From the NCBI GenBank assembly GCA_902798965.1, contig CADBYS010000024.1, positions 1-51,626 of the forward strand: a stretch of DNA of 51,626 nt, read 5' to 3'. The notes beneath the pieces were generated by a model. That model was given only the letters and a program-made list of their open reading frames with translations. It was not told the origin of the DNA and ran no database searches. Of this stretch, positions 1-51,626 are shown in pieces; positions within the stretch are counted from its first letter, which is position 1, and each line of letters begins with the position of its first letter. Made by a program: the position numbers and the translations under genes. This DNA is from an uncultured Bacteroidales bacterium. Lineage in GTDB: Bacteria; Bacteroidota; Bacteroidia; Bacteroidales; Paludibacteraceae.

Positions 1-99
1 GCAGAATATTCAAACCAGACAAAAAACAGGCATTTCGCGCCGAATCACTTGCAAAAGTCAAAAATTTTTTGTATCTTTGTACGCTATTATAAAATAACA
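1..99 (+). repeat. Direct repeat, left copy (promoter segment)
   Basis: Bases 1-99 are identical to 2430-2528, a constant offset of 2429. The repeat may extend left beyond the window. It carries a complete Bacteroidota promoter and sits upstream of a broken copy of the deacylase gene, while the right copy sits upstream of the intact gene. The abiE pair lies between them, so the repeats look like the scar of an insertion or duplication event. Confidence 0.95.
49..79 (+). promoter_or_regulatory. Bacteroidota promoter in left repeat
   Basis: TTG at 49-51 and TATCTTTG at 72-79, separated by exactly 20 bases. This is the TTG / TAnnTTTG architecture of the Bacteroidota primary sigma factor. It would drive only the broken deacylase fragment downstream. 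Confidence 0.75.
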
Positions 100-137
100 T
101 GGCAATGTTACACGTTGGAGATAGAATGCCGGCATTC

Positions 138-248
138 AGCGCGGATTGCTCATCCCCTTCACGACCTACAATCACCCGGAAGGCAAGACGATAGAGGAAG
201 CCAAGCGCTGGTGGCACGACGACGGGAGCGTGCATTGCAAGAACATAT
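138..248 (+). pseudogene. Broken fragment of the YbaK/ProX-type deacylase gene
   Basis: Two blocks match the intact gene region: 138-153 equals 2529-2544 (leader), and 151-248 equals 2659-2756 (codons about 23-55 of the gene). The start codon and first ~22 codons are missing, and the frame closes soon after at a stop near 288. The copy cannot make a functional deacylase. It has the same order as the intact locus (promoter, leader piece, gene piece), with about 38 bases of unrelated sequence put in and about 110 bases lost. After 248 the sequence is unrelated; a 41-codon open frame at 247-372 with an acidic, proline-containing tail could be the end of some other gene, but I cannot identify it. 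Confidence 0.85.
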
Positions 249-482
249 GTACGCATTCCGACTCAAATACAAACTGACAGAAGAAGATATGATGGAAATG
301 GACCATCAAGAACCGGAATCCTACATACCTGATCCATCGCCAAGGCATACTGACGAAGATTGTCCATTCTAAGTAAATCGTAAAATTGCGCAACTTTTTT
401 CGGTAGATGGGAGATTTTATTCATTGTATTTGCCATATTGTATAAGACAGGTGCATAAATAGCAAAAAAGTTTCAAAAATAT
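249..482. other. Non-coding or relic stretch before abiE
   Basis: Apart from the short open frame at 247-372 I see no supportable gene. The stretch becomes AT-rich towards the abiE promoter. Confidence 0.4.
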
Positions 483-513
483 TTGCAAATATCAACAAAT
501 ATTTGTATCTTTG
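483..513 (+). promoter_or_regulatory. Promoter of the abiE pair
   Basis: TTG at 483-485 and TATCTTTG at 506-513 with a 20-base spacer; the abiEi start codon follows at 535, leaving a leader of only about 15 bases. In AbiE systems the antitoxin represses its own promoter. The overlapping repeated words ATATTTG and AATATTTG in this region could be operator half-sites, but that is inference. Confidence 0.75.
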
Positions 514-534
514 CCTGAAATTTGAAACAAGTCA

Positions 535-1293
535 ATGAGTTTACTGCCATTTTTACATCAGAAACTCCTGTTCACGCCGGAGGTTATAGCTCGCGAGTTG
601 GGCAATCCGCGTAGTGCTGCTACTTTGCTTTGGCGATACCAAAAGCAAGGTTACATAATGCAGGTTCGTCGGGGCTTATATTGTGTCACGAACATGGCGA
701 CGAAACACCCCGAAGCCAACAAGTTCCAGATTGCTTCCGCCATTACACCGACAGCTTATGTCGCGTATCACGCGGCAATGGAGTACCACGGCTTGGCGCA
801 CCAAATATATTATGATGTGGTGGTTGGGACTGAGCAGTCGTTCAGGTCTTTTGATTTTGACGGCAGTCATTATGCACCTCACATCTCAACCCTTGCGCTT
901 GGGATTGACAGTCCAGTTGCAGACAGCCGTGTGCGTGTGACGAACGTGGAACGCACACTTATAGACTGCATTGACCGTATAGATCTCTGCGGTGGTTGGG
1001 AAGAGTTGGTGAATTGCCTGCGTAGTGTGCATTATGTGCGCGAAGAGCAATTGATGGCAGTATTGAAGGCATACAACAAGACTGCGCTGTACAAGAAAAC
1101 AGGTTTCCTGTTCGAGCAACTCGGGTTGCCCGTATCATCTGACATTATCGCATTGTGCCGTTCGTATGCCGAGGACAGCGTCATGTACCTCACTTCTGAC
1201 GGTACAAGCGACATGTTCCATGCTGCGTGGCGGTTGTATGCTCCGCATGATTTGTTAACCATCAATAATCCGAACACTGATGAACTCGTATAA
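535..1293 (+). CDS. abiEi: AbiEi-type antitoxin / transcriptional regulator
   Basis: 252 residues. In the AbiE (type IV) toxin-antitoxin family the antitoxin has an N-terminal winged helix that binds its own promoter and a C-terminal domain needed for toxin neutralisation. Here residues ~1-60 read as a winged helix (F-T-P-E-V-I-A-R-E-L, then a wing ending VRRGLYCV), followed by the family pattern of A-Y-V-A-Y-H-A-A-M-E-Y-H-G and RVTNVERTLIDCIDR at about 137-151. The gene overlaps the toxin gene by 14 bases, which fits translational coupling. The pair lies between direct repeats, which suggests horizontal gain. Identity is firm from the family pattern plus the partner gene; phage defence or plasmid maintenance as its role is inference. 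Confidence 0.88.
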   Translation: MSLLPFLHQKLLFTPEVIARELGNPRSAATLLWRYQKQGYIMQVRRGLYCVTNMATKHPEANKFQIASAITPTAYVAYHAAMEYHGLAHQIYYDVVVGTEQSFRSFDFDGSHYAPHISTLALGIDSPVADSRVRVTNVERTLIDCIDRIDLCGGWEELVNCLRSVHYVREEQLMAVLKAYNKTALYKKTGFLFEQLGLPVSSDIIALCRSYAEDSVMYLTSDGTSDMFHAAWRLYAPHDLLTINNPNTDELV

Positions 1294-2221
1294 CAAGAAC
1301 GACCTCGCGCAGTTAGCCGCACAAACACATTTCCTGCGCGACAATCTGGAGAAAGTGATGCGACTGACGGATGTGCTGCAATTTATTGCAAGTAATCCCA
1401 AGTTAAGCGATTGTCTGGTACTCAAAGGCGGCACGGCGATTAACCTTACCGTGTTTGATATGCCGCGATTGTCGGTAGATATTGATTTGGATTATCATAA
1501 TGACTGCACACGTGAGCAAATGTTACAGGCTCGAACAGTCATCGACGCGGAGATACAGGCATATATGGCGTCACAAGGCTATCGGCTAAGTCCTGACACC
1601 AAGAATCCTCATTCGTTGGATTCGTGGGTATTCTTTTACCAGAATGCAGCCGGAAACAGAGATAACATCAAGATCGAGATTAACTATTCAATGCGGCAAC
1701 ATATCTTTGCTCCCGAATGGCGAAGTATCAACGCGGGCATTATCTCATCTAATAAAGTATTGACGTTGGCTCCGATGGAACTATTCGGCAGCAAGATTAA
1801 AGCCTTGATAGAACGTCATACATGCAGGGATTTGTACGATGTATATAACTTGCTGCACAGCGAGTTATTCAAGACGTTTGACATTGCCTTACTGCGAAAG
1901 ATTGTTGTGTTTTATCTCGCTGTAGGTGGCAGTCAAGCACCAAGCAAGGAGTATAACTTGGATGCAATCCGCAACATTAAGTTCGCGCAGATTCGTGCCA
2001 CCTTGTTGCCGATGCTCAAAAAAGGTGACAACTTCGATTTTGAGGTAGCTAAAGTAGAAGTATTGCAATTCTTACAAACACTACTGCAACTGACGGAAAA
2101 TGAAATAGCGTTTATTGATGCCTTCAATGCCAAACGTTATCAGTTGGAATTGCTATTTGATAATGAAGCCATACTCGCCAACATCCGAAACCATCCTATG
2201 GCGCAATGGAAGATACGATAG
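1280..2221 (+). CDS. abiEii: AbiEii/AbiGii-type nucleotidyltransferase toxin
   Basis: 313 residues. AbiEii toxins are DNA polymerase-beta-like nucleotidyltransferases that stop growth reversibly when not held back by AbiEi. The hallmark is visible at about residues 49-72: LKGGTAINL, then R-L-S-V-D-I-D-L-D, giving the GG-T and D-x-D catalytic signature. A second conserved region, with M-E-L-F-G-S-K-I-K-A-L and R-D-L-Y-D-V-Y-N-L, lies at about 170-195 as in the family. Length is normal. It starts inside abiEi and so should be translationally coupled. No key residue is obviously missing, so the toxin looks intact. Confidence 0.9.
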   Translation: MNSYNKNDLAQLAAQTHFLRDNLEKVMRLTDVLQFIASNPKLSDCLVLKGGTAINLTVFDMPRLSVDIDLDYHNDCTREQMLQARTVIDAEIQAYMASQGYRLSPDTKNPHSLDSWVFFYQNAAGNRDNIKIEINYSMRQHIFAPEWRSINAGIISSNKVLTLAPMELFGSKIKALIERHTCRDLYDVYNLLHSELFKTFDIALLRKIVVFYLAVGGSQAPSKEYNLDAIRNIKFAQIRATLLPMLKKGDNFDFEVAKVEVLQFLQTLLQLTENEIAFIDAFNAKRYQLELLFDNEAILANIRNHPMAQWKIR

Positions 2222-2429
2222 ATTTCGTGTTGTTTTTACCTAAACTAATATAAAAATCCGCATCCTTGTCCATGAACACCTTCAAGTTATCATAAATAGT
2301 TTCAGGCTATGATTCAAAGGGGTGAGATTGTTTGTAGTCGTATTGGAGCGAGTTGAACTTTGGTTTCGGGAGTGCCGTAGTGCTCAGCCATATTAGATAT
2401 GTGGGGTGAGCAAATTCCACCTCAATGTA

Positions 2430-2528
2430 GCAGAATATTCAAACCAGACAAAAAACAGGCATTTCGCGCCGAATCACTTGCAAAAGTCAAAAATTTTTTG
2501 TATCTTTGTACGCTATTATAAAATAACA
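2430..2528 (+). repeat. Direct repeat, right copy (promoter segment)
   Basis: Identical to 1-99. It ends just upstream of the intact deacylase gene, whose leader continues to 2590. Bases 2222-2429, between abiEii and this repeat, hold no supportable gene; a short minus-strand frame converging on abiEii (about 2196-2306) could be the end of a lost gene. Confidence 0.95.
2478..2508 (+). promoter_or_regulatory. Promoter of the deacylase gene
   Basis: TTG at 2478-2480, 20-base spacer, TATCTTTG at 2501-2508. The transcript would have a leader of about 75 bases before the start codon at 2591. Confidence 0.75.
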
Positions 2529-2590
2529 AGCGCGGATTGCTCATTCCGGGCTTGGAGGTGTCGTACGAGATTTTGATTCTTTGAATCCTT

Positions 2591-3136
2591 ATGATGAATA
2601 ACTACGAGATAATATCCGAACGTCAGGAGCGCGTGTTGCGCTATCTGAGCGAACATAACATCCCCTTCACGACCTACAATCACCCGGAAGGCAAGACGAT
2701 AGAGGAAGCCAAGCGCTGGTGGCACGACGACGGGAGCGTGCATTGCAAGAACATATTCATGCGCAACCACAAGGGCGACCAGCACTACCTCATCTGCTTC
2801 CATTGCGACTACGATCTGGCGATACACGACATCGAGCATTGGCTCAAGGATGTGCTGGTATCGCAAGGGATGAAGGCTCCGGGCAAACTATCCTTTGCCT
2901 CCCCGGAGCGGATGATGCGCTATCTTGGTCTCGAACCCGGCAGCGTCAGTCCTTTCGGACTCATCAACGACACCGAGCACCACGTCATTCTCTTTCTCGA
3001 CAGCCGATTGAAAGACGCACCGTCTCTGAGCTTCCACCCCAACGACTGTCGCGGCACGGTGGTCATCACCCAAGCCGCCTTCCAGCAGTACTTGGCGTGC
3101 GTAGGCAATAAAGTGGAATATATCACAACGTGTTAA
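2591..3136 (+). CDS. YbaK/ProX-type aminoacyl-tRNA deacylase (ProXp-ala/PrdX-like)
   Basis: 181 residues, close to the usual ~170 of the family. These free-standing editing domains hydrolyse mischarged tRNA, typically Ala-tRNA(Pro), in the cytoplasm. Visible features are the N-terminal helix, the conserved lysine in VHCKNIFMRN (K53), and the later loop G-S-V-S-P-F-G-L at about 117-124, which matches the family's G-x-x-x-P pattern. The start at 2591 (tandem ATG) is preceded by a promoter. A 98-base piece of the same gene is duplicated at 151-248. Substrate is inferred from the family only. Confidence 0.85.
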   Translation: MMNNYEIISERQERVLRYLSEHNIPFTTYNHPEGKTIEEAKRWWHDDGSVHCKNIFMRNHKGDQHYLICFHCDYDLAIHDIEHWLKDVLVSQGMKAPGKLSFASPERMMRYLGLEPGSVSPFGLINDTEHHVILFLDSRLKDAPSLSFHPNDCRGTVVITQAAFQQYLACVGNKVEYITTC

Positions 3137-3154
3137 TAGTTTACTTATAATCAT

Positions 3155-4276
3155 ATGAATGTACCTTTTTTGAGTTTGCATGATGTGACGGCGATGCACG
3201 GCGATGAGATTCGCGAGGCAGCACGTCGGGTGATAGACAGCGGTTGGTACTTGCAAGGCAAGGAAAACGAGCAGTTTGAGCAAGATTACGCGGCGTATAT
3301 CGGTTCGCGTTACTGCATCGGTTGCGCCAACGGGTTGGATGCGCTGATATGGATCTGGCGCGCGTATATCGAGCTGGGCGTGATGCAGCCCGGTGACGAG
3401 GTGATCGTGCCGGCGAACACGTATATCGCTACGCTGTTAGGTATCACGGAGAACGGCTTGAAACCCGTGCCCGTTGAGCCGCGCGCAGAGACGCTGGAGA
3501 TCGACGATACGCTGATAGAAGCCGCCATCACGGAGCGCACGAAGGCGATATGTATCGTTCACCTGTACGGCCGTAACGCGATGACCGACAAGATTGCCGC
3601 GCTGTGCAAGAAGTACAACCTCAAGCTCGTGGAAGACAACGCCCAAGCCCACGGCTGCACATGGCAGGGCAAACGTACCGGCTCGATAGGCGATGCGGCA
3701 GGTCACTCTTTCTATCCCGGCAAGAACCTCGGCGCCTTGGGCGACGGCGGCGCGGTGACCACCGACGATGCCGAGCTGGCAGCAGCCGTGCGCGCACTGG
3801 CGAACTACGGCAGCCAGAAGAAATATGTATTCAAGTACTGCGGCCGTAACAGCCGTCTGGACGAGATACAAGCCGCCGTGCTCGATGTGAAGTTGCGTTA
3901 CTTGGACGAAGATATACGCAAGCGCCAGGAGGTGGCAGCGTACTACTACGAGCACCTGAGCAATCCGCTCATCACCTTGCCCGAACGCCTGGAAGACGCG
4001 CATAACGTGTACCATCTGTTCCCGGTGATTGTTAAGGACGGCAAGCGCGATGCACTGCACGACTACCTCGCCGACAAAGGGATAGGGACGGTGATACATT
4101 ATCCCATCGCCCCGCACAAACAGGAGTGCTATGCGCGCGAGGCTTGGAACATACCGCAGTTGTCTTTGCCTATCACCGAGATGCTCGCCGACAGCGAACT
4201 GAGTCTGCCTATCAGCCCGTGCATGAGCCAAGAGCAGGTGGAGTATGTGGTGAAGTGCGTGAATGAGTTTGAGTAG
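3155..4276 (+). CDS. DegT/DnrJ/EryC1/StrS-family sugar aminotransferase
   Basis: 373 residues, typical length. PLP-dependent aminotransferases of this family put an amino group on a nucleotide-linked keto-sugar for surface polysaccharides. The PLP lysine is K190 in [16 protein letters not shown]; the cofactor region G-C-A-N-G-L-D-A-L (~56-64) and P-A-N-T-Y-I-A-T are as expected. The overall pattern is closest to FdtB/QdtB-type dTDP-3-keto-hexose aminotransferases, but the actual sugar is uncertain. It follows the deacylase gene by 18 bases and so probably shares its transcript. No other nucleotide-sugar genes are nearby, which is unusual for this family. Confidence 0.88.
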
Positions 4277-4290
4277 TCGAAAGGGACAAT

Positions 4291-4320
4291 TAGGAATAAG
4301 GATTAAGGATTAAAGACTTA
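4291..4320 (+). repeat. Heptad array, AAGGATTA-type
   Basis: Imperfect 7-base-period words (AGGAATA, AGGATTA, AGGATTA, AAGACTTA) in the gap between the aminotransferase and the CoA hydrolase. A further element CAGCGAAGCGGTCTTT at 4357-4372 resembles one at 27098-27114. Confidence 0.6.
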
Positions 4321-4399
4321 AATGTGTTCGACTGATGTAACCCGTCTTTACTCTTTCAGCGAAGCGGTCTTTATTCCTTATTCCAAAATCTAAAATATT

Positions 4400-5692
4400 A
4401 TGAAATACTTGTCAGCCAAAGAAGCCGTGGGCTTCGTAGAGTCCGGCGATACGATAGTGGTACAAGGCTCCACGTCCGTGCCTTTCGTGTTGCTGCGTGC
4501 GTTAACCGAACGTGCATCCGAACTGCGTGATGTGAAACTGATATCGGGTTTCGGCATCTATCCCGAGGACGCGCCTTACGCCAAACAGGAGTATGTCGAT
4601 TCGTTCCGTGCGTTGTCGATCTTCGTGCCGAACTACCTGCGCCACGCGATGAAAGCGGGCGTGGCGGATACTATTCCGTGTTTCTTAGGCGAAGTGCCGT
4701 TCCTGTTCCGCAGCGGACAAGTGCCGGTGGATGTAGTGTTCCTGAACGTGTCGGAACCTGATGCCGACGGCTACTGCACGTACGGCATATCCGCCGATAT
4801 CGCTTTCAGCGGTGCGGAGTGCGCCAAGAAAGTGATAGCGCAGGTGAACAAGTATATGCCGCGTACGTTCGGCGATCCGGTGATTCATGTGTCGCAGATC
4901 ACGGCTATGTGCCGTGGCGACGAGCCGCTGGTGGAAGTGCCGACACCCGTGCCGAACGAGGTAGAGAGCCGCATCGGTCAGTACATAGCCGAGCAGATTC
5001 CCGACGGCGCGACGCTGCAGATAGGCGTAGGCGGTATACCGAACGCCGTGATTAATGCCTTGGGCGATCACAAGCATCTGGGTCTGCATACCGAAGCAAT
5101 CACCGACGGCGTGCTGCCGCTGATAGAGCGCGGCGTGATCGACAACTCGCAGAAAGCCCTGTATCCGGGCAAGAGCGTGGGCAGTCTGATACTGGGTTCG
5201 CGCCACTTGTACGATCATGTGGACAACAACCCCGACTTCGTGATTCGCGATGTAGCCTGGACGAACGACCCGCAGAACATCCGTCAGAACCCCAAGGCGA
5301 TGGCGATCAACTCGGCGGTGGAAATTGACCTGACAGGACAGATCTGTGCCGATTCGATAGGCGAGACGGTGATCAGCGGCGTGGGCGGTCAGCACGACTT
5401 CATGTACGGCGCCGCGCTGTCGGAAGGCGGCAAGTGCTTTATCGCTATGCCCAGTATGACCGACAAAGGTCAGACGAAGATCGTGTCGCAACTCAAACCC
5501 GGAGCGGGCGTAGTGACCACACGCTTCCAGACGCAATATGTGGTAACAGAGCAGGGCATAGTGTATCTGCGCAATCTGTGCCTGGCAGAGCGCGCCAAAG
5601 CCCTGATATCGATAGCGCACCCCTCGGTGCGCGAGGAGCTGGAGCGTGAAGCCGTACGCCGATTCGGCATCGGATTCCTGCGTTTGCGCTAA
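4400..5692 (+). CDS. Acetyl-CoA hydrolase / 4-hydroxybutyrate CoA-transferase family
   Basis: 430 residues, the usual length. Class I CoA-transferases move CoA between carboxylic acids through a glutamyl-CoA intermediate. The catalytic glutamate is E232 in H-T-E-A-I-T-D-G, and the CoA-binding loop G-V-G-G-I-P-N-A-V lies at about 209-217. The C-terminal half with V-V-T-E-x-G is complete. The substrate cannot be read from sequence: acetate, butyrate or 4-hydroxybutyrate exchange are all possible in a fermenter. It converges on the pigment-cluster exporter gene with only 7 bases between the stop codons and no obvious terminator, so transcription may run into the cluster's antisense. Confidence 0.88.
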   Translation: MKYLSAKEAVGFVESGDTIVVQGSTSVPFVLLRALTERASELRDVKLISGFGIYPEDAPYAKQEYVDSFRALSIFVPNYLRHAMKAGVADTIPCFLGEVPFLFRSGQVPVDVVFLNVSEPDADGYCTYGISADIAFSGAECAKKVIAQVNKYMPRTFGDPVIHVSQITAMCRGDEPLVEVPTPVPNEVESRIGQYIAEQIPDGATLQIGVGGIPNAVINALGDHKHLGLHTEAITDGVLPLIERGVIDNSQKALYPGKSVGSLILGSRHLYDHVDNNPDFVIRDVAWTNDPQNIRQNPKAMAINSAVEIDLTGQICADSIGETVISGVGGQHDFMYGAALSEGGKCFIAMPSMTDKGQTKIVSQLKPGAGVVTTRFQTQYVVTEQGIVYLRNLCLAERAKALISIAHPSVREELEREAVRRFGIGFLRLR

Positions 5693-5699
5693 GCCTCGC

Positions 5700-7715
5700 T
5701 CACGCGCGATCAATAATACGCGTGTACAGGCGGAAGAGCAGGGGAGGAACAGTGAGAGCCATCAGCAGCACGACTGACATACCGAGCAGCGTGATGACGC
5801 CCAGCGAATGCATGGCGGGATGAACGGCAAAAGCCAAGATGCCGATGCCGATAAGCATGATAAGTGCCGACAGAAGGATAGATTGCCGGTATTGAGGTAG
5901 GATAGGTCTGCCTGTGCGATGTTCGTACAGCAGGCCTTCCACTATAAAGATGGTATAGTCATCGCCCTGCCCGAAGATGAATGTGGCAAGGATGATATTT
6001 ACTATATTGAACTGCAGCCCGAACAGTTGCATGAGCGCCAAGATCCACACCCAACTCAGCGCCATGGGTACGAACGCGATAAGTGCGAGCCAAAGGTTGC
6101 GGAAACTCAGCCACAGGAACACGAACACGATCACACTGCAGCACAAGCCTATATAGTCGAAGTCGTCGCTCAGGCGCTTGGTCAGATCGGAGAGGTTGAC
6201 CGGCTCAACGGGTTGCCACGAACGGAGCAGCTCGTAGAACGGCTCGAACGCCTCCGGCTTGAATCCCGCGGCTTGTGCCTGCTCGCGGATGGAGAGGATG
6301 AGCTCGTTGGCATCGTGCGACTGCCAATAGTCAGTCCAACGCCCGGGATCACCCCGCTTGGCATCCAGCGCAGCCATATCGGCACGCTGCTCGGGGGTCA
6401 TGTAATTAATAGTCGAAAGTCGAAAGTCAAATGATTGACTATTTGACGATTGACGATTGACGATCAGGTAGATGCCAAAGATAACGGTTATGACGACTAC
6501 TCCCCATTGGATATACTTGTAATCCTTGATGCGGAACTTCTCGTTCCGTATTTTTATTTCTCTTATCGGTGTGGGCTCCGCCGACATCAGGTGCGGCATA
6601 ATAAAGATGCAGAACAGTATAGTGCCCACGAGCATCGCTGCGGCAAAGATGCCGAGGTGTCGCATGGCGGTTGCCTGCAGGGGGATGAGCGCGAGGAACG
6701 CTCCGACGGTTGTTATGTTGCCAGTCACGAGCGGCGAGAGTACCTCGTCGAGCGTCTGTCGTACGCTGCTTGTGTAGCGCTGATGCACTAACAAGTGTAG
6801 GGGATAATTGACCGCTATGCCGATGAGCACGCTGCCTATACCCAGCACCACGGCGCTGACAGCAGGGGTGACAATTCGTAGCACAGCCATCGCCGTGAGC
6901 CATCCGAAACTGACTGCCAGCAGAATAAGCCACAGATCTCTGCGGCGCGGAAAAGCGTACGCCAACAAGGCAGTAATCAACACAAGCGAAAGGGCGATAC
7001 AGAGCAGCGTGTCGGTCTTGATCCTCCGGGCATTGCCTACACTAATCACGGGCGCTCCGACCCAGCGAATAAGGTGCTGCGGCATTGCGGCAGTTACTTC
7101 GGATGCGATATGCTCGAGCGAATCTATGAGCGCCGCGTTGCGTTTGGACTCCGTTCCGCCATAGGGAGAGGGCAGAAATCCGTATGCCCGCGAAGCTGAT
7201 TGCCGACTGCTGAAAGCTGACAACTCGATTAGTCCCAAGGGGTCAGCCTGGATGGCGGGAGCAAGCATCGAGCCGCCCGGAGTAGCGAGGATACGCTTGT
7301 CGCGCTCGAGTGCCCGGCGGATGGCTTGCGGCGTGAAGAGCGAATCGAAACGGGCATAGGTACTGTCGGCAATCAGATAAGGCAGTTGGCCATAGAGCTG
7401 CTGCAACTGTTCGGAGGGATCGGTGGACAGCGTGTAGCCGCAGTCAGCCAAGCGACTCTCCATCTCATACAAGGCTTCGTCAGCCTGCTCGCCATCGATG
7501 ATGAGTACCAGTTGCGAGACAGTCTGCTGCGCCTGGTAGTTGCGAAACGCCTCGCGCTCCTCGGGCGTAGCCGGCAGAAAATCCATGATGTCCTCGTTGT
7601 AGCGCAGCGTGGCTGCCAACACCGCCAACACCACACATACACCAGCCACCATCGCCCAAAGCGTTCGGCGTCGGGTGGTGAGCAGGTCGTATATCAGGAG
7701 CAGGCGTTGTTTCAT
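5700..7715 (-). CDS. MMPL/RND-family exporter of the aryl-polyene cluster
   Basis: 671 residues. Two tandem halves, each with one membrane helix, a large periplasmic loop and a bundle of helices (first bundle ~237-375, second ~545-665), as in MMPL lipid exporters. Aryl-polyene and flexirubin clusters regularly carry such a gene, thought to move the pigment lipid towards the outer membrane. At about 415-433, just before the conserved I-N-Y-M-T-P-E-Q, the protein contains a stretch encoded by a 7-base-period array (Q-S-S-N-S-Q-S-F-D-F-R-L-S-T). Last gene of the minus-strand run; start lies 2 bases after the ligase stop. Somewhat short for the family; the first loop is compact. Confidence 0.85.
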   Translation of the reverse strand: MKQRLLLIYDLLTTRRRTLWAMVAGVCVVLAVLAATLRYNEDIMDFLPATPEEREAFRNYQAQQTVSQLVLIIDGEQADEALYEMESRLADCGYTLSTDPSEQLQQLYGQLPYLIADSTYARFDSLFTPQAIRRALERDKRILATPGGSMLAPAIQADPLGLIELSAFSSRQSASRAYGFLPSPYGGTESKRNAALIDSLEHIASEVTAAMPQHLIRWVGAPVISVGNARRIKTDTLLCIALSLVLITALLAYAFPRRRDLWLILLAVSFGWLTAMAVLRIVTPAVSAVVLGIGSVLIGIAVNYPLHLLVHQRYTSSVRQTLDEVLSPLVTGNITTVGAFLALIPLQATAMRHLGIFAAAMLVGTILFCIFIMPHLMSAEPTPIREIKIRNEKFRIKDYKYIQWGVVVITVIFGIYLIVNRQSSNSQSFDFRLSTINYMTPEQRADMAALDAKRGDPGRWTDYWQSHDANELILSIREQAQAAGFKPEAFEPFYELLRSWQPVEPVNLSDLTKRLSDDFDYIGLCCSVIVFVFLWLSFRNLWLALIAFVPMALSWVWILALMQLFGLQFNIVNIILATFIFGQGDDYTIFIVEGLLYEHRTGRPILPQYRQSILLSALIMLIGIGILAFAVHPAMHSLGVITLLGMSVVLLMALTVPPLLFRLYTRIIDRA
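6411..6465 (-). repeat. In-frame heptad array inside the MMPL gene
   Basis: Words TCGAAAG, TCGAAAG, then GATTGAC, ATTTGACGATTGACGATTGACG with a 7-base period. Read on the minus strand it is open and encodes part of the second periplasmic loop. Confidence 0.85.
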
Positions 7716-7717
7716 GC

Positions 7718-9007
7718 TTAACGTTCGTCGATGAACTTGACAGGTTTGCGGCTCTTGGCGGGGAAGTTGATTTGCTGAATCACATCGGCTGGCAGGATTT
7801 CCACGATAGGTGCTACGCGCAGACGCGAGCGGAACCTGTCCTTGAGTTGCTTGACGGCATCGTCGGGCTGAATAGGCTCGCTAAGACTGATACGTACGAT
7901 CACCTCGTCTGTTCCGGCATCCGACGAGCGTACCACCACGACGTAGTTGCCCACGAATGAGGTGTTATCCAGCACGTCGTTGATAGCGGGCGGGTAGATG
8001 GTTGTGCCCTTGAGCTTGATCATGTTGTGTTTGCGGCCGATGAGCGGCGTGAGGCGGTAGCTGTTTCTGCCGCAGGCACAGGGAGCCGTGATCTTGGCAG
8101 CGATATCGCCGGTGCGGAAGCGGAGTAGCGGCATACCTTCCACGCCGAGCGTGGTGATGACGATCTCTCCGGGTTGTCCGTCGGGCACAGGCAGGTCGTC
8201 ATCGCCGATGATCTCCACGATAATGAGTTCGGGATGCACGTGTCCGCCGCAAGCATGCTCGCACTCGCTGAACGTAGCCGACATCTCCGTGGAAGAGTAG
8301 GTGGCATACAGCTCCACCTCCGGCCACTTGCTGTGGATGCGCTCGCCAAGCAGGTTGAGCCGGAACTGCTGATCGCGCAGTCCCTCGCCGATGCCAATGA
8401 TCTTGCGGATGGAGGAGTGGCGGTAATCGATGTTATGCTGCTCGGCGTACTCGATGAGGCGCAGAATGAACGAGGGCACGCACATGATAGCCGTAGGGTG
8501 CAAGCGCTGAATAGTATCCCACTGCAGTTCGGGGATGCCATTGCCCACGCGGATGATACTGGCACCCATGCGGCGAATGCCCATCCAGTATGCCAAGCCT
8601 GCCATGAACCGCTTGTCGATGGTGGTCATGAGCTGCAAGATGTCACCCTTGTGCAGACCGGCGCAGGCAAACGACTTGTGCTCGTTGTACGCCAGGCGCT
8701 CCAGATCAGCATCGGTGCAGCCGAACAGCACAGGGTCGCCGAGCGTGCCGGAGGTAGTGATATAATCGATGATGTCCTCGCGCGGCACGCACAGAAAATC
8801 GTCGTTATAGCGCTGCAGGTCGGCTTTCTCGGTGAAGGGCAGTCGCTGCAGATCGTCGATCGTGCGGATAGACGCGGGGTCGATGCGCTGCGCGGCAAAC
8901 ATCCGCCGGTAGTACGGCGAACGCTCGGCAAGATACGCCATCTGCTTGCGCAGCAGCTCCTCCTGATAGGTCTTGATTCGTTCTATAGATTCAAATTCGA
9001 TATCCAT
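7718..9007 (-). CDS. PaaK-like acyl-CoA/acyl-ACP ligase (adenylate-forming)
   Basis: 429 residues from the ATG at 9007; an earlier ATG at 9028 would add 7 residues. Phenylacetate-CoA-ligase-type enzymes activate aromatic acids as adenylates. The AMP-binding signature TTSGTLGDPV is near residue 84, with Y-S-S-T-E-M at about 239-244 and the later R-F-R-T-G-D-I. In this cluster it probably activates the coumarate made by the ammonia-lyase and loads it onto an ACP; that role is inference. It overlaps the hydrolase gene upstream by about 25 bases, and the exporter gene follows 2 bases later. Confidence 0.85.
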   Translation of the reverse strand: MDIEFESIERIKTYQEELLRKQMAYLAERSPYYRRMFAAQRIDPASIRTIDDLQRLPFTEKADLQRYNDDFLCVPREDIIDYITTSGTLGDPVLFGCTDADLERLAYNEHKSFACAGLHKGDILQLMTTIDKRFMAGLAYWMGIRRMGASIIRVGNGIPELQWDTIQRLHPTAIMCVPSFILRLIEYAEQHNIDYRHSSIRKIIGIGEGLRDQQFRLNLLGERIHSKWPEVELYATYSSTEMSATFSECEHACGGHVHPELIIVEIIGDDDLPVPDGQPGEIVITTLGVEGMPLLRFRTGDIAAKITAPCACGRNSYRLTPLIGRKHNMIKLKGTTIYPPAINDVLDNTSFVGNYVVVVRSSDAGTDEVIVRISLSEPIQPDDAVKQLKDRFRSRLRVAPIVEILPADVIQQINFPAKSRKPVKFIDER

Positions 9008-9804
9008 TGTATAAACTGATTTTTCCATTGTTGTGACTCTGCTGTGCCTTTTGTGTCCGATGCGCCGAATCCGTGACCGCCCGTCTGATATTGGATATAC
9101 GTGTGCGGTATATGCTTGGCAGTCAGTGCGGAGTCGAGCAGCTCGGAGTTCTGGTAGCGCACCACGGGATCATCCTGGCAGTTGACGAGGAAGACGGGTG
9201 GGCAATCGTCGGGTATATGCTTCTCGATGGAGAGGCTGTCGCGCATCGCCTGGTTGAGATGTCGCCATACGCCCAAGGCTCCACGCCGCGAGCGGTGATG
9301 CACGTAGCGGTTGTCGGACATCGTTACTACGGGATAGACGGGACATAGGAAGTGCGGCTTGTACGGCGTACGGTTGTGCGTATAAGCCATCATCGTGAGG
9401 TGACCACCCGCCGAGAAACCCATTACGCCGATACGCGTGGTGTCGATATGCATGGAGTCGGCATGCTGATACACGTAGCGCAGCGCCTCCTCCACATCGA
9501 TGAGCATGTTCGGGTACTTGTTGCCCAAGCCGAAGACGCGATATCCGAGGCAGTAGGCATCGATGCCCGCCACGCGGTACTTGAGCACAAAAGCGTTGAT
9601 ACCATGCAGGTTGAGCCACTCTGCCACCTGCCGCCCCTCGTATTCCATATCGTGCCAGCAGTAACTGCCTCCCGGGCAGACGATGACGGCTATGCCGGTG
9701 TTCGCTGCACTATCGGCAGGGTAGGCTGTGAGGCGCTGCTTGGCCGTCAGCCCTTGGCAGCCGGCTATGAGCAAGAGCAGTATGACTATTCGTAATCTTC
9801 GCAT
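8983..9804 (-). CDS. Alpha/beta-hydrolase lipoprotein (BD-FAE/xylanase-esterase-like)
   Basis: 273 residues from the ATG at 9804, chosen because it gives a lipoprotein signal: M-R-R-L-R-I, a run of isoleucine and leucine, then L-I-A-G-C with the lipid cysteine at 16. An upstream in-frame start would hide the signal. The nucleophile elbow is GFSAGGH (about residues 130-136), with the acid in D-D-P-V-V and the histidine in G-G-H-G-F-G near the end. The family acts on carbohydrate esters or lipids at the cell envelope. In this pigment cluster it may trim or transfer an ester of the product (inference). It overlaps both neighbours, so it belongs to the operon. Confidence 0.82.
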   Translation of the reverse strand: MRRLRIVILLLLIAGCQGLTAKQRLTAYPADSAANTGIAVIVCPGGSYCWHDMEYEGRQVAEWLNLHGINAFVLKYRVAGIDAYCLGYRVFGLGNKYPNMLIDVEEALRYVYQHADSMHIDTTRIGVMGFSAGGHLTMMAYTHNRTPYKPHFLCPVYPVVTMSDNRYVHHRSRRGALGVWRHLNQAMRDSLSIEKHIPDDCPPVFLVNCQDDPVVRYQNSELLDSALTAKHIPHTYIQYQTGGHGFGASDTKGTAESQQWKNQFIQWISNLNL

Positions 9805-12284
9805 AGTGCCTGTACTGTTTGTTGTGCGGTCATCACTACGCCGCATAAGCCGTGGAGGAAAATGTTCTGCCCCGACAGATAGACGCCGCTGACATGTGTG
9901 CGCACCGCGCCCACACCCTGCTGCATGCCGAACATCGCCCCCTCGGGACTGAGAAAATCGTCGCGGTACGTAAGCGAGGTGGAGCTGAACTGATCCTGTA
10001 TCTGCTCGCGGATATCGGGATAGACGGTTTCAATAAGTCGGATGACCTGCTCTGCTTTAGCTTGCTTGAAGGCTTCGTACGCCGCATAATCCGCCTTGCG
10101 GTCGGTATGCCACGGTGCCAGCTCACTGTAATCCATGGGCATGACGGTCTCGATAGTGTGCGCGTAGGTCTGCGACTGCTCGGCGCATGGCGTGAATACG
10201 AGCAGCTTATGCGCGGGCAAGTAATGTGTCACGGGGTCGTAAGGTAATGATTCGGGCTTGAGGCGCAGATACACCTTGAACGATCCGAAGGTCTCGGGCG
10301 TAGCCTGTATGCGCCGGCATGTGACAGGACGGAACAGTGGCAACTGTGTGATGCCGAGCAGTTGCTTGGGATGCAGCGTGCTGACTATGCAGTCGAACAG
10401 CCAGCGGCCGTCGTTGATGTCGAATAATCCGTTGTGCTCCGTAAGGCTGCTGACCTTCTCGCCGGTGATGATTCGTCCGCCGTGGCGGATGATATACGTT
10501 GCCAAGTCGTTTGCCAGCCTTTGGCTGCCCCCTACGAAGCGATACAATCCGTTTGCACTCTGCAGCCACTCTTGCTCGCCGATCAGTTCGGCGGGCGAAT
10601 GATCGACGGTGGTAGGCACTACATGCGGCGTGATGCCCAGCGACTCAAGCAGCGTACGCACAGCGCCGCCCGGCTCCATGCCCGATAGGATATGCATGCC
10701 TGTGAGCCAGGTCTCGTTGTTGCGCTCGTAGCTGTATAGTCCGCCGCCGAACACGGGCAGTTGCTCCAGTAGCGTCACCCTGTAGCCTCGCTGCGCCAGC
10801 AGTGCGCCCGTGAACAAGCCGCCAACGCCCGCGCCGAGTATGCCTACGTGGCTGCGGCGGGAGTGGAGCAGAGCATCGTAGTGCAGCTCCATGGATTTGG
10901 CGCGACGCTTGTAGGTGTTGCCCCACGCGGAATCGTCGCAGGCTACAGGCGGCAGTATGGTAACATGCACATCGGCAGGCTTGAGCGCAAACTGCCTCTT
11001 GCTTAGGTAATCGACCATCCCCTCGATCAAGATGGGCTGTATGGGCAGCTTGTACTGCTCGGCATAGTAGAACGCTCCGCGATGGAATCGACCTATCTCG
11101 CCGGTCAGTGTGCGTGTGCCTTCGGGGAAGACAAGCAGCGTGTAGCCCTCTTCCATCACGCGGCGGATGCGTGCCTCACGCTGCTCATCGTCGAAGCAGG
11201 TAGGGATGTAATCGGTGTAACGTGCCACAACGCCCAGGAACGGATTATGCCATATATACTCCTTCACCACGATCACTATATCCGGATGCAGCGACAGAAC
11301 AGCCATGATGTCGATGAACGACTGATGGTTGGCTATGGCTACCGATTGCCGGCTGAGATCAGCCTGCGGACATTGGTGCACGCTCAGGCGCAACCCCAAG
11401 ATCCGCCGTGTGTAATGCTGTGCCATGCGGTGCACAAAGCGGTGGTAACGCTTGCGCGAGGCGGCATTGCGACCGTGGATGAGGAAGAACAGCCAGGTGT
11501 ACGGATTGACGAACAGCAGCATCGTCAGCCCGAAGTACGCGAAACTGATCACCGTGCGCCAATACATATTGATATACCCGAACAGTAGTGCGCCCAGGCA
11601 CAGGAAGCAGTTGAGGATACTGATGCGCGTGAAGTCCCGCGCGGGATTGAAATGACTGACGCGCTCGCTCACGGGAGGATAATACACGCGTATAGGCACG
11701 GGCACGAGCGGTACGTTATGCCAGGCAGCGAACACGAGCAGCTCGAGTTCGGCTTCGTAGCGACTGGTGATGATACCGAGTCCGTAGAGCCGGTGCAGGG
11801 GATAGATGCGCATGCCCGTTTGTGTGTCCGGCAGCCGAACGGTGGTCTGCAAGGCAAACCAGAAGTTCGAGAAGCGGTTGGCAAACTTGCTCTTGCCGGG
11901 CATATTCTCGTCGGTGAACTGCCGGCTGCCTACAATCAGCGCATCGGGGTGCACGTCGTGTGCGCGTAATAATAAAGGTATATCTTCGGGATAATGCTGC
12001 CCGTCGGCATCGATCGTGAGGGCAAAATCGTAACCTAACTCTATGGCTTTGCGAAACCCTGCCACGAGTGCCGCGCCCTTGCCGCGGTTTACGGGCAGAC
12101 TGACAACAGTGACCGGAAAATCGAGCGTGGCAAGCTGTGCGAGCGTATCATCGGTGCAACCGTCATCCACCACGATGATATCACGCATCTGCTGATGCGT
12201 GCGGCGTACAACATCCAGTATCGTACCGGCGTTATTGTACGTCGGCACAAGCGCACATATATGTTTCGATTTCGATCTTTCCAT
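9786..12284 (-). CDS. Three-domain fusion: GT2 glycosyltransferase - LPLAT acyltransferase - FAD oxidoreductase
   Basis: 832 residues in one uninterrupted frame. Residues ~8-235 are a family-2 glycosyltransferase of the dolichol-phosphate-mannose-synthase type (ALVPTYNN, IIVVDDGCTDDT, D92-A-D94). About 235-270 is hydrophobic. Residues ~280-465 are a lysophosphatidic-acid-type acyltransferase with N-H-Q-S-F-I-D (H320, D325) and FPEGTR (386-391). Residues ~478-832 are a phytoene-desaturase-like FAD protein with GAGVGG (484-489) and a C-terminal S-G-x-N region. Such activities are known separately, and GT2-acyltransferase fusions occur in some aryl-polyene clusters, as I recall; adding the FAD domain is unusual. 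Likely job: build the lipid or sugar anchor and modify the polyene. The start overlaps the dehydratase gene by 53 bases, but the GT2 core begins at residue 9, so the overlap is real. Confidence 0.85.
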   Translation of the reverse strand: MERSKSKHICALVPTYNNAGTILDVVRRTHQQMRDIIVVDDGCTDDTLAQLATLDFPVTVVSLPVNRGKGAALVAGFRKAIELGYDFALTIDADGQHYPEDIPLLLRAHDVHPDALIVGSRQFTDENMPGKSKFANRFSNFWFALQTTVRLPDTQTGMRIYPLHRLYGLGIITSRYEAELELLVFAAWHNVPLVPVPIRVYYPPVSERVSHFNPARDFTRISILNCFLCLGALLFGYINMYWRTVISFAYFGLTMLLFVNPYTWLFFLIHGRNAASRKRYHRFVHRMAQHYTRRILGLRLSVHQCPQADLSRQSVAIANHQSFIDIMAVLSLHPDIVIVVKEYIWHNPFLGVVARYTDYIPTCFDDEQREARIRRVMEEGYTLLVFPEGTRTLTGEIGRFHRGAFYYAEQYKLPIQPILIEGMVDYLSKRQFALKPADVHVTILPPVACDDSAWGNTYKRRAKSMELHYDALLHSRRSHVGILGAGVGGLFTGALLAQRGYRVTLLEQLPVFGGGLYSYERNNETWLTGMHILSGMEPGGAVRTLLESLGITPHVVPTTVDHSPAELIGEQEWLQSANGLYRFVGGSQRLANDLATYIIRHGGRIITGEKVSSLTEHNGLFDINDGRWLFDCIVSTLHPKQLLGITQLPLFRPVTCRRIQATPETFGSFKVYLRLKPESLPYDPVTHYLPAHKLLVFTPCAEQSQTYAHTIETVMPMDYSELAPWHTDRKADYAAYEAFKQAKAEQVIRLIETVYPDIREQIQDQFSSTSLTYRDDFLSPEGAMFGMQQGVGAVRTHVSGVYLSGQNIFLHGLCGVVMTAQQTVQALCEDYE

Positions 12285-12540
12285 TGTTGATTCGGATCGT
12301 CACTTGTTTGTCAGGGGTGACGGGTTGACGGAATTTCAGATTCCGGAGTGCCATGAATCGCACAGTGCGTCCGGCTTGTAAGGATGCCAGCTCCTCGGCG
12401 ATCTGCAGCAGACATGCTCCGGGTACGACAGGATGACCGGGGAAGTGTCCGGCGAATACAGGATGAGCGGCATCGAAGCGGATGGTGAATGAACTCTCGT
12501 CCTGAGCGATGATATAATATAGATTATTTCGTAATAACAT
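12232..12540 (-). CDS. Hotdog-fold dehydratase subunit (FabZ/ApeI-like), His-bearing
   Basis: 102 residues from the ATG at 12540 (a TTG at 12552 is possible). FabZ-type enzymes dehydrate 3-hydroxyacyl-ACP. The motif H-P-V-F-A-G-H-F-P-G-H-P-V-V-P-G carries the catalytic histidine, but the catalytic glutamate expected in the following helix is replaced (A-C-L-L-Q-I-A-E-E). The second hotdog protein of the cluster (17335-17724) has the glutamate and lacks the histidine, so the two may form one active heterodimer, as reported for the ApeI:ApeP pair of aryl-polyene systems. Overlaps genes on both sides. Confidence 0.8.
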   Translation of the reverse strand: MLLRNNLYYIIAQDESSFTIRFDAAHPVFAGHFPGHPVVPGACLLQIAEELASLQAGRTVRFMALRNLKFRQPVTPDKQVTIRINNGKIEIETYMCACADVQ

Positions 12541-12928
12541 TGCTGAATTCAATGACGGTAGTGTCGCCGTTCTTCTCGACCAGTTCTACGCGTTTGGCTA
12601 CTTCGCCCGATTCGTCCATCTGTATATCCACGGAGCGGAACAGACGTTTGCTCTCACGCTGCAATTGAGGATCATCGGTGTTGTTGCCTGCTACGGAGGA
12701 CAGGATCATCCGCAGCAGTCGTTGTATCTGCGGATTGACGTTACTCAGCTCGCCATCGATCTCCCAAACGAGTGGCTGCGGCGAGGTGTATGCCCACTGC
12801 ATGTAGTCGGGCGCACGGTACGACATATGACCTGCAGAAACCTGCGGCTCATTGAGCATGGCGGATGACTTCGTCTGCACGAAGTCCGCCTCCAGACTTA
12901 CTATTACTGCCAGTATGAGTGCTAACAT
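12524..12928 (-). CDS. LolA-like outer-membrane lipoprotein carrier
   Basis: 134 residues. A short hydrophobic start is followed by E-A-D-F-V-Q-T-K, then S-A-G-H-M-S-Y-R-A-P-D-Y-M-Q-W-A-Y-T-S-P, a pattern typical of LolA (outer-strand F-x-Q, then G-x-l-x-y-k-x-P-x-x-x-R-W-x-Y). Aryl-polyene clusters usually contain a LolA-type gene that probably ferries the lipid pigment through the periplasm. The gene starts 1 base after the stop of the EamA-like gene. Confidence 0.82.
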   Translation of the reverse strand: MLALILAVIVSLEADFVQTKSSAMLNEPQVSAGHMSYRAPDYMQWAYTSPQPLVWEIDGELSNVNPQIQRLLRMILSSVAGNNTDDPQLQRESKRLFRSVDIQMDESGEVAKRVELVEKNGDTTVIEFSNVITK

Positions 12929-12929
12929 A

Positions 12930-13283
12930 TCAGTTGACTACTAAATAACACCCGGCCATGATGAGCAATATACCCACCCATTGTGTCCAGGCTATATGCT
13001 CATGGAATACGAGCATGGCTGCAATCATTCCGAACACGTATGCCATGCTGCTGAGCGGGTAGGCTTGCGAGAACGACCAGTGCTTGAGTATATACATCCA
13101 CAGTAGTCCCGCAGCCGTGAACGACACGCCGCATGCCAGCCACCACCAGTTCGTGAGTTGGCTCACAACGAACGACCATGACCACACTACGGTGTCCACG
13201 GCGCGCAACGCCAACTTCATGAACATCTGCCCTGCGCAGAGTAGCAGACTTTGCAGCAATGCCAACAGCAAGAGGCGAATCAT
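12930..13283 (-). CDS. Small EamA/SMR-like four-helix membrane protein
   Basis: 117 residues with four predicted membrane helices (about 1-20, 33-55, 72-92, 97-115). The pattern resembles half of an EamA transporter or an ArnE-type lipid-sugar flippase subunit; such proteins work as dimers. Within this cluster it could flip a lipid-linked glycosyl intermediate made by the GT2 domain (inference). Tight spacing to both neighbours places it in the operon. Confidence 0.7.
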   Translation of the reverse strand: MIRLLLLALLQSLLLCAGQMFMKLALRAVDTVVWSWSFVVSQLTNWWWLACGVSFTAAGLLWMYILKHWSFSQAYPLSSMAYVFGMIAAMLVFHEHIAWTQWVGILLIMAGCYLVVN

Positions 13284-13290
13284 AGGATGC

Positions 13291-13686
13291 TTAGTCTTCG
13301 TTGAACTCGGTGGTCTTGTCTGTCAGATGAACGACAACCGCATCAAAGAGCGGGTAGTCCTTGTATTCCAGATAGAACGACACCTCTATCGGAAAGTCCT
13401 TGGGCATCTGTATGGCAAACTTATCTCCCTGCTTGAAGCGTTTCGTATTGATATCGGAGTCTTTATATTCCTTAAGGTTATATACGCCATACACCTCCTT
13501 GGTTGTCTCGTCCTCGTTGAGCAGAACGATACGGCAATTAAAATCCTTTTGCGATGTTTCGTTCACCACGCGGATCTGATTGTACGAATCTTCCGAACCT
13601 TCTACTACAAAGATGTTCTTGGCATACGTCTGTGCCACTGTTAGCAGCATAGCTGCCAGAAGACTGAATAAGAACTTTGTTTTCAT
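13291..13686 (-). CDS. Exported protein of unknown function
   Basis: 131 residues with a clear signal peptide (M-K-T-K-F-L-F-S-L-L-A-A-M-L-L-T-V-A-Q, cleavage after T-Y-A). The mature part is mostly beta-strand-like with many charged residues (E-G-S-E-D-S-Y-N-Q-I-R-V-V-N-E-T-S). I do not recognise the family. It sits between the ketosynthase fusion and the EamA/LolA transport genes with gaps of 12 and 7 bases, so a periplasmic role in pigment transport or assembly is plausible but unproven. Confidence 0.7.
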   Translation of the reverse strand: MKTKFLFSLLAAMLLTVAQTYAKNIFVVEGSEDSYNQIRVVNETSQKDFNCRIVLLNEDETTKEVYGVYNLKEYKDSDINTKRFKQGDKFAIQMPKDFPIEVSFYLEYKDYPLFDAVVVHLTDKTTEFNED

Positions 13687-13698
13687 TGTTATAATAAG

Positions 13699-15471
13699 TT
13701 AGTTGTTTGCTTTGTAAATGGTGGCACGTGCTATGTTTTGCGTGCAGTCACCTATATTGCCGAGCACATTATCCCATGCTTCTACCTGTTCGTCGAACTC
13801 AAGCACCAGTGCGCTGCGTATCATGCCCAGGCTCATCTGCGAACGTATATCCGCCATGGCGCATGTCAGGGATTGTTTGCCTTGCGAGTAGGTAGCATTA
13901 TAGCCATGGTTAGCCGTCAGGATGGCAATGGTTGAGGCGACGGTGTTGTGGGTGGATTGCATGAACGGGGTAGGCTTGAGCTGCTGCTCGTTGCGGGCTA
14001 ACATATCTTGCAAGAACTGCATCGACTGCGCCATACATCCCCATTGCGTAGCGCAGACGATAGCCTCGGGCGTAACGCCGCTCTCTGCTATCGCTCGACG
14101 TGCAGCAGCCACGATGCGGCGTGTCTGGGGTGTCATGCGTCGTGCCTCGGCAGGGGAAACGAATCCGTTTACCATCTCGTCATTTACCATTTGGACATTT
14201 ATTTGTTCATTGGGTAATTGAATCATGGTCGCTTCGCTCAGCTCGATTCCCTTGGCACTGATGATGAGCGAGGACTCGTTGCCGCCAAAGCCGAAGGCAT
14301 TGCACAGCACATGGCTGAGTGGGCGGTGCCCGGTGTGAATGACGGGCTGGATGAGTCCTTCGGCTGTATGTGACCAATTGAGGTTGGCGGGGATGAAGCC
14401 GTGCTGGATAGCCAGCGCGCAGATGACGGCTTCTATACCTCCGCTGGCAGAGGTAGTATGACCGGTGAAGGCTTTCGTGCTGCTTACGGCAGGCATCTTG
14501 TCGCCGAAGACGCGTCGGAGTGCGGCCGATTCGCTCAGGTCGTTGTTGGGCGTGGCAGTGCCGTGGGCATTGACGTAGTCGATGTCTGCGGGTTGTAAGC
14601 CCGCCATGTTCAGCGCCTTGCTCATTGCCAGGTATGCACCTTCGCCGTTGTCGGATGATGCTGTCTGGTGGTAGGCATCGCAGGTGTTGGCATAGCCGCC
14701 GATATATCCCAAGATTGTTGCTCCGCGAGCTATGGCATCCTCTTCGTTCTCCAGTAGCAGGTAGCCGGCTCCTTCGCCGAGGTTCAGACCGTTGCGCGTG
14801 GCGTCGAACGGACGACAAGGCTCGTGGTCGAGGATCATCAGGGTGTTGAAGCCGTTGAGATGGAATAGGCTCAGGCTCTCCGCGCCTCCTACCAATGTGG
14901 CTTTCGTTTGCCCCGTGCGCAGCAGGTTTGCGCCCAGCATGATGGCATTGAGTGCCGATGAGCAGGCTGTGGAGGGAGTGGCGATTAAGGTGAAAGGTGA
15001 AAGGTGAAAGGTGAAAGCGAGGTGTCGGGCAATGGCGTTGGTTGATTCGCCTGCCTCATGCAGAGGGATACACTCTGTGGCTTTGCCCTCGTGGTAGTCT
15101 TGCCAATGTTGTTCGGTTAGATCCATGCCACCGACCGTAGTGCCGCTGATGAAGGCGATAGAGTCGAAAGTCGAAGGTCGAAAGTCGAAAGCGGAGGAAG
15201 GGCTACCGAATGCTTGTTGCAGGGCTTCGCGGGCAGCGATGATACCCAGCAGCGAGGTACGCGGCATAGGCTCATCGGCCGGTATGCCTGCCAGTTGCTT
15301 GAGCTGAGCATCGCTGAGCGGCACTTCGCCCACCGGCAACTCGGTGTGTCGGCTGCCAAGAATATGCATCGTGCCGATGCCCGAACGTTCGTCGAGCAAC
15401 GATTGCAGTGTTTCGGCGCAATTCATGCCGATGGCACTGACCACTCCTATGCCTGTGATGGCTATGCGCAT
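13699..15471 (-). CDS. Beta-ketoacyl-ACP synthase fused to a chain-length-factor-like domain
   Basis: 590 residues. Residues 1-~412 are a complete ketosynthase with Cys170 in TPSTACSSA, His303 in NAHGTATPNND, Lys333 and His338 in K-A-F-T-G-H-T. Residues ~438-590 match the small ketosynthase-like N-terminal family (S-P-A-E-A-R-R-M-T, C-A-T-Q-W-G-C-M, P-F-M-Q-S-T-H-N-T-V-A-S), which in related clusters is a separate gene. The linker ~417-436 is encoded by a 7-base-period array. Two further arrays lie inside the ketosynthase: one at ~93-104 and one at ~153-163, right before the active-site cysteine. The two units probably form the elongating KS:CLF pair. Starts directly after the ACP stop codon. 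Confidence 0.87.
   Translation of the reverse strand: MRIAITGIGVVSAIGMNCAETLQSLLDERSGIGTMHILGSRHTELPVGEVPLSDAQLKQLAGIPADEPMPRTSLLGIIAAREALQQAFGSPSSAFDFRPSTFDSIAFISGTTVGGMDLTEQHWQDYHEGKATECIPLHEAGESTNAIARHLAFTFHLSPFTLIATPSTACSSALNAIMLGANLLRTGQTKATLVGGAESLSLFHLNGFNTLMILDHEPCRPFDATRNGLNLGEGAGYLLLENEEDAIARGATILGYIGGYANTCDAYHQTASSDNGEGAYLAMSKALNMAGLQPADIDYVNAHGTATPNNDLSESAALRRVFGDKMPAVSSTKAFTGHTTSASGGIEAVICALAIQHGFIPANLNWSHTAEGLIQPVIHTGHRPLSHVLCNAFGFGGNESSLIISAKGIELSEATMIQLPNEQINVQMVNDEMVNGFVSPAEARRMTPQTRRIVAAARRAIAESGVTPEAIVCATQWGCMAQSMQFLQDMLARNEQQLKPTPFMQSTHNTVASTIAILTANHGYNATYSQGKQSLTCAMADIRSQMSLGMIRSALVLEFDEQVEAWDNVLGNIGDCTQNIARATIYKANN
14166..14216 (-). repeat. Heptad array forming the KS-CLF linker
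   Basis: Degenerate 7-base words on the plus strand (TTTACCA, TCTCGTC, ATTTACC, ATTTGGAC, ATTTATTTGTTCATT). The same word style fills the intergenic space at 25650-25730. Here it is translated without a stop and joins two normally separate proteins. Confidence 0.75.
14984..15017 (-). repeat. In-frame heptad array next to the KS active site
   Basis: Near-perfect repeats of AGGTGAA (minus strand TTCACCT) four to five times. Encodes F-T-F-H-L-S-P-F-T-L, ending seven residues before the catalytic Cys170. The same word fills intergenic gaps at 16265-16302 and 18882-18955. Confidence 0.9.
15161..15190 (-). repeat. In-frame heptad array in the ketosynthase N-terminal part
   Basis: Four TCGAAAG/TCGAAGG words with a period of 7. 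On the coding strand this gives A-F-D-F-R-P-S-T-F-D-S, similar to the insert in the MMPL gene. Confidence 0.88.
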
Positions 15472-15729
15472 TTACTTTGTGCGGTTGGCTTGAATATATT
15501 CTGCCATGGTGCGAACGGAGGCAAAGATGGCTTTGCCCTGCTTGGGGTCTGCCAGCTTGATTCCGTACTCACGATCCATGAGCATGATCAGTTCCAATGC
15601 GTCAATCGAATCCAGACCTAAACCCTCGCCAAACAGAGGGGCATCGGTGTTGATATCTTCCGGAGTCATGTCTTCGAAGTTCAGTGCCTCGATAATTTGT
15701 TGTTTGAGTTGTTCTATCAGTTGTTCCAT
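15472..15729 (-). CDS. Acyl carrier protein
   Basis: 85 residues from the ATG at 15729. The phosphopantetheine serine lies in G-L-G-L-D-S-I-D-A-L-E, with the typical acidic four-helix pattern. It overlaps the end of the upstream ketosynthase-like gene by 13 bases and ends where the KS-CLF fusion begins, so it is probably the carrier for the elongating polyene chain. The other ACP of the cluster is at 18618-18860. Confidence 0.93.
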   Translation of the reverse strand: MEQLIEQLKQQIIEALNFEDMTPEDINTDAPLFGEGLGLDSIDALELIMLMDREYGIKLADPKQGKAIFASVRTMAEYIQANRTK

Positions 15730-16277
15730 ATGATTTGTGATTTTGCGTAAAATGTATTTGCTTCGCTGCATTCGCACCAGCCGGTCAGCAGTCGTGTATC
15801 CGGTTGCATAGCGCGTATCTCGGCTTGCACGATCTTTGTCAACTCTGTAGGCGAATTAAGGATGTAGAATGCCGTTTGCCCTTGTATGTGATGGCGGATG
15901 GCTATCTCTCCGGTTACAATGTTCGGCAGCGTATAAACGAACAATGCCGGGCTGGGGTAGTAGTTGCCTTCGGAAATGCTGCGCAAATAATCCTTGTCGT
16001 TCTTGATGCTTGCGCTGCGGTTAGCCAGGATCACGGCATCTATTGATCTGTGATGTGTGATGTGTGATGTCTGATCTGTGGATTCTCCCAAAATCAGTTC
16101 CGCAGCCATGAAGCCCAGACGGCTGAGCGTGTCCATCTTGTAGAACTTCGGATAGTCGCCCACGTAGCGTCGGTAAAGCTCCACGAGCATCTTTTCGCCC
16201 GTAGCCTCTACTGCTATCGCCTTGCCGTCCAACATAACCGACGCAGCCGTAATCTCTATTTCGTGTTCACTTTTCAC
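15717..16277 (-). CDS. Truncated ketosynthase-like (thiolase-fold) protein
   Basis: 186 residues. The order of motifs (M-D-T-L-S-R-L-G-F-M-A-A-E, D-A-V-I-L-A-N-R-S-A-S, then Y-P-S-P-A-L-F-V-Y-T-L-P-N-I-V-T-G-E-I-A) is that of a ketosynthase N-terminal half, but no active-site cysteine follows. Small proteins like this occur in flexirubin-type clusters and may be structural partners. The only reachable start is GTG at 16277, inside a 7-base array, or an internal ATG at codon 15. Residues ~66-78 (T-D-Q-T-S-H-I-T-H-H-R-S-I) come from another in-frame array. Confidence 0.7.
   Translation of the reverse strand: MKSEHEIEITAASVMLDGKAIAVEATGEKMLVELYRRYVGDYPKFYKMDTLSRLGFMAAELILGESTDQTSHITHHRSIDAVILANRSASIKNDKDYLRSISEGNYYPSPALFVYTLPNIVTGEIAIRHHIQGQTAFYILNSPTELTKIVQAEIRAMQPDTRLLTGWCECSEANTFYAKSQIIWNN
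16044..16082 (-). repeat. In-frame heptad array in the KS-like gene
   Basis: Words TGTGATG repeated with a 7-base period, flanked by CTGATCTGTG at both ends. Encodes a polar H/T/S-rich loop between two conserved blocks. Confidence 0.85.
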
Positions 16278-16302
16278 TTTTCACCTTTCACCTTTCACTT
16301 TC
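16265..16302 (-). repeat. Heptad array at a gene junction (TTTCACC/TTTCACT)
   Basis: Five words with a 7-base period. On the minus strand it encodes the last residues and the TGA stop (16281-16283) of the upstream ketosynthase and the GTG start (16275-16277) of the downstream gene. Confidence 0.92.
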
Positions 16303-17342
16303 CATCTTACCGCGGCATTCACTCCCCCGAATCCCGAAAGCATCTTTATCAGTCGTCTTTCGCTTTCGCCGCTTTCGACTTTCGACTTTTGAGACACCCC
16401 ACTGTGCAGGCTTGTGGGGACCCCGTGACTTTCGACTATCTTCAAGCAAAGGATGGTCTCGAGCACTCCGGCAGCGCCCATGGTGTGTCCGAAGTGCGGC
16501 TTGAGCGCCGATATGGGTACGTCTTGCAGTCCAGCCCGATGGATAGCCATCTGCTCCATGTCGTCGTTATAGAGCGTACCTGTGCCATGCACGCCGATGA
16601 GTGTTATATCGCTCGGCTGCAATCCTTCCGTCACATCTGTCAGGCAGCGGAATGCACCTTCGCCTGTTCGGCTGGGGGCGGAGAGGTGGTTGGCATCGTT
16701 GTGTATGCTGCCTGCCTCCAATACCCATGTCATCTGATCGCTGCCTGCTGATGGCTGATAACTTAGTACCATACAAGCGGCTGCCTCGCCCAGGTTCAAT
16801 CCTTGCCGGTCGGGGCTGAACGGCTTGCACGGTTCGGGCGACAAGGCCTTGAATGACTGAAAACCGCTGACGATGAATCGTGTCTGCAGGTCACAACCGA
16901 TGATGATAGCATGCTTGTACAGGTCAGCATCCAGCAGACGCATGGCGGTGATTTGCGCACAAACGCCTGAGGTGCAGGCATTGCTGACCACTACCGGCGA
17001 ATTGGGATTGCCGAAGTGCTTAGCAATTTGCTGCGCGGGGGTAAGCAAATCGAGGTCATCGCCTTTCGTGGTGCTCAGAATGAATACCGTATCTTTTTGG
17101 CTGCTTAGGTCTGCGAGCTGACTGCCGAGTGCATCTTCCACGCAGCGGATACATAGCGGCACAAACTGCTCGGGCTTTTCGAACAGCGAGGCACAGAACG
17201 GCTCGACATCCGCAAAGCGGTTGCTGTGCATCTTCAGTCCCGTTCGGCCGGCACGCACGGCTTCGTAGTTGGCCTGCGAACCCTGACCTAAGGGCGAAAT
17301 GATACTATGTCCGATACAATAAACCATTTGCAGTTTACTCAT
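16281..17342 (-). CDS. Beta-ketoacyl-ACP synthase
   Basis: 353 residues from the ATG at 17342, which overlaps the dehydratase stop by 8 bases; an earlier in-frame start at 17408 would lie deep inside that gene. The triad is Cys123 (S-N-A-C-T-S-G), His252 (G-V-H-G-T-G-T) and His286 (K-P-H-F-G-H-T). It is shorter than FabF and has a compact N-terminus, like the small ketosynthases of flexirubin-type clusters. Residues ~303-330 include V-S-Q-K-S-K-V-E-S-G, encoded by a 7-base array, and the last six residues plus the stop are also array-derived. Confidence 0.87.
   Translation of the reverse strand: MSKLQMVYCIGHSIISPLGQGSQANYEAVRAGRTGLKMHSNRFADVEPFCASLFEKPEQFVPLCIRCVEDALGSQLADLSSQKDTVFILSTTKGDDLDLLTPAQQIAKHFGNPNSPVVVSNACTSGVCAQITAMRLLDADLYKHAIIIGCDLQTRFIVSGFQSFKALSPEPCKPFSPDRQGLNLGEAAACMVLSYQPSAGSDQMTWVLEAGSIHNDANHLSAPSRTGEGAFRCLTDVTEGLQPSDITLIGVHGTGTLYNDDMEQMAIHRAGLQDVPISALKPHFGHTMGAAGVLETILCLKIVESHGVPTSLHSGVSQKSKVESGESERRLIKMLSGFGGVNAAVRWKVKGER
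16356..16438 (-). repeat. In-frame heptad arrays in the ketosynthase C-terminal part
   Basis: TTTCGCTTTCGCCGCTTTCG, then TTTCGACTTTTGAG, and a single ACTTTCGACTA after an intervening 36 bases. Translated as part of a loop before the conserved S-G-F-G-G-V-N-A-A. Confidence 0.85.
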
Positions 17343-17724
17343 TTTCAATCGTGGCAATCTTGAGTGTGGTGCTTGCAATCTGTTCATCCTCCACATAGGT
17401 GACCACATCCATCAGGCAGATGTTCAGCACCTCTTGTGCGACCGTAGCCTCCGTACGTAGCGTCTCGCCTATACGTGGCAGCCGCGTTGCTTTCATCTGC
17501 TTCACAGCGCCGATATAACCTATCTTGTTGCCCGCCCGTACGGCGCAGGTCTGTGCAGCGTTTTCCATCAGTCCCGACAATGGCAGTATTCCCTCGCAGA
17601 CCAGCACGCAATCGTCTGTCACAGTGAAGCGGGTACGTGCCGTGGTGGCACTTACCTCGTCTATCGTGTCGATGAATTCGAAGGGTTTACGCTGGGGGAT
17701 ATATTGTTCGATATCGGTTGTCAT
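17335..17724 (-). CDS. Hotdog-fold dehydratase subunit (ApeP/FabZ-like), Glu-bearing
   Basis: 129 residues from the ATG at 17724 (ATGA overlap with the acyltransferase stop). I-P-Q-R-K-P-F-E-F-I-D matches the FabZ start I-P-H-R-x-P-F-L-x-V-D, and L-M-E-N-A-A-Q-T carries the catalytic-helix glutamate and glutamine. The G-H-F-P-G loop histidine is missing (C-E-G-I-L-P-L-S-G). It complements the protein at 12232-12540, which has the histidine but not the glutamate. Confidence 0.8.
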   Translation of the reverse strand: MTTDIEQYIPQRKPFEFIDTIDEVSATTARTRFTVTDDCVLVCEGILPLSGLMENAAQTCAVRAGNKIGYIGAVKQMKATRLPRIGETLRTEATVAQEVLNICLMDVVTYVEDEQIASTTLKIATIENE

Positions 17725-18566
17725 TGCCAAAAGTCGTAGAAGTTAAACCATTGGTACGGATGGCTGAGCGCCATCTGCTCCACGCGTTGTGCATAGCGCT
17801 GGGGTAGCTGATCGTCAGCCGGCAGCTGTTCGCAGTACACGCGGTAGGTATGTGCATCTTGCTTGAGCACGAACACAAGCAGCACGGGTTGGCGCATAGC
17901 TTTGCATATACGGAACACCCCTTGGGGGAAAGGCGCCTCACAGCCCATCATCGGCAGGCGGATTACCGCATCGCCCATGCGTCGGTCGGCTGCCATAGCG
18001 AGCACATTGCCCTGTTGCAGCACTTGCCCGATACGGTAGATATGACTCATGTCGTTCGGCTCCACGGTGATCATGCTGATGTTGTTGCGCTCCAGCACCT
18101 GCCTGCGGTGTTCCATCACTACGGGCGATTCGCCTCCGTAGGCAAGGATATGCAGACGTTTGTCGGGCGTGGAGAGGAAGTAACCTGCCATCTCCGTGTT
18201 ACCCACGTGCGAGAAGAGCATAATGAACCCTTTTGGGCTATGAACGCGGTCGTAGTACAACTCGCGGTTCTCCACAATCACCTCAAACTGCTGACCTGCA
18301 TACACCGCAAAGCGGTCGATGATGGCTTTGCCGAAATGATAGAACGAGCGATATACATCTGCTGCGGCTTGCAGACGGTTGCGACCTCTGCGCCTGTGGA
18401 ACACGTAGGCTCCATGGCGCTCACGGCGGCGAACCAGAATGTACCAGATCAGCCACAGATGCATCAAGGCGTACGGCAATCGGATATCCGTATGCCTGAT
18501 CAGCCCCACTAAGGCACGTTGCATGCCGTGTGTGCCGCCCGTCTCGCCTCGCCAGTTCTGTGCCAT
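17721..18566 (-). CDS. LpxL/HtrB-like lysophospholipid acyltransferase
   Basis: 281 residues, the usual length. This family transfers acyl chains from ACP to lipid acceptors at the inner membrane. The catalytic H-x4-E lies in S-H-V-G-N-T-E-M; A-A-D-R-R-M-G and the C-terminal H-P-Y-Q-W-F-N-F-Y-D-F-W are typical. There is one N-terminal membrane helix (about 29-46). In the cluster it probably attaches the polyene acyl chain to a lipid. Sits in tight operon spacing after an ACP gene. Confidence 0.87.
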   Translation of the reverse strand: MAQNWRGETGGTHGMQRALVGLIRHTDIRLPYALMHLWLIWYILVRRRERHGAYVFHRRRGRNRLQAAADVYRSFYHFGKAIIDRFAVYAGQQFEVIVENRELYYDRVHSPKGFIMLFSHVGNTEMAGYFLSTPDKRLHILAYGGESPVVMEHRRQVLERNNISMITVEPNDMSHIYRIGQVLQQGNVLAMAADRRMGDAVIRLPMMGCEAPFPQGVFRICKAMRQPVLLVFVLKQDAHTYRVYCEQLPADDQLPQRYAQRVEQMALSHPYQWFNFYDFWQ

Positions 18567-18570
18567 CTTA

Positions 18571-18613
18571 CAATTTAACAGCTTAACAGCTTAACAATTT
18601 AACGGTTTAACAT
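18571..18613 (-). repeat. Heptad array TTAACAG/TTTAACA
   Basis: Six words with a 7-base period fill the gap between the ACP and acyltransferase genes; the ACP stop codon lies at its edge. Confidence 0.9.
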
Positions 18614-18617
18614 GTAA

Positions 18618-18860
18618 TCAGCTTAACCGCTTTTCAATGTAATCGTAAAGCTCCGCCAAGGTCTTGACGGTCTTGAGTTCTGCCGGCTGCGGCTTGAAGC
18701 CGAACTCGCGTTCGATCAGCACAACGATATCCACAAAATCCAGCGAGTCAATCTCCAGATCTTGTTTCAGTTGTGCCTGCGGACTAAGCAAACTCTGCTC
18801 AATCTCAAACTCCTCAATGAGGAGCGTGTTCACTTTTTCAATAATCTCTTGTTTAGTCAT
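18618..18860 (-). CDS. Acyl carrier protein
   Basis: 80 residues from the ATG at 18860; an upstream start would add 14 basic residues encoded by the adjacent repeat and is not credible. The phosphopantetheine serine lies in L-E-I-D-S-L-D-F-V-D. It is acidic, with a typical helix pattern. It may carry the aryl starter or the finished chain for the acyltransferase encoded next. Confidence 0.93.
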   Translation of the reverse strand: MTKQEIIEKVNTLLIEEFEIEQSLLSPQAQLKQDLEIDSLDFVDIVVLIEREFGFKPQPAELKTVKTLAELYDYIEKRLS

Positions 18861-18881
18861 ATATTGTTCTTTCAATTTTCG

Positions 18882-18955
18882 CTTTAACCTTTCACCTTTC
18901 ACTTTTCACCTTTCACCTTTCACTTTTCACCTTTCACTTTTCACCTTTCACCTTC
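18882..18955 (-). repeat. Heptad array TTTCACC/TTTCACT, about ten words
   Basis: The longest array of this type in the window. It occupies the whole gap between methyltransferase and ACP and supplies the methyltransferase TGA stop at 18948-18950. Confidence 0.95.
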
Positions 18956-20069
18956 CCACTACCAATATCGAGTGCCCTCCGTTGCCTATGCGGTCGTGAA
19001 TAGCCTCGATGCGTAGTTCGGCTTCGGCGATGAGTCGCGTCATGTCGTCGGTGTTGTACATCTTGCTGTTGCCGTTGGCCAGGGCTGTGAAATACAGGCT
19101 GGTCATCGTCAGACTCATGGCAGCGGGCACGTAATCCTGTCTGTCCCACAGCGTTTCCATGATGTAGATACGGCTGTCGGCATCCAACAACGCGGCCGCA
19201 CGTCTGAGGATGGATACGATCTGCTGCTCGCTAAAGCAGTCCAGAAATTGCGACATCCAGATGATATCATAGCGTCGGTCGGTAGGGAAGGGCTTTGCCT
19301 CATCCAGTATGTTCATGCCCACGCCGTGTATGCGCTCTGCGCCGGGGCAGCCGGCTGTGGCTTGCTGCATGAGCGCAATCTGCTGTGGCAGATCGCAGAT
19401 GGTGACTTCTATATCCTCGCTTTTCTCTACGCAACGCATAGCGAACCGACCGGTATTGCCGCCTACATCCAGCACATTTATCTTCCCGGCGCTTTCGACT
19501 TTCGACTTTCGACTTTTGACTATTATCGCCAGCGCCTCGTCGAAGGAGTGGTCGGAGTAGTAGTGATCGAATCCAAACCACGAGCGTTGTACCTGCTCGG
19601 GCAGACTGCTCAAGCCCTCGTAGATTGTTGGCCAGTTGCCGAAATGTTTGAGTCCGGCAGGTTTGCCTTCCTCCAGTGCCTTATCCAGCACGAACCAACC
19701 TTCGTAATTCACATCGTGGTTGAAGTCGATATCGGCACGGATCATCTGATCGCGCAACAGGAACCAACCTGTCTTGGCCAAGGTGTAGCGGTCGGTGTCG
19801 GGATCGATCAGCACGATATGTGTGGTCAATGACGCTTCCATCAGGCACTTCACGGCATAATCGCTCAGCCCCGTGCGCGCCACTATTTCGCTTTGCGTCA
19901 GCCCCTCGCGGTGCTCGCTGAGCATCTCAAGAATGCCGTACTTGATCATCAAGCGGCATACCTGGAAGATCACAGCTCCCCACGAGTACATGTGTGCCAT
20001 CGCTTGTGCCTGCTGTGCACTGAACGGCTCACGACTGAACGTATTTTTTAGATTCTCGAATAACTGCAT
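18948..20069 (-). CDS. SAM-dependent methyltransferase (AcOMT-like)
   Basis: 373 residues. An N-terminal winged-helix dimerisation domain (~1-100: L-T-Q-S-E-I-V-A-R-T-G-L-S-D-Y-A-V) is followed by a Rossmann fold with the SAM motif N-V-L-D-V-G-G-N-T-G-R-F at 198-209. The family methylates small phenolic or polyketide substrates; here the aryl head group of the polyene is the likely target. Immediately before the SAM motif, residues ~184-193 (V-K-S-R-K-S-K-V-E-S) come from a 7-base array at 19491-19522. The stop codon is in another array. Confidence 0.87.
   Translation of the reverse strand: MQLFENLKNTFSREPFSAQQAQAMAHMYSWGAVIFQVCRLMIKYGILEMLSEHREGLTQSEIVARTGLSDYAVKCLMEASLTTHIVLIDPDTDRYTLAKTGWFLLRDQMIRADIDFNHDVNYEGWFVLDKALEEGKPAGLKHFGNWPTIYEGLSSLPEQVQRSWFGFDHYYSDHSFDEALAIIVKSRKSKVESAGKINVLDVGGNTGRFAMRCVEKSEDIEVTICDLPQQIALMQQATAGCPGAERIHGVGMNILDEAKPFPTDRRYDIIWMSQFLDCFSEQQIVSILRRAAALLDADSRIYIMETLWDRQDYVPAAMSLTMTSLYFTALANGNSKMYNTDDMTRLIAEAELRIEAIHDRIGNGGHSILVVGR
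19491..19522 (-). repeat. In-frame heptad array in the methyltransferase
   Basis: Four TTTCGAC/TTTTGAC words. Encodes K-S-K-V-E-S on the minus strand, identical to peptides in the ammonia-lyase and the ketosynthase of the same operon. Confidence 0.92.
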
Positions 20070-20080
20070 TGTACAATGTA

Positions 20081-20139
20081 GCAGCTTAACAATTTAACAC
20101 TTTAACAGTTTAACGGCTTAACGGTTTAACGACTTAACC
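20081..20139 (-). repeat. Heptad array TTTAACN, about eight words
   Basis: Lies between the ketosynthase and the methyltransferase; the ketosynthase stop TAA at 20126-20128 is one of the TTAAC words. Confidence 0.93.
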
Positions 20140-21355
20140 TCTTGAGCACCAGCGCGCTGTTCGTTCCACCGAAACCGAAACTGTTGCTCAGCACGGTGTT
20201 CAGCTCGGTGTGTATAGTCTGCTTGGCCAGGCGTAGTTCCTGAGCACATTCATCCACCTGTTCCAGGTTGATGTTCGGCGCCACGAATCCCTGTTGCATC
20301 ATCAGGATGGAATACACGGCTTCGCTTGCTCCGGCCATCCAGCACTCGTGTCCTGTCATCGACTTTGTGCTGCTTATCCATGCCCGTTTGCCGCCGAACA
20401 GTTGTGTCAGTGCCACTGCTTCCTGTTCGTCGCCTTGCTGCGTGGAGGTAGCGTGGGCGTTGACGTAATCTATCTCATCGGCAGTGATGCCGGCATCCTC
20501 CAGTGCGCGCTGCATGGCAATGAGCGAGCCTTGGCTGCTCGGCTGCGATATGCCTGCGCCGTTACTTGAGAATCCGTAGCCGCAAACCTCTGCCAGGATC
20601 GTTGCTCCGCGAGCCACTGCGTGCTCATAATCCTCGAGCACCAAGGCTGCTGCGCCTCCGCTCGGAACCAGACCGTCTCTATCCTTATCGAACGGTCGGC
20701 TGGCACGCGTGGGGTCGTTCACGCGGTTGGAGAACGTGCCCAAGGCATCGAAGGCTGCCATGGAGTAGGGGTTAACCTCTTGCGCACCGCCTACCAGCAC
20801 CATTTCTTGCAGTCCCTGACGGATGAACATCGCTCCCACACCGATAGAGTGACTCCCGCTCGCGCAGGCTGCACTCACCGAGAAGTTGATGCCGCGCAGG
20901 TGGAAGATTGTTGAGAGGTTCATGTTCACCGTGGAGTTCATCGACTGAAATATCAATCCGCTGCCCAGCAGGGCTGTATCGTGCTTGGCGAGCATCGTCT
21001 CGTGCATCTCGACGGTTGGCTGGGCTGTGCTGTCGTTGCCGAATAGGATGCCCACCTCGTTATCAAGCAGATACTGCTCGTCGATGCCCGCTTGCTCCAA
21101 AGCCTCGCGCGCAGCCATATAGGCGTACATCGCCTCTTGCGACAAACCCGTGCGCAGCCGCCTGTGCAACAGGGCTTTCAGGTCGGGTGTATCTACGATA
21201 CCCGTCAGAGGGCTGCGAAAACCGTACTCGCGCCGCGACTCGTCGATACCTATGCCGCTCTTGCCGGCCATGAGCGACGCACTCACTTCCTTCTGGTCAT
21301 GCCCGATGCACGACCATATACCTATTCCCGTTATTACTACTCGTCTACTTTTCAC
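20126..21355 (-). CDS. Beta-ketoacyl-ACP synthase (FabF-like)
   Basis: 409 residues, full length. Triad Cys164 (S-A-A-C-A-S-G), His301 (N-A-H-A-T-S-T, with A instead of the usual G) and His336 (K-S-M-T-G-H-E). The C-terminus N-S-F-G-F-G-G-T-N is standard. The start has to be GTG at 21353-21355: a stop lies just upstream in frame and no ATG precedes the conserved V-V-I-T-G-I-G. That GTG is part of a repeat word (AGTGAA). Probably the initiating ketosynthase of the polyene pathway; overlaps of function with the other two cannot be resolved by sequence. Confidence 0.9.
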   Translation of the reverse strand: MKSRRVVITGIGIWSCIGHDQKEVSASLMAGKSGIGIDESRREYGFRSPLTGIVDTPDLKALLHRRLRTGLSQEAMYAYMAAREALEQAGIDEQYLLDNEVGILFGNDSTAQPTVEMHETMLAKHDTALLGSGLIFQSMNSTVNMNLSTIFHLRGINFSVSAACASGSHSIGVGAMFIRQGLQEMVLVGGAQEVNPYSMAAFDALGTFSNRVNDPTRASRPFDKDRDGLVPSGGAAALVLEDYEHAVARGATILAEVCGYGFSSNGAGISQPSSQGSLIAMQRALEDAGITADEIDYVNAHATSTQQGDEQEAVALTQLFGGKRAWISSTKSMTGHECWMAGASEAVYSILMMQQGFVAPNINLEQVDECAQELRLAKQTIHTELNTVLSNSFGFGGTNSALVLKRLSR

Positions 21356-21386
21356 TTATGTCTTATGTCTTTTGTCTTTTGTCTTC
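21354..21386 (-). repeat. Heptad array CTTATGT/CTTTTGT
   Basis: Four to five words of period 7 fill the short gap between the ketoreductase and ketosynthase genes. Confidence 0.85.
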
Positions 21387-22109
21387 TCATAACCCTCCGG
21401 CTATTGTTATTACTTGTCCGGTGATGTATGATGCCTCGTCGGAGCACAGGAAACTGACCAGTGCCGCCACTTCCTCCGGTTGTCCGAAACGACCCATGGG
21501 GATCGTCTTTTTCATTTCCGCCTCGTTGATATCTGCTGTCATGTCGGTGCGTATGAACCCCGGTGCAATGGCATTCACCGTCACTTTGCGTGCTGCCACT
21601 TCCTTGCTCAGGGCTTTCGTGGCACCTATCAGTGCCGCCTTGGCAGCCGAGTAGTTCGTCTGCCCGGGCATTCCGCTCACTCCGGAAACCGAGGTGATGT
21701 TCACTATGCGCCCTTTGCGTGCGCGTAGCATACCGCTGAGCACGTGGTGCGTGGTGTAGTAGAAGCCTTCTGTAGTGGTGTGCAACACATCGTGCCACTC
21801 CTGTTCGTTCATGAATACCAGCAACTCGTCGCGGCGTATGCCGGCGTTGTTCACCAGCACGCTTATATGTTCGCCCTCGTGGGCTGCATCCCACGCTGTC
21901 AGTGCTGTTTCTATCGATTTGCCGTCAGCTACATCGAACGGCAGCAACTCGGCTTGGCCGCCGGCTGCCTGTATTGCCTGTAGCGTCTCGGCGGCTGCGG
22001 TTTCGTTGTGGTGGTAATTGATCAGTACCGTATAATCGTCTTGCGCCAAACGCTCTGCTATCGCTCTGCCTATTCCCCGACTTCCGCCGGTTACCAATGC
22101 ATAATTCAT
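21387..22109 (-). CDS. 3-oxoacyl-ACP reductase (FabG-like, SDR)
   Basis: 240 residues. N-terminal T-G-G-S-R-G-I-G for NADPH, N-N-A-G at about 85-88, catalytic serine in I-T-S-V-S-G and Y-S-A-A-K. The ATG at 22109 is preferred over a TTG nine bases upstream. It reduces the beta-keto group during each polyene elongation cycle. FabG has housekeeping paralogues, but location makes it the cluster reductase. Confidence 0.92.
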   Translation of the reverse strand: MNYALVTGGSRGIGRAIAERLAQDDYTVLINYHHNETAAAETLQAIQAAGGQAELLPFDVADGKSIETALTAWDAAHEGEHISVLVNNAGIRRDELLVFMNEQEWHDVLHTTTEGFYYTTHHVLSGMLRARKGRIVNITSVSGVSGMPGQTNYSAAKAALIGATKALSKEVAARKVTVNAIAPGFIRTDMTADINEAEMKKTIPMGRFGQPEEVAALVSFLCSDEASYITGQVITIAGGL

Positions 22110-22111
22110 CT

Positions 22112-22149
22112 CTAACAATTTAACAGCTTAACAATTTAACAGTTTAACT
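22112..22149 (-). repeat. Heptad array TTTAACA/CTTAACA
   Basis: Five words upstream of the ketoreductase. It is followed at about 22180-22225 by two copies of a CGTGGT-TTTCCCTAA unit, and no gene lies in 22150-22262. Confidence 0.9.
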
Positions 22150-22262
22150 CAAAAAGTGTGCAACTTCATCGGGGTCAACACGTGGTCTTTCCCTAATCAA
22201 ATCGTGGTTTTTCCCTAAGGTAATCAAAATTTTATGCCATTTTTTGCCACTAATCGTTATTT

Positions 22263-23786
22263 TTATACTTTTTTCAAGTACTTTTCTATCTCTGCCAAGT
22301 CCTCGTAGAACGGTGTGTCATCCACGATGGTGGGGGTGAGTCGGCGAATAGCCTCGTACTGCTTGCGCGTGGCTGTAGCCAACCTGTCTTTGATACCCAG
22401 ACAATCCACGGCTTGCGCCATGGCCAGATACAGAATGCTCATCACCTGATAGCAGTTGTCGATCACCTGCGCACACAACTCGGCACTGTTCGTGCCCATG
22501 GATACGATATCCTGATTGTCGTTGTTGTTGGGGATCGAGTGTACGTAATTGGGCATCGCCAGTGTCTGGCACTCGGCTGTTGTACTTGTGGCGGTGAACT
22601 GACATGCCTGTATGCCGTAGTTCAGCCCCAGTGTACCCATGTTCAGAAAGGGTGGGAGTATGCCGTTGATGCGGTCGTGGCACAGGTAGTTCAGTTGCCG
22701 CTCGCTGACCATCGCCAGACGAACCATGGCAATCTTCACCTTGTCTGCTTCCAGCGATATATAGTCGCCGTGGAAGTTGCCGCCATGATATACGTTTTGC
22801 GTCTCAGGGTCAACAATCGGGTTGTCGCTCGCAGCGTTCAACTCCTCCTCTATCACCTTGCGGCTGTAAGCCAGCGTGTCGTCTATTGCCCCGAGGATCT
22901 GCGGTGCGCAGCGCAGCGAATAGTACGCTTGCACCTTGTCCTTGAACACTCCATCGCTTTCGACTTTCGACTTTTGACTTTCGACTGAGTACAGCATATT
23001 CTCGCGTTTGAGCAATCGCTTGCTGTCGCTGCTCATGGCGCGCATGAGTTCGGCAATCCGTATCTGTCCCTCGTGCCTGCGGCTCTCGTTGAGCGGCGCA
23101 GCCATCAGGTCGTCGTAACTGCCGGCGATTTCGTTCATCCATACAGCAGCCAGCGTGGCGTGATGCAGCAGATTCTCGGCATGCAGCTGGTTAACGGCGC
23201 TGATGCCGGTCATCACGCTTGTGCCGTTCGTGCAACTCAGCCCCTCACGGATATGGATGCTCATCGGTTGCAAACCGCACTCATCCATCACCTCGCGCGT
23301 AGCACGCCACGCTCCGTTGTAATGCACTTTTCCTTCGCCTATCAGGCACAGTGCCATGTGTGCCAACTGTACCAGATCGCCGCTGGCACCTACGCTGCCG
23401 TGCTTGGGGATATACGGGTAGATGCCCCGGTTGATGAACTCCGTAAGCAGAGCAACCAACTCAGGATGCACGCCGCTCTTGCCTTGCGCAAACGAACCCA
23501 CACGTGCGAGCATGCTCGCGCGTACAAAAAAATCGCTCAGCGGCTCGCCCATACCTGTGGCGTGCGAGCGAATAATGTTATACTGCAAATCGCGCAAGTG
23601 ATCGTCACTCACGCGCCATTGAGCCATTGGCCCGAAACCTGTATTGATGCCGTAGATAATTTTGTTCGACGCAAAACGCTCCAGAAAATCGTACGACTCT
23701 GCGATACGCCGGAGCGCTGCAGAGTCCCATTCCAGTTGACCTGCGCCGTACAAGATAGAACGTACTGTATCTATGCCTATTTTCAT
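22263..23786 (-). CDS. Aromatic amino-acid ammonia-lyase, tyrosine ammonia-lyase-like
   Basis: 507 residues from the ATG at 23786. The MIO cofactor triad Ala134-Ser135-Gly136 is in G-S-V-G-A-S-G-D-L-V-Q-L, with the catalytic tyrosine in I-Y-G-I-N-T-G-F-G. The substrate-selecting pair is Ser74-His75 (L-Q-Y-N-I-I-R-S-H-A), which at first suggests histidine ammonia-lyase, but the Flavobacterium tyrosine ammonia-lyase, as I recall it, has the same pair and a very similar overall pattern (H-S-I-P-N-N-N-D-N-Q-D-I-V-S-M-G). Lying first in an aryl-polyene operon, it probably makes 4-coumarate from tyrosine. Residues ~269-280 (S-V-E-S-Q-K-S-K-V-E-S-D) are array-derived. Confidence 0.87.
   Translation of the reverse strand: MKIGIDTVRSILYGAGQLEWDSAALRRIAESYDFLERFASNKIIYGINTGFGPMAQWRVSDDHLRDLQYNIIRSHATGMGEPLSDFFVRASMLARVGSFAQGKSGVHPELVALLTEFINRGIYPYIPKHGSVGASGDLVQLAHMALCLIGEGKVHYNGAWRATREVMDECGLQPMSIHIREGLSCTNGTSVMTGISAVNQLHAENLLHHATLAAVWMNEIAGSYDDLMAAPLNESRRHEGQIRIAELMRAMSSDSKRLLKRENMLYSVESQKSKVESDGVFKDKVQAYYSLRCAPQILGAIDDTLAYSRKVIEEELNAASDNPIVDPETQNVYHGGNFHGDYISLEADKVKIAMVRLAMVSERQLNYLCHDRINGILPPFLNMGTLGLNYGIQACQFTATSTTAECQTLAMPNYVHSIPNNNDNQDIVSMGTNSAELCAQVIDNCYQVMSILYLAMAQAVDCLGIKDRLATATRKQYEAIRRLTPTIVDDTPFYEDLAEIEKYLKKV
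22955..22986 (-). repeat. In-frame heptad array in the ammonia-lyase
   Basis: CTTTCGACTTTCGACTTTTG, then ACTTTCGACT: four words, open in the coding frame, adding roughly 10-12 residues to a loop between conserved blocks R-E-N-M-L-Y and F-K-D-K-V-Q. Confidence 0.92.
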
Positions 23787-23850
23787 CTGTATTTGTCTAT
23801 TCCTTTCCTTTAAAATGGATGCATACTGCACTAAGCAGCAAAAAAACGCA

Positions 23851-23881
23851 CAAAGTTACGAAAAATTTTTCATTTTTGCAA
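23851..23881 (-). promoter_or_regulatory. Promoter of the aryl-polyene operon
   Basis: On the minus strand TTG (23881-23879), 20 bases, TAACTTTG (23858-23851). Transcription would start near 23843, giving a leader of about 57 bases before the ammonia-lyase. I see no second promoter in the following 18 kb of minus-strand genes, so it may drive the entire cluster. Confidence 0.75.
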
Positions 23882-23952
23882 ATTTTTCTGCACTTTGTAA
23901 CGTTATGCTATCAAAATCCCGAAAATTATTGCTATCCCAAAAACGGATAAAA

Positions 23953-24525
23953 TCACGCTTTTTCGCCAAACGGATCATCGGAGAATTTGACGTAGAAAAT
24001 CCACCATAGCAGGCTTATCATTCCGTAAAACATGTATTTGAATACATATCCGTGCAGAAACTCAAAATACTCCGGATGACCCTTGGTAAGAACCGCAATC
24101 ATGGCTATGCGAAATATATTGAACGCGTACGCGCACAACCAGCCCAAAGGAATGAACCAAAGTTTGTGTTGCCATTTGCCTGGTGTGGTGAGCATGATCA
24201 CTGTCCAGATGAACGCCTGTTTCAATCCCGAACACCCCCAAACGATATAGATGCCTCGCTCTTCACCCACGATGCAGAAGCGATTGCCGTTGGTTTGTAC
24301 AACGGCTTCCCCCCACAACCTCAGCAGTGCAACGACCTGATCCGCTACATGATCGCAAATCCAGTGAATATACCACGTCATATCCATGCCGAGAATGATA
24401 GCAGGTTGATAACTCACCTCATCCCCCGGCAGGCAGAGCTTCCAGAAGTAGTTGGCTGCAAGCATGGCAATGACGAAACGTATTATCGCTTCGTATTGCT
24501 TGATATATGTTCTTATCTTGGGCAT
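23953..24525 (-). CDS. Exosortase/archaeosortase family protein
   Basis: 190 residues from the ATG at 24525 (an ATG at 24546 would add 7). Five to six membrane helices. The family's catalytic set is visible: Cys in I-V-W-G-C-S-G-L-K-Q-A-F, Arg in F-N-I-F-R-I-A and His in F-L-H-G-Y-V-F. Exosortases cleave and possibly re-anchor proteins with a C-terminal tripartite signal. It resembles the short Bacteroidota forms such as XrtF-like proteins, though I cannot assign a subfamily. No protein with a PEP-CTERM-like tail is seen in the window, so the substrate is elsewhere. It follows tsaD on the same strand. Confidence 0.82.
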   Translation of the reverse strand: MPKIRTYIKQYEAIIRFVIAMLAANYFWKLCLPGDEVSYQPAIILGMDMTWYIHWICDHVADQVVALLRLWGEAVVQTNGNRFCIVGEERGIYIVWGCSGLKQAFIWTVIMLTTPGKWQHKLWFIPLGWLCAYAFNIFRIAMIAVLTKGHPEYFEFLHGYVFKYMFYGMISLLWWIFYVKFSDDPFGEKA

Positions 24526-24533
24526 CTGACTTC

Positions 24534-24575
24534 TTACGATCGGCATAGCCGTGCTTTCGATCGGCAAAGCCGTGC
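24534..24575 (-). repeat. Two tandem 21-base units between tsaD and the exosortase gene
   Basis: 24534-24554 and 24555-24575 differ at three positions; each contains the small palindrome CGGCNNNGCCG. The unit begins right after the tsaD stop codon, and the second unit (in coding direction) carries one of the two candidate start codons of the exosortase. Confidence 0.9.
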
Positions 24576-25649
24576 TTAAATTCTTGTCTTTGCGTATGGT
24601 ACTTCCTCTATTGAGCAGAACTCTCCATCCAGATACTTGTAGTATCCCGCTTGTGCAATCATCGCGGCATTGTCGGTTGTGAACGAGAAGGGTGGTATGA
24701 ACGCCTGCCAATGATAGCGGCGTGCATAATCGAGTAGGGCAGCACGGAGTCCGCTGTTGGCACTCACTCCTCCGGCTACGGCTACTTGACTTATTCCTAA
24801 ATCCTTGGCGGCTTTCTTGAGTTTGCGCATCAGGATATCGATGACGGTTGTTTGCAGGGCTGCACAGTAATCTTCCCTGAGATTAGGCACACGTGCTGCC
24901 AACTCGTCAATGCTATCCACACCCTCGGCTGCCATCTGATCGCGCAAGGAGTAGAGGAACGATGTTTTCAGACCGGAGAATGAATAGTCGTAACCGGGCA
25001 AATTCGGTTTGGCGAGCGGGTATTTGCTCGCATCGCCTTGCTGCGCCAGTTTGTCAACCCAAGGGCCTCCCGGGTACGGCAAACCGAGCACCTTGGCGCA
25101 CTTGTCGAACGCTTCGCCGGCAGCATCGTCGATGGTTTGACCGATGATCTGCATATCATTGTAGGCGCGGATGAGCACAACTTGGCTGTTGCCTCCGCTG
25201 ACGAGCAGACAGAGGAACGGGAATGTAGGATGCTTGTATTCAATGCCTTGCAGTTTCGGGTTGGCGGCAATCATCTCCGGTGCGGGATGCACGAAATGTG
25301 CCATCACATGTCCCTGCAGATGGTTGACCTCGATGAGTGGGATGTTTAGGCTGAGCGCCAAGCCTTTGGCAAACGAAGTGCCGACCAGCAGACTACCCAA
25401 CAATCCGGGACCGCGAGTGAAAGCGATAGCACTCAGCTCTTCTTTCTTGACCCCTGCACGCTTGAGTGCCGCATCCACCACAGGAACGATGTTTTGCTGA
25501 TGAGCACGACTCGCCAACTCCGGAACAACACCTCCGAACTCCTCATGAACCGACTGCGAGGCGGTCACATTGCTAAGCAACAATCCCTCGCGAAGTACGG
25601 CTGCAGAGGTATCGTCGCAACTCGATTCGATGGATAATATGGTTACCAT
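24576..25649 (-). CDS. tsaD: tRNA threonylcarbamoyladenosine biosynthesis protein TsaD
   Basis: 357 residues from the ATG at 25649; upstream codons in the same frame derive from a repeat array. TsaD, with TsaB/E, transfers threonylcarbamoyl to A37 of ANN-decoding tRNAs. The metal-binding H-x3-H is His110/His114 in E-V-N-H-L-Q-G-H-V. ASKHA-fold motifs S-I-E-S-S-C-D-D-T-S at the start and C-L-L-V-S-G-G-N-S-Q-V-V are present. Essential housekeeping gene, with its own promoter that overlaps the waaA promoter on the other strand. Confidence 0.96.
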   Translation of the reverse strand: MVTILSIESSCDDTSAAVLREGLLLSNVTASQSVHEEFGGVVPELASRAHQQNIVPVVDAALKRAGVKKEELSAIAFTRGPGLLGSLLVGTSFAKGLALSLNIPLIEVNHLQGHVMAHFVHPAPEMIAANPKLQGIEYKHPTFPFLCLLVSGGNSQVVLIRAYNDMQIIGQTIDDAAGEAFDKCAKVLGLPYPGGPWVDKLAQQGDASKYPLAKPNLPGYDYSFSGLKTSFLYSLRDQMAAEGVDSIDELAARVPNLREDYCAALQTTVIDILMRKLKKAAKDLGISQVAVAGGVSANSGLRAALLDYARRYHWQAFIPPFSFTTDNAAMIAQAGYYKYLDGEFCSIEEVPYAKTRI

Positions 25650-25730
25650 TTGTTTATTTGTCATTTTGTAATTTGCCGTTTTTTTCGTTTGCCATTTGGG
25701 CATTTATTTGGCAATTTGGTAATTTTTTAC
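25650..25730. repeat. Heptad array ATTTGTC/ATTTGCC type
   Basis: About ten degenerate words fill the tsaD leader. It is similar in wording to the KS-CLF linker array at 14166-14216. Confidence 0.75.
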
Positions 25731-25741
25731 AAAAAATCGTA

Positions 25742-25772
25742 CAAATTTACAACAAATATTTGGAAATTCCAA
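25742..25772 (-). promoter_or_regulatory. tsaD promoter, overlapping the waaA promoter
   Basis: Minus strand TTG (25772-25770), 20 bases, TAAATTTG (25749-25742). The TTG element lies inside the spacer of the opposing promoter. Confidence 0.65.
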
Positions 25773-25790
25773 AAAAAAGTTGTATATTTG
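25760..25790 (+). promoter_or_regulatory. waaA promoter, overlapping the tsaD promoter
   Basis: TTG at 25760-25762, 20 bases, TATATTTG at 25783-25790. It shares 13 bases with the opposing tsaD promoter, so the two cannot be occupied by RNA polymerase together. Confidence 0.75.
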
Positions 25791-25842
25791 CGCACTTTTT
25801 ATGATTTGAAAGTTGAAAATTGTAAGTTGAAAGAAAATTATA

Positions 25843-27051
25843 ATGTATTTTTATATATTTTTGGTGTGGTTGGCTTCTCTGTTTGGCAACAAGAAAGCAC
25901 GTGACTTGTTTCATGGTCAGTGGAAGGCAACCGATGGGTTACGAACGCGTTTGCCCCATAAGACGGGCAAGCAGCGCCGTGTGTGGATTCATGTGGCTTC
26001 GGTCGGCGAGTTTGAGCAAGCTCGTCCGATTATTGAGCGGCTGCGCAGCGAGCATCCCCAGGTGGAGATTGTGCTCACGTTCTTCTCTCCATCAGGCTAC
26101 AACCTGCGCAAGGACTACGATCAGGTGAACGCCGTGACGTATATGCCTTTTGCTACGCGCCGTAATGCGCGAATGTTCCTGGATGTCGTCAAGCCCGATA
26201 TGGCTATCTTCGTCAAGTACGAGTTTTGGCCGGCATACTTGCGCGAACTGCACAAACGCAACATCAAGACCTACAGCATTTCCGCTATCTTCCGCGAGAA
26301 ACAGGCCTTCTTCCGCTGGTACGGTAAGCCGTACAGGAACATATTGAAATATTTTACGGCAATCTACGTGCAAGACGAACCTTCGGCACAGTTATTGCAG
26401 CAATACGGGATAGAAAATGTGGAAGTGGCCGGCGATACGCGTTTCGACCGCGTGCAGATGATTGCGCAGCAAGCGAAGGATATACCCCAAGTGGAACGTT
26501 TCGCCGCCGGCAGCGACAAGGTGATCATTGCCGGCAGTACATGGCCTAAGGACGAAGAGTTGTTGGCGCGCTACGTGGCAACGCACTCCGATGTGCGTCT
26601 GGTGCTTGCACCGCACGAGATACACGAGGCACATTTGCATCAGATATTTGAGCAGTTCGAGGGACGACATGTGCGGCTCACGCAAGCCACTATCAACAAT
26701 GTGGATGCCGTGCGTGTGCTGGTTGTGGATACAATGGGGATGCTCTCGTCCATCTACCGTTACGGCCATGTGGCGTATATTGGCGGAGGATTCGGCGTAG
26801 GCATTCACAACACGATAGAGGCGGCTGTATTCGGTATTCCCGTGCTGTTTGGCCCGAACTACAAGAACTTCCGCGAAGCCTGCGCACTGATTGACAATGG
26901 CGGAGCATTCCCGGTTCGGAATTATGAAGAGTTCGAAGCCGCGATGGACAAAGCTTTGGAGGAACATGAGACCTTAGGCAAGAAAGCAAGTGATTATGTA
27001 GAGTCAGAACTTGGCGCTACTGATAAAATTTATAAGAAACTATTCGGATAG
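25843..27051 (+). CDS. waaA: 3-deoxy-D-manno-octulosonic acid (Kdo) transferase
   Basis: 402 residues, normal length. Inner-membrane GT30 enzyme that adds Kdo to lipid A precursor. An N-terminal hydrophobic anchor (~1-15) precedes V-W-I-H-V-A-S-V-G-E-F-E-Q-A, which includes the proposed catalytic base E; later blocks V-K-Y-E-F-W-P, A-G-S-T-W, A-P-H-E, Y-I-G-G-G-F and G-I-H-N-T-I-E-A-A match WaaA. It has its own promoter. Confirms a Gram-negative envelope with lipid A. Confidence 0.95.
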   Translation: MYFYIFLVWLASLFGNKKARDLFHGQWKATDGLRTRLPHKTGKQRRVWIHVASVGEFEQARPIIERLRSEHPQVEIVLTFFSPSGYNLRKDYDQVNAVTYMPFATRRNARMFLDVVKPDMAIFVKYEFWPAYLRELHKRNIKTYSISAIFREKQAFFRWYGKPYRNILKYFTAIYVQDEPSAQLLQQYGIENVEVAGDTRFDRVQMIAQQAKDIPQVERFAAGSDKVIIAGSTWPKDEELLARYVATHSDVRLVLAPHEIHEAHLHQIFEQFEGRHVRLTQATINNVDAVRVLVVDTMGMLSSIYRYGHVAYIGGGFGVGIHNTIEAAVFGIPVLFGPNYKNFREACALIDNGGAFPVRNYEEFEAAMDKALEEHETLGKKASDYVESELGATDKIYKKLFG

Positions 27052-27070
27052 ACCGCTGTGCAAGTAATTA

Positions 27071-27118
27071 GGCTTTCGACTTTCGACTTTGAGTGAGCGA
27101 AGCGAGCGGTCTTTCGAC
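27071..27118. repeat. Heptad array TTTCGAC with GAGCGAAGCGAGCGGTC element
   Basis: Two TTTCGAC words, then the imperfect palindrome GTGAGCGAAGCGAGC and GGTCTTTCGAC. AGACCGCT at the waaA end and AGCGGTCT here could pair as a weak stem. Confidence 0.8.
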
Positions 27119-27132
27119 TAAAATAATAAACA

Positions 27133-28467
27133 ATGGCACAAAAACCCGCAATACCCAAAGGAACGCGTGACTTCTCGCAACTGGAGATGGCACGTCGTAA
27201 CTATATTTTTAACACAATCCGCGAAGTATTTGGCAAGTATGGCTTCGCGCAGATAGAAACGCCTGCCATGGAGCTGATGTCCACCTTGATGGGCAAGTAC
27301 GGCGAGGAAGGCGACAAACTCTTGTTCCGCATTCAGAACTCCGGCGAGAAGGCAAATGAGGCTCCGGAGAAAGGCTTGCGCTACGACCTGACCGTACCGT
27401 TTGCACGCTACGTCGTACAACACCGCGATACGATACAGTTCCCCTTCAAGCGCTACCAGATACAACCCGTTTGGCGAGCCGACCGACCGCAGAAGGGTAG
27501 GTATCGCGAGTTCTATCAGTGCGACGTGGATGTGGTAGGCACGAACAGTCTGCTCGCCGAGGTTGAACTGATACAGATCGTCGAAGAGGTGTATCGCCAT
27601 TTGGGTATACGTGTCAGTCTGCACCTGAACAACCGCAAGATTCTTGCCGGTATAGCCGAGGTAATCGGTGCACCCGACAAGATGATCGATATCACCGTAG
27701 CCATCGACAAACTGGACAAGATAGGTGTAGAGGCTGTGAATGCCGAACTGATAGAGCGTGGATTGAGCAACGAGGCAGTTGCAGCCTTGCAGCCCATTCT
27801 GAACCTCAGCGGCTCGAATAATGAGAAACTCAGCCAACTGCGTACGATACTTGCCGGCAGCGAAGTAGGATTGAAAGGAGTTGATGAACTGGAGACTATC
27901 TTTAATCTAACAGACGCAGTCGGTCTCACATCTAACAGCGCAGCGGTCTCACAGCGCAGCGGTCTCACCATCGAGCTCGACCTCTGCTTGGCGCGCGGCT
28001 TGAACTACTACACGGGTGCGATCTTCGAGGTGAAGGCGCTGGATGTTCAGATGGGTTCAATAACCGGCGGCGGACGTTACGACAATCTGACAGGTATCTT
28101 CGGTATGCCGGATGTTTCGGGTGTAGGCATATCGTTCGGCGCAGACCGTATATACGATGTACTGACCGAATTGAATCTGTATCCCGAAGAGCTGCAATCG
28201 GCTACGCAACTGCTGTTTGCCTGCTTTGGGGATGAGGAGTTGAAGTTCGCCATGCAGGCTGCCACGGCGTTGCGTGCCCGAGGAATGCGCGTGGAGGTTT
28301 ATCCCGAAGCCGTGAAGATGAAACGTCAGATGGCGTACGCCGATGCCAAACATATACCGTACGTGGCTATCATCGGTAGTAACGAACTACAGGAAAAGAA
28401 AGTGATGCTCAAGAACATGCTTACAGGCGAACAGAGCCTGGTTAGCGTGGATGAGATCCAATTATAA
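27133..28467 (+). CDS. hisS: Histidyl-tRNA synthetase
   Basis: 444 residues, class II synthetase. Motif 2 lies in [23 protein letters not shown] (split here for length: [15 protein letters not shown], then [12 protein letters not shown]), and the histidine-binding [10 protein letters not shown] and G-G-G-R-Y-D-N-L are intact. Just before the latter, residues ~261-280 come from a short tandem repeat (27908-27968) not expected in the family. The only tRNA in the window is tRNA-His, 16 kb away. Translated from its own start, 81 bases after waaA. Confidence 0.95.
27908..27968 (+). repeat. In-frame tandem repeat CAGCGCAGCGGTCTCAC in hisS
   Basis: Three imperfect copies of CGCAGCGGTCTCAC, two of them preceded by ATCTAACAG. 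Related to the CAGCGAAGCGGTC elements in intergenic gaps at 4357 and 27098. Encodes an S/T/A-rich stretch next to the histidine-binding loop. Confidence 0.85.
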
Positions 28468-28511
28468 TTTACAAAATGGTTCCCAAAAACCAAAATAAAA
28501 AAATAATATTC

Positions 28512-30845
28512 ATGAAAAAGATAATTCTTTCTCTTGTCGTGATGACAATCAGTCTGGCATCGTTTGCGGTGCCCGCTCGTCGTGGGTTCCACGACTTCCA
28601 GCAACCCGATGGCACAACCATCTCGCTTACTCTCGCCGGTGACGAGTTCTGTCACTGGTATGAATCGGCCGACGGTACGGTGTATAAGCAAACCGAGGAT
28701 GGCCGTTTTGTTGCTACCACTCGCGAGCAGATCAATGCTCGCCGTAAGGCTTCGCCTAAGTTCCGCTCGATGCAAGCACACCGTGCAAAAAAGATTGGCT
28801 CAGATCCTAATCTCGCACCGAAAGGTATCGTTATCCTTGTTAACTTCAAGGACAGTCAGATGAAAAGCGCGCATACCAATGCCGTATTCAACGAGTTGTG
28901 CAATGCAACGAACTGTACCGTTAACGACGGGTATCCTTCCGCAGCACAGTACTTCGCCGATCAATCCGACGGAGCATATCGTCCTATTTTTGATGTCTTT
29001 GGCCCTGTAACGCTAAGCAAGAATACCAGTTACTACGGCAAGAACGATTCGGATGACAACGACGAGCATGCTACCGATGCTGTGATTGAGGCTTGTATCC
29101 TTGCCAACGACCAGTATGACAACCTCAACTTCGCCGATTACGATTCGGACAACGATGGCAAAGTAGATTTCGTATATGTCATCTATGCCGGCAAAGGCGA
29201 GGCGGATGGCGGTGCATCTACAACTATTTGGCCGCACAACTGGAGTATAGACGAGTGGGTTACATCGTATAGTTCGTTAGCCGATTATACGAAAGCGCAA
29301 ACACGTTTGGATAACGTATATCTGGACAACTACGCTATGTCTTCGGAGCTTTCCGGCAACGACTTGGGCGGTATTGGCACGCTCTGCCACGAGTTCGGTC
29401 ACGTTATTGGTTTGCCCGACTTCTACGAGACCAACTATGGCAACAACTACAAGAACGCCTTGACCCCCAACGATTGGGACATCATGGACGGTGGTGCATA
29501 TAACGGTGACGGTCACTGCCCGCCGAACTACAGCCCGTGGGAGAAATACTTCTTTGGATGGCATACTCCTATTAACCTCGGTAACGAAGGACAATTGCTC
29601 ACGCTCCAAGCCAACGGCACGACAGGCTATCAGGCCTACCAGATCAACCAAAGCGGTAGTCTGATCGGTGCCACTACAGCCAGCGAGTGCTATTACATCG
29701 AGAACCGCCAACAGCAAGGTTGGGATGAGGGACTGCCACATCACGGCATGCTCATCTGGAAGGTGAAATACAACGCAACGGCCTGGGATAACAACGCCCC
29801 GAATGGTGATGACACAAGCGGTTCGCCGCTCTATACTATTGTTTCTGCCAGTGGCACGAAGATAGGAACGCATATCAATAGAAGTGAAACGGCTTATGAG
29901 TATGACGGTCCCAACAACCCTTATCCGGGTGCTGCCAACGTACACTCGAAGACTATTGCCAACAAGCCGCTGCTGGATATCCAAGAGGCAAATGGCGTGA
30001 TTACCCTCACGTACATCGAGGAGCCGGCTGTGGTTATCGATCCGTTCGAACTGACATGGATGGTAGGTGACACAGAGTTTGCTACCACTATGTCAACGAA
30101 CACCGGCAAAGTTGTTCTGCCGGAAAATGATCCTACTCCGTGCGACGATACCAAGGTGTTTGTCGGTTGGACGCGTACGGCTAACTACACGAACGCCACG
30201 ACTGCTCCTACCTTTGTGAAAACCGGTGATGCTGCCGAGGAAGGTGACATCTTCTATGCCGTGTTTGCTACGGAAACAGAAAGTGCAGCGGTCGTACAAA
30301 ATACTACGTATACCTTTACTTCCAAGACGTGGGCAGATGCTACTAACTCCTGGAAATGTGATAGTGAGGCTTATGGCTATGTCAATAATCAAGGTGTACA
30401 AGTAACATCGGCAAAAACCGGAGCCGGAGCTACGTCCAAACAGTCGTTTAGTAATGTGAGCAAGGTCGTTGCAAACTATTGCACCAATGCAACTAAAGGT
30501 GTAGGTAGTATCACTATCAAGATAGGTAGTTCAGAGGTTACGCATGATGTAACCAAAAACGGTGGTACGACCTTGCGTGACTTGCAGTTTGATTTTAATG
30601 CAGCTTCCGGCGTTGCTTCTATTGAGGTAACATGTACTACGAACTCCATCTACGTCAACTCCTTGACCTTCACAGCAGGTGGCAGCGGTACTACCTACAG
30701 TGACTACACCACAGCATGCACAACCACGGAAACAAGTGTTGTGAGCGTTCCTGAGTACCCCGCAGCCGTTAAGGCTATCCGCAACGGACAAGTGGTAATC
30801 ATCCGCGACGGACAAGTATTCAACCTGCTGGGTGTACAGCAATAA
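28512..30845 (+). CDS. Secreted M6-family (immune-inhibitor-A-like) metalloprotease
   Basis: 777 residues from the ATG at 28512, which gives a clean signal peptide (M-K-K-I-I-L-S-L-V-V-M-T-I-S-L-A-S-F-A). Zinc site H293-E-F-G-H297 followed by V-I-G-L-P-D-F. A calcium-type loop D-Y-D-S-D-N-D-G-K-V-D lies at 209-219. About 510-590 is a small beta domain with F-V-G-W-T, shared with the surface protein at 41511. The last ~25 residues (A-V-K-A-I-R-N-G-Q-V-V-I-I-R-D-G, then QVFNLLGVQ) form a tail also found, in variant form, in that protein, probably a secretion or anchoring signal. Confidence 0.9.
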   Translation: MKKIILSLVVMTISLASFAVPARRGFHDFQQPDGTTISLTLAGDEFCHWYESADGTVYKQTEDGRFVATTREQINARRKASPKFRSMQAHRAKKIGSDPNLAPKGIVILVNFKDSQMKSAHTNAVFNELCNATNCTVNDGYPSAAQYFADQSDGAYRPIFDVFGPVTLSKNTSYYGKNDSDDNDEHATDAVIEACILANDQYDNLNFADYDSDNDGKVDFVYVIYAGKGEADGGASTTIWPHNWSIDEWVTSYSSLADYTKAQTRLDNVYLDNYAMSSELSGNDLGGIGTLCHEFGHVIGLPDFYETNYGNNYKNALTPNDWDIMDGGAYNGDGHCPPNYSPWEKYFFGWHTPINLGNEGQLLTLQANGTTGYQAYQINQSGSLIGATTASECYYIENRQQQGWDEGLPHHGMLIWKVKYNATAWDNNAPNGDDTSGSPLYTIVSASGTKIGTHINRSETAYEYDGPNNPYPGAANVHSKTIANKPLLDIQEANGVITLTYIEEPAVVIDPFELTWMVGDTEFATTMSTNTGKVVLPENDPTPCDDTKVFVGWTRTANYTNATTAPTFVKTGDAAEEGDIFYAVFATETESAAVVQNTTYTFTSKTWADATNSWKCDSEAYGYVNNQGVQVTSAKTGAGATSKQSFSNVSKVVANYCTNATKGVGSITIKIGSSEVTHDVTKNGGTTLRDLQFDFNAASGVASIEVTCTTNSIYVNSLTFTAGGSGTTYSDYTTACTTTETSVVSVPEYPAAVKAIRNGQVVIIRDGQVFNLLGVQQ

Positions 30846-30854
30846 CATCCATAA

Positions 30855-30907
30855 TAACTTAACAGCTTAACGCTTTAACAATTTAACGGCTTAACAGTTT
30901 AACAACT
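30855..30907 (+). repeat. Heptad array TTTAACA/CTTAACG
   Basis: About seven words fill the whole gap between the protease gene and the DUF1599 gene. Same words and same plus-strand orientation as in the minus-strand pigment cluster. Confidence 0.93.
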
Positions 30908-30908
30908 T

Positions 30909-31448
30909 ATGACGACTTCCGAAGCATACGACAGCGTTTTGGCACAGTGCCGAAACATCTACGTCAAAAAGATGAAAGATTACGGACCCTCGTGGCGCAT
31001 TATGCGTCCGCAGACGGTCAACGACCAGCTCTTCATCAAGGCCAAACGTATTCGCACTCTGGAGATGACAGGTGTGAATCTGGTCGGCGAAGATATAGCC
31101 GGCGAGATGCGGGCGATTGTCAACTATTCTGTTATGGGCATCATCCAACTGCGTCACGGCTTTGCCGACAACGTGGATATGTCGGCTGCTGAGGCTACGG
31201 AGTTGTACGATAAGTATGTAGCGGAAGCTAAAGCGTTAATGCTGCGCAAGAACCATGATTACGGCGAAGCGTGGAGGGATATGTTGCCCTCCTCGCTCGT
31301 CGATATCATCCTAACGAAGATCAATCGGAACAAGCAGATTGCCTCCAACGACAACAAGACCCTCATTTCCGAAGGCGCCGACGGCAACTACTTCGATATG
31401 CTCAACTATGCCGTGTTCTATCTTATTTTGACAAGCGAAAATCAATAA
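30909..31448 (+). CDS. DUF1599 protein
   Basis: 179 residues. Two homologous halves: K-K-M-K-D-Y-G-P-S-W-R-I-M-R at ~20-33 and R-K-N-H-D-Y-G-E-A-W-R-D-M at ~113-125, each followed by a helix with I-x-x-K-x-x-R. This is the DUF1599 (nucleotide-modification-associated) family, common in Bacteroidota next to a DoxX-like gene, as here. Molecular function is unknown. Confidence 0.88.
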   Translation: MTTSEAYDSVLAQCRNIYVKKMKDYGPSWRIMRPQTVNDQLFIKAKRIRTLEMTGVNLVGEDIAGEMRAIVNYSVMGIIQLRHGFADNVDMSAAEATELYDKYVAEAKALMLRKNHDYGEAWRDMLPSSLVDIILTKINRNKQIASNDNKTLISEGADGNYFDMLNYAVFYLILTSENQ

Positions 31449-31496
31449 TCTCGAAGTATCGATATATCGGTATTTCGAAATATCGAAATTTTGTAA
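31449..31496 (+). repeat. Heptad-like array TATCGAT/TATTTCG
   Basis: Words built on ATCGA/TCGAAAT with an approximate 7-base period fill the 53-base gap before the DoxX-like gene. Confidence 0.65.
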
Positions 31497-31501
31497 CAAC
31501 T

Positions 31502-32611
31502 ATGAACAAAGCATCTCATATCATCGGTTCAGTCGCCCGTACGTTGCTGGCGCTGACGTTCTTGTTCTCGGGCTTCGTGAAGGCCGTTGACCCGCTCGGC
31601 ACGGTGTATAAGATCCAGGACTACCTGACAGCTTTCGGCGGGTTCTTTACCTCCTTGCTGCCTCTGGCAACCGTAGCGGCTGTGCTCCTCATCCTTACCG
31701 AATGGACGCTCGGCGTGATGATGCTATGCAACATCCGTACGCAATTAACAGCCTGGCTCTCGTTGGCATTCTATGCCGTGATGTTGCCGCTCACGCTGTA
31801 TATCGCGCTTACGAATCCGATTACGGATTGTGGCTGTTTCGGCGATGCGCTGGTGATCAGCAACTGGCAGACGTTCTGGAAAAATGTGGTGCTTATGGCA
31901 CTTGTCATCGTCTTGCTTTGCACGAAACGGCATATACCGCAGACCTTCGTTTGGTGGGCTGAACTCGGCATCGTAGTGATAGGTATGGCGCTGGCAGGCG
32001 GATTGATGCTCTATACGCATTACCATCTGCCGCTCATCGATTTTCGTCCGTACAAGATAGGCAACAATATCCCCGAACTGATGGAGATCCCCGATGACGC
32101 TCCGCACGATGTATATGAGATCACGCTCTATTACGAGAAGGATAGGGAAGTACAGGCATTCACCATGCAAGATTACCCGCGTGGCGACAGCACTTGGCGC
32201 TTCGTGGATCAGGAGTCGCGACTTGTGCAGAAAGGTTACGAGCCGCCCATCCATGACTTCGAGCTGGTTAACTACGAGGGTGAAGACCTCACCTACGATA
32301 TACTGGAAATGGAGCACGTGACACTCATCGTGATGTACGACCTGCAGAAAGCCGACCTTAGCCAACTGCCGAAGGTAGCGCAGCTGTGCCGGAATAATCA
32401 GGAAGAGGAGCAGCCCGTATATATCCTCACTTCCGCGACCGAAGATCAGATTGAGGAGTTCATCGAGGATAACAAGCTTGATTTGGAGCGCGAAATCTTC
32501 CTCACGGCTGACGGCATTATGCTCAAGACCATCGTACGTGCCAACCCGGGTGTGTTTGTTGTAGAGAATGGTACAATAACAGATAAATATAACATCCGCA
32601 ATCGTCAATAA
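31502..32611 (+). CDS. DoxX/MauE-like membrane protein with C-terminal thioredoxin-like part (BT_3928 family)
   Basis: 369 residues from the ATG at 31502. Four to five helices in residues ~1-190 with F-L-F-S-G-F-V-K-A-V-D-P and the cysteine pair D-C-G-C-F-G-D (C110, C112), as in MauE/VKOR-type redox membrane proteins. The C-terminal ~170 residues look like a thioredoxin fold without an obvious C-x-x-C. The gene next to DUF1599 and upstream of thioredoxin reductase points to periplasmic thiol-redox work. Its stop codon lies at the start of a repeat array. Confidence 0.83.
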   Translation: MNKASHIIGSVARTLLALTFLFSGFVKAVDPLGTVYKIQDYLTAFGGFFTSLLPLATVAAVLLILTEWTLGVMMLCNIRTQLTAWLSLAFYAVMLPLTLYIALTNPITDCGCFGDALVISNWQTFWKNVVLMALVIVLLCTKRHIPQTFVWWAELGIVVIGMALAGGLMLYTHYHLPLIDFRPYKIGNNIPELMEIPDDAPHDVYEITLYYEKDREVQAFTMQDYPRGDSTWRFVDQESRLVQKGYEPPIHDFELVNYEGEDLTYDILEMEHVTLIVMYDLQKADLSQLPKVAQLCRNNQEEEQPVYILTSATEDQIEEFIEDNKLDLEREIFLTADGIMLKTIVRANPGVFVVENGTITDKYNIRNRQ

Positions 32612-32682
32612 ATACAATCGTCAATCAATCGTAAATCGTCAATCAATCGTAAATCGTCAATCAATCGTAAATCGTCAATAAA
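32600..32682 (+). repeat. Heptad array AATCGTC/AATCGTA/AATCAAT
   Basis: About eleven words with a strict 7-base period, ending 1 base before the trxB start codon; it also contains the stop codon of the upstream gene (32609-32611). Confidence 0.95.
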
Positions 32683-32683
32683 T

Positions 32684-33604
32684 ATGAAATGCTTGATTAT
32701 TGGCTCGGGCCCTGCGGGCTACACAGCAGCCATCTACGCCTCGCGCGCTAACTTACAACCTGTACTGATCGAAGGTCCGCAACTGGGCGGGCAACTGACT
32801 ATAACCACCGAAGTGGAGAACTTCCCCGGTTATCCAGATGGCGTGGAGCCGTTCCAGATGATGGACGATCTGCGTCGTCAAGCCGAACGTTTCGGCACGC
32901 AGTTCGTGTCGGCTATCGTGGAGAAAGTGGATTTCTCTTGTTCGCCCAAGAAGGTGTGGGCGGACGATGGCAATCTGTATGAGGCAGAGACAGTAATCAT
33001 CGCCACGGGCGCTTCCGCCAAGTGGCTGGGAATCCCGAGTGAGAAGGAATATAGAGGTCGTGGCGTGAGTGCTTGCGCTACATGCGACGGGTTTTTCTAC
33101 CGCGGCAAGACCGTGGCTGTGGTAGGCGGAGGCGATACAGCCTGCGAGGAAGCAACCTATCTGGCTAATCTGTGCCAAAAGGTGTATATGATCGTCCGCA
33201 AGCCATACTTGCGTGCTTCGGAGATTATGCAACAGCGCGTGTTCAACAACCCGAAGATCGAGGTCCTGTTCGAGCACAACACCCTGCAACTTACGGGCGA
33301 ACAGAAGGTACAAGGCGCTGACTTGATTTATAAGAAAGGTCTGCCGGAAGAGGAGGTGCGACATATTGCTATCGACGGATTCTTCCTGGCTATCGGTCAT
33401 CAGCCCAACACTAAGCTGTTTGCTGATTACTTGGATTTGGATGCTGAGGGATATATCAAGGTAGAGGGCGACAGTCCCCGCACAAACGTGCCGGGTGTGT
33501 TTGCCGCCGGCGATTGTGCCGACCCGCATTACCGTCAAGCCGTGGTAGCTGCCGCTGCCGGCTGCAAAGCCGCCATCGAAGCCGACCGCTATCTCAAGAA
33601 CTAA
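32684..33604 (+). CDS. trxB: Thioredoxin reductase
   Basis: 306 residues, standard length. FAD-binding G-S-G-P-A-G at 7-12, redox pair Cys131/Cys134 in S-A-C-A-T-C-D-G-F-F-Y (the usual C-A-T-C), NADPH loop V-G-G-G-D-T-A at about 147, and C-terminal A-G-D-C-A-D. Reduces thioredoxin with NADPH in the cytoplasm. Confidence 0.95.
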   Translation: MKCLIIGSGPAGYTAAIYASRANLQPVLIEGPQLGGQLTITTEVENFPGYPDGVEPFQMMDDLRRQAERFGTQFVSAIVEKVDFSCSPKKVWADDGNLYEAETVIIATGASAKWLGIPSEKEYRGRGVSACATCDGFFYRGKTVAVVGGGDTACEEATYLANLCQKVYMIVRKPYLRASEIMQQRVFNNPKIEVLFEHNTLQLTGEQKVQGADLIYKKGLPEEEVRHIAIDGFFLAIGHQPNTKLFADYLDLDAEGYIKVEGDSPRTNVPGVFAAGDCADPHYRQAVVAAAAGCKAAIEADRYLKN

Positions 33605-33627
33605 GAAACAGTAAATACAAAAGAGAT

Positions 33628-34395
33628 ATGAAAAACACAAAACTTTGGCGCGCCTTAGGTCGCAATACATTGATTTCGATTGTTCTGTTCGCAGCCTTGT
33701 TAGGGCTGTTGTGGTTGGCGGAGATGCTGTTTCCGTCGGTTACTTTGCTCAAGTGGCATGATGCAGCCTGGGTGGTAGGTATACCTGCCTCGGTCATTGG
33801 CGTGGCGTATATCCTGACGGTACGTGACCCGCAGAACTATACCGGATTCTATGCCGGTATCATCATGTCTGTATTGTTGGGCATACAATTCTTGCTGCAA
33901 GAGCCCAAAGGTATCGATAGCGCGTTCTTGTTCTTCTTTGTGTTTATACCCTTCCAGCTGATGTCTATCTATAAGTGGAGTAGGAACAAAGACGACGGCG
34001 GCGCCAGCTTCGAGCCGAAGTTTCTGGATACGCCGCGACTGATGTTGTCGGTAGCTTTGTTAGTGTTCATCACTTTGGGCGATTATATCCTCGTAACCTA
34101 CGCATTCCAGCGCAACGGATTACTGGATAATGTACTCATCAAACTATTGAGCGGTTTGCTGATCTCGTCGTCGTTCCTGGCCAACTACTGGCTCATCTAC
34201 CGCAAGACGGATTCCTGGATATACTGGATCATCTATAGCCTGGCAGGAATCGGTCTGTTTATCATCATCCGCAATCCGTTCTCTATTGTGCTGTTCACGT
34301 TCTTCCTGGTGATCAACGGATCGGCAGGTTGGGCATGGCTGAAGATGACAACGCCCGAGAATATGGGGTGGTTGAGCAGAAAAAATAATTGGTAA
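33628..34395 (+). CDS. PnuC-like integral membrane protein
   Basis: 255 residues from the ATG at 33628. Seven to eight membrane helices. N-Y-W-L-I-Y-R-K-T-D-S-W-I-Y-W-I (~195-210) resembles the W-x-x-Y-x-x-x-E-x-W signature of PnuC nicotinamide-riboside or vitamin transporters, but the glutamate is replaced by aspartate and the rest is diverged. Sits between trxB and trpB. I am fairly sure it is a membrane protein, less sure of the transport role. Confidence 0.6.
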   Translation: MKNTKLWRALGRNTLISIVLFAALLGLLWLAEMLFPSVTLLKWHDAAWVVGIPASVIGVAYILTVRDPQNYTGFYAGIIMSVLLGIQFLLQEPKGIDSAFLFFFVFIPFQLMSIYKWSRNKDDGGASFEPKFLDTPRLMLSVALLVFITLGDYILVTYAFQRNGLLDNVLIKLLSGLLISSSFLANYWLIYRKTDSWIYWIIYSLAGIGLFIIIRNPFSIVLFTFFLVINGSAGWAWLKMTTPENMGWLSRKNNW

Positions 34396-34424
34396 GAAGT
34401 AAAAGGTAAAAAGTAAAATAATAG
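34396..34424 (+). repeat. Short heptad array AAGTAAA/AGGTAAA
   Basis: Three words with a 7-base period between the PnuC-like gene and trpB. Confidence 0.7.
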
Positions 34425-35747
34425 ATGCAGAAACGTTATTTATTGAATGAATCGGAGTTGCCGACACGTTGGTACAACATGTTGGCGGATATGCCCGTCA
34501 AACCTATGCCACCTATCCATCCTGGCACGAAAGAGCCGATGGATGTTGATGGCTTATCGCAGATCTTTGCCCGCGAGTGTGCCAAGCAGGAGCTCGACAC
34601 CGAGCATGTATGGATAGATATCCCCGAACCTGTTCTGGAGCAGTACAAGTATTACCGTGCCACGCCTCTGGTGCGTGCCCACGGATTAGAGCAGGCCTTG
34701 GGAACTCCCGCACATATCTACTTTAAGAACGAGAGTGTCAATCCTCTTGGTTCGCACAAGTTGAACTCCGCCATCCCGCAATGTTACTATTGCAAACAGG
34801 AAGGTGTGACGAACGTGACAACCGAGACCGGTGCGGGACAATGGGGCGCTGCGCTGAGTTATGCCGCGAAGATCTATGGCTTGGAGTGCGCCGTGTATCA
34901 GGTAAAGGTATCGATGCAGCAGAAACCGTATCGCTCAAGTATCATGCGTACGTTTGGCGCGACAGTTGTCGGTTCGCCCTCGATGAGTACGCGTGCAGGC
35001 AAGGATATCATCACCCGTGATCCGAATCATCCTGGTTCGTTGGGCACAGCCATCTCTGAGGCTATTGAGCTGGCAACAACCACGCCCAATTGCAAATACA
35101 CCTTGGGCTCGGTGCTGAATCATGTGGCGTTGCATCAGACAATCATTGGTCTGGAAGCCGAGAAACAGATGGCTATGGCGGGCGAGTACCCGGATGTGGT
35201 CATCGCTTGCTTTGGCGGTGGCAGTAACTTCGGTGGTTTGGCGTTCCCGTTCATGCGGCATAACCTGCACGATGGCAAAACCACGCGTTTCATAGCAGCC
35301 GAGCCGGATAGCTGTCCTAAGTTGACGCGTGGCGAGTTTCGCTACGACTTTGGCGATAGTGCCGGTTACACGCCGCTGCTGCCGATGTACACCTTAGGTC
35401 ATGACTTCAAGCCCGCAAATATTCATGCCGGCGGTTTGCGTTACCATGGTGCTGGCGTGATTGTCAGCCAGCTGCTTAAGGAAGGCATGATGCAAGGTGT
35501 GGATATCCCGCAACTCGAGACCTTTGAGTCTGCCACCTTGTTTGCTCGCACGGAAGGTATCATTCCTGCGCCGGAAAGTGCGCATGCCATAGCCGCCACG
35601 ATCCGTGAAGCCAAACGATGCAAACAGACCGGGGAAGAGAAGGTTATCCTATTCAACCTGAGCGGGCACGGCTTGATCGATATGGCGGCCTATGACCAGT
35701 ATAACAACGGCGACCTGATCAATTACGCTTACCAACCCGCCAAATAG
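34425..35747 (+). CDS. trpB: TrpB2-type tryptophan synthase beta-like protein
   Basis: 440 residues, the length of the TrpB2 class rather than the ~395 of TrpB1. PLP lysine K112 in N-P-L-G-S-H-K-L-N-S-A, phosphate loop C-F-G-G-G-S-N-F-G-G, and E-T-G-A-G-Q-W-G. The enzyme joins indole and serine to give tryptophan. No trpA or other trp genes are near, which is common for TrpB2; it may salvage indole or use another nucleophile. Confidence 0.9.
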   Translation: MQKRYLLNESELPTRWYNMLADMPVKPMPPIHPGTKEPMDVDGLSQIFARECAKQELDTEHVWIDIPEPVLEQYKYYRATPLVRAHGLEQALGTPAHIYFKNESVNPLGSHKLNSAIPQCYYCKQEGVTNVTTETGAGQWGAALSYAAKIYGLECAVYQVKVSMQQKPYRSSIMRTFGATVVGSPSMSTRAGKDIITRDPNHPGSLGTAISEAIELATTTPNCKYTLGSVLNHVALHQTIIGLEAEKQMAMAGEYPDVVIACFGGGSNFGGLAFPFMRHNLHDGKTTRFIAAEPDSCPKLTRGEFRYDFGDSAGYTPLLPMYTLGHDFKPANIHAGGLRYHGAGVIVSQLLKEGMMQGVDIPQLETFESATLFARTEGIIPAPESAHAIAATIREAKRCKQTGEEKVILFNLSGHGLIDMAAYDQYNNGDLINYAYQPAK

Positions 35748-35788
35748 TAAGAAATCCAAAATTTGAAATCATAAATTTGAAATCCTAA
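35746..35788 (+). repeat. Heptad array AATTTGA/AATCATA/AATCCTA
   Basis: Five words between trpB and the COG0523 gene; the last runs into the start codon. Confidence 0.85.
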
Positions 35789-36982
35789 ATGACCACAATA
35801 CCTGTATTATTACTGACCGGTTATCTTGGTAGTGGCAAGACGACGCTCCTGAACCGGATATTGAATAACCGTCGCGGCATAAAGTTTGCCGTGATTGTGA
35901 ACGACATAGGCGAGGTGAATATAGACGCCGACCTCATAGCCAAAGATGGCATCGTAGGGCAGAAAGACGATAGTCTGGTTGCCCTGCAAAACGGTTGTAT
36001 CTGTTGCACGCTTAAGATGGATCTGGTGCAGCAATTGAACGATATCACCTCGCTCAAAAAGTTCGATTACATCGTCATCGAGGCATCGGGAATTTGCGAG
36101 CCCGGGCCAATAGCGCAGACCATTTGTTCCATTCCCGAGATCGTTACGAACTACGCGGGGCATGACATGCCTCGTCTGGATTGTATTGTGACGGTAGTGG
36201 ATGCCTTGCGCATGCGCGACGAGTTCGGCTGTGGTGATGCTCTGCAAGAGGAGCATATAGGCGAGGAAGATATAGAGCGTCTGGTGATTGAGCAGATAGA
36301 GTTCTGCAACAAGATTCTGCTCAATAAGGCTTCGGAGATCAGCCCCCGTGAGTTGGATCATCTCACTGCCATCATCCGCGCCATACAGCCCAAAGCCGAG
36401 ATCATCCCCTGCGACTACGGCGATGTGGATTTCGACAAGATTCTCAACACTCATGCCTTTGACTTTGAGGAGGTTGCCACGAGTGCTGCTTGGGTGCATG
36501 AGGTCGAAGCCACTGACAACGACCACGATGAGCATGAGGAACATGAACATCATGAGCATCATCACCACGACCACGAGCATCATCACCATCATCACGACGA
36601 TGAGGGAGAAGCCGAGGAGTACGGCATTGGTACGTACGTGTATTTCCGCCGTCAGCCGCTGGACTTGAATAAGTTCGATGAGTTTGTGGCTCGTCATTGG
36701 CCGAAAAATGTGATTCGTGCCAAGGGAATGTGTTACTTTGAGGATGAGTTCGATATGTGCTATGTGTTCGAGCAAGCCGGTAAGCAGTTCAACCTCAAGC
36801 AAGCGGGACAGTGGTATGCCACGATGCCCGAGGAGGAACTCATGCTCATGGCTAAGCGCGAACCCGGCATACTCAACGGCTGGGATGAGCGCTACGGCGA
36901 CCGAATGCAGAAACTCGTGTTCATCGGTCAGCACCTGGACAAGCACGCCATCGCCGAGGCACTGGATGCCTGCTTGGCATAA
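35789..36982 (+). CDS. COG0523/CobW-family GTPase metallochaperone
   Basis: 397 residues. Walker A G-Y-L-G-S-G-K-T at 11-18, C-x-C-C metal motif at 70-73 (G-C-I-C-C-T), Walker B-like I-V-I-E-A-S-G, and N-K for guanine. Residues ~243-275 contain a dense His/Asp/Glu stretch (for example H-E-H-H-E-H-H-H-H-D-H-E-H-H-H-H-H-H), probably a zinc or nickel store. The C-terminal CobW domain carries the metal-dependent regulation. Such proteins insert zinc into client enzymes under scarcity; no Zur site is evident. The following isomerase-like gene could be a client, which is only a guess. Confidence 0.9.
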   Translation: MTTIPVLLLTGYLGSGKTTLLNRILNNRRGIKFAVIVNDIGEVNIDADLIAKDGIVGQKDDSLVALQNGCICCTLKMDLVQQLNDITSLKKFDYIVIEASGICEPGPIAQTICSIPEIVTNYAGHDMPRLDCIVTVVDALRMRDEFGCGDALQEEHIGEEDIERLVIEQIEFCNKILLNKASEISPRELDHLTAIIRAIQPKAEIIPCDYGDVDFDKILNTHAFDFEEVATSAAWVHEVEATDNDHDEHEEHEHHEHHHHDHEHHHHHHDDEGEAEEYGIGTYVYFRRQPLDLNKFDEFVARHWPKNVIRAKGMCYFEDEFDMCYVFEQAGKQFNLKQAGQWYATMPEEELMLMAKREPGILNGWDERYGDRMQKLVFIGQHLDKHAIAEALDACLA

Positions 36983-36991
36983 TCAAAGAAA

Positions 36992-37026
36992 CAAATCGTA
37001 CATCGTACATCCAAAAATCGTACATT
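36992..37026 (+). repeat. Heptad array ATCGTAC
   Basis: Four words with a 7-base period, ending at the start codon of the next gene. Confidence 0.85.
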
Positions 37027-38049
37027 ATGTTACATATATTATCATCATCCATGCACAGGGAAGATTTGAGTCTTCCGTTTGAGTTGCCCGAAGAGTGGCT
37101 GAGCAGTCACCAGTGTGTAGCCGTGCAAACCGGTGGCACCGAGGCATCGTTCGTGAACCTGGTAGAGAAAGGTAAGATCCATATGGATAAGCCTGTGTAT
37201 CTGCTTGCTTCGGGGCATAGCAACTCGCTTGCTGCGTCGCTGGAGATTCTGACGTGGATACTACAACACGACGGTTCGGGTAGGGTGATCACCTCGCCGG
37301 AGCAGATTAACGAGCCCATAGAGCAAGCCGAAGATGCGCCGGCACGTCTGGGTGTGATTGGCGAACCGTCAAGTTGGCTGATTGCCTCGCATGTGGATGA
37401 TGCGCGTGCGCTCAAACAGCTGAATGTGAAGCTCGTGCATATACCTATCACCGAAGTAACCTCGTTGGGCGAGGTGGATGGCGGTATGGAAGGCGCTGAG
37501 CGCATCTATATCCGCCTCAAGGAAATCGTCAGCCGCTATCAGTTGGATGGTTTGACACTCCGTTGCTTCGACCTGCTGACCACAGTCAAGAACACCGGCT
37601 GCGTGGCGCTGAGCAAACTCAATGACGAAGGCATACCTGCAGCCTGCGAGGGCGATGTGCCGCTGCTGCTGACGATGATGGTAGCCAAACATGAGTACAA
37701 TCAGATTGGATTCCAGGTCAACCCCGCCCGCATACAGCCGGATGGCAAGATGCTGTTTGCCCATTGTACCGTGCCGCTGAAGATGACCACGAGTCATGTC
37801 TATGACACCCATTTCGAGTCGGGCATCGGTGTGGGCATCCACGGCGAACTGCCACTGGGCAAGTACCGCCTGATGAAGATGTCGCCCGACCTCTCGTTCA
37901 TCATGGATGAGCCCGTAGAACTGATTGCCAACCAATATGAGCCCAACCTCTGCCGCACGCAGGTTTGGCTGCAAGCTACACCCGAGATGGCACGCGATAT
38001 GCTTACGCACCCGCTGGCTAACCACCATCTGCTCATTCGGGATTTATAA
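37027..38049 (+). CDS. L-fucose/L-arabinose isomerase-like protein
   Basis: 340 residues. The C-terminal half has the blocks of the FucI/AraA fold: N-T-G-C-V-A-L-S-K-L-N-D-E-G, then IPAACEGDV, and V-N-P-A-R-I. N-terminal V-Q-T-G-G-T-E fits the nucleotide-like domain. It is shorter than a true fucose isomerase (~590), as in the uncharacterised group of this superfamily. Substrate is unknown. Start at 37027 or 37051. Confidence 0.72.
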   Translation: MLHILSSSMHREDLSLPFELPEEWLSSHQCVAVQTGGTEASFVNLVEKGKIHMDKPVYLLASGHSNSLAASLEILTWILQHDGSGRVITSPEQINEPIEQAEDAPARLGVIGEPSSWLIASHVDDARALKQLNVKLVHIPITEVTSLGEVDGGMEGAERIYIRLKEIVSRYQLDGLTLRCFDLLTTVKNTGCVALSKLNDEGIPAACEGDVPLLLTMMVAKHEYNQIGFQVNPARIQPDGKMLFAHCTVPLKMTTSHVYDTHFESGIGVGIHGELPLGKYRLMKMSPDLSFIMDEPVELIANQYEPNLCRTQVWLQATPEMARDMLTHPLANHHLLIRDL

Positions 38050-38092
38050 TTCTTTGTAATTAGTTTAATTCGCTTAATTCGTGAACAATAAT

Positions 38093-40261
38093 ATGAAACT
38101 CAAACACATTCTAACTATGGCAGTACTTGCCTCGACGATGACGCTGAGCGCAGCGTCCGCTAACCCGTTCTTTGAGTACAAGAACTGGAAGACACCCCAC
38201 GGAACTTATCCGTTCAATGACATTCGTAACGAACATTATATGCCCGCCTTTGAGGAGGCTATGAAACGCGGTTTGGCGGAGATTGATGCCATCTGCAACA
38301 ACCCGGCTGCACCGACGTTTGCCAATACCATCGAGGCATACGAGAAGAGCGGCGAGATGCTGAGCATCGTCATCGGTTGCTTCTACAACCTCGCTTCGGC
38401 AGAGACCAACGACTCTATTCAGGCCATCCAGGTGGAACTGTCGCCGAAGATGAGCGAGTATAGTTCGACCATCCGACTCAACGAGAAGCTTTTTGCACGC
38501 ATCAAGACCGTGTATGACAATCGCGCGAAGCTTAAACTGAACAAGGAGCAGCAGAAGTTGCTCGACGATGTATATGAGTCGTTTGCCAACAACGGCGCAA
38601 ACCTCAGCCCCGAGGATAAGCAGACTTATCGCGAGTTGACAGCCAAACTGTCGATGCTGACGATGACCTTCGGGCAGAACGTGCTGAAGGCAACCAACGC
38701 TTGGACGATGCTCATCACGCGTGAGGAGGATCTGGCGGGACTCAACGACGATACGAAAACGATGCTCCGCGCCAATGCCGAGGCCAAGGGACTGCAGGGC
38801 TGGCTGCTGAACCTCAAGCCCACAACCTACATCCCCGTGATGCAAGATTGCGACAACCGCGACATCCGCCGCGAACTGTATATGGCGTACAATACGCGTA
38901 ACATCGGCGGCGAGTTCGACAATACGCAGATCATCATCGATATAGTCAATACTCGTCTGGCTTTGGCTAAGCTGTTCGACAAGTCGTGCTATGCCGACAA
39001 GTCGCTGCACAAGTCGATGGCAGAGAACAAGGAGAACGTGTATCGCTTGCTCGACCAGCTCCGCGACAACTACATGCCCGCAGCGCGCGAGGAGGTTAAG
39101 GAACTGCAAGACTATGCCGCTCAGCAAGGTCTGTATGCAACGCTCCAACCGTGGGATTGGAGCTACTACTCCAAGAAACTCAAGAACGACAAGTATGCTA
39201 TCAGCGACGATATCGTTCGTCCGTACTTCGAGCTCGAGGCAGTAAAGCAGGGTGTGTTTGGCTTGGCAAAACGCCTGTATGGCATCACGTTCAAGGAGAA
39301 CAAGAACATACAGGTGTATCACCCCGAAGTAACGGCGTACGAGGTGTACGACGAGAAGGGTAAGTTCTTGGCTGTGTATTATGCCGATTTCCATCCGCGG
39401 GATGGCAAGCGCGGCGGTGCGTGGATGAACGACTTCCAACCGCAATACATGCTCGGCAAGCAAGATCATCGTCCGCATATCGTGAACGTGATGAACTTCA
39501 CCAAGCCTGTGGTCGCAGCTGACGGCAGCGTAACCAAGCCTGCATTGTTCACCTACGACGAGGTGCGCACGTTTCTCCACGAATTCGGTCATGCCTTGCA
39601 TGGCATGCTTACGCGTTGCCAATACGCGTCGCTGAGTGGAACGAATGTGCCGCGCGACTTTGTTGAGCTGCCCTCGCAGTTCAACGAGAACTTCATCGAC
39701 GAGAAGGAGTTCCTGGATACATTTGCCAAACATTACGAGACCGGCGACAATATGCCCCAGGAGCTGATCGACAAGATCAAACGTTCCTCGAACTTCCACG
39801 CTGCCTATGCTTGCGTACGCCAACTCTCGTTCGGCTATCTCGACATGGCATGGCACACACTGGCAGAGCCGTTTGCTGTGCCTGCTAACCTGACGACCGA
39901 GGAGGCGGTTATTCGCTTTGGCAACGAGGCTATGGAGCAGGTTAGGGTATTGCCCAACGTGCCCGGCACACATATGGAAACAGCGTTCACGCATATCTTC
40001 TCCGGAGGTTATGCCGCAGGTTATTATGCCTACAAGTGGAGTGAACTGTTGGATGCCGATGCCTTTAGCGTATTCAAGGCGGCACAAGCCAAGAACGGTT
40101 CGATCTTCGACAAAAAGTCTGCCGAGCTGTTCCGCAAGCATATTCTGGAGCGCGGCGGTACAGAGAAGTCCGCTGACCTCTATCGCCGTTTCCGCGGAGG
40201 CGAACCTACCATCAATGCCCTGTTGGAGCGTGACGGAATAAAAGTTGTAGAAGTAAAATGA
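38093..40261 (+). CDS. M3-family peptidyl-dipeptidase (Dcp-like), exported
   Basis: 722 residues from the ATG at 38093, giving a signal peptide (M-K-L-K-H-I-L-T-M-A-V-L-A-S-T-M-T-L-S, cut after A-S-A). The zinc motif H496-E-F-G-H500 is followed by A-L-H-G-M-L as in thimet-type enzymes, and the downstream glutamate lies in the E-L-P-S-Q-F block. It cleaves dipeptides from the C-terminus of peptides, here in the periplasm. Its stop overlaps the next gene start (ATGA), suggesting joint translation. Confidence 0.93.
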   Translation: MKLKHILTMAVLASTMTLSAASANPFFEYKNWKTPHGTYPFNDIRNEHYMPAFEEAMKRGLAEIDAICNNPAAPTFANTIEAYEKSGEMLSIVIGCFYNLASAETNDSIQAIQVELSPKMSEYSSTIRLNEKLFARIKTVYDNRAKLKLNKEQQKLLDDVYESFANNGANLSPEDKQTYRELTAKLSMLTMTFGQNVLKATNAWTMLITREEDLAGLNDDTKTMLRANAEAKGLQGWLLNLKPTTYIPVMQDCDNRDIRRELYMAYNTRNIGGEFDNTQIIIDIVNTRLALAKLFDKSCYADKSLHKSMAENKENVYRLLDQLRDNYMPAAREEVKELQDYAAQQGLYATLQPWDWSYYSKKLKNDKYAISDDIVRPYFELEAVKQGVFGLAKRLYGITFKENKNIQVYHPEVTAYEVYDEKGKFLAVYYADFHPRDGKRGGAWMNDFQPQYMLGKQDHRPHIVNVMNFTKPVVAADGSVTKPALFTYDEVRTFLHEFGHALHGMLTRCQYASLSGTNVPRDFVELPSQFNENFIDEKEFLDTFAKHYETGDNMPQELIDKIKRSSNFHAAYACVRQLSFGYLDMAWHTLAEPFAVPANLTTEEAVIRFGNEAMEQVRVLPNVPGTHMETAFTHIFSGGYAAGYYAYKWSELLDADAFSVFKAAQAKNGSIFDKKSAELFRKHILERGGTEKSADLYRRFRGGEPTINALLERDGIKVVEVK

Positions 40262-41514
40262 TGCATATATCTGATCGCATAGCGCAAATATCCGCCTCGC
40301 CGACACTGGCGATGGCTGCCAAGGCTGCGGCAATGAAAGCAGCCGGTGTCAATATCCTGTCGATGTCGCTGGGCGAACCCGACTTCCCAACGCCGGCACA
40401 TGTCAAGCAAGCCGTGAAAGCTGCCGTGGATGCCGACATGTCGCATTACGGTCCTGTAGCCGGTACACCCGGGCTGCGGGCTGCCGCGGCTGCGTATATG
40501 TCAAGTTTCGTGGAGCGGAAGAGTGGGGATACCTTTGCTTCGGACGATATCCTTGTATCCGTGGGCGCTAAGCAGGCTATATGCAACGCCATCGAAACGC
40601 TCGTAGGAAAAGGCGATGAGGTTATTCTGCCTACGCCATGTTGGGTCAGCTACAGCGAGATGGTCAAATTAGCAGAAGGAACGCCCGTGTATGTGCGTAC
40701 GCGTATGGAAGATGATTTCTTGCTTACACCCGAGGCCTTGGAAACCGCCATTACGCCGCGCACGCGACTGCTCGTTATATGTACGCCGAACAATCCTACA
40801 GGCGCCGTGTATGACGCCGAACGCATCAGCCGCCTGGCGCAAGTATTGCTTCGCCATCCCAATATCGCCATCGTAGCCGATGAGATATACAATCAGATTT
40901 GTTATACGGGCACGTGCGCAACCTGGGCGGAACAGACTGAGTTGCTCGACCGAATGGTTCTGGTTAACGGCGTTAGTAAGGCGTTTGCCATGACGGGTTA
41001 TCGTATAGGTTGGCTGGCTTGTAAGGACAAATCGTTCATCAAGGCGTGCACGCGTCTGCAAGGACAGCAGATCACCTGCGCCACGATGGTTGCACAATCC
41101 GCAGCCGAGCAAGCTTTGCGCGGTGACTTAACATGCGTGCATGAGATGACACAAGCTTTTGAGAAGCGGCGTGACTTGATTATGCAACTCTCGCAAGATA
41201 TCCCGGGATGGAAAGTGCGTTGTCCGAAAGGGGCATTCTACCTCTTCCCCGATGTCACGGCGCTGTTCGGCAAGCATGCCGCTGCCGACAGTTCGTACGC
41301 ACAGCACAAGGCAGCCGAAGGAGTGGACGATCATACGCTCATTCGTTCGGCCGACGAACTGTGCGAATACCTGTTGCTCGATGGCTTGGTAGCCTGCGTA
41401 TCCGGATCGGCGTTTGGCGAAGATACATGTATCCGCCTGTCGTATGCCTGCTCCGAGCAGCAGATACGGGAAGCTATGCAACGAATACGTACGGCTATTC
41501 AACAACTCGTATGA
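40258..41514 (+). CDS. Class I aminotransferase (aspartate aminotransferase-like)
   Basis: 418 residues; starts at 40258 (or 40261, tandem ATG). PLP lysine K241 in N-G-V-S-K-A-F-A-M-T-G-Y-R-I-G-W, with N-N-P-T-G and the C-terminal arginine in C-I-R-L-S-Y-A. It resembles AspC of the I-gamma/beta type. Overlaps both neighbours by 4 bases in ATGA form, so a three-gene operon with the peptidase and surface-protein genes is likely. Confidence 0.9.
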   Translation: MMHISDRIAQISASPTLAMAAKAAAMKAAGVNILSMSLGEPDFPTPAHVKQAVKAAVDADMSHYGPVAGTPGLRAAAAAYMSSFVERKSGDTFASDDILVSVGAKQAICNAIETLVGKGDEVILPTPCWVSYSEMVKLAEGTPVYVRTRMEDDFLLTPEALETAITPRTRLLVICTPNNPTGAVYDAERISRLAQVLLRHPNIAIVADEIYNQICYTGTCATWAEQTELLDRMVLVNGVSKAFAMTGYRIGWLACKDKSFIKACTRLQGQQITCATMVAQSAAEQALRGDLTCVHEMTQAFEKRRDLIMQLSQDIPGWKVRCPKGAFYLFPDVTALFGKHAAADSSYAQHKAAEGVDDHTLIRSADELCEYLLLDGLVACVSGSAFGEDTCIRLSYACSEQQIREAMQRIRTAIQQLV

Positions 41515-44135
41515 TGCATCCTCTGATCCATCGATGGCTGTTGGCAGTTGGGATGATTCTCGCGCTGACATGTTTGCCGAAGGGGGCGTGTGGTGTGCTG
41601 TATGCTGCTACCTATACGCTCACCTTCGATGCCGGTACGGGAACATGTGCCACCTCCTCTGCCACATGGACTACGGGCGATGCGGCACTCACCTTACCTA
41701 CGGCTACGCCTCCTGAGCAGTGCGCGGATACGCGGCGTGTCAATCCGTGGAAGTTCGTAGGTTGGGCTAAAGCGTCGTGCGCGGAAACAACCGACCGACC
41801 CACGCTGTACAACGGTTCCTATAAGCCCTCAAGCTCCGAAACCTTGTATGCCGTGTACGGAATGTTCGAAGATGATCCCAACTCTTCAAAATATACGCGA
41901 GATTTTGATAATAACTATGTCGGAGGTTCGCAATGGACATTTACGAATATAAGTAGAGGAGCGGCTACGTTAGTATACCAGGCACATGACGGGACGTATT
42001 TTGGTCAAACTTCCGGGACATCGTCGGCAATAATTTACACCAAGAGCTATATCTTTTATCCTAAATACATCCGATTTTGGGTGTCGAAACAAACAAGTAG
42101 TACATCTGCTTGTACTTGGACTGTGCAAACCACGGAATCGAACGGCACAGTAAAAAAATTGGCTACGCAATCAGGAGAATCCATGGCCATAGGGGAATGG
42201 GTAGAGGTGTATGCCGATTTGTCGGAATGCCATGATGTAATAGTTTCTATCAACTATAGCGGAGCTACTGCCGCTAAAATGATAGATGATATCGAGTTGG
42301 CATTCTATTCCGTTACCTTCAACTCCAATCCTGATTGCTCCGACGAGTATGCTGCCACCGTAACAGAGTGGGGGCAACACAGTGTGGCGCTGTCGGTTGA
42401 CGAATCGATAATTACCGCCGCTGTAACAGCTACGGCGTATATCGGAAGTAATGAGCCATGTTCTCCCCAATCGGTAACGCCCGTTAATGCTACCGCTGCC
42501 GGCGTGAAAAATATTCGTGTACCTTTGGACGACATCAATCTCTCCAGCCTGACAAGCGAGGGCAAAGTGCTGACCATATTGTGGCAAGATGCCAACGGGG
42601 ATGAGATAGGCTCCAGTAGAGTCAGAGTGCCGCGTATCATTGCCAGTGATCGTGATATGTATCAGACGGACGAAAAAGGTAAGATGGTTTGGGAAACAGA
42701 GGTACATGTGTTGCCGGGTGTGACGCTGACTGCCAATGCCGACCGTTATACGCAATCTGAAGCGCAAATCAACGAACTGCATGTCTATCCCGGAGCCACA
42801 CTGGATGTCACTTCTGGCAAACTGACAGCCAAGACGCTGCGTCTGCATAGCGGATGGACACGAGCCGCTGAGAAGGCGTATGACGTGGCAAGAGTGTACA
42901 TCGCCGATTCGGCTACGCTTCTCAAGACTACCGCTACCTTGGATTACGATCTGTATGATGCCGACGAAGGCAACTGCTATCATCCCCTCTCTGTGCCGTT
43001 TACAGTGGCTGTGGAGGATGTGAACTATGCTGATGAATATTTGGCTGAGTTTGCGGAGTACGGCACGCATTATGTGATCAAGACGTACGATGGGGAGTCA
43101 CGTGCCGAGAATGGTGCTGTTGAAGCCAACTGGACTATGGTCGAATCCTCTGATGTGCTCCAGCCCGGCATAGGATATACGCTGGCCGCAGTGCCGGTGA
43201 AAGGGGAGGCGATCATTCGTTTCCCGCTTGCCTACGATAATGCGTGGACTACCGGCGGCGAGCAAGCCACGGTGGAAGAGCAGACAAAGAATATTGTGGA
43301 TGTGATAGCCCATACGGGTACGGCTGCCGAAGCCGATAATATACATGCCGGATGGAACATGGTAGCTAATCCGTATTTGTCGAGTTACGCCGCGGAGGAG
43401 GAGAATTTCTATGTCAGTATTCCTACGCACAATTTCTCGGAGTATATTCAGGAGAATGTGGCGGATGTAAGCTTGCTGCCCGGTTGGAGTTTCTTTGTGC
43501 AAGTGGCAGAAGCAGGCACGCTCACCTTTGCCTCGGGCAACCTGACTGTCGATTACGATATGCCGATATCGGCTCCGCAGCAAGTTATTCATCCCGTTCT
43601 TCGTACGGGAATCATCCTGTCGGACAATCGCAGTAGCGACAAGACAACCTTCCTCATATCCGACCAATATACCGATGCGTATGAAATAGGTGCGGATCTT
43701 GAGAAGCTGTTGGGCGATTCGTATGCATTGGCTGTATATTCGTTGAGCAGCGGCAACCGCTTGGCATTCAACGCAATGGACTCAACCGCCTTGACAAGCA
43801 ATATCCCTATTGGCGTCCGCCTACCCGCGGATGGTATCTATATGTTTTCCGTCAATAGCGGCTATGCTTCGCCGCTTATCGGGCGAATGGAACTCATCGA
43901 CAATGAACAGGGCATAGTTACTGACCTTTTGCTAGATGATTATACATTTACCGCTTCGCGCATGCAAAATGATCAGCGTTTTGCGCTCCGTATTACGCTT
44001 GCGTCACAAATGTCCACTCGTCTGCCCGATGATGCGCAAACATTCCTGCCCGGCACGCGCAAAGTAATCAGCAACGGACATCTGTATATCATCCGTTCCA
44101 ACCGTCTCTACAACGCAACAGGCCAACGCCTGTAG
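41511..44135 (+). CDS. Large secreted surface protein with Bacteroidales C-terminal tail
   Basis: 874 residues from the ATG at 41511 (overlaps the aminotransferase stop). Signal-like N-terminus (R-W-L-L-A-V-G-M-I-L-A-L-T-C-L-P). Residues ~34-120 are a small beta domain with W-K-F-V-G-W-A, like that in the M6 protease. The middle is beta-rich with low similarity to anything I know; ~595-680 contains G-W-N-M-V-A-N-P-Y, typical of Bacteroidales surface proteins. The last ~25 residues (R-K-V-I-S-N-G-H-L-Y-I-I-R-S-N, then RLYNATGQRL) are a C-terminal signal type shared with the protease. Function unknown. Confidence 0.75.
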   Translation: MMHPLIHRWLLAVGMILALTCLPKGACGVLYAATYTLTFDAGTGTCATSSATWTTGDAALTLPTATPPEQCADTRRVNPWKFVGWAKASCAETTDRPTLYNGSYKPSSSETLYAVYGMFEDDPNSSKYTRDFDNNYVGGSQWTFTNISRGAATLVYQAHDGTYFGQTSGTSSAIIYTKSYIFYPKYIRFWVSKQTSSTSACTWTVQTTESNGTVKKLATQSGESMAIGEWVEVYADLSECHDVIVSINYSGATAAKMIDDIELAFYSVTFNSNPDCSDEYAATVTEWGQHSVALSVDESIITAAVTATAYIGSNEPCSPQSVTPVNATAAGVKNIRVPLDDINLSSLTSEGKVLTILWQDANGDEIGSSRVRVPRIIASDRDMYQTDEKGKMVWETEVHVLPGVTLTANADRYTQSEAQINELHVYPGATLDVTSGKLTAKTLRLHSGWTRAAEKAYDVARVYIADSATLLKTTATLDYDLYDADEGNCYHPLSVPFTVAVEDVNYADEYLAEFAEYGTHYVIKTYDGESRAENGAVEANWTMVESSDVLQPGIGYTLAAVPVKGEAIIRFPLAYDNAWTTGGEQATVEEQTKNIVDVIAHTGTAAEADNIHAGWNMVANPYLSSYAAEEENFYVSIPTHNFSEYIQENVADVSLLPGWSFFVQVAEAGTLTFASGNLTVDYDMPISAPQQVIHPVLRTGIILSDNRSSDKTTFLISDQYTDAYEIGADLEKLLGDSYALAVYSLSSGNRLAFNAMDSTALTSNIPIGVRLPADGIYMFSVNSGYASPLIGRMELIDNEQGIVTDLLLDDYTFTASRMQNDQRFALRITLASQMSTRLPDDAQTFLPGTRKVISNGHLYIIRSNRLYNATGQRL

Positions 44136-44223
44136 TGGGGCTCGTACGGCGCTGAAAGCGCAGATCGTTCGAGCGTAGCGAGATAAGAACCTGGGTTTAA
44201 GAGCCCCACATCCACCTTTTTTT
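44135..44223 (+). terminator. Long-stem terminator after the surface-protein gene
   Basis: GTGGGGCTC at 44135-44143 pairs with GAGCCCCAC at 44201-44209, with inner stems between, followed by a T run (44217-44223). The stem begins within the stop codon region. Confidence 0.7.
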
Positions 44224-44374
44224 GTATATAGGTAGCATACTCGGTATATAGGTAGCATACTCGGTACGAGTGGAGTATAATAGCAGGTGGGAAACGGAAG
44301 CTTGCTTACAAGTTCCCACCTGCTATTATACTCCAAAGAAGACGTTAGTCTTCGCTACCTAATATACAAAAAAA
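44217..44374. repeat. Nested palindrome, possible MITE-like element
   Basis: Outer arms: TTTTTTTGTATATAGGTAGC from 44217 and, reversed, GCTACCTAATATACAAAAAA from 44354, with one indel. Inside lie two copies of the 20-base unit GGTATATAGGTAGCATACTC (the first partial) and a perfect 22-base hairpin, arms 44272-44293 and 44313-44334 with a 19-base loop. No coding capacity. Confidence 0.8.
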
Positions 44375-44392
44375 GACATCCCGTAGGATGTC
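44368..44392 (-). terminator. Rho-independent terminator of tRNA-His
   Basis: On the minus strand GACATCC (44392-44386), loop TACG, GGATGTC (44381-44375), then seven T. It lies 5 bases downstream of the tRNA end. Confidence 0.88.
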
Positions 44393-44396
44393 CGTG

Positions 44397-44470
44397 GGTG
44401 GAATGTGGGGCTCGAACCCACGACACTCGGAACCACAATCCGATGCTCTGCCAACTGAGCTAAGACCACC
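44397..44470 (-). tRNA. tRNA-His (GTG)
   Basis: Read on the minus strand from 44470: extra G at -1 facing C73, D-arm GCTC/GAGC, anticodon stem TCGGA/TCCGA with loop TTGTGGT (anticodon GTG), variable GTGTC, T-arm GTGGG-TTCGAGC-CCCAC. The acceptor is GTGGTCT against ATTCCAC, leaving mismatches at 5:68 (T-T) and 6:67 (C-T). CCA is not fully encoded. It has its own promoter (44535-44565) and terminator. Confidence 0.92.
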
Positions 44471-44534
44471 ATAGCGCTTTCGCGACCCGATTCATAGATT
44501 CGACAAGTGAAACATCGAATCGCAAAAGCGGCTG

Positions 44535-44565
44535 CAAAGATACAACTATTTTTTTACATTTGCAA
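44535..44565 (-). promoter_or_regulatory. Promoter of tRNA-His
   Basis: Minus strand TTG (44565-44563), 20 bases, TATCTTTG (44542-44535). Transcript start would be near 44528, about 58 bases before the mature tRNA. Confidence 0.78.
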
Positions 44566-44641
44566 ATATTTTCGCCATTGACGGAAACTCTTTTGCATAT
44601 TATCGCTTATTTGCAATCTCGAATACGCAAAGTGAGGGCTG

Positions 44642-45313
44642 TTACGGGCGAAAACCTATACCAACCCTGAGGCATGATGCAGCACCGATGTTCGTCTCAA
44701 TCAATCCGTACACATTCCTGTTGCCCAGGTTCAATCCGATAGGCGTGAGCGTACAAGCCGGGAGGTATCTGCCTGCAGCACCACCGTTGCTGTACTGCTC
44801 AACATGCATAGCCAAACCCATACCTATACCCGAATACAAACGGATATACTCGCGGTTGATGTAAGTGAAGTCCACCTTGGCTGCAGCAAATATATCATGC
44901 GTCCTCGTGTTGCCTGCCCAATACTCGTATCCCACACTCGCACCTACACGCAGCCAGCGAAGCACTTGGTATTGGTAGTCCACTTCCCATGCTCCGCAGA
45001 AGACATCGCGTTTCGTAGCGCCGCTTGAGCCGGATGCGGAGGGCGGGGCGATATAGAATGCCCATGAGTGGCCGTAGGTTAGGGTACTATACAATCCCGG
45101 CAAACCAACCGAGAAAGATATGTTATGCCGGTTATCCTTCCAGTAGTATTCTTTCTTGGGCATAACGGGAACTTCGGAAGAAGGGATAACTACCGTCACG
45201 CTCGTCGGGTTTGTGCCGGTGTCTGATGACTTCTGACTCGGAGTAACCTCCGTCTGGGCAAACATTCCTGATGCCAATAGCAGCATTGTGCTGCAAATAA
45301 ATAGCTTTTTCAT
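44642..45313 (-). CDS. Exported protein, probable small outer-membrane beta-barrel
   Basis: 223 residues from the ATG at 45313, giving a signal peptide (M-K-K-L-F-I-C-S-T-M-L-L-L-A-S-G-M-F-A, cut before Q). After a Ser/Thr/Pro-rich stretch (~20-50), alternating hydrophobic strands with many aromatics (Y-Y-W-K-D-N-R-H-N-I-S-F-S-V-G, Y-E-Y-W-A-G, I-R-L-Y-S-G-I-G-M-G-L-A) and a terminal aromatic/hydrophobic strand (R-V-G-I-G-F-R-P) suggest an 8-strand barrel. I cannot name a family. Has its own promoter. Confidence 0.68.
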   Translation of the reverse strand: MKKLFICSTMLLLASGMFAQTEVTPSQKSSDTGTNPTSVTVVIPSSEVPVMPKKEYYWKDNRHNISFSVGLPGLYSTLTYGHSWAFYIAPPSASGSSGATKRDVFCGAWEVDYQYQVLRWLRVGASVGYEYWAGNTRTHDIFAAAKVDFTYINREYIRLYSGIGMGLAMHVEQYSNGGAAGRYLPACTLTPIGLNLGNRNVYGLIETNIGAASCLRVGIGFRP

Positions 45314-45358
45314 AATCGTCATGTTTTTAGGGATAGGATAATTATCCTATTCACGGTG

Positions 45359-45389
45359 CAAAATTACAAAAATTCTCCGATATTTGCAA
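45359..45389 (-). promoter_or_regulatory. Promoter of the barrel-protein gene
   Basis: Minus strand TTG (45389-45387), 20 bases, TAATTTTG (45366-45359). Confidence 0.68.
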
Positions 45390-45468
45390 ATTTTCAGTCC
45401 AAAAATCTTCGAAATTCTGCAATTTTGCAACAAAACAAATAAATTTTCGTATTTTTATGTCTCAATAT

Positions 45469-45499
45469 TTGCAAATTCGGATAATTTTTCGTATCTTTG
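45469..45499 (+). promoter_or_regulatory. Promoter of the hypB operon
   Basis: TTG at 45469-45471, 20 bases, TATCTTTG at 45492-45499. A transcript would begin near 45506, which makes the ATG at 45509 nearly leaderless and favours the hypB start at 45533. Confidence 0.78.
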
Positions 45500-45532
45500 T
45501 AGGCTTTTATGAAAAACACATACCTGAGAAAC

Positions 45533-46228
45533 ATGGATTCAGTTAAGATAATTGAAATCAAGAAGAGCGTATTTGAGGATAACGACCGTGCGGCCGATCA
45601 GTTGCGCACAGAGTTGAAGCGCAAGGGTGTTTATCTGCTCAATCTGATGTCAGCCCCGGGAAGCGGCAAGACCACTACGCTCATCCAAACCATCAATCGC
45701 CTGAAAGATAAGATCCGCATCGCCGTTATGGAAGCGGATATCGATAGCGATGTGGATGCTGTCAAAATCAAGGACGCCACGGGTGTGGAGTCCATTCAGT
45801 TGCATACCGGTGGTATGTGCCACCTGGATGCCGAGATGACCCAACAGGGACTCAACGGCCTGGAAGACCGCTTTGATTTGATCATTCTGGAGAACGTAGG
45901 CAATCTCGTTTGTCCGGCGGAGTTCGATACAGGCGCGGTAAAGAACGCCATGATTCTTTCGGTGCCCGAAGGTCATGACAAGCCGCTGAAATACCCGCTG
46001 ATGTTCACCGTGTGCGATACGGTGGTAATCAACAAGATAGATGTAATGCCATATTTTGATTTCGATTTGGAGAAATGCAAGGAGTATATCCACATGCGCA
46101 ATCCTGAAGCCACTGTTATTCCTATCTGCGCCAAGACAGGTGAAGGCGTTGATGCTTTCGCACAATGGCTTTTCGACGAAGTCCGCCAATGGCAAAATAA
46201 ATCGTCAATTGAAACAAATAAATCGTAA
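45533..46228 (+). CDS. hypB: Hydrogenase/urease nickel-insertion GTPase HypB
   Basis: 231 residues. SIMIBI-class GTPase that works with HypA to deliver nickel. Walker A S-A-P-G-S-G-K-T-T at 40-48, G-G-M-C-H-L-D-A with the metal-binding Cys-His, L-E-N-V-G-N-L-V-C-P-A-E and V-I-N-K-I-D are all canonical. There is no N-terminal His-rich stretch. The last residues N-K-S-S-I-E-T-N-K-S and the stop come from a repeat array. First gene of the operon with the oxidoreductase and hypA. Confidence 0.93.
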   Translation: MDSVKIIEIKKSVFEDNDRAADQLRTELKRKGVYLLNLMSAPGSGKTTTLIQTINRLKDKIRIAVMEADIDSDVDAVKIKDATGVESIQLHTGGMCHLDAEMTQQGLNGLEDRFDLIILENVGNLVCPAEFDTGAVKNAMILSVPEGHDKPLKYPLMFTVCDTVVINKIDVMPYFDFDLEKCKEYIHMRNPEATVIPICAKTGEGVDAFAQWLFDEVRQWQNKSSIETNKS

Positions 46229-46257
46229 ATCGTCAATCGTTAAATCGTCAATAGTTT
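46198..46257 (+). repeat. Heptad array AATCGTC/AATCGTA
   Basis: About seven words; supplies the end of HypB and its stop (46226-46228) and runs to 1 base before the next start codon. Confidence 0.9.
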
Positions 46258-46258
46258 T

Positions 46259-49111
46259 ATGCCTAAGATGTCCGACAAGTTCGTTCCCAAGCACAGGGGC
46301 GACAAGAATCCCAATCCGAAACTGCTGAAGTTTGTTCGGCACGTGACCGACCGTCTGCCCGGCAAAGTAAAGATGACCACCGATGCCCCGGAGTATTGGG
46401 GCTTGGCATGTATCTTTGAAGACGAGATGGATGCCGTGACGCGTGAAGCGGCGCTGGATCTGCTGCTCGACATGCTGCCGGGCAACTTCTTTAAGGTACG
46501 CAAGCATCACACCTATGCTCAGCTGCACGAGATGAATGCCAAGAAGCATTACACGCCCGACGACCAATCGCTTGACGACCTTTTGGACAAGTTGGCGTAT
46601 TTCGGCATGCTCGAGTACGATTACGGCGACAAGTATCCCAAAAAGGAGAATGGCGAATGGAAAGATGTGGAACGCTCGCATTTTAAGCGGGAAGAGCGCG
46701 TATATTGGGTTCCGATGTTCGTGCCCGGCAGTGCCGAATATACCAACATGAACACCGAGCTCATGGACAAACATCCCGAACTCGCGATGTTCTTCGAGCG
46801 AATGACGTTCTTGCCGCTGGAGAAAGTGACACCGATGGTGCCCATGGGCGGTTCAGGCATTGGCATGCACGTCATTCCTGTGGAGAAAGCAATCTCGATG
46901 GAGAACCAGTCAATTGACATCGAGCATATCAGTTACTGGCTCAAGAAGTACGAGGGACATATAGGTGTAGGTATCTGTTCGTGCCGCTATGGAAGGAAGA
47001 AACTGGAAGAAGGTTGTGCCGATGACTACCGCGACTGGTGTATCGGTGTAGGCGACATGGCGGATTACTTGCGCGAGACCGGTCGCGGACACGACATCAC
47101 GTACGACGAGGCGATGGCTATCCTCAAGAAAGCCGAAGACCACGGCTTTGTGCATCAGGTTACGAACATCGACGGCGAAGGGAAGATTTTTGCCATCTGC
47201 AACTGCAACGTGAAGATCTGCAACGCACTGCGTACCTCGCAACTGTTCAACACGCCGAACATGAGCCGTAGTGCGTATGTAGCCAAGGTCGATCCTAAGA
47301 ACTGTGTGGCGTGCGGACGATGCGTGGAGTATTGTCCCGCGGGTGCTGTGAAACTGGGTCAGAAACTCTGCACCAAGCACGGACCACAAACCTACCCGAA
47401 ACAGGAACTGCCCGATGCAGCTAAGTGGGGCGAACATAAGTGGAACGAGAACTACCGCGACGACAACCGCATCAACTGTTATCCTACCGGTACTGCTCCG
47501 TGCAAGACTGCTTGTCCCGCGCATATAGCCGTGCAAGGCTACCTCAAGAAAGCCGCCGAAGGCAAGTACACCGAGGCGTTGGAACTCATCAAACGCGAGA
47601 ATCCCTTCCCCGCAGTGTGCGGACGAATATGTAACCGTCGCTGCGAGGACGCGTGCACGCGCGGTACAATAGATAGAGCTGTTGCCATCGATGCGGTAAA
47701 GAAGTTCATTGCCGAGAAAGACCTGCATGCCGATACGCGCTTCATTCCCGAGGTGAACATCTGTTCCAATGTGCAAGAGCGCTGGGAAGAGAAGATAGCC
47801 ATCATCGGCGGTGGTCCTTCAGGACTGAGTTGCGCGTATTACCTGGCTACGATGGGATACAAACCCACAGTATTTGAGAAGAACGAAAAACCGGGCGGTA
47901 TGTTACGTTATGGCATCCCGTCGTACAAACTGGATAAGGCTGTTATCGATGCCGAGATTGATATCATGCGCGAGATTGGCGTGGATATCCGTTGCGGCGT
48001 GGAAGTAGGCAAGGACGTGACGATTGCCGAACTGCGCAAGCAGGGGTACAAAGGCTTCTATGTGGCTATAGGTTGTCAAGGTGGTCGTCTGCCGGGCATC
48101 GAAGGTCAAGATCTTGAAGGCTGCACAACCGCTATAGACTTCCTACATGACGCTAACTGCGGTCAAAAGAAGATTGCAGGCAAAGTAGTTGTAGTAGGCG
48201 GCGGAAACGTGGCGATCGACGCGGCACGTGTGGCTAAACGTAGTGGCGCAAGTGAGGTGACGATGCTCTCGCTGGAGACCGAAGATATCATGCCCGCATC
48301 GCTCGAGGAACGAATGGAAGCTCGCGAGGATGGGGTAGTGATCAACCCGGGTTGGGGACCACTCAAAATCACAAATCACAAATCACAAATCACAAATGTC
48401 GGAAGTATCACGTTCAAGAAATGCCTGTCGGTATTCGACGAACAGCATCGCTTTGCACCGACCTTCGATGAGGCACAAACAATCACTCTCGATGCCGATA
48501 TGGTGATCTTTGCCATTGGTCAGACGGTAGTACTGAAAGACCTGCTCAAGGGCACGAAGGTAGAATTTTTCCGCGGTGTGTATCCCGTCGCAGACAAGCT
48601 GACGCTACAAACAGCCGAACCGGACATCTTTGTAGGTGGTGATGTCTTTACGGGGCCGAAGTTCGCTATAGATGCGATTGCAACGGGTAAAGAGGCTGCC
48701 GAGAGTCTGCATCGCTATGTGCAAGGCGGGCACATGACCATCGGTCGCAACCGCCGCGATTTCATCGAACTCAACAAACAAGATATACAGGTTGAGCAAT
48801 ATGACAACGGCAGTCGTCAAGACCCCGGAGTTGTGCCCACGAAGAGCAAGTTCGACGAATACCATGGCACACTGACCGAAGAGCAAGTCAAGAAAGAGAC
48901 CGCTCGATGCCTGAGTTGCGGTGCGTCGGTGGTGGATGAGAACCGTTGTATAGGTTGCGGTATATGCACCACGAAGTGTGCGTTCGATGCCATCCACCTG
49001 AATCGCGAACACCCCGAAGCCAGCGTGATGCGCACTTCCGAGAACAAGTTCGACGGTATTCTGCCGTACATGCTCAAGAGGGCAGGGAAAATCATCTTCA
49101 ATAAAAAGTAA
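46259..49111 (+). CDS. FeS/FAD oxidoreductase (GltD/NfnB-like) with extra N-terminal domain
   Basis: 950 residues. ~1-340 is an N-terminal region with C-S-C-R-Y-G and I-C-N-C-N-V-K-I-C cysteines and winged-helix-like parts. ~345-365 is a 4Fe-4S motif (C-V-A-C-G-R-C-V-E-Y-C-P). ~410-500 is the GltD-type cysteine domain (C-P-A-H-I, V-C-G-R-I-C-N-R-R-C-E). ~510-860 binds FAD and NAD(P) (G-G-G-P-S-G, V-V-G-G-G-N-V-A). The C-terminus has more cysteine motifs (C-L-S-C-G, C-I-G-C-G-I-C-T-T-K-C). It probably moves electrons between NAD(P)H and ferredoxin. Residues ~703-713 (I-T-N-H-K-S-Q-I-T-N) are array-derived. Ends one base into hypA. Confidence 0.83.
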   Translation: MPKMSDKFVPKHRGDKNPNPKLLKFVRHVTDRLPGKVKMTTDAPEYWGLACIFEDEMDAVTREAALDLLLDMLPGNFFKVRKHHTYAQLHEMNAKKHYTPDDQSLDDLLDKLAYFGMLEYDYGDKYPKKENGEWKDVERSHFKREERVYWVPMFVPGSAEYTNMNTELMDKHPELAMFFERMTFLPLEKVTPMVPMGGSGIGMHVIPVEKAISMENQSIDIEHISYWLKKYEGHIGVGICSCRYGRKKLEEGCADDYRDWCIGVGDMADYLRETGRGHDITYDEAMAILKKAEDHGFVHQVTNIDGEGKIFAICNCNVKICNALRTSQLFNTPNMSRSAYVAKVDPKNCVACGRCVEYCPAGAVKLGQKLCTKHGPQTYPKQELPDAAKWGEHKWNENYRDDNRINCYPTGTAPCKTACPAHIAVQGYLKKAAEGKYTEALELIKRENPFPAVCGRICNRRCEDACTRGTIDRAVAIDAVKKFIAEKDLHADTRFIPEVNICSNVQERWEEKIAIIGGGPSGLSCAYYLATMGYKPTVFEKNEKPGGMLRYGIPSYKLDKAVIDAEIDIMREIGVDIRCGVEVGKDVTIAELRKQGYKGFYVAIGCQGGRLPGIEGQDLEGCTTAIDFLHDANCGQKKIAGKVVVVGGGNVAIDAARVAKRSGASEVTMLSLETEDIMPASLEERMEAREDGVVINPGWGPLKITNHKSQITNVGSITFKKCLSVFDEQHRFAPTFDEAQTITLDADMVIFAIGQTVVLKDLLKGTKVEFFRGVYPVADKLTLQTAEPDIFVGGDVFTGPKFAIDAIATGKEAAESLHRYVQGGHMTIGRNRRDFIELNKQDIQVEQYDNGSRQDPGVVPTKSKFDEYHGTLTEEQVKKETARCLSCGASVVDENRCIGCGICTTKCAFDAIHLNREHPEASVMRTSENKFDGILPYMLKRAGKIIFNKK
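48364..48397 (+). repeat. In-frame heptad array AATCACA in the oxidoreductase
   Basis: Four near-perfect AATCACA words plus a partial one; the same word type fills the gap at 49839-49868. Confidence 0.93.
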
Positions 49112-49458
49112 TGCACGAACTGGGAATCGTCTTTTATATAATCCGTGACGTCAAGAAGGCGGCAGAGGAGAACGGGGTAAAGAAGGTATCAACCGTGGTG
49201 ATGAACATCGGCGAGGTATCGACCATCATTCCCGACTACTTGACCGATTGCTGGCGTTGGGCTGCGGACAAGGAGGAGATGCTCCGTGGCTGCGAGCTGA
49301 AGATTGAGCCGATACCTGCCGTGACGCATTGCGACGGTTGCGGCAAGGACTATCCCACCGTCGCGCACGGCAAGAACTGCCCGCACTGCGGCAGCGAACA
49401 GACCTGGCTACTCCGCGGCAACGAGGTCGAGATAAAAGAGATCATCGTACCTGAATAA
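49111..49458 (+). CDS. hypA: Nickel-insertion protein HypA
   Basis: 115 residues. Nickel-binding M-H-E at the N-terminus (M1-H2-E3) and the zinc site with two C-x-x-C pairs (C-D-G-C, C-P-H-C). Works with HypB. Its start overlaps the oxidoreductase stop by one base. No hydrogenase or urease structural gene, nor hypC-F, is in the window. Confidence 0.92.
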   Translation: MHELGIVFYIIRDVKKAAEENGVKKVSTVVMNIGEVSTIIPDYLTDCWRWAADKEEMLRGCELKIEPIPAVTHCDGCGKDYPTVAHGKNCPHCGSEQTWLLRGNEVEIKEIIVPE

Positions 49459-49475
49459 ATAGTAAAATTGAAAAA

Positions 49476-49511
49476 TAAATCGTACATCGTACATCTGTAA
49501 ATCGTAAATAA
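49476..49511 (+). repeat. Heptad array ATCGTAC/ATCGTAA
   Basis: Five words between hypA and the next gene, ending near its start codon. Confidence 0.88.
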
Positions 49512-49513
49512 AT

Positions 49514-49840
49514 ATGGCTTGTTTTATCGTTCCATTAACGCAAGCGGTAGCGACTACCATTTACCGCAAGACCACCAAACACACCGATTCGTTTGTCGGT
49601 CGTAACCTCAAAACGCTGGAGCAGATGCTCTGGGGCGGATCGTTGATGCTGATCGTTGATCACATCATCAACGGCGAAGTAACGTATATGTACCCCTTCT
49701 TTACGGCGCTCGAGACCGAAGGCGGCGGACTTGTCATGCTTCGCGAGATGCTGACTGTAGGTGTGCCGATGTCGGTGCTCGTCACTCTCGTGTGGGCTGT
49801 TTATTGTTATGCAAAAGAACGCAAAACTGCGTCTATATAA
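49514..49840 (+). CDS. Small membrane protein of unknown function
   Basis: 108 residues with helices at about 38-52 and 82-101 and perhaps one near the N-terminus (M-A-C-F-I-V-P-L-T-Q-A-V-A-T). Conserved-looking polar block Y-R-K-T-T-K-H-T. I do not recognise the family. It is between hypA and a large membrane protein with which it shares a tight gap, so the two may form a complex. Confidence 0.72.
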   Translation: MACFIVPLTQAVATTIYRKTTKHTDSFVGRNLKTLEQMLWGGSLMLIVDHIINGEVTYMYPFFTALETEGGGLVMLREMLTVGVPMSVLVTLVWAVYCYAKERKTASI

Positions 49841-49868
49841 ATCACAAATAACAAATTACAAATTTATT
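49839..49868 (+). repeat. Short heptad array AATCACA/AATAACA/AATTACA
   Basis: Three to four words in the gap between the two membrane-protein genes. Confidence 0.8.
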
Positions 49869-49873
49869 AAATT

Positions 49874-50977
49874 ATGTTTTTTCAAGTCTATGGAGAGCAC
49901 GCTCTCATCCAATGGGTGATGCTCTTGGCAGTCCTGGGTGGACTGATTCTGTGGAATGAGTTTGCACGCCGTACGAAACTCGGCGGTGCTATCACGTTCT
50001 TTGCCATTCCGTTGGCACTGACTGTGTATTTCGTAGCTATCGCTATCGGCGCACGCATGGGCGCTGAGTGGGCTGTGAACAACCAGACGCATGTGTACAT
50101 GAACGGTTGGTTCCATTATGCCAAGCTCTATGCTGCCCTGACAGGCTGTATCGGCTTCATGATGATCAAGTACGAGTGGGGTATAGGTGCCAAGCATTGG
50201 TTCAAGCCCTTCCCGTTCATCATTGTGGCTATCAACATCCTGATTGCCGTTTGCTCGGATTTCGAGTCGGCTATCTGCGGTTGGAACAAATGGTGGTTGT
50301 CGAGTGAAGGTGTGTGGTTGTATGGCGGTTGGCATAACGTATTCAACGGTGTTGCCGGTTTGCTCAACATCTTCTGTATGACGGCGTGGTGGAATGTATA
50401 TCCCAGCAAGGACCGCAAGGATATGATCTGGGCGGATATGACTTGGGTATATATCCTCGTGTATGACATCTGGAACTTCGCGTACACCTACAACTGCTTG
50501 CCGACGCACAGCTGGTACTGCGGTGTAGCTCTGTTGCTTGCTCCGACGATTGCAGCTCTTGGCTGGAACCGTGGCGGTTGGATTCAGAACCGTGCCAACA
50601 CGCTGGCTATCTGGTGTATGTTTGCTCAGGTATTCCCCTTGTTCCAGGAGACCTTCTTTAACGGCAAGCAGTTCTATCCCTGGGCAGTACTGCCTACTCA
50701 GTATGTCAATGGCATCGAGACGGTTAATGCCGTTTATGCAGCATCGGGTCTGGGCGAAGAGGTTGTAGCACACACGACGGTAGTTGCCGAAGGTGCTACG
50801 GCTGCCGATCCTACGGCTATGCTCGTCATCTCTGCTCTGGCACTGGTAACGAACATCATCGCCTTGGCGTACATCTGTGTTCAGGCCAAGAAACGTCACA
50901 TCAACCCGTACAAGGAGGATGTATTCGTTGACCAGAAGTACTACAAGGACGCTCTGGCTCGTGCCATCGTCGCATAA
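49874..50977 (+). CDS. Polytopic membrane protein, possibly DUF5692
   Basis: 367 residues with eight to nine membrane helices and many tryptophans. The block T-W-V-Y-I-L-V-Y-D-I-W-N-F-A-Y-T-Y-N-C (~194-212) and G-G-W-H-N-V-F-N-G are striking. I think it belongs to DUF5692 but cannot be certain. The C-terminal ~25 residues are cytoplasmic and charged. Followed by a strong terminator, so it ends the hyp transcript. Role unknown. Confidence 0.75.
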   Translation: MFFQVYGEHALIQWVMLLAVLGGLILWNEFARRTKLGGAITFFAIPLALTVYFVAIAIGARMGAEWAVNNQTHVYMNGWFHYAKLYAALTGCIGFMMIKYEWGIGAKHWFKPFPFIIVAINILIAVCSDFESAICGWNKWWLSSEGVWLYGGWHNVFNGVAGLLNIFCMTAWWNVYPSKDRKDMIWADMTWVYILVYDIWNFAYTYNCLPTHSWYCGVALLLAPTIAALGWNRGGWIQNRANTLAIWCMFAQVFPLFQETFFNGKQFYPWAVLPTQYVNGIETVNAVYAASGLGEEVVAHTTVVAEGATAADPTAMLVISALALVTNIIALAYICVQAKKRHINPYKEDVFVDQKYYKDALARAIVA

Positions 50978-51022
50978 CTAAGAATTTTGGATAAATTTTT
51001 AGTAATTTTTGACTAAAACAGT

Positions 51023-51054
51023 AAGACGGCGCGTCGTTGTGACACGCCGTCTTT
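51023..51054 (+). terminator. Rho-independent terminator
   Basis: AAGACGGCG at 51023-51031 pairs with CGCCGTCTT at 51045-51053, followed by T-rich sequence. Separates the hyp operon from the rRNA operon. Confidence 0.85.
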
Positions 51055-51164
51055 CATTTAAGCCATTTTGCTTATTTTTGACCGCAAGTTGCCCCTGTTT
51101 GTAATCATTATTTTGCAGAAATTGGGCAAAAATGGCAAAAAATGCATGTTTTTTCGCGAAAAAT

Positions 51165-51195
51165 TTGCATATATGAAAAAAATGTACTACCTTTG
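51165..51195 (+). promoter_or_regulatory. rRNA operon promoter
   Basis: TTG at 51165-51167, 20 bases, TACCTTTG at 51188-51195. The upstream 40 bases are A/T-rich, suitable as an UP-like element. Confidence 0.8.
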
Positions 51196-51575
51196 CATCC
51201 GCTTTTGAGAAACAAGCGTGTTTCCCTTTTCTCCCTCCCGAAGAGGTTTTGGAGGCGACCGTAAGGCTGGCTACAAACCCGAGGGCATTAAAATTTGAAT
51301 CACCTGATGGTTCTAATTTTTTTGCGCTCTTCGCGCGGAGGGCACGCTTGCAAAAGCTTCGATCATTGAAAGATTGTTCAATCAAGATGTAGTACAAGAG
51401 AATGGGTCTACGCCTGATGCGAGCATGTGGTAACACACGCACGTATATAATAAGGTGTAGCAAATGTCCCTTGTTAATTCCATTAGGAAGGTATCAGCCA
51501 ATCTTGGCTGATATAAGTGCAACTACTAAATAAGTCGTTTGAGTGTAGGATGAGCTTTTTGTTATATATTATTTT
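51196..51575 (+). other. rRNA leader, about 380 bases
   Basis: No coding capacity on the plus strand. GCGCTCTTCGCGCG near 51325 and CCAATCTTGGCTG near 51499 can form small stems. It should include the 5' arm of the 16S processing stem and antitermination signals, but I cannot point to them with confidence. Confidence 0.6.
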
Positions 51576-51626
51576 ACAACGAAGAGTTTGATCCTGGCTC
51601 AGGATGAACGCTAGCGACAGGCCTAA
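51576..51626 (+). rRNA. 16S ribosomal RNA, 5' end (partial)
   Basis: GAAGAGTTTGATCCTGGCTC at 51581-51600 is the universal 16S start, followed by AGGATGAACGCTAGCGACAG, then GCCTAA, a form seen in Bacteroidales. The gene runs off the window. Confidence 0.98.

Follow-up and report, generated by a model that had tools for sequence, protein, structure and literature searches.

REP elements with RAYT transposases are short dispersed palindromic repeats. In-frame fusion of small dispersed repeats has been documented in Rickettsia and in several further bacteria, and the Rickettsia palindromic elements (RPEs) are given, in the part of the source available, as palindromic sequences of 105-146 bp with terminal inverted repeats and a target duplication that is itself marked '?' (PMC2229807). 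Tandem 7-bp units have also been reported: GGGAATC of Xanthomonas and GGGGA(C/T)T of Nostoc are G-rich, form G-quadruplexes as oligonucleotides and, as far as the available sections of the report go, are under-represented in coding regions, with 68% intergenic in Anabaena (PMC4692102). According to the portion available of a third source, TAACTGA repeats of Beggiatoaceae, Cyanobacteria and some Bacteroidetes contain stops in the forward orientation and mostly lie just upstream of start codons in the genome studied, being mainly peripheral when they occur in genes (PMC4679880). The repeat described here, a cassette of about 30 bp, resembles RPEs and protein-coding MITEs in being dispersed and in frame inside conserved protein genes as well as intergenic (PMC2229807), but it consists of tandem heptads, with neither an inverted repeat nor a detected target duplication. 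It shares dispersed tandem 7-bp units and a four-unit preference with the Xanthomonas and Nostoc heptads (PMC4692102), yet is not G-rich, and 30 of 53 arrays from an untargeted search lay wholly in called genes. Like the TAACTGA repeats, which come as sets of 2-6 copies in one genome, it has 7-bp units in short series and a patchy distribution among relatives (PMC4679880). Palindromic repeats occupy the same loops of LepA, RimO and an FeS/FAD oxidoreductase in some relatives, but the cassette is non-palindromic and shows no clear association with Y1_Tnp genes. By behaviour the cassette is nearest to RPE-type elements, and by form to the heptads of Xanthomonas, Nostoc and Beggiatoaceae. Having neither the palindrome and size of an RPE nor the variable copy number and intergenic place of heptad simple sequence repeats (SSRs), it is best described as a variant of the dispersed repeat inside coding sequence. 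Our literature search, with most subscription papers and bioRxiv preprints outside its scope, found no report of heptad cassettes read in frame in Bacteroidales.

The window analysed here is a whole stretch of 51,626 nucleotides, contig 24 of a draft genome (G000; 2.85 Mb, 51 contigs, 90% complete); all genomes compared were drafts, one per species. The best named relatives of its FeS/FAD protein were uncultured Bacteroidales MAGs, several of them labelled Paludibacteraceae and many derived, by their record titles, from samples of the rumen or of other ruminant gut sites. Exact period-7 runs with at least nine matches numbered 19 in the window, against a mean of 0.1 and a maximum of 1 in 10 dinucleotide shuffles, and periods 14 and 21 were enriched as well (9 and 12 versus 0.5 and 0.2). 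The heptad arrays of the original prediction are therefore real, and every site that it listed was recovered except 14166, where we found a weak period-15 repeat (14168..14201, minus strand) in a KS/CLF linker that is hypervariable among orthologues. Several different heptads, not one, make up the window arrays. Those named in the prediction fall mostly within a cluster of ketosynthase (KS), methyltransferase and ammonia-lyase genes (Pfam), which resembles an aryl polyene or flexirubin cluster.

Two strict four-heptad cassettes of 30 bp, both without mismatch, lie on the minus strand: a GAGG form at 22957..22986 in the aromatic amino acid ammonia-lyase gene (22263-23831), encoding VESQKSKVES, and an AGGG form at 19492..19521 in the methyltransferase gene (18948-20069), encoding VKSRKSKVES. 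On the plus strand, a cassette with one substitution (15162..15191) runs antisense to the KS-CLF gene (13699-15471), which there encodes FDFRPSTFD, and a degenerate one with four mismatches (6404..6433; core 6411-6428) runs antisense to the MMPL gene (5700-7715), giving SFDFRLST. Shorter arrays are AAAGTCG with 2.6 units (16372..16389, minus), which encodes KSKVES near the C terminus of the KS gene (16281-17408), and CTTTCGA with 2.6 units between genes (27073..27090, plus). Other heptads form a TTTCACC array of 4.4 units in KS-CLF (14987..15017, minus; FTFHLSPFT), an ATCGTCA array of about 3 units in the MMPL gene (6443..6464, minus), an AAATCAC array of 4.6 units in the FeS/FAD oxidoreductase gene (48366..48397, plus; gene 46259-49111, aa 703-713) and an ACACATC array (16044..16080, minus) in a 186-aa open reading frame (15717-16277), which had been called KS-like and has no Pfam match. 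Less confined to genes are a long AAAGGTG/AAAAGTG array between a 94-aa open reading frame and the 3' end of the methyltransferase gene (18882..18954, minus), an essentially intergenic AAAAGAC/ATAAGAC array (21355..21385, minus) and a further AAAGGTG/AAAAGTG array (16266..16308, minus). The last of these spans the 3' end of the KS gene and runs off it, while the listed in-gene arrays do lie in open frames, as had been stated. The shared peptides were likewise confirmed, with KSKVES at aa 341 of the KS, aa 188 of the methyltransferase and aa 287 of the lyase, three unrelated enzymes, and FDFRxST at aa 429 of the MMPL protein and aa 95 of KS-CLF. We also observed that the KS gene (16266-17408 region) ends inside heptad arrays with a frame of 376 aa, and that its relatives measured 316-359 aa in seven listed cases and 542-564 aa in three; the arrays may thus have altered the KS C terminus.

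We compared eight array sites, six in the window plus one each in LepA and RimO, with their orthologues. All were hypervariable: most relatives were shorter or different, and some carried another heptad or octad at the same site. The peptide was missing in most orthologues at all eight, which supports the proposal that peptides shared by non-homologous genes arose from insertion or expansion of a DNA repeat. No distant genus was seen to carry the same peptides at these positions; within the genus they recurred in the lyase of G007, in KS-CLF of G051 (at 14987) and in LepA of G009. For the lyase (29 rows from 30 loci, 23 of them close), G000 and G007 hold the same cassette type, and the 21 other close rows comprised 15 shorter by 5-6 aa, two shorter by 3 aa and four of equal length or one residue longer, among them G051, which by eye has another heptad; six distant homologues showed gaps of about 20 aa. 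Most methyltransferase orthologues have an 8-aa gap at the cassette site, and heptads were present in three of 18 rows (G000, G001 with four AGACAAA units and G053 with four AGCGGTK units). At KS-CLF 14987, five of 17 rows had heptads, the same one in G051 as in G000 and others in G001, G053 and G015, and 12 had none; at KS-CLF 15162, again over 17 rows, heptads occurred in two (GGAATCA in G053), the octad AAATGGCC in G002, and neither in the other 14 relatives. The MMPL comparison gave heptads in three of 15 rows and a period of 15 in one; many relatives were of similar length and different sequence, the 6404 site varied, and AAATGGT heptads occupied the 6443 place in G001 and G051.

The FeS/FAD loop could be followed most widely: of 99 loci, all but two fragments could be parsed, giving 97 loops, and some genomes may occur in both sets. 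The 21- or 22-aa form accounted for 84 loops and longer forms for 13, and the best period, at a low threshold, was 7 in 12 loops and 14 in six. This one loop hosts AAATCAC (in the window), AAAATTA, GTACAAA, GTTGAAA and GGTGAAA types, and a palindromic repeat in three rows. An AlphaFold model, used for this local feature only because it is otherwise poor (mean pLDDT 41.8), places the array at the turn of a predicted beta-hairpin formed by strands 699-707 and 710-726, where the local pLDDT is about 80. Relative to common orthologue forms, array sites were longer by about 4 to 11 aa with no constant value of 10, a spread which suggests that loops were also trimmed or replaced during or after insertion, such that no single clean event is demonstrable.

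Cassettes were also found in housekeeping proteins, namely LepA, 3-dehydroquinate synthase (AroB) and peptidase T (PepT), each identified through solved homologues. Gaps of 6, 19 and 5 residues, respectively, face the arrays in the best solved homologues of these three, but a clean gap was missing in those of KS-CLF at the 14987 array and of the lyase at the 22957 array, where it amounted to 2 residues. Cassettes also occur in proteins that, by their sequence features, are probably LeuRS, RimO, PrmA and DnaX. LepA had a match in all 61 genus genomes (some to related factors), and 50 rows were aligned, one of them a 40% fragment. A single hairpin was the only indel site in more than three of the 50 rows: 25 were short (YKGY type) and 25 had 5-33 extra residues. 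An identical 30-mer sits at the same base in G000 and G009, though these are apart in the tree and differ in the surrounding sequence; the LepA of G001, a tree neighbour of G000 but available as a fragment only, has the short hairpin, and other species have a different heptad or palindromes there. Parsimony on the tree gave nine presence/absence changes, of which well-supported branches force three. RimO, with 30 rows out of 60 matching genomes, showed heptads in three, octads in two and other sequences of varied length in the rest. Palindromic C-rich/G-rich repeats (CCCTTCC..GGAAGGG type) were observed at heptad loops of FeS/FAD (L036, L068, L069), LepA (L301, L314) and RimO (L404); they translate as SPKGKG, or as LPFREGLG in L404, which was judged from the peptide.

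Across the G000 genome, three CTTTCGA units with at most two mismatches matched 282 places (partly overlapping), compared with one for the reversed control pattern. A more general pattern, ARNNNAA in four units, gave 302 matches versus 172 for its reversed control, and since that control is also high its matches served only as a sequence list. The commonest repeat proved to be a near-fixed 30-bp cassette of four AGTCRAA units plus AG, followed by C and mostly preceded by A or T and then T or G. Cassette statistics refer to 800 kb of G000, about half of it picked for holding the repeat, with approximate gene calls from a simple custom caller. AAAGTCG/AAAAGTC arrays were exactly 30 bp long in 39 of 54 cases in called genes, six of 10 intergenic cases and three of seven at gene edges. 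Runs of one to six AGTCRAA units numbered 23, 13, 4, 46, 1 and 1 in called genes and 14, 7, 3, 14, 2 and 1 elsewhere; the variable copy number of heptad SSRs was thus not seen, multi-unit runs peaking sharply at four. In the untargeted part alone (16, 7, 4, 14, 1 and 1 in genes; 8, 6, 2 and 7 for one to four units outside), the four-unit peak was clear in genes (14 versus 7, 4, 1 and 1) and weak outside (7 versus 6 and 2), with single units equalling four-unit runs in frequency and two-unit runs outside genes nearly doing so (6 versus 7).

The junction was similarly constrained. The base after isolated cassettes was C in 51 of 58 and A in seven (binomial P = 8e-24 against 0.25), whereas C followed 11 of 37 single AGTCRAA units and a fraction of 0.27 of all AAAG occurrences. 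In G045, 12 sites hand-chosen from a match list, leaving out overlapping ones, had C after 10; 11 were isolated four-unit blocks and the twelfth had most of a fifth unit ahead of it, and longer mixed runs also occur in this genome. G007 and G046 hold single cassette copies with the same flanks. An internal variant with TCA in the second unit turns up in 20 of 58 copies in G000 and nine of 11 in G045, at places unrelated to one another. Shared internal G/A variants were rejected as proof of subfamilies because they are roughly independent in G000, the AGGA form (5 versus 1.4) being the exception. Single heptads as an uptake-sequence or Chi-like signal were likewise discarded, six of seven rotations standing at 0.87-1.12 of expectation and AGTCGAA at 1.37. 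Density is uneven along the genome, as illustrated by six AGTC-type arrays within 3.4 kb over three adjoining genes (L024:11149-14561), and in the 3-dehydroquinate synthase gene an AGTC cassette is followed directly by four AGCCRAN heptads (L297:3756-3810).

The repeat has a discrete length, fixed ends and a quantised copy number, its sites are variable and many relatives lack it. We therefore lean, with some reserve, towards regarding the AGTC family as a tiny non-palindromic dispersed repeat of about 30 bp that is copied as one block and tolerated in variable loops. The block would be copied whole within the genus, in G000 to roughly a hundred places, by some machinery. On landing in a gene in the AGTC orientation it would be read through, because its length of 30 bp is divisible by three and this strand has no stop in any frame, adding about 10 residues, and it would persist where a variable loop or linker tolerates the charged peptide. 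The loops themselves may turn over repeatedly across sister species, as suggested by the other heptads (AGACAAA, AGGTGAA, AATGGAA and AATCACA among others), octads and palindromes at the same places.

Local slippage in 7-bp steps at each site, with only three-unit (21 bp) gains surviving in genes such that one unit becomes about four, strikes us as rather unlikely for this family. It would fit the many different heptad sequences across the genus, the enrichment of period 21 and the lengths of other heptads in relatives, where 16 of 25 coding arrays measure 27-37 bp and arrays outside reach 111 bp (overall 21-111 bp), and slippage is discussed as a cause of 7-nt repeats in the part of the literature available (PMC4679880). 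However, outside called genes, too, multi-unit runs most often have four units, the following C belongs to four-unit blocks and not to single units, and one heptad, the AGTC type, makes up 26 of the 53 untargeted G000 arrays though its single units are not clearly enriched. The first of these observations, together with the fixed 30-bp length and its following C, also speaks against the suggestion that frame selection, three units equalling seven codons, sets the copy number. Frame selection may account for the tighter lengths that other heptads show within the coding DNA of relatives, and it is for those heptads above all that slippage is possible.

The distribution of the repeat bears on whether it is instead a selected DNA site, for example for protein binding with four evenly spaced contacts, the peptides being a by-product. 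Among 25 genus genomes, the CTTTCGA triple matched more than 30 times in seven and not once in eight, and it was absent from all 16 genomes examined outside the genus. The strict cassette pattern occurred in three of 295 genomes of the order (G000 with 98, G305 of the same genus with 53 and G345 with 47) and in none from two other genera of the family. In G345, which belongs to another family, 11 of 13 listed places were part of two long tandem runs; one such run of the same heptad (C12:3996-4074) indicates that the unit is not unique to the genus. Relatives have frequent heptads of their own, including AAAATGG in five of 18 arrays of G051, AACTATC in four of 13 of G065 and AACCTGC-type units in G017, counts which are rough because the samples were 40-100 kb; in samples of that size, untargeted arrays numbered none in G054 and one in G002. 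Fixed spacing and the four units would suit a DNA site, and a four-unit preference is reported for Xanthomonas GGGAATC in the available text (PMC4692102). This explanation is nevertheless improbable, given that sequence and presence vary between sister species, eight of the 25 genus genomes going without the triple, and that over half of the untargeted arrays lie wholly inside called genes. Coding DNA makes up 88% of the sample, so that arrays are denser per base between genes, though they are not mainly intergenic in the manner of heptad SSRs. A higher intergenic density would be expected if many in-gene insertions were removed.

Within genes, strand and frame were unevenly used. Of 72 strict matches in G000, 51 fell inside called genes and 21 outside, and those inside comprised 47 sense and 4 antisense copies, the sense copies using all three frames (26, 12 and 9). 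The 30-bp block is frame-neutral and its AGTC strand is free of stops in every frame, while the opposite strand lacks stops throughout only if each of the four units has TCG, every TCA unit stopping one antisense frame; the sense bias is therefore partly trivial. Even the all-TCG form, which carries no stop in any of the six frames, showed 16 sense to 3 antisense copies, so the charged sense peptide seems to be better tolerated than the antisense one. Selection of the peptide KVESRKSKVES itself, as a useful linker or hairpin extension, would also produce such a bias and the preferred frame, but three frames and both strands are used, giving different peptides, almost a third of strict matches are outside called genes and the same enzymes of relatives do without it, all of which leaves this reading very improbable. 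An assembly artefact of metagenome bins is scarcely credible even for draft genomes such as G000 with its 51 contigs, as frames stay open through the in-gene copies of the window, the cassette recurs in several species and the differently named bins L068 and L069 share a nearly identical loop insert.

Returning to the reading of a block copied as a unit, we searched for the machinery that might mobilise it. Beside isolated cassettes, 15 of 58 had a match of at least 3 compared with 12.6 expected, none above shuffled pairs, and hence no target duplication was detected; neither a terminal inverted repeat nor a palindrome was visible in the listed copies and flanks. PF01797 (Y1_Tnp, the RAYT/IS200 type), the one transposase family examined, matched 23 of 61 genomes at E 0.001, with 19 above the cut-off and many of the matches partial. 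Y1_Tnp matches, mostly weak, occurred in five of seven cassette-rich and six of 18 poorer genus genomes (Fisher P = 0.18) and were absent from cassette-rich G001 and G015. With one draft genome per species, neither a mobilising enzyme nor a strain-level empty site was found. A vehicle was also sought. Viral contigs were rejected: the pattern was present in 29, but as runs of 4-11 full units with C after one of 29 and T after 20, several being copies of one region, and the 18 at four units, which is the minimum of the pattern used on these contigs, often ran into a partial unit. Plasmid records gave no megablast match to one 30-mer. It is conceivable, though we hold this more tentatively than block copying as such, that the cassette represents a class of ultra-short mobile DNA, a 30-bp non-palindromic block that dedicated or borrowed machinery would duplicate in full, with a preference for [AT][TG] ahead of it and C behind it, and that repeatedly enters the same loops of essential proteins across the genus, the heptad being replaced between species.

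What is new here is the occurrence of in-frame repeats in uncultured rumen Bacteroidales, dense, far smaller than the usual MITE and of another shape. Dozens of species of the genus offer filled, empty and replaced states of the same loops for comparison, 50 for LepA alone, so that the rate, direction and protein cost of short insertions become measurable. A four-unit preference in the absence of G-runs suggests that the G-quadruplex account from Xanthomonas may not be general, and a peptide that recurs in unrelated enzymes of such genomes is not necessarily a functional motif. Further repeats were observed alongside the heptads. In the window, TTAACAGY-type octad arrays, which contain TAA, lie between genes or at gene ends (18575-18632, 20084-20138, 22113-22148 and 30852-30909), and a perfect 20-bp tandem repeat of 2.2 copies (44224-44266) is located near a tRNA-His gene (44396-44469); at the Rfam gathering score, one tRNA was the sole match in the window. 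Tandem repeats of period 11 (and 22) are common in the genus, for example at L235:15454-15546, L211:322-421 and L212:8481-8523.
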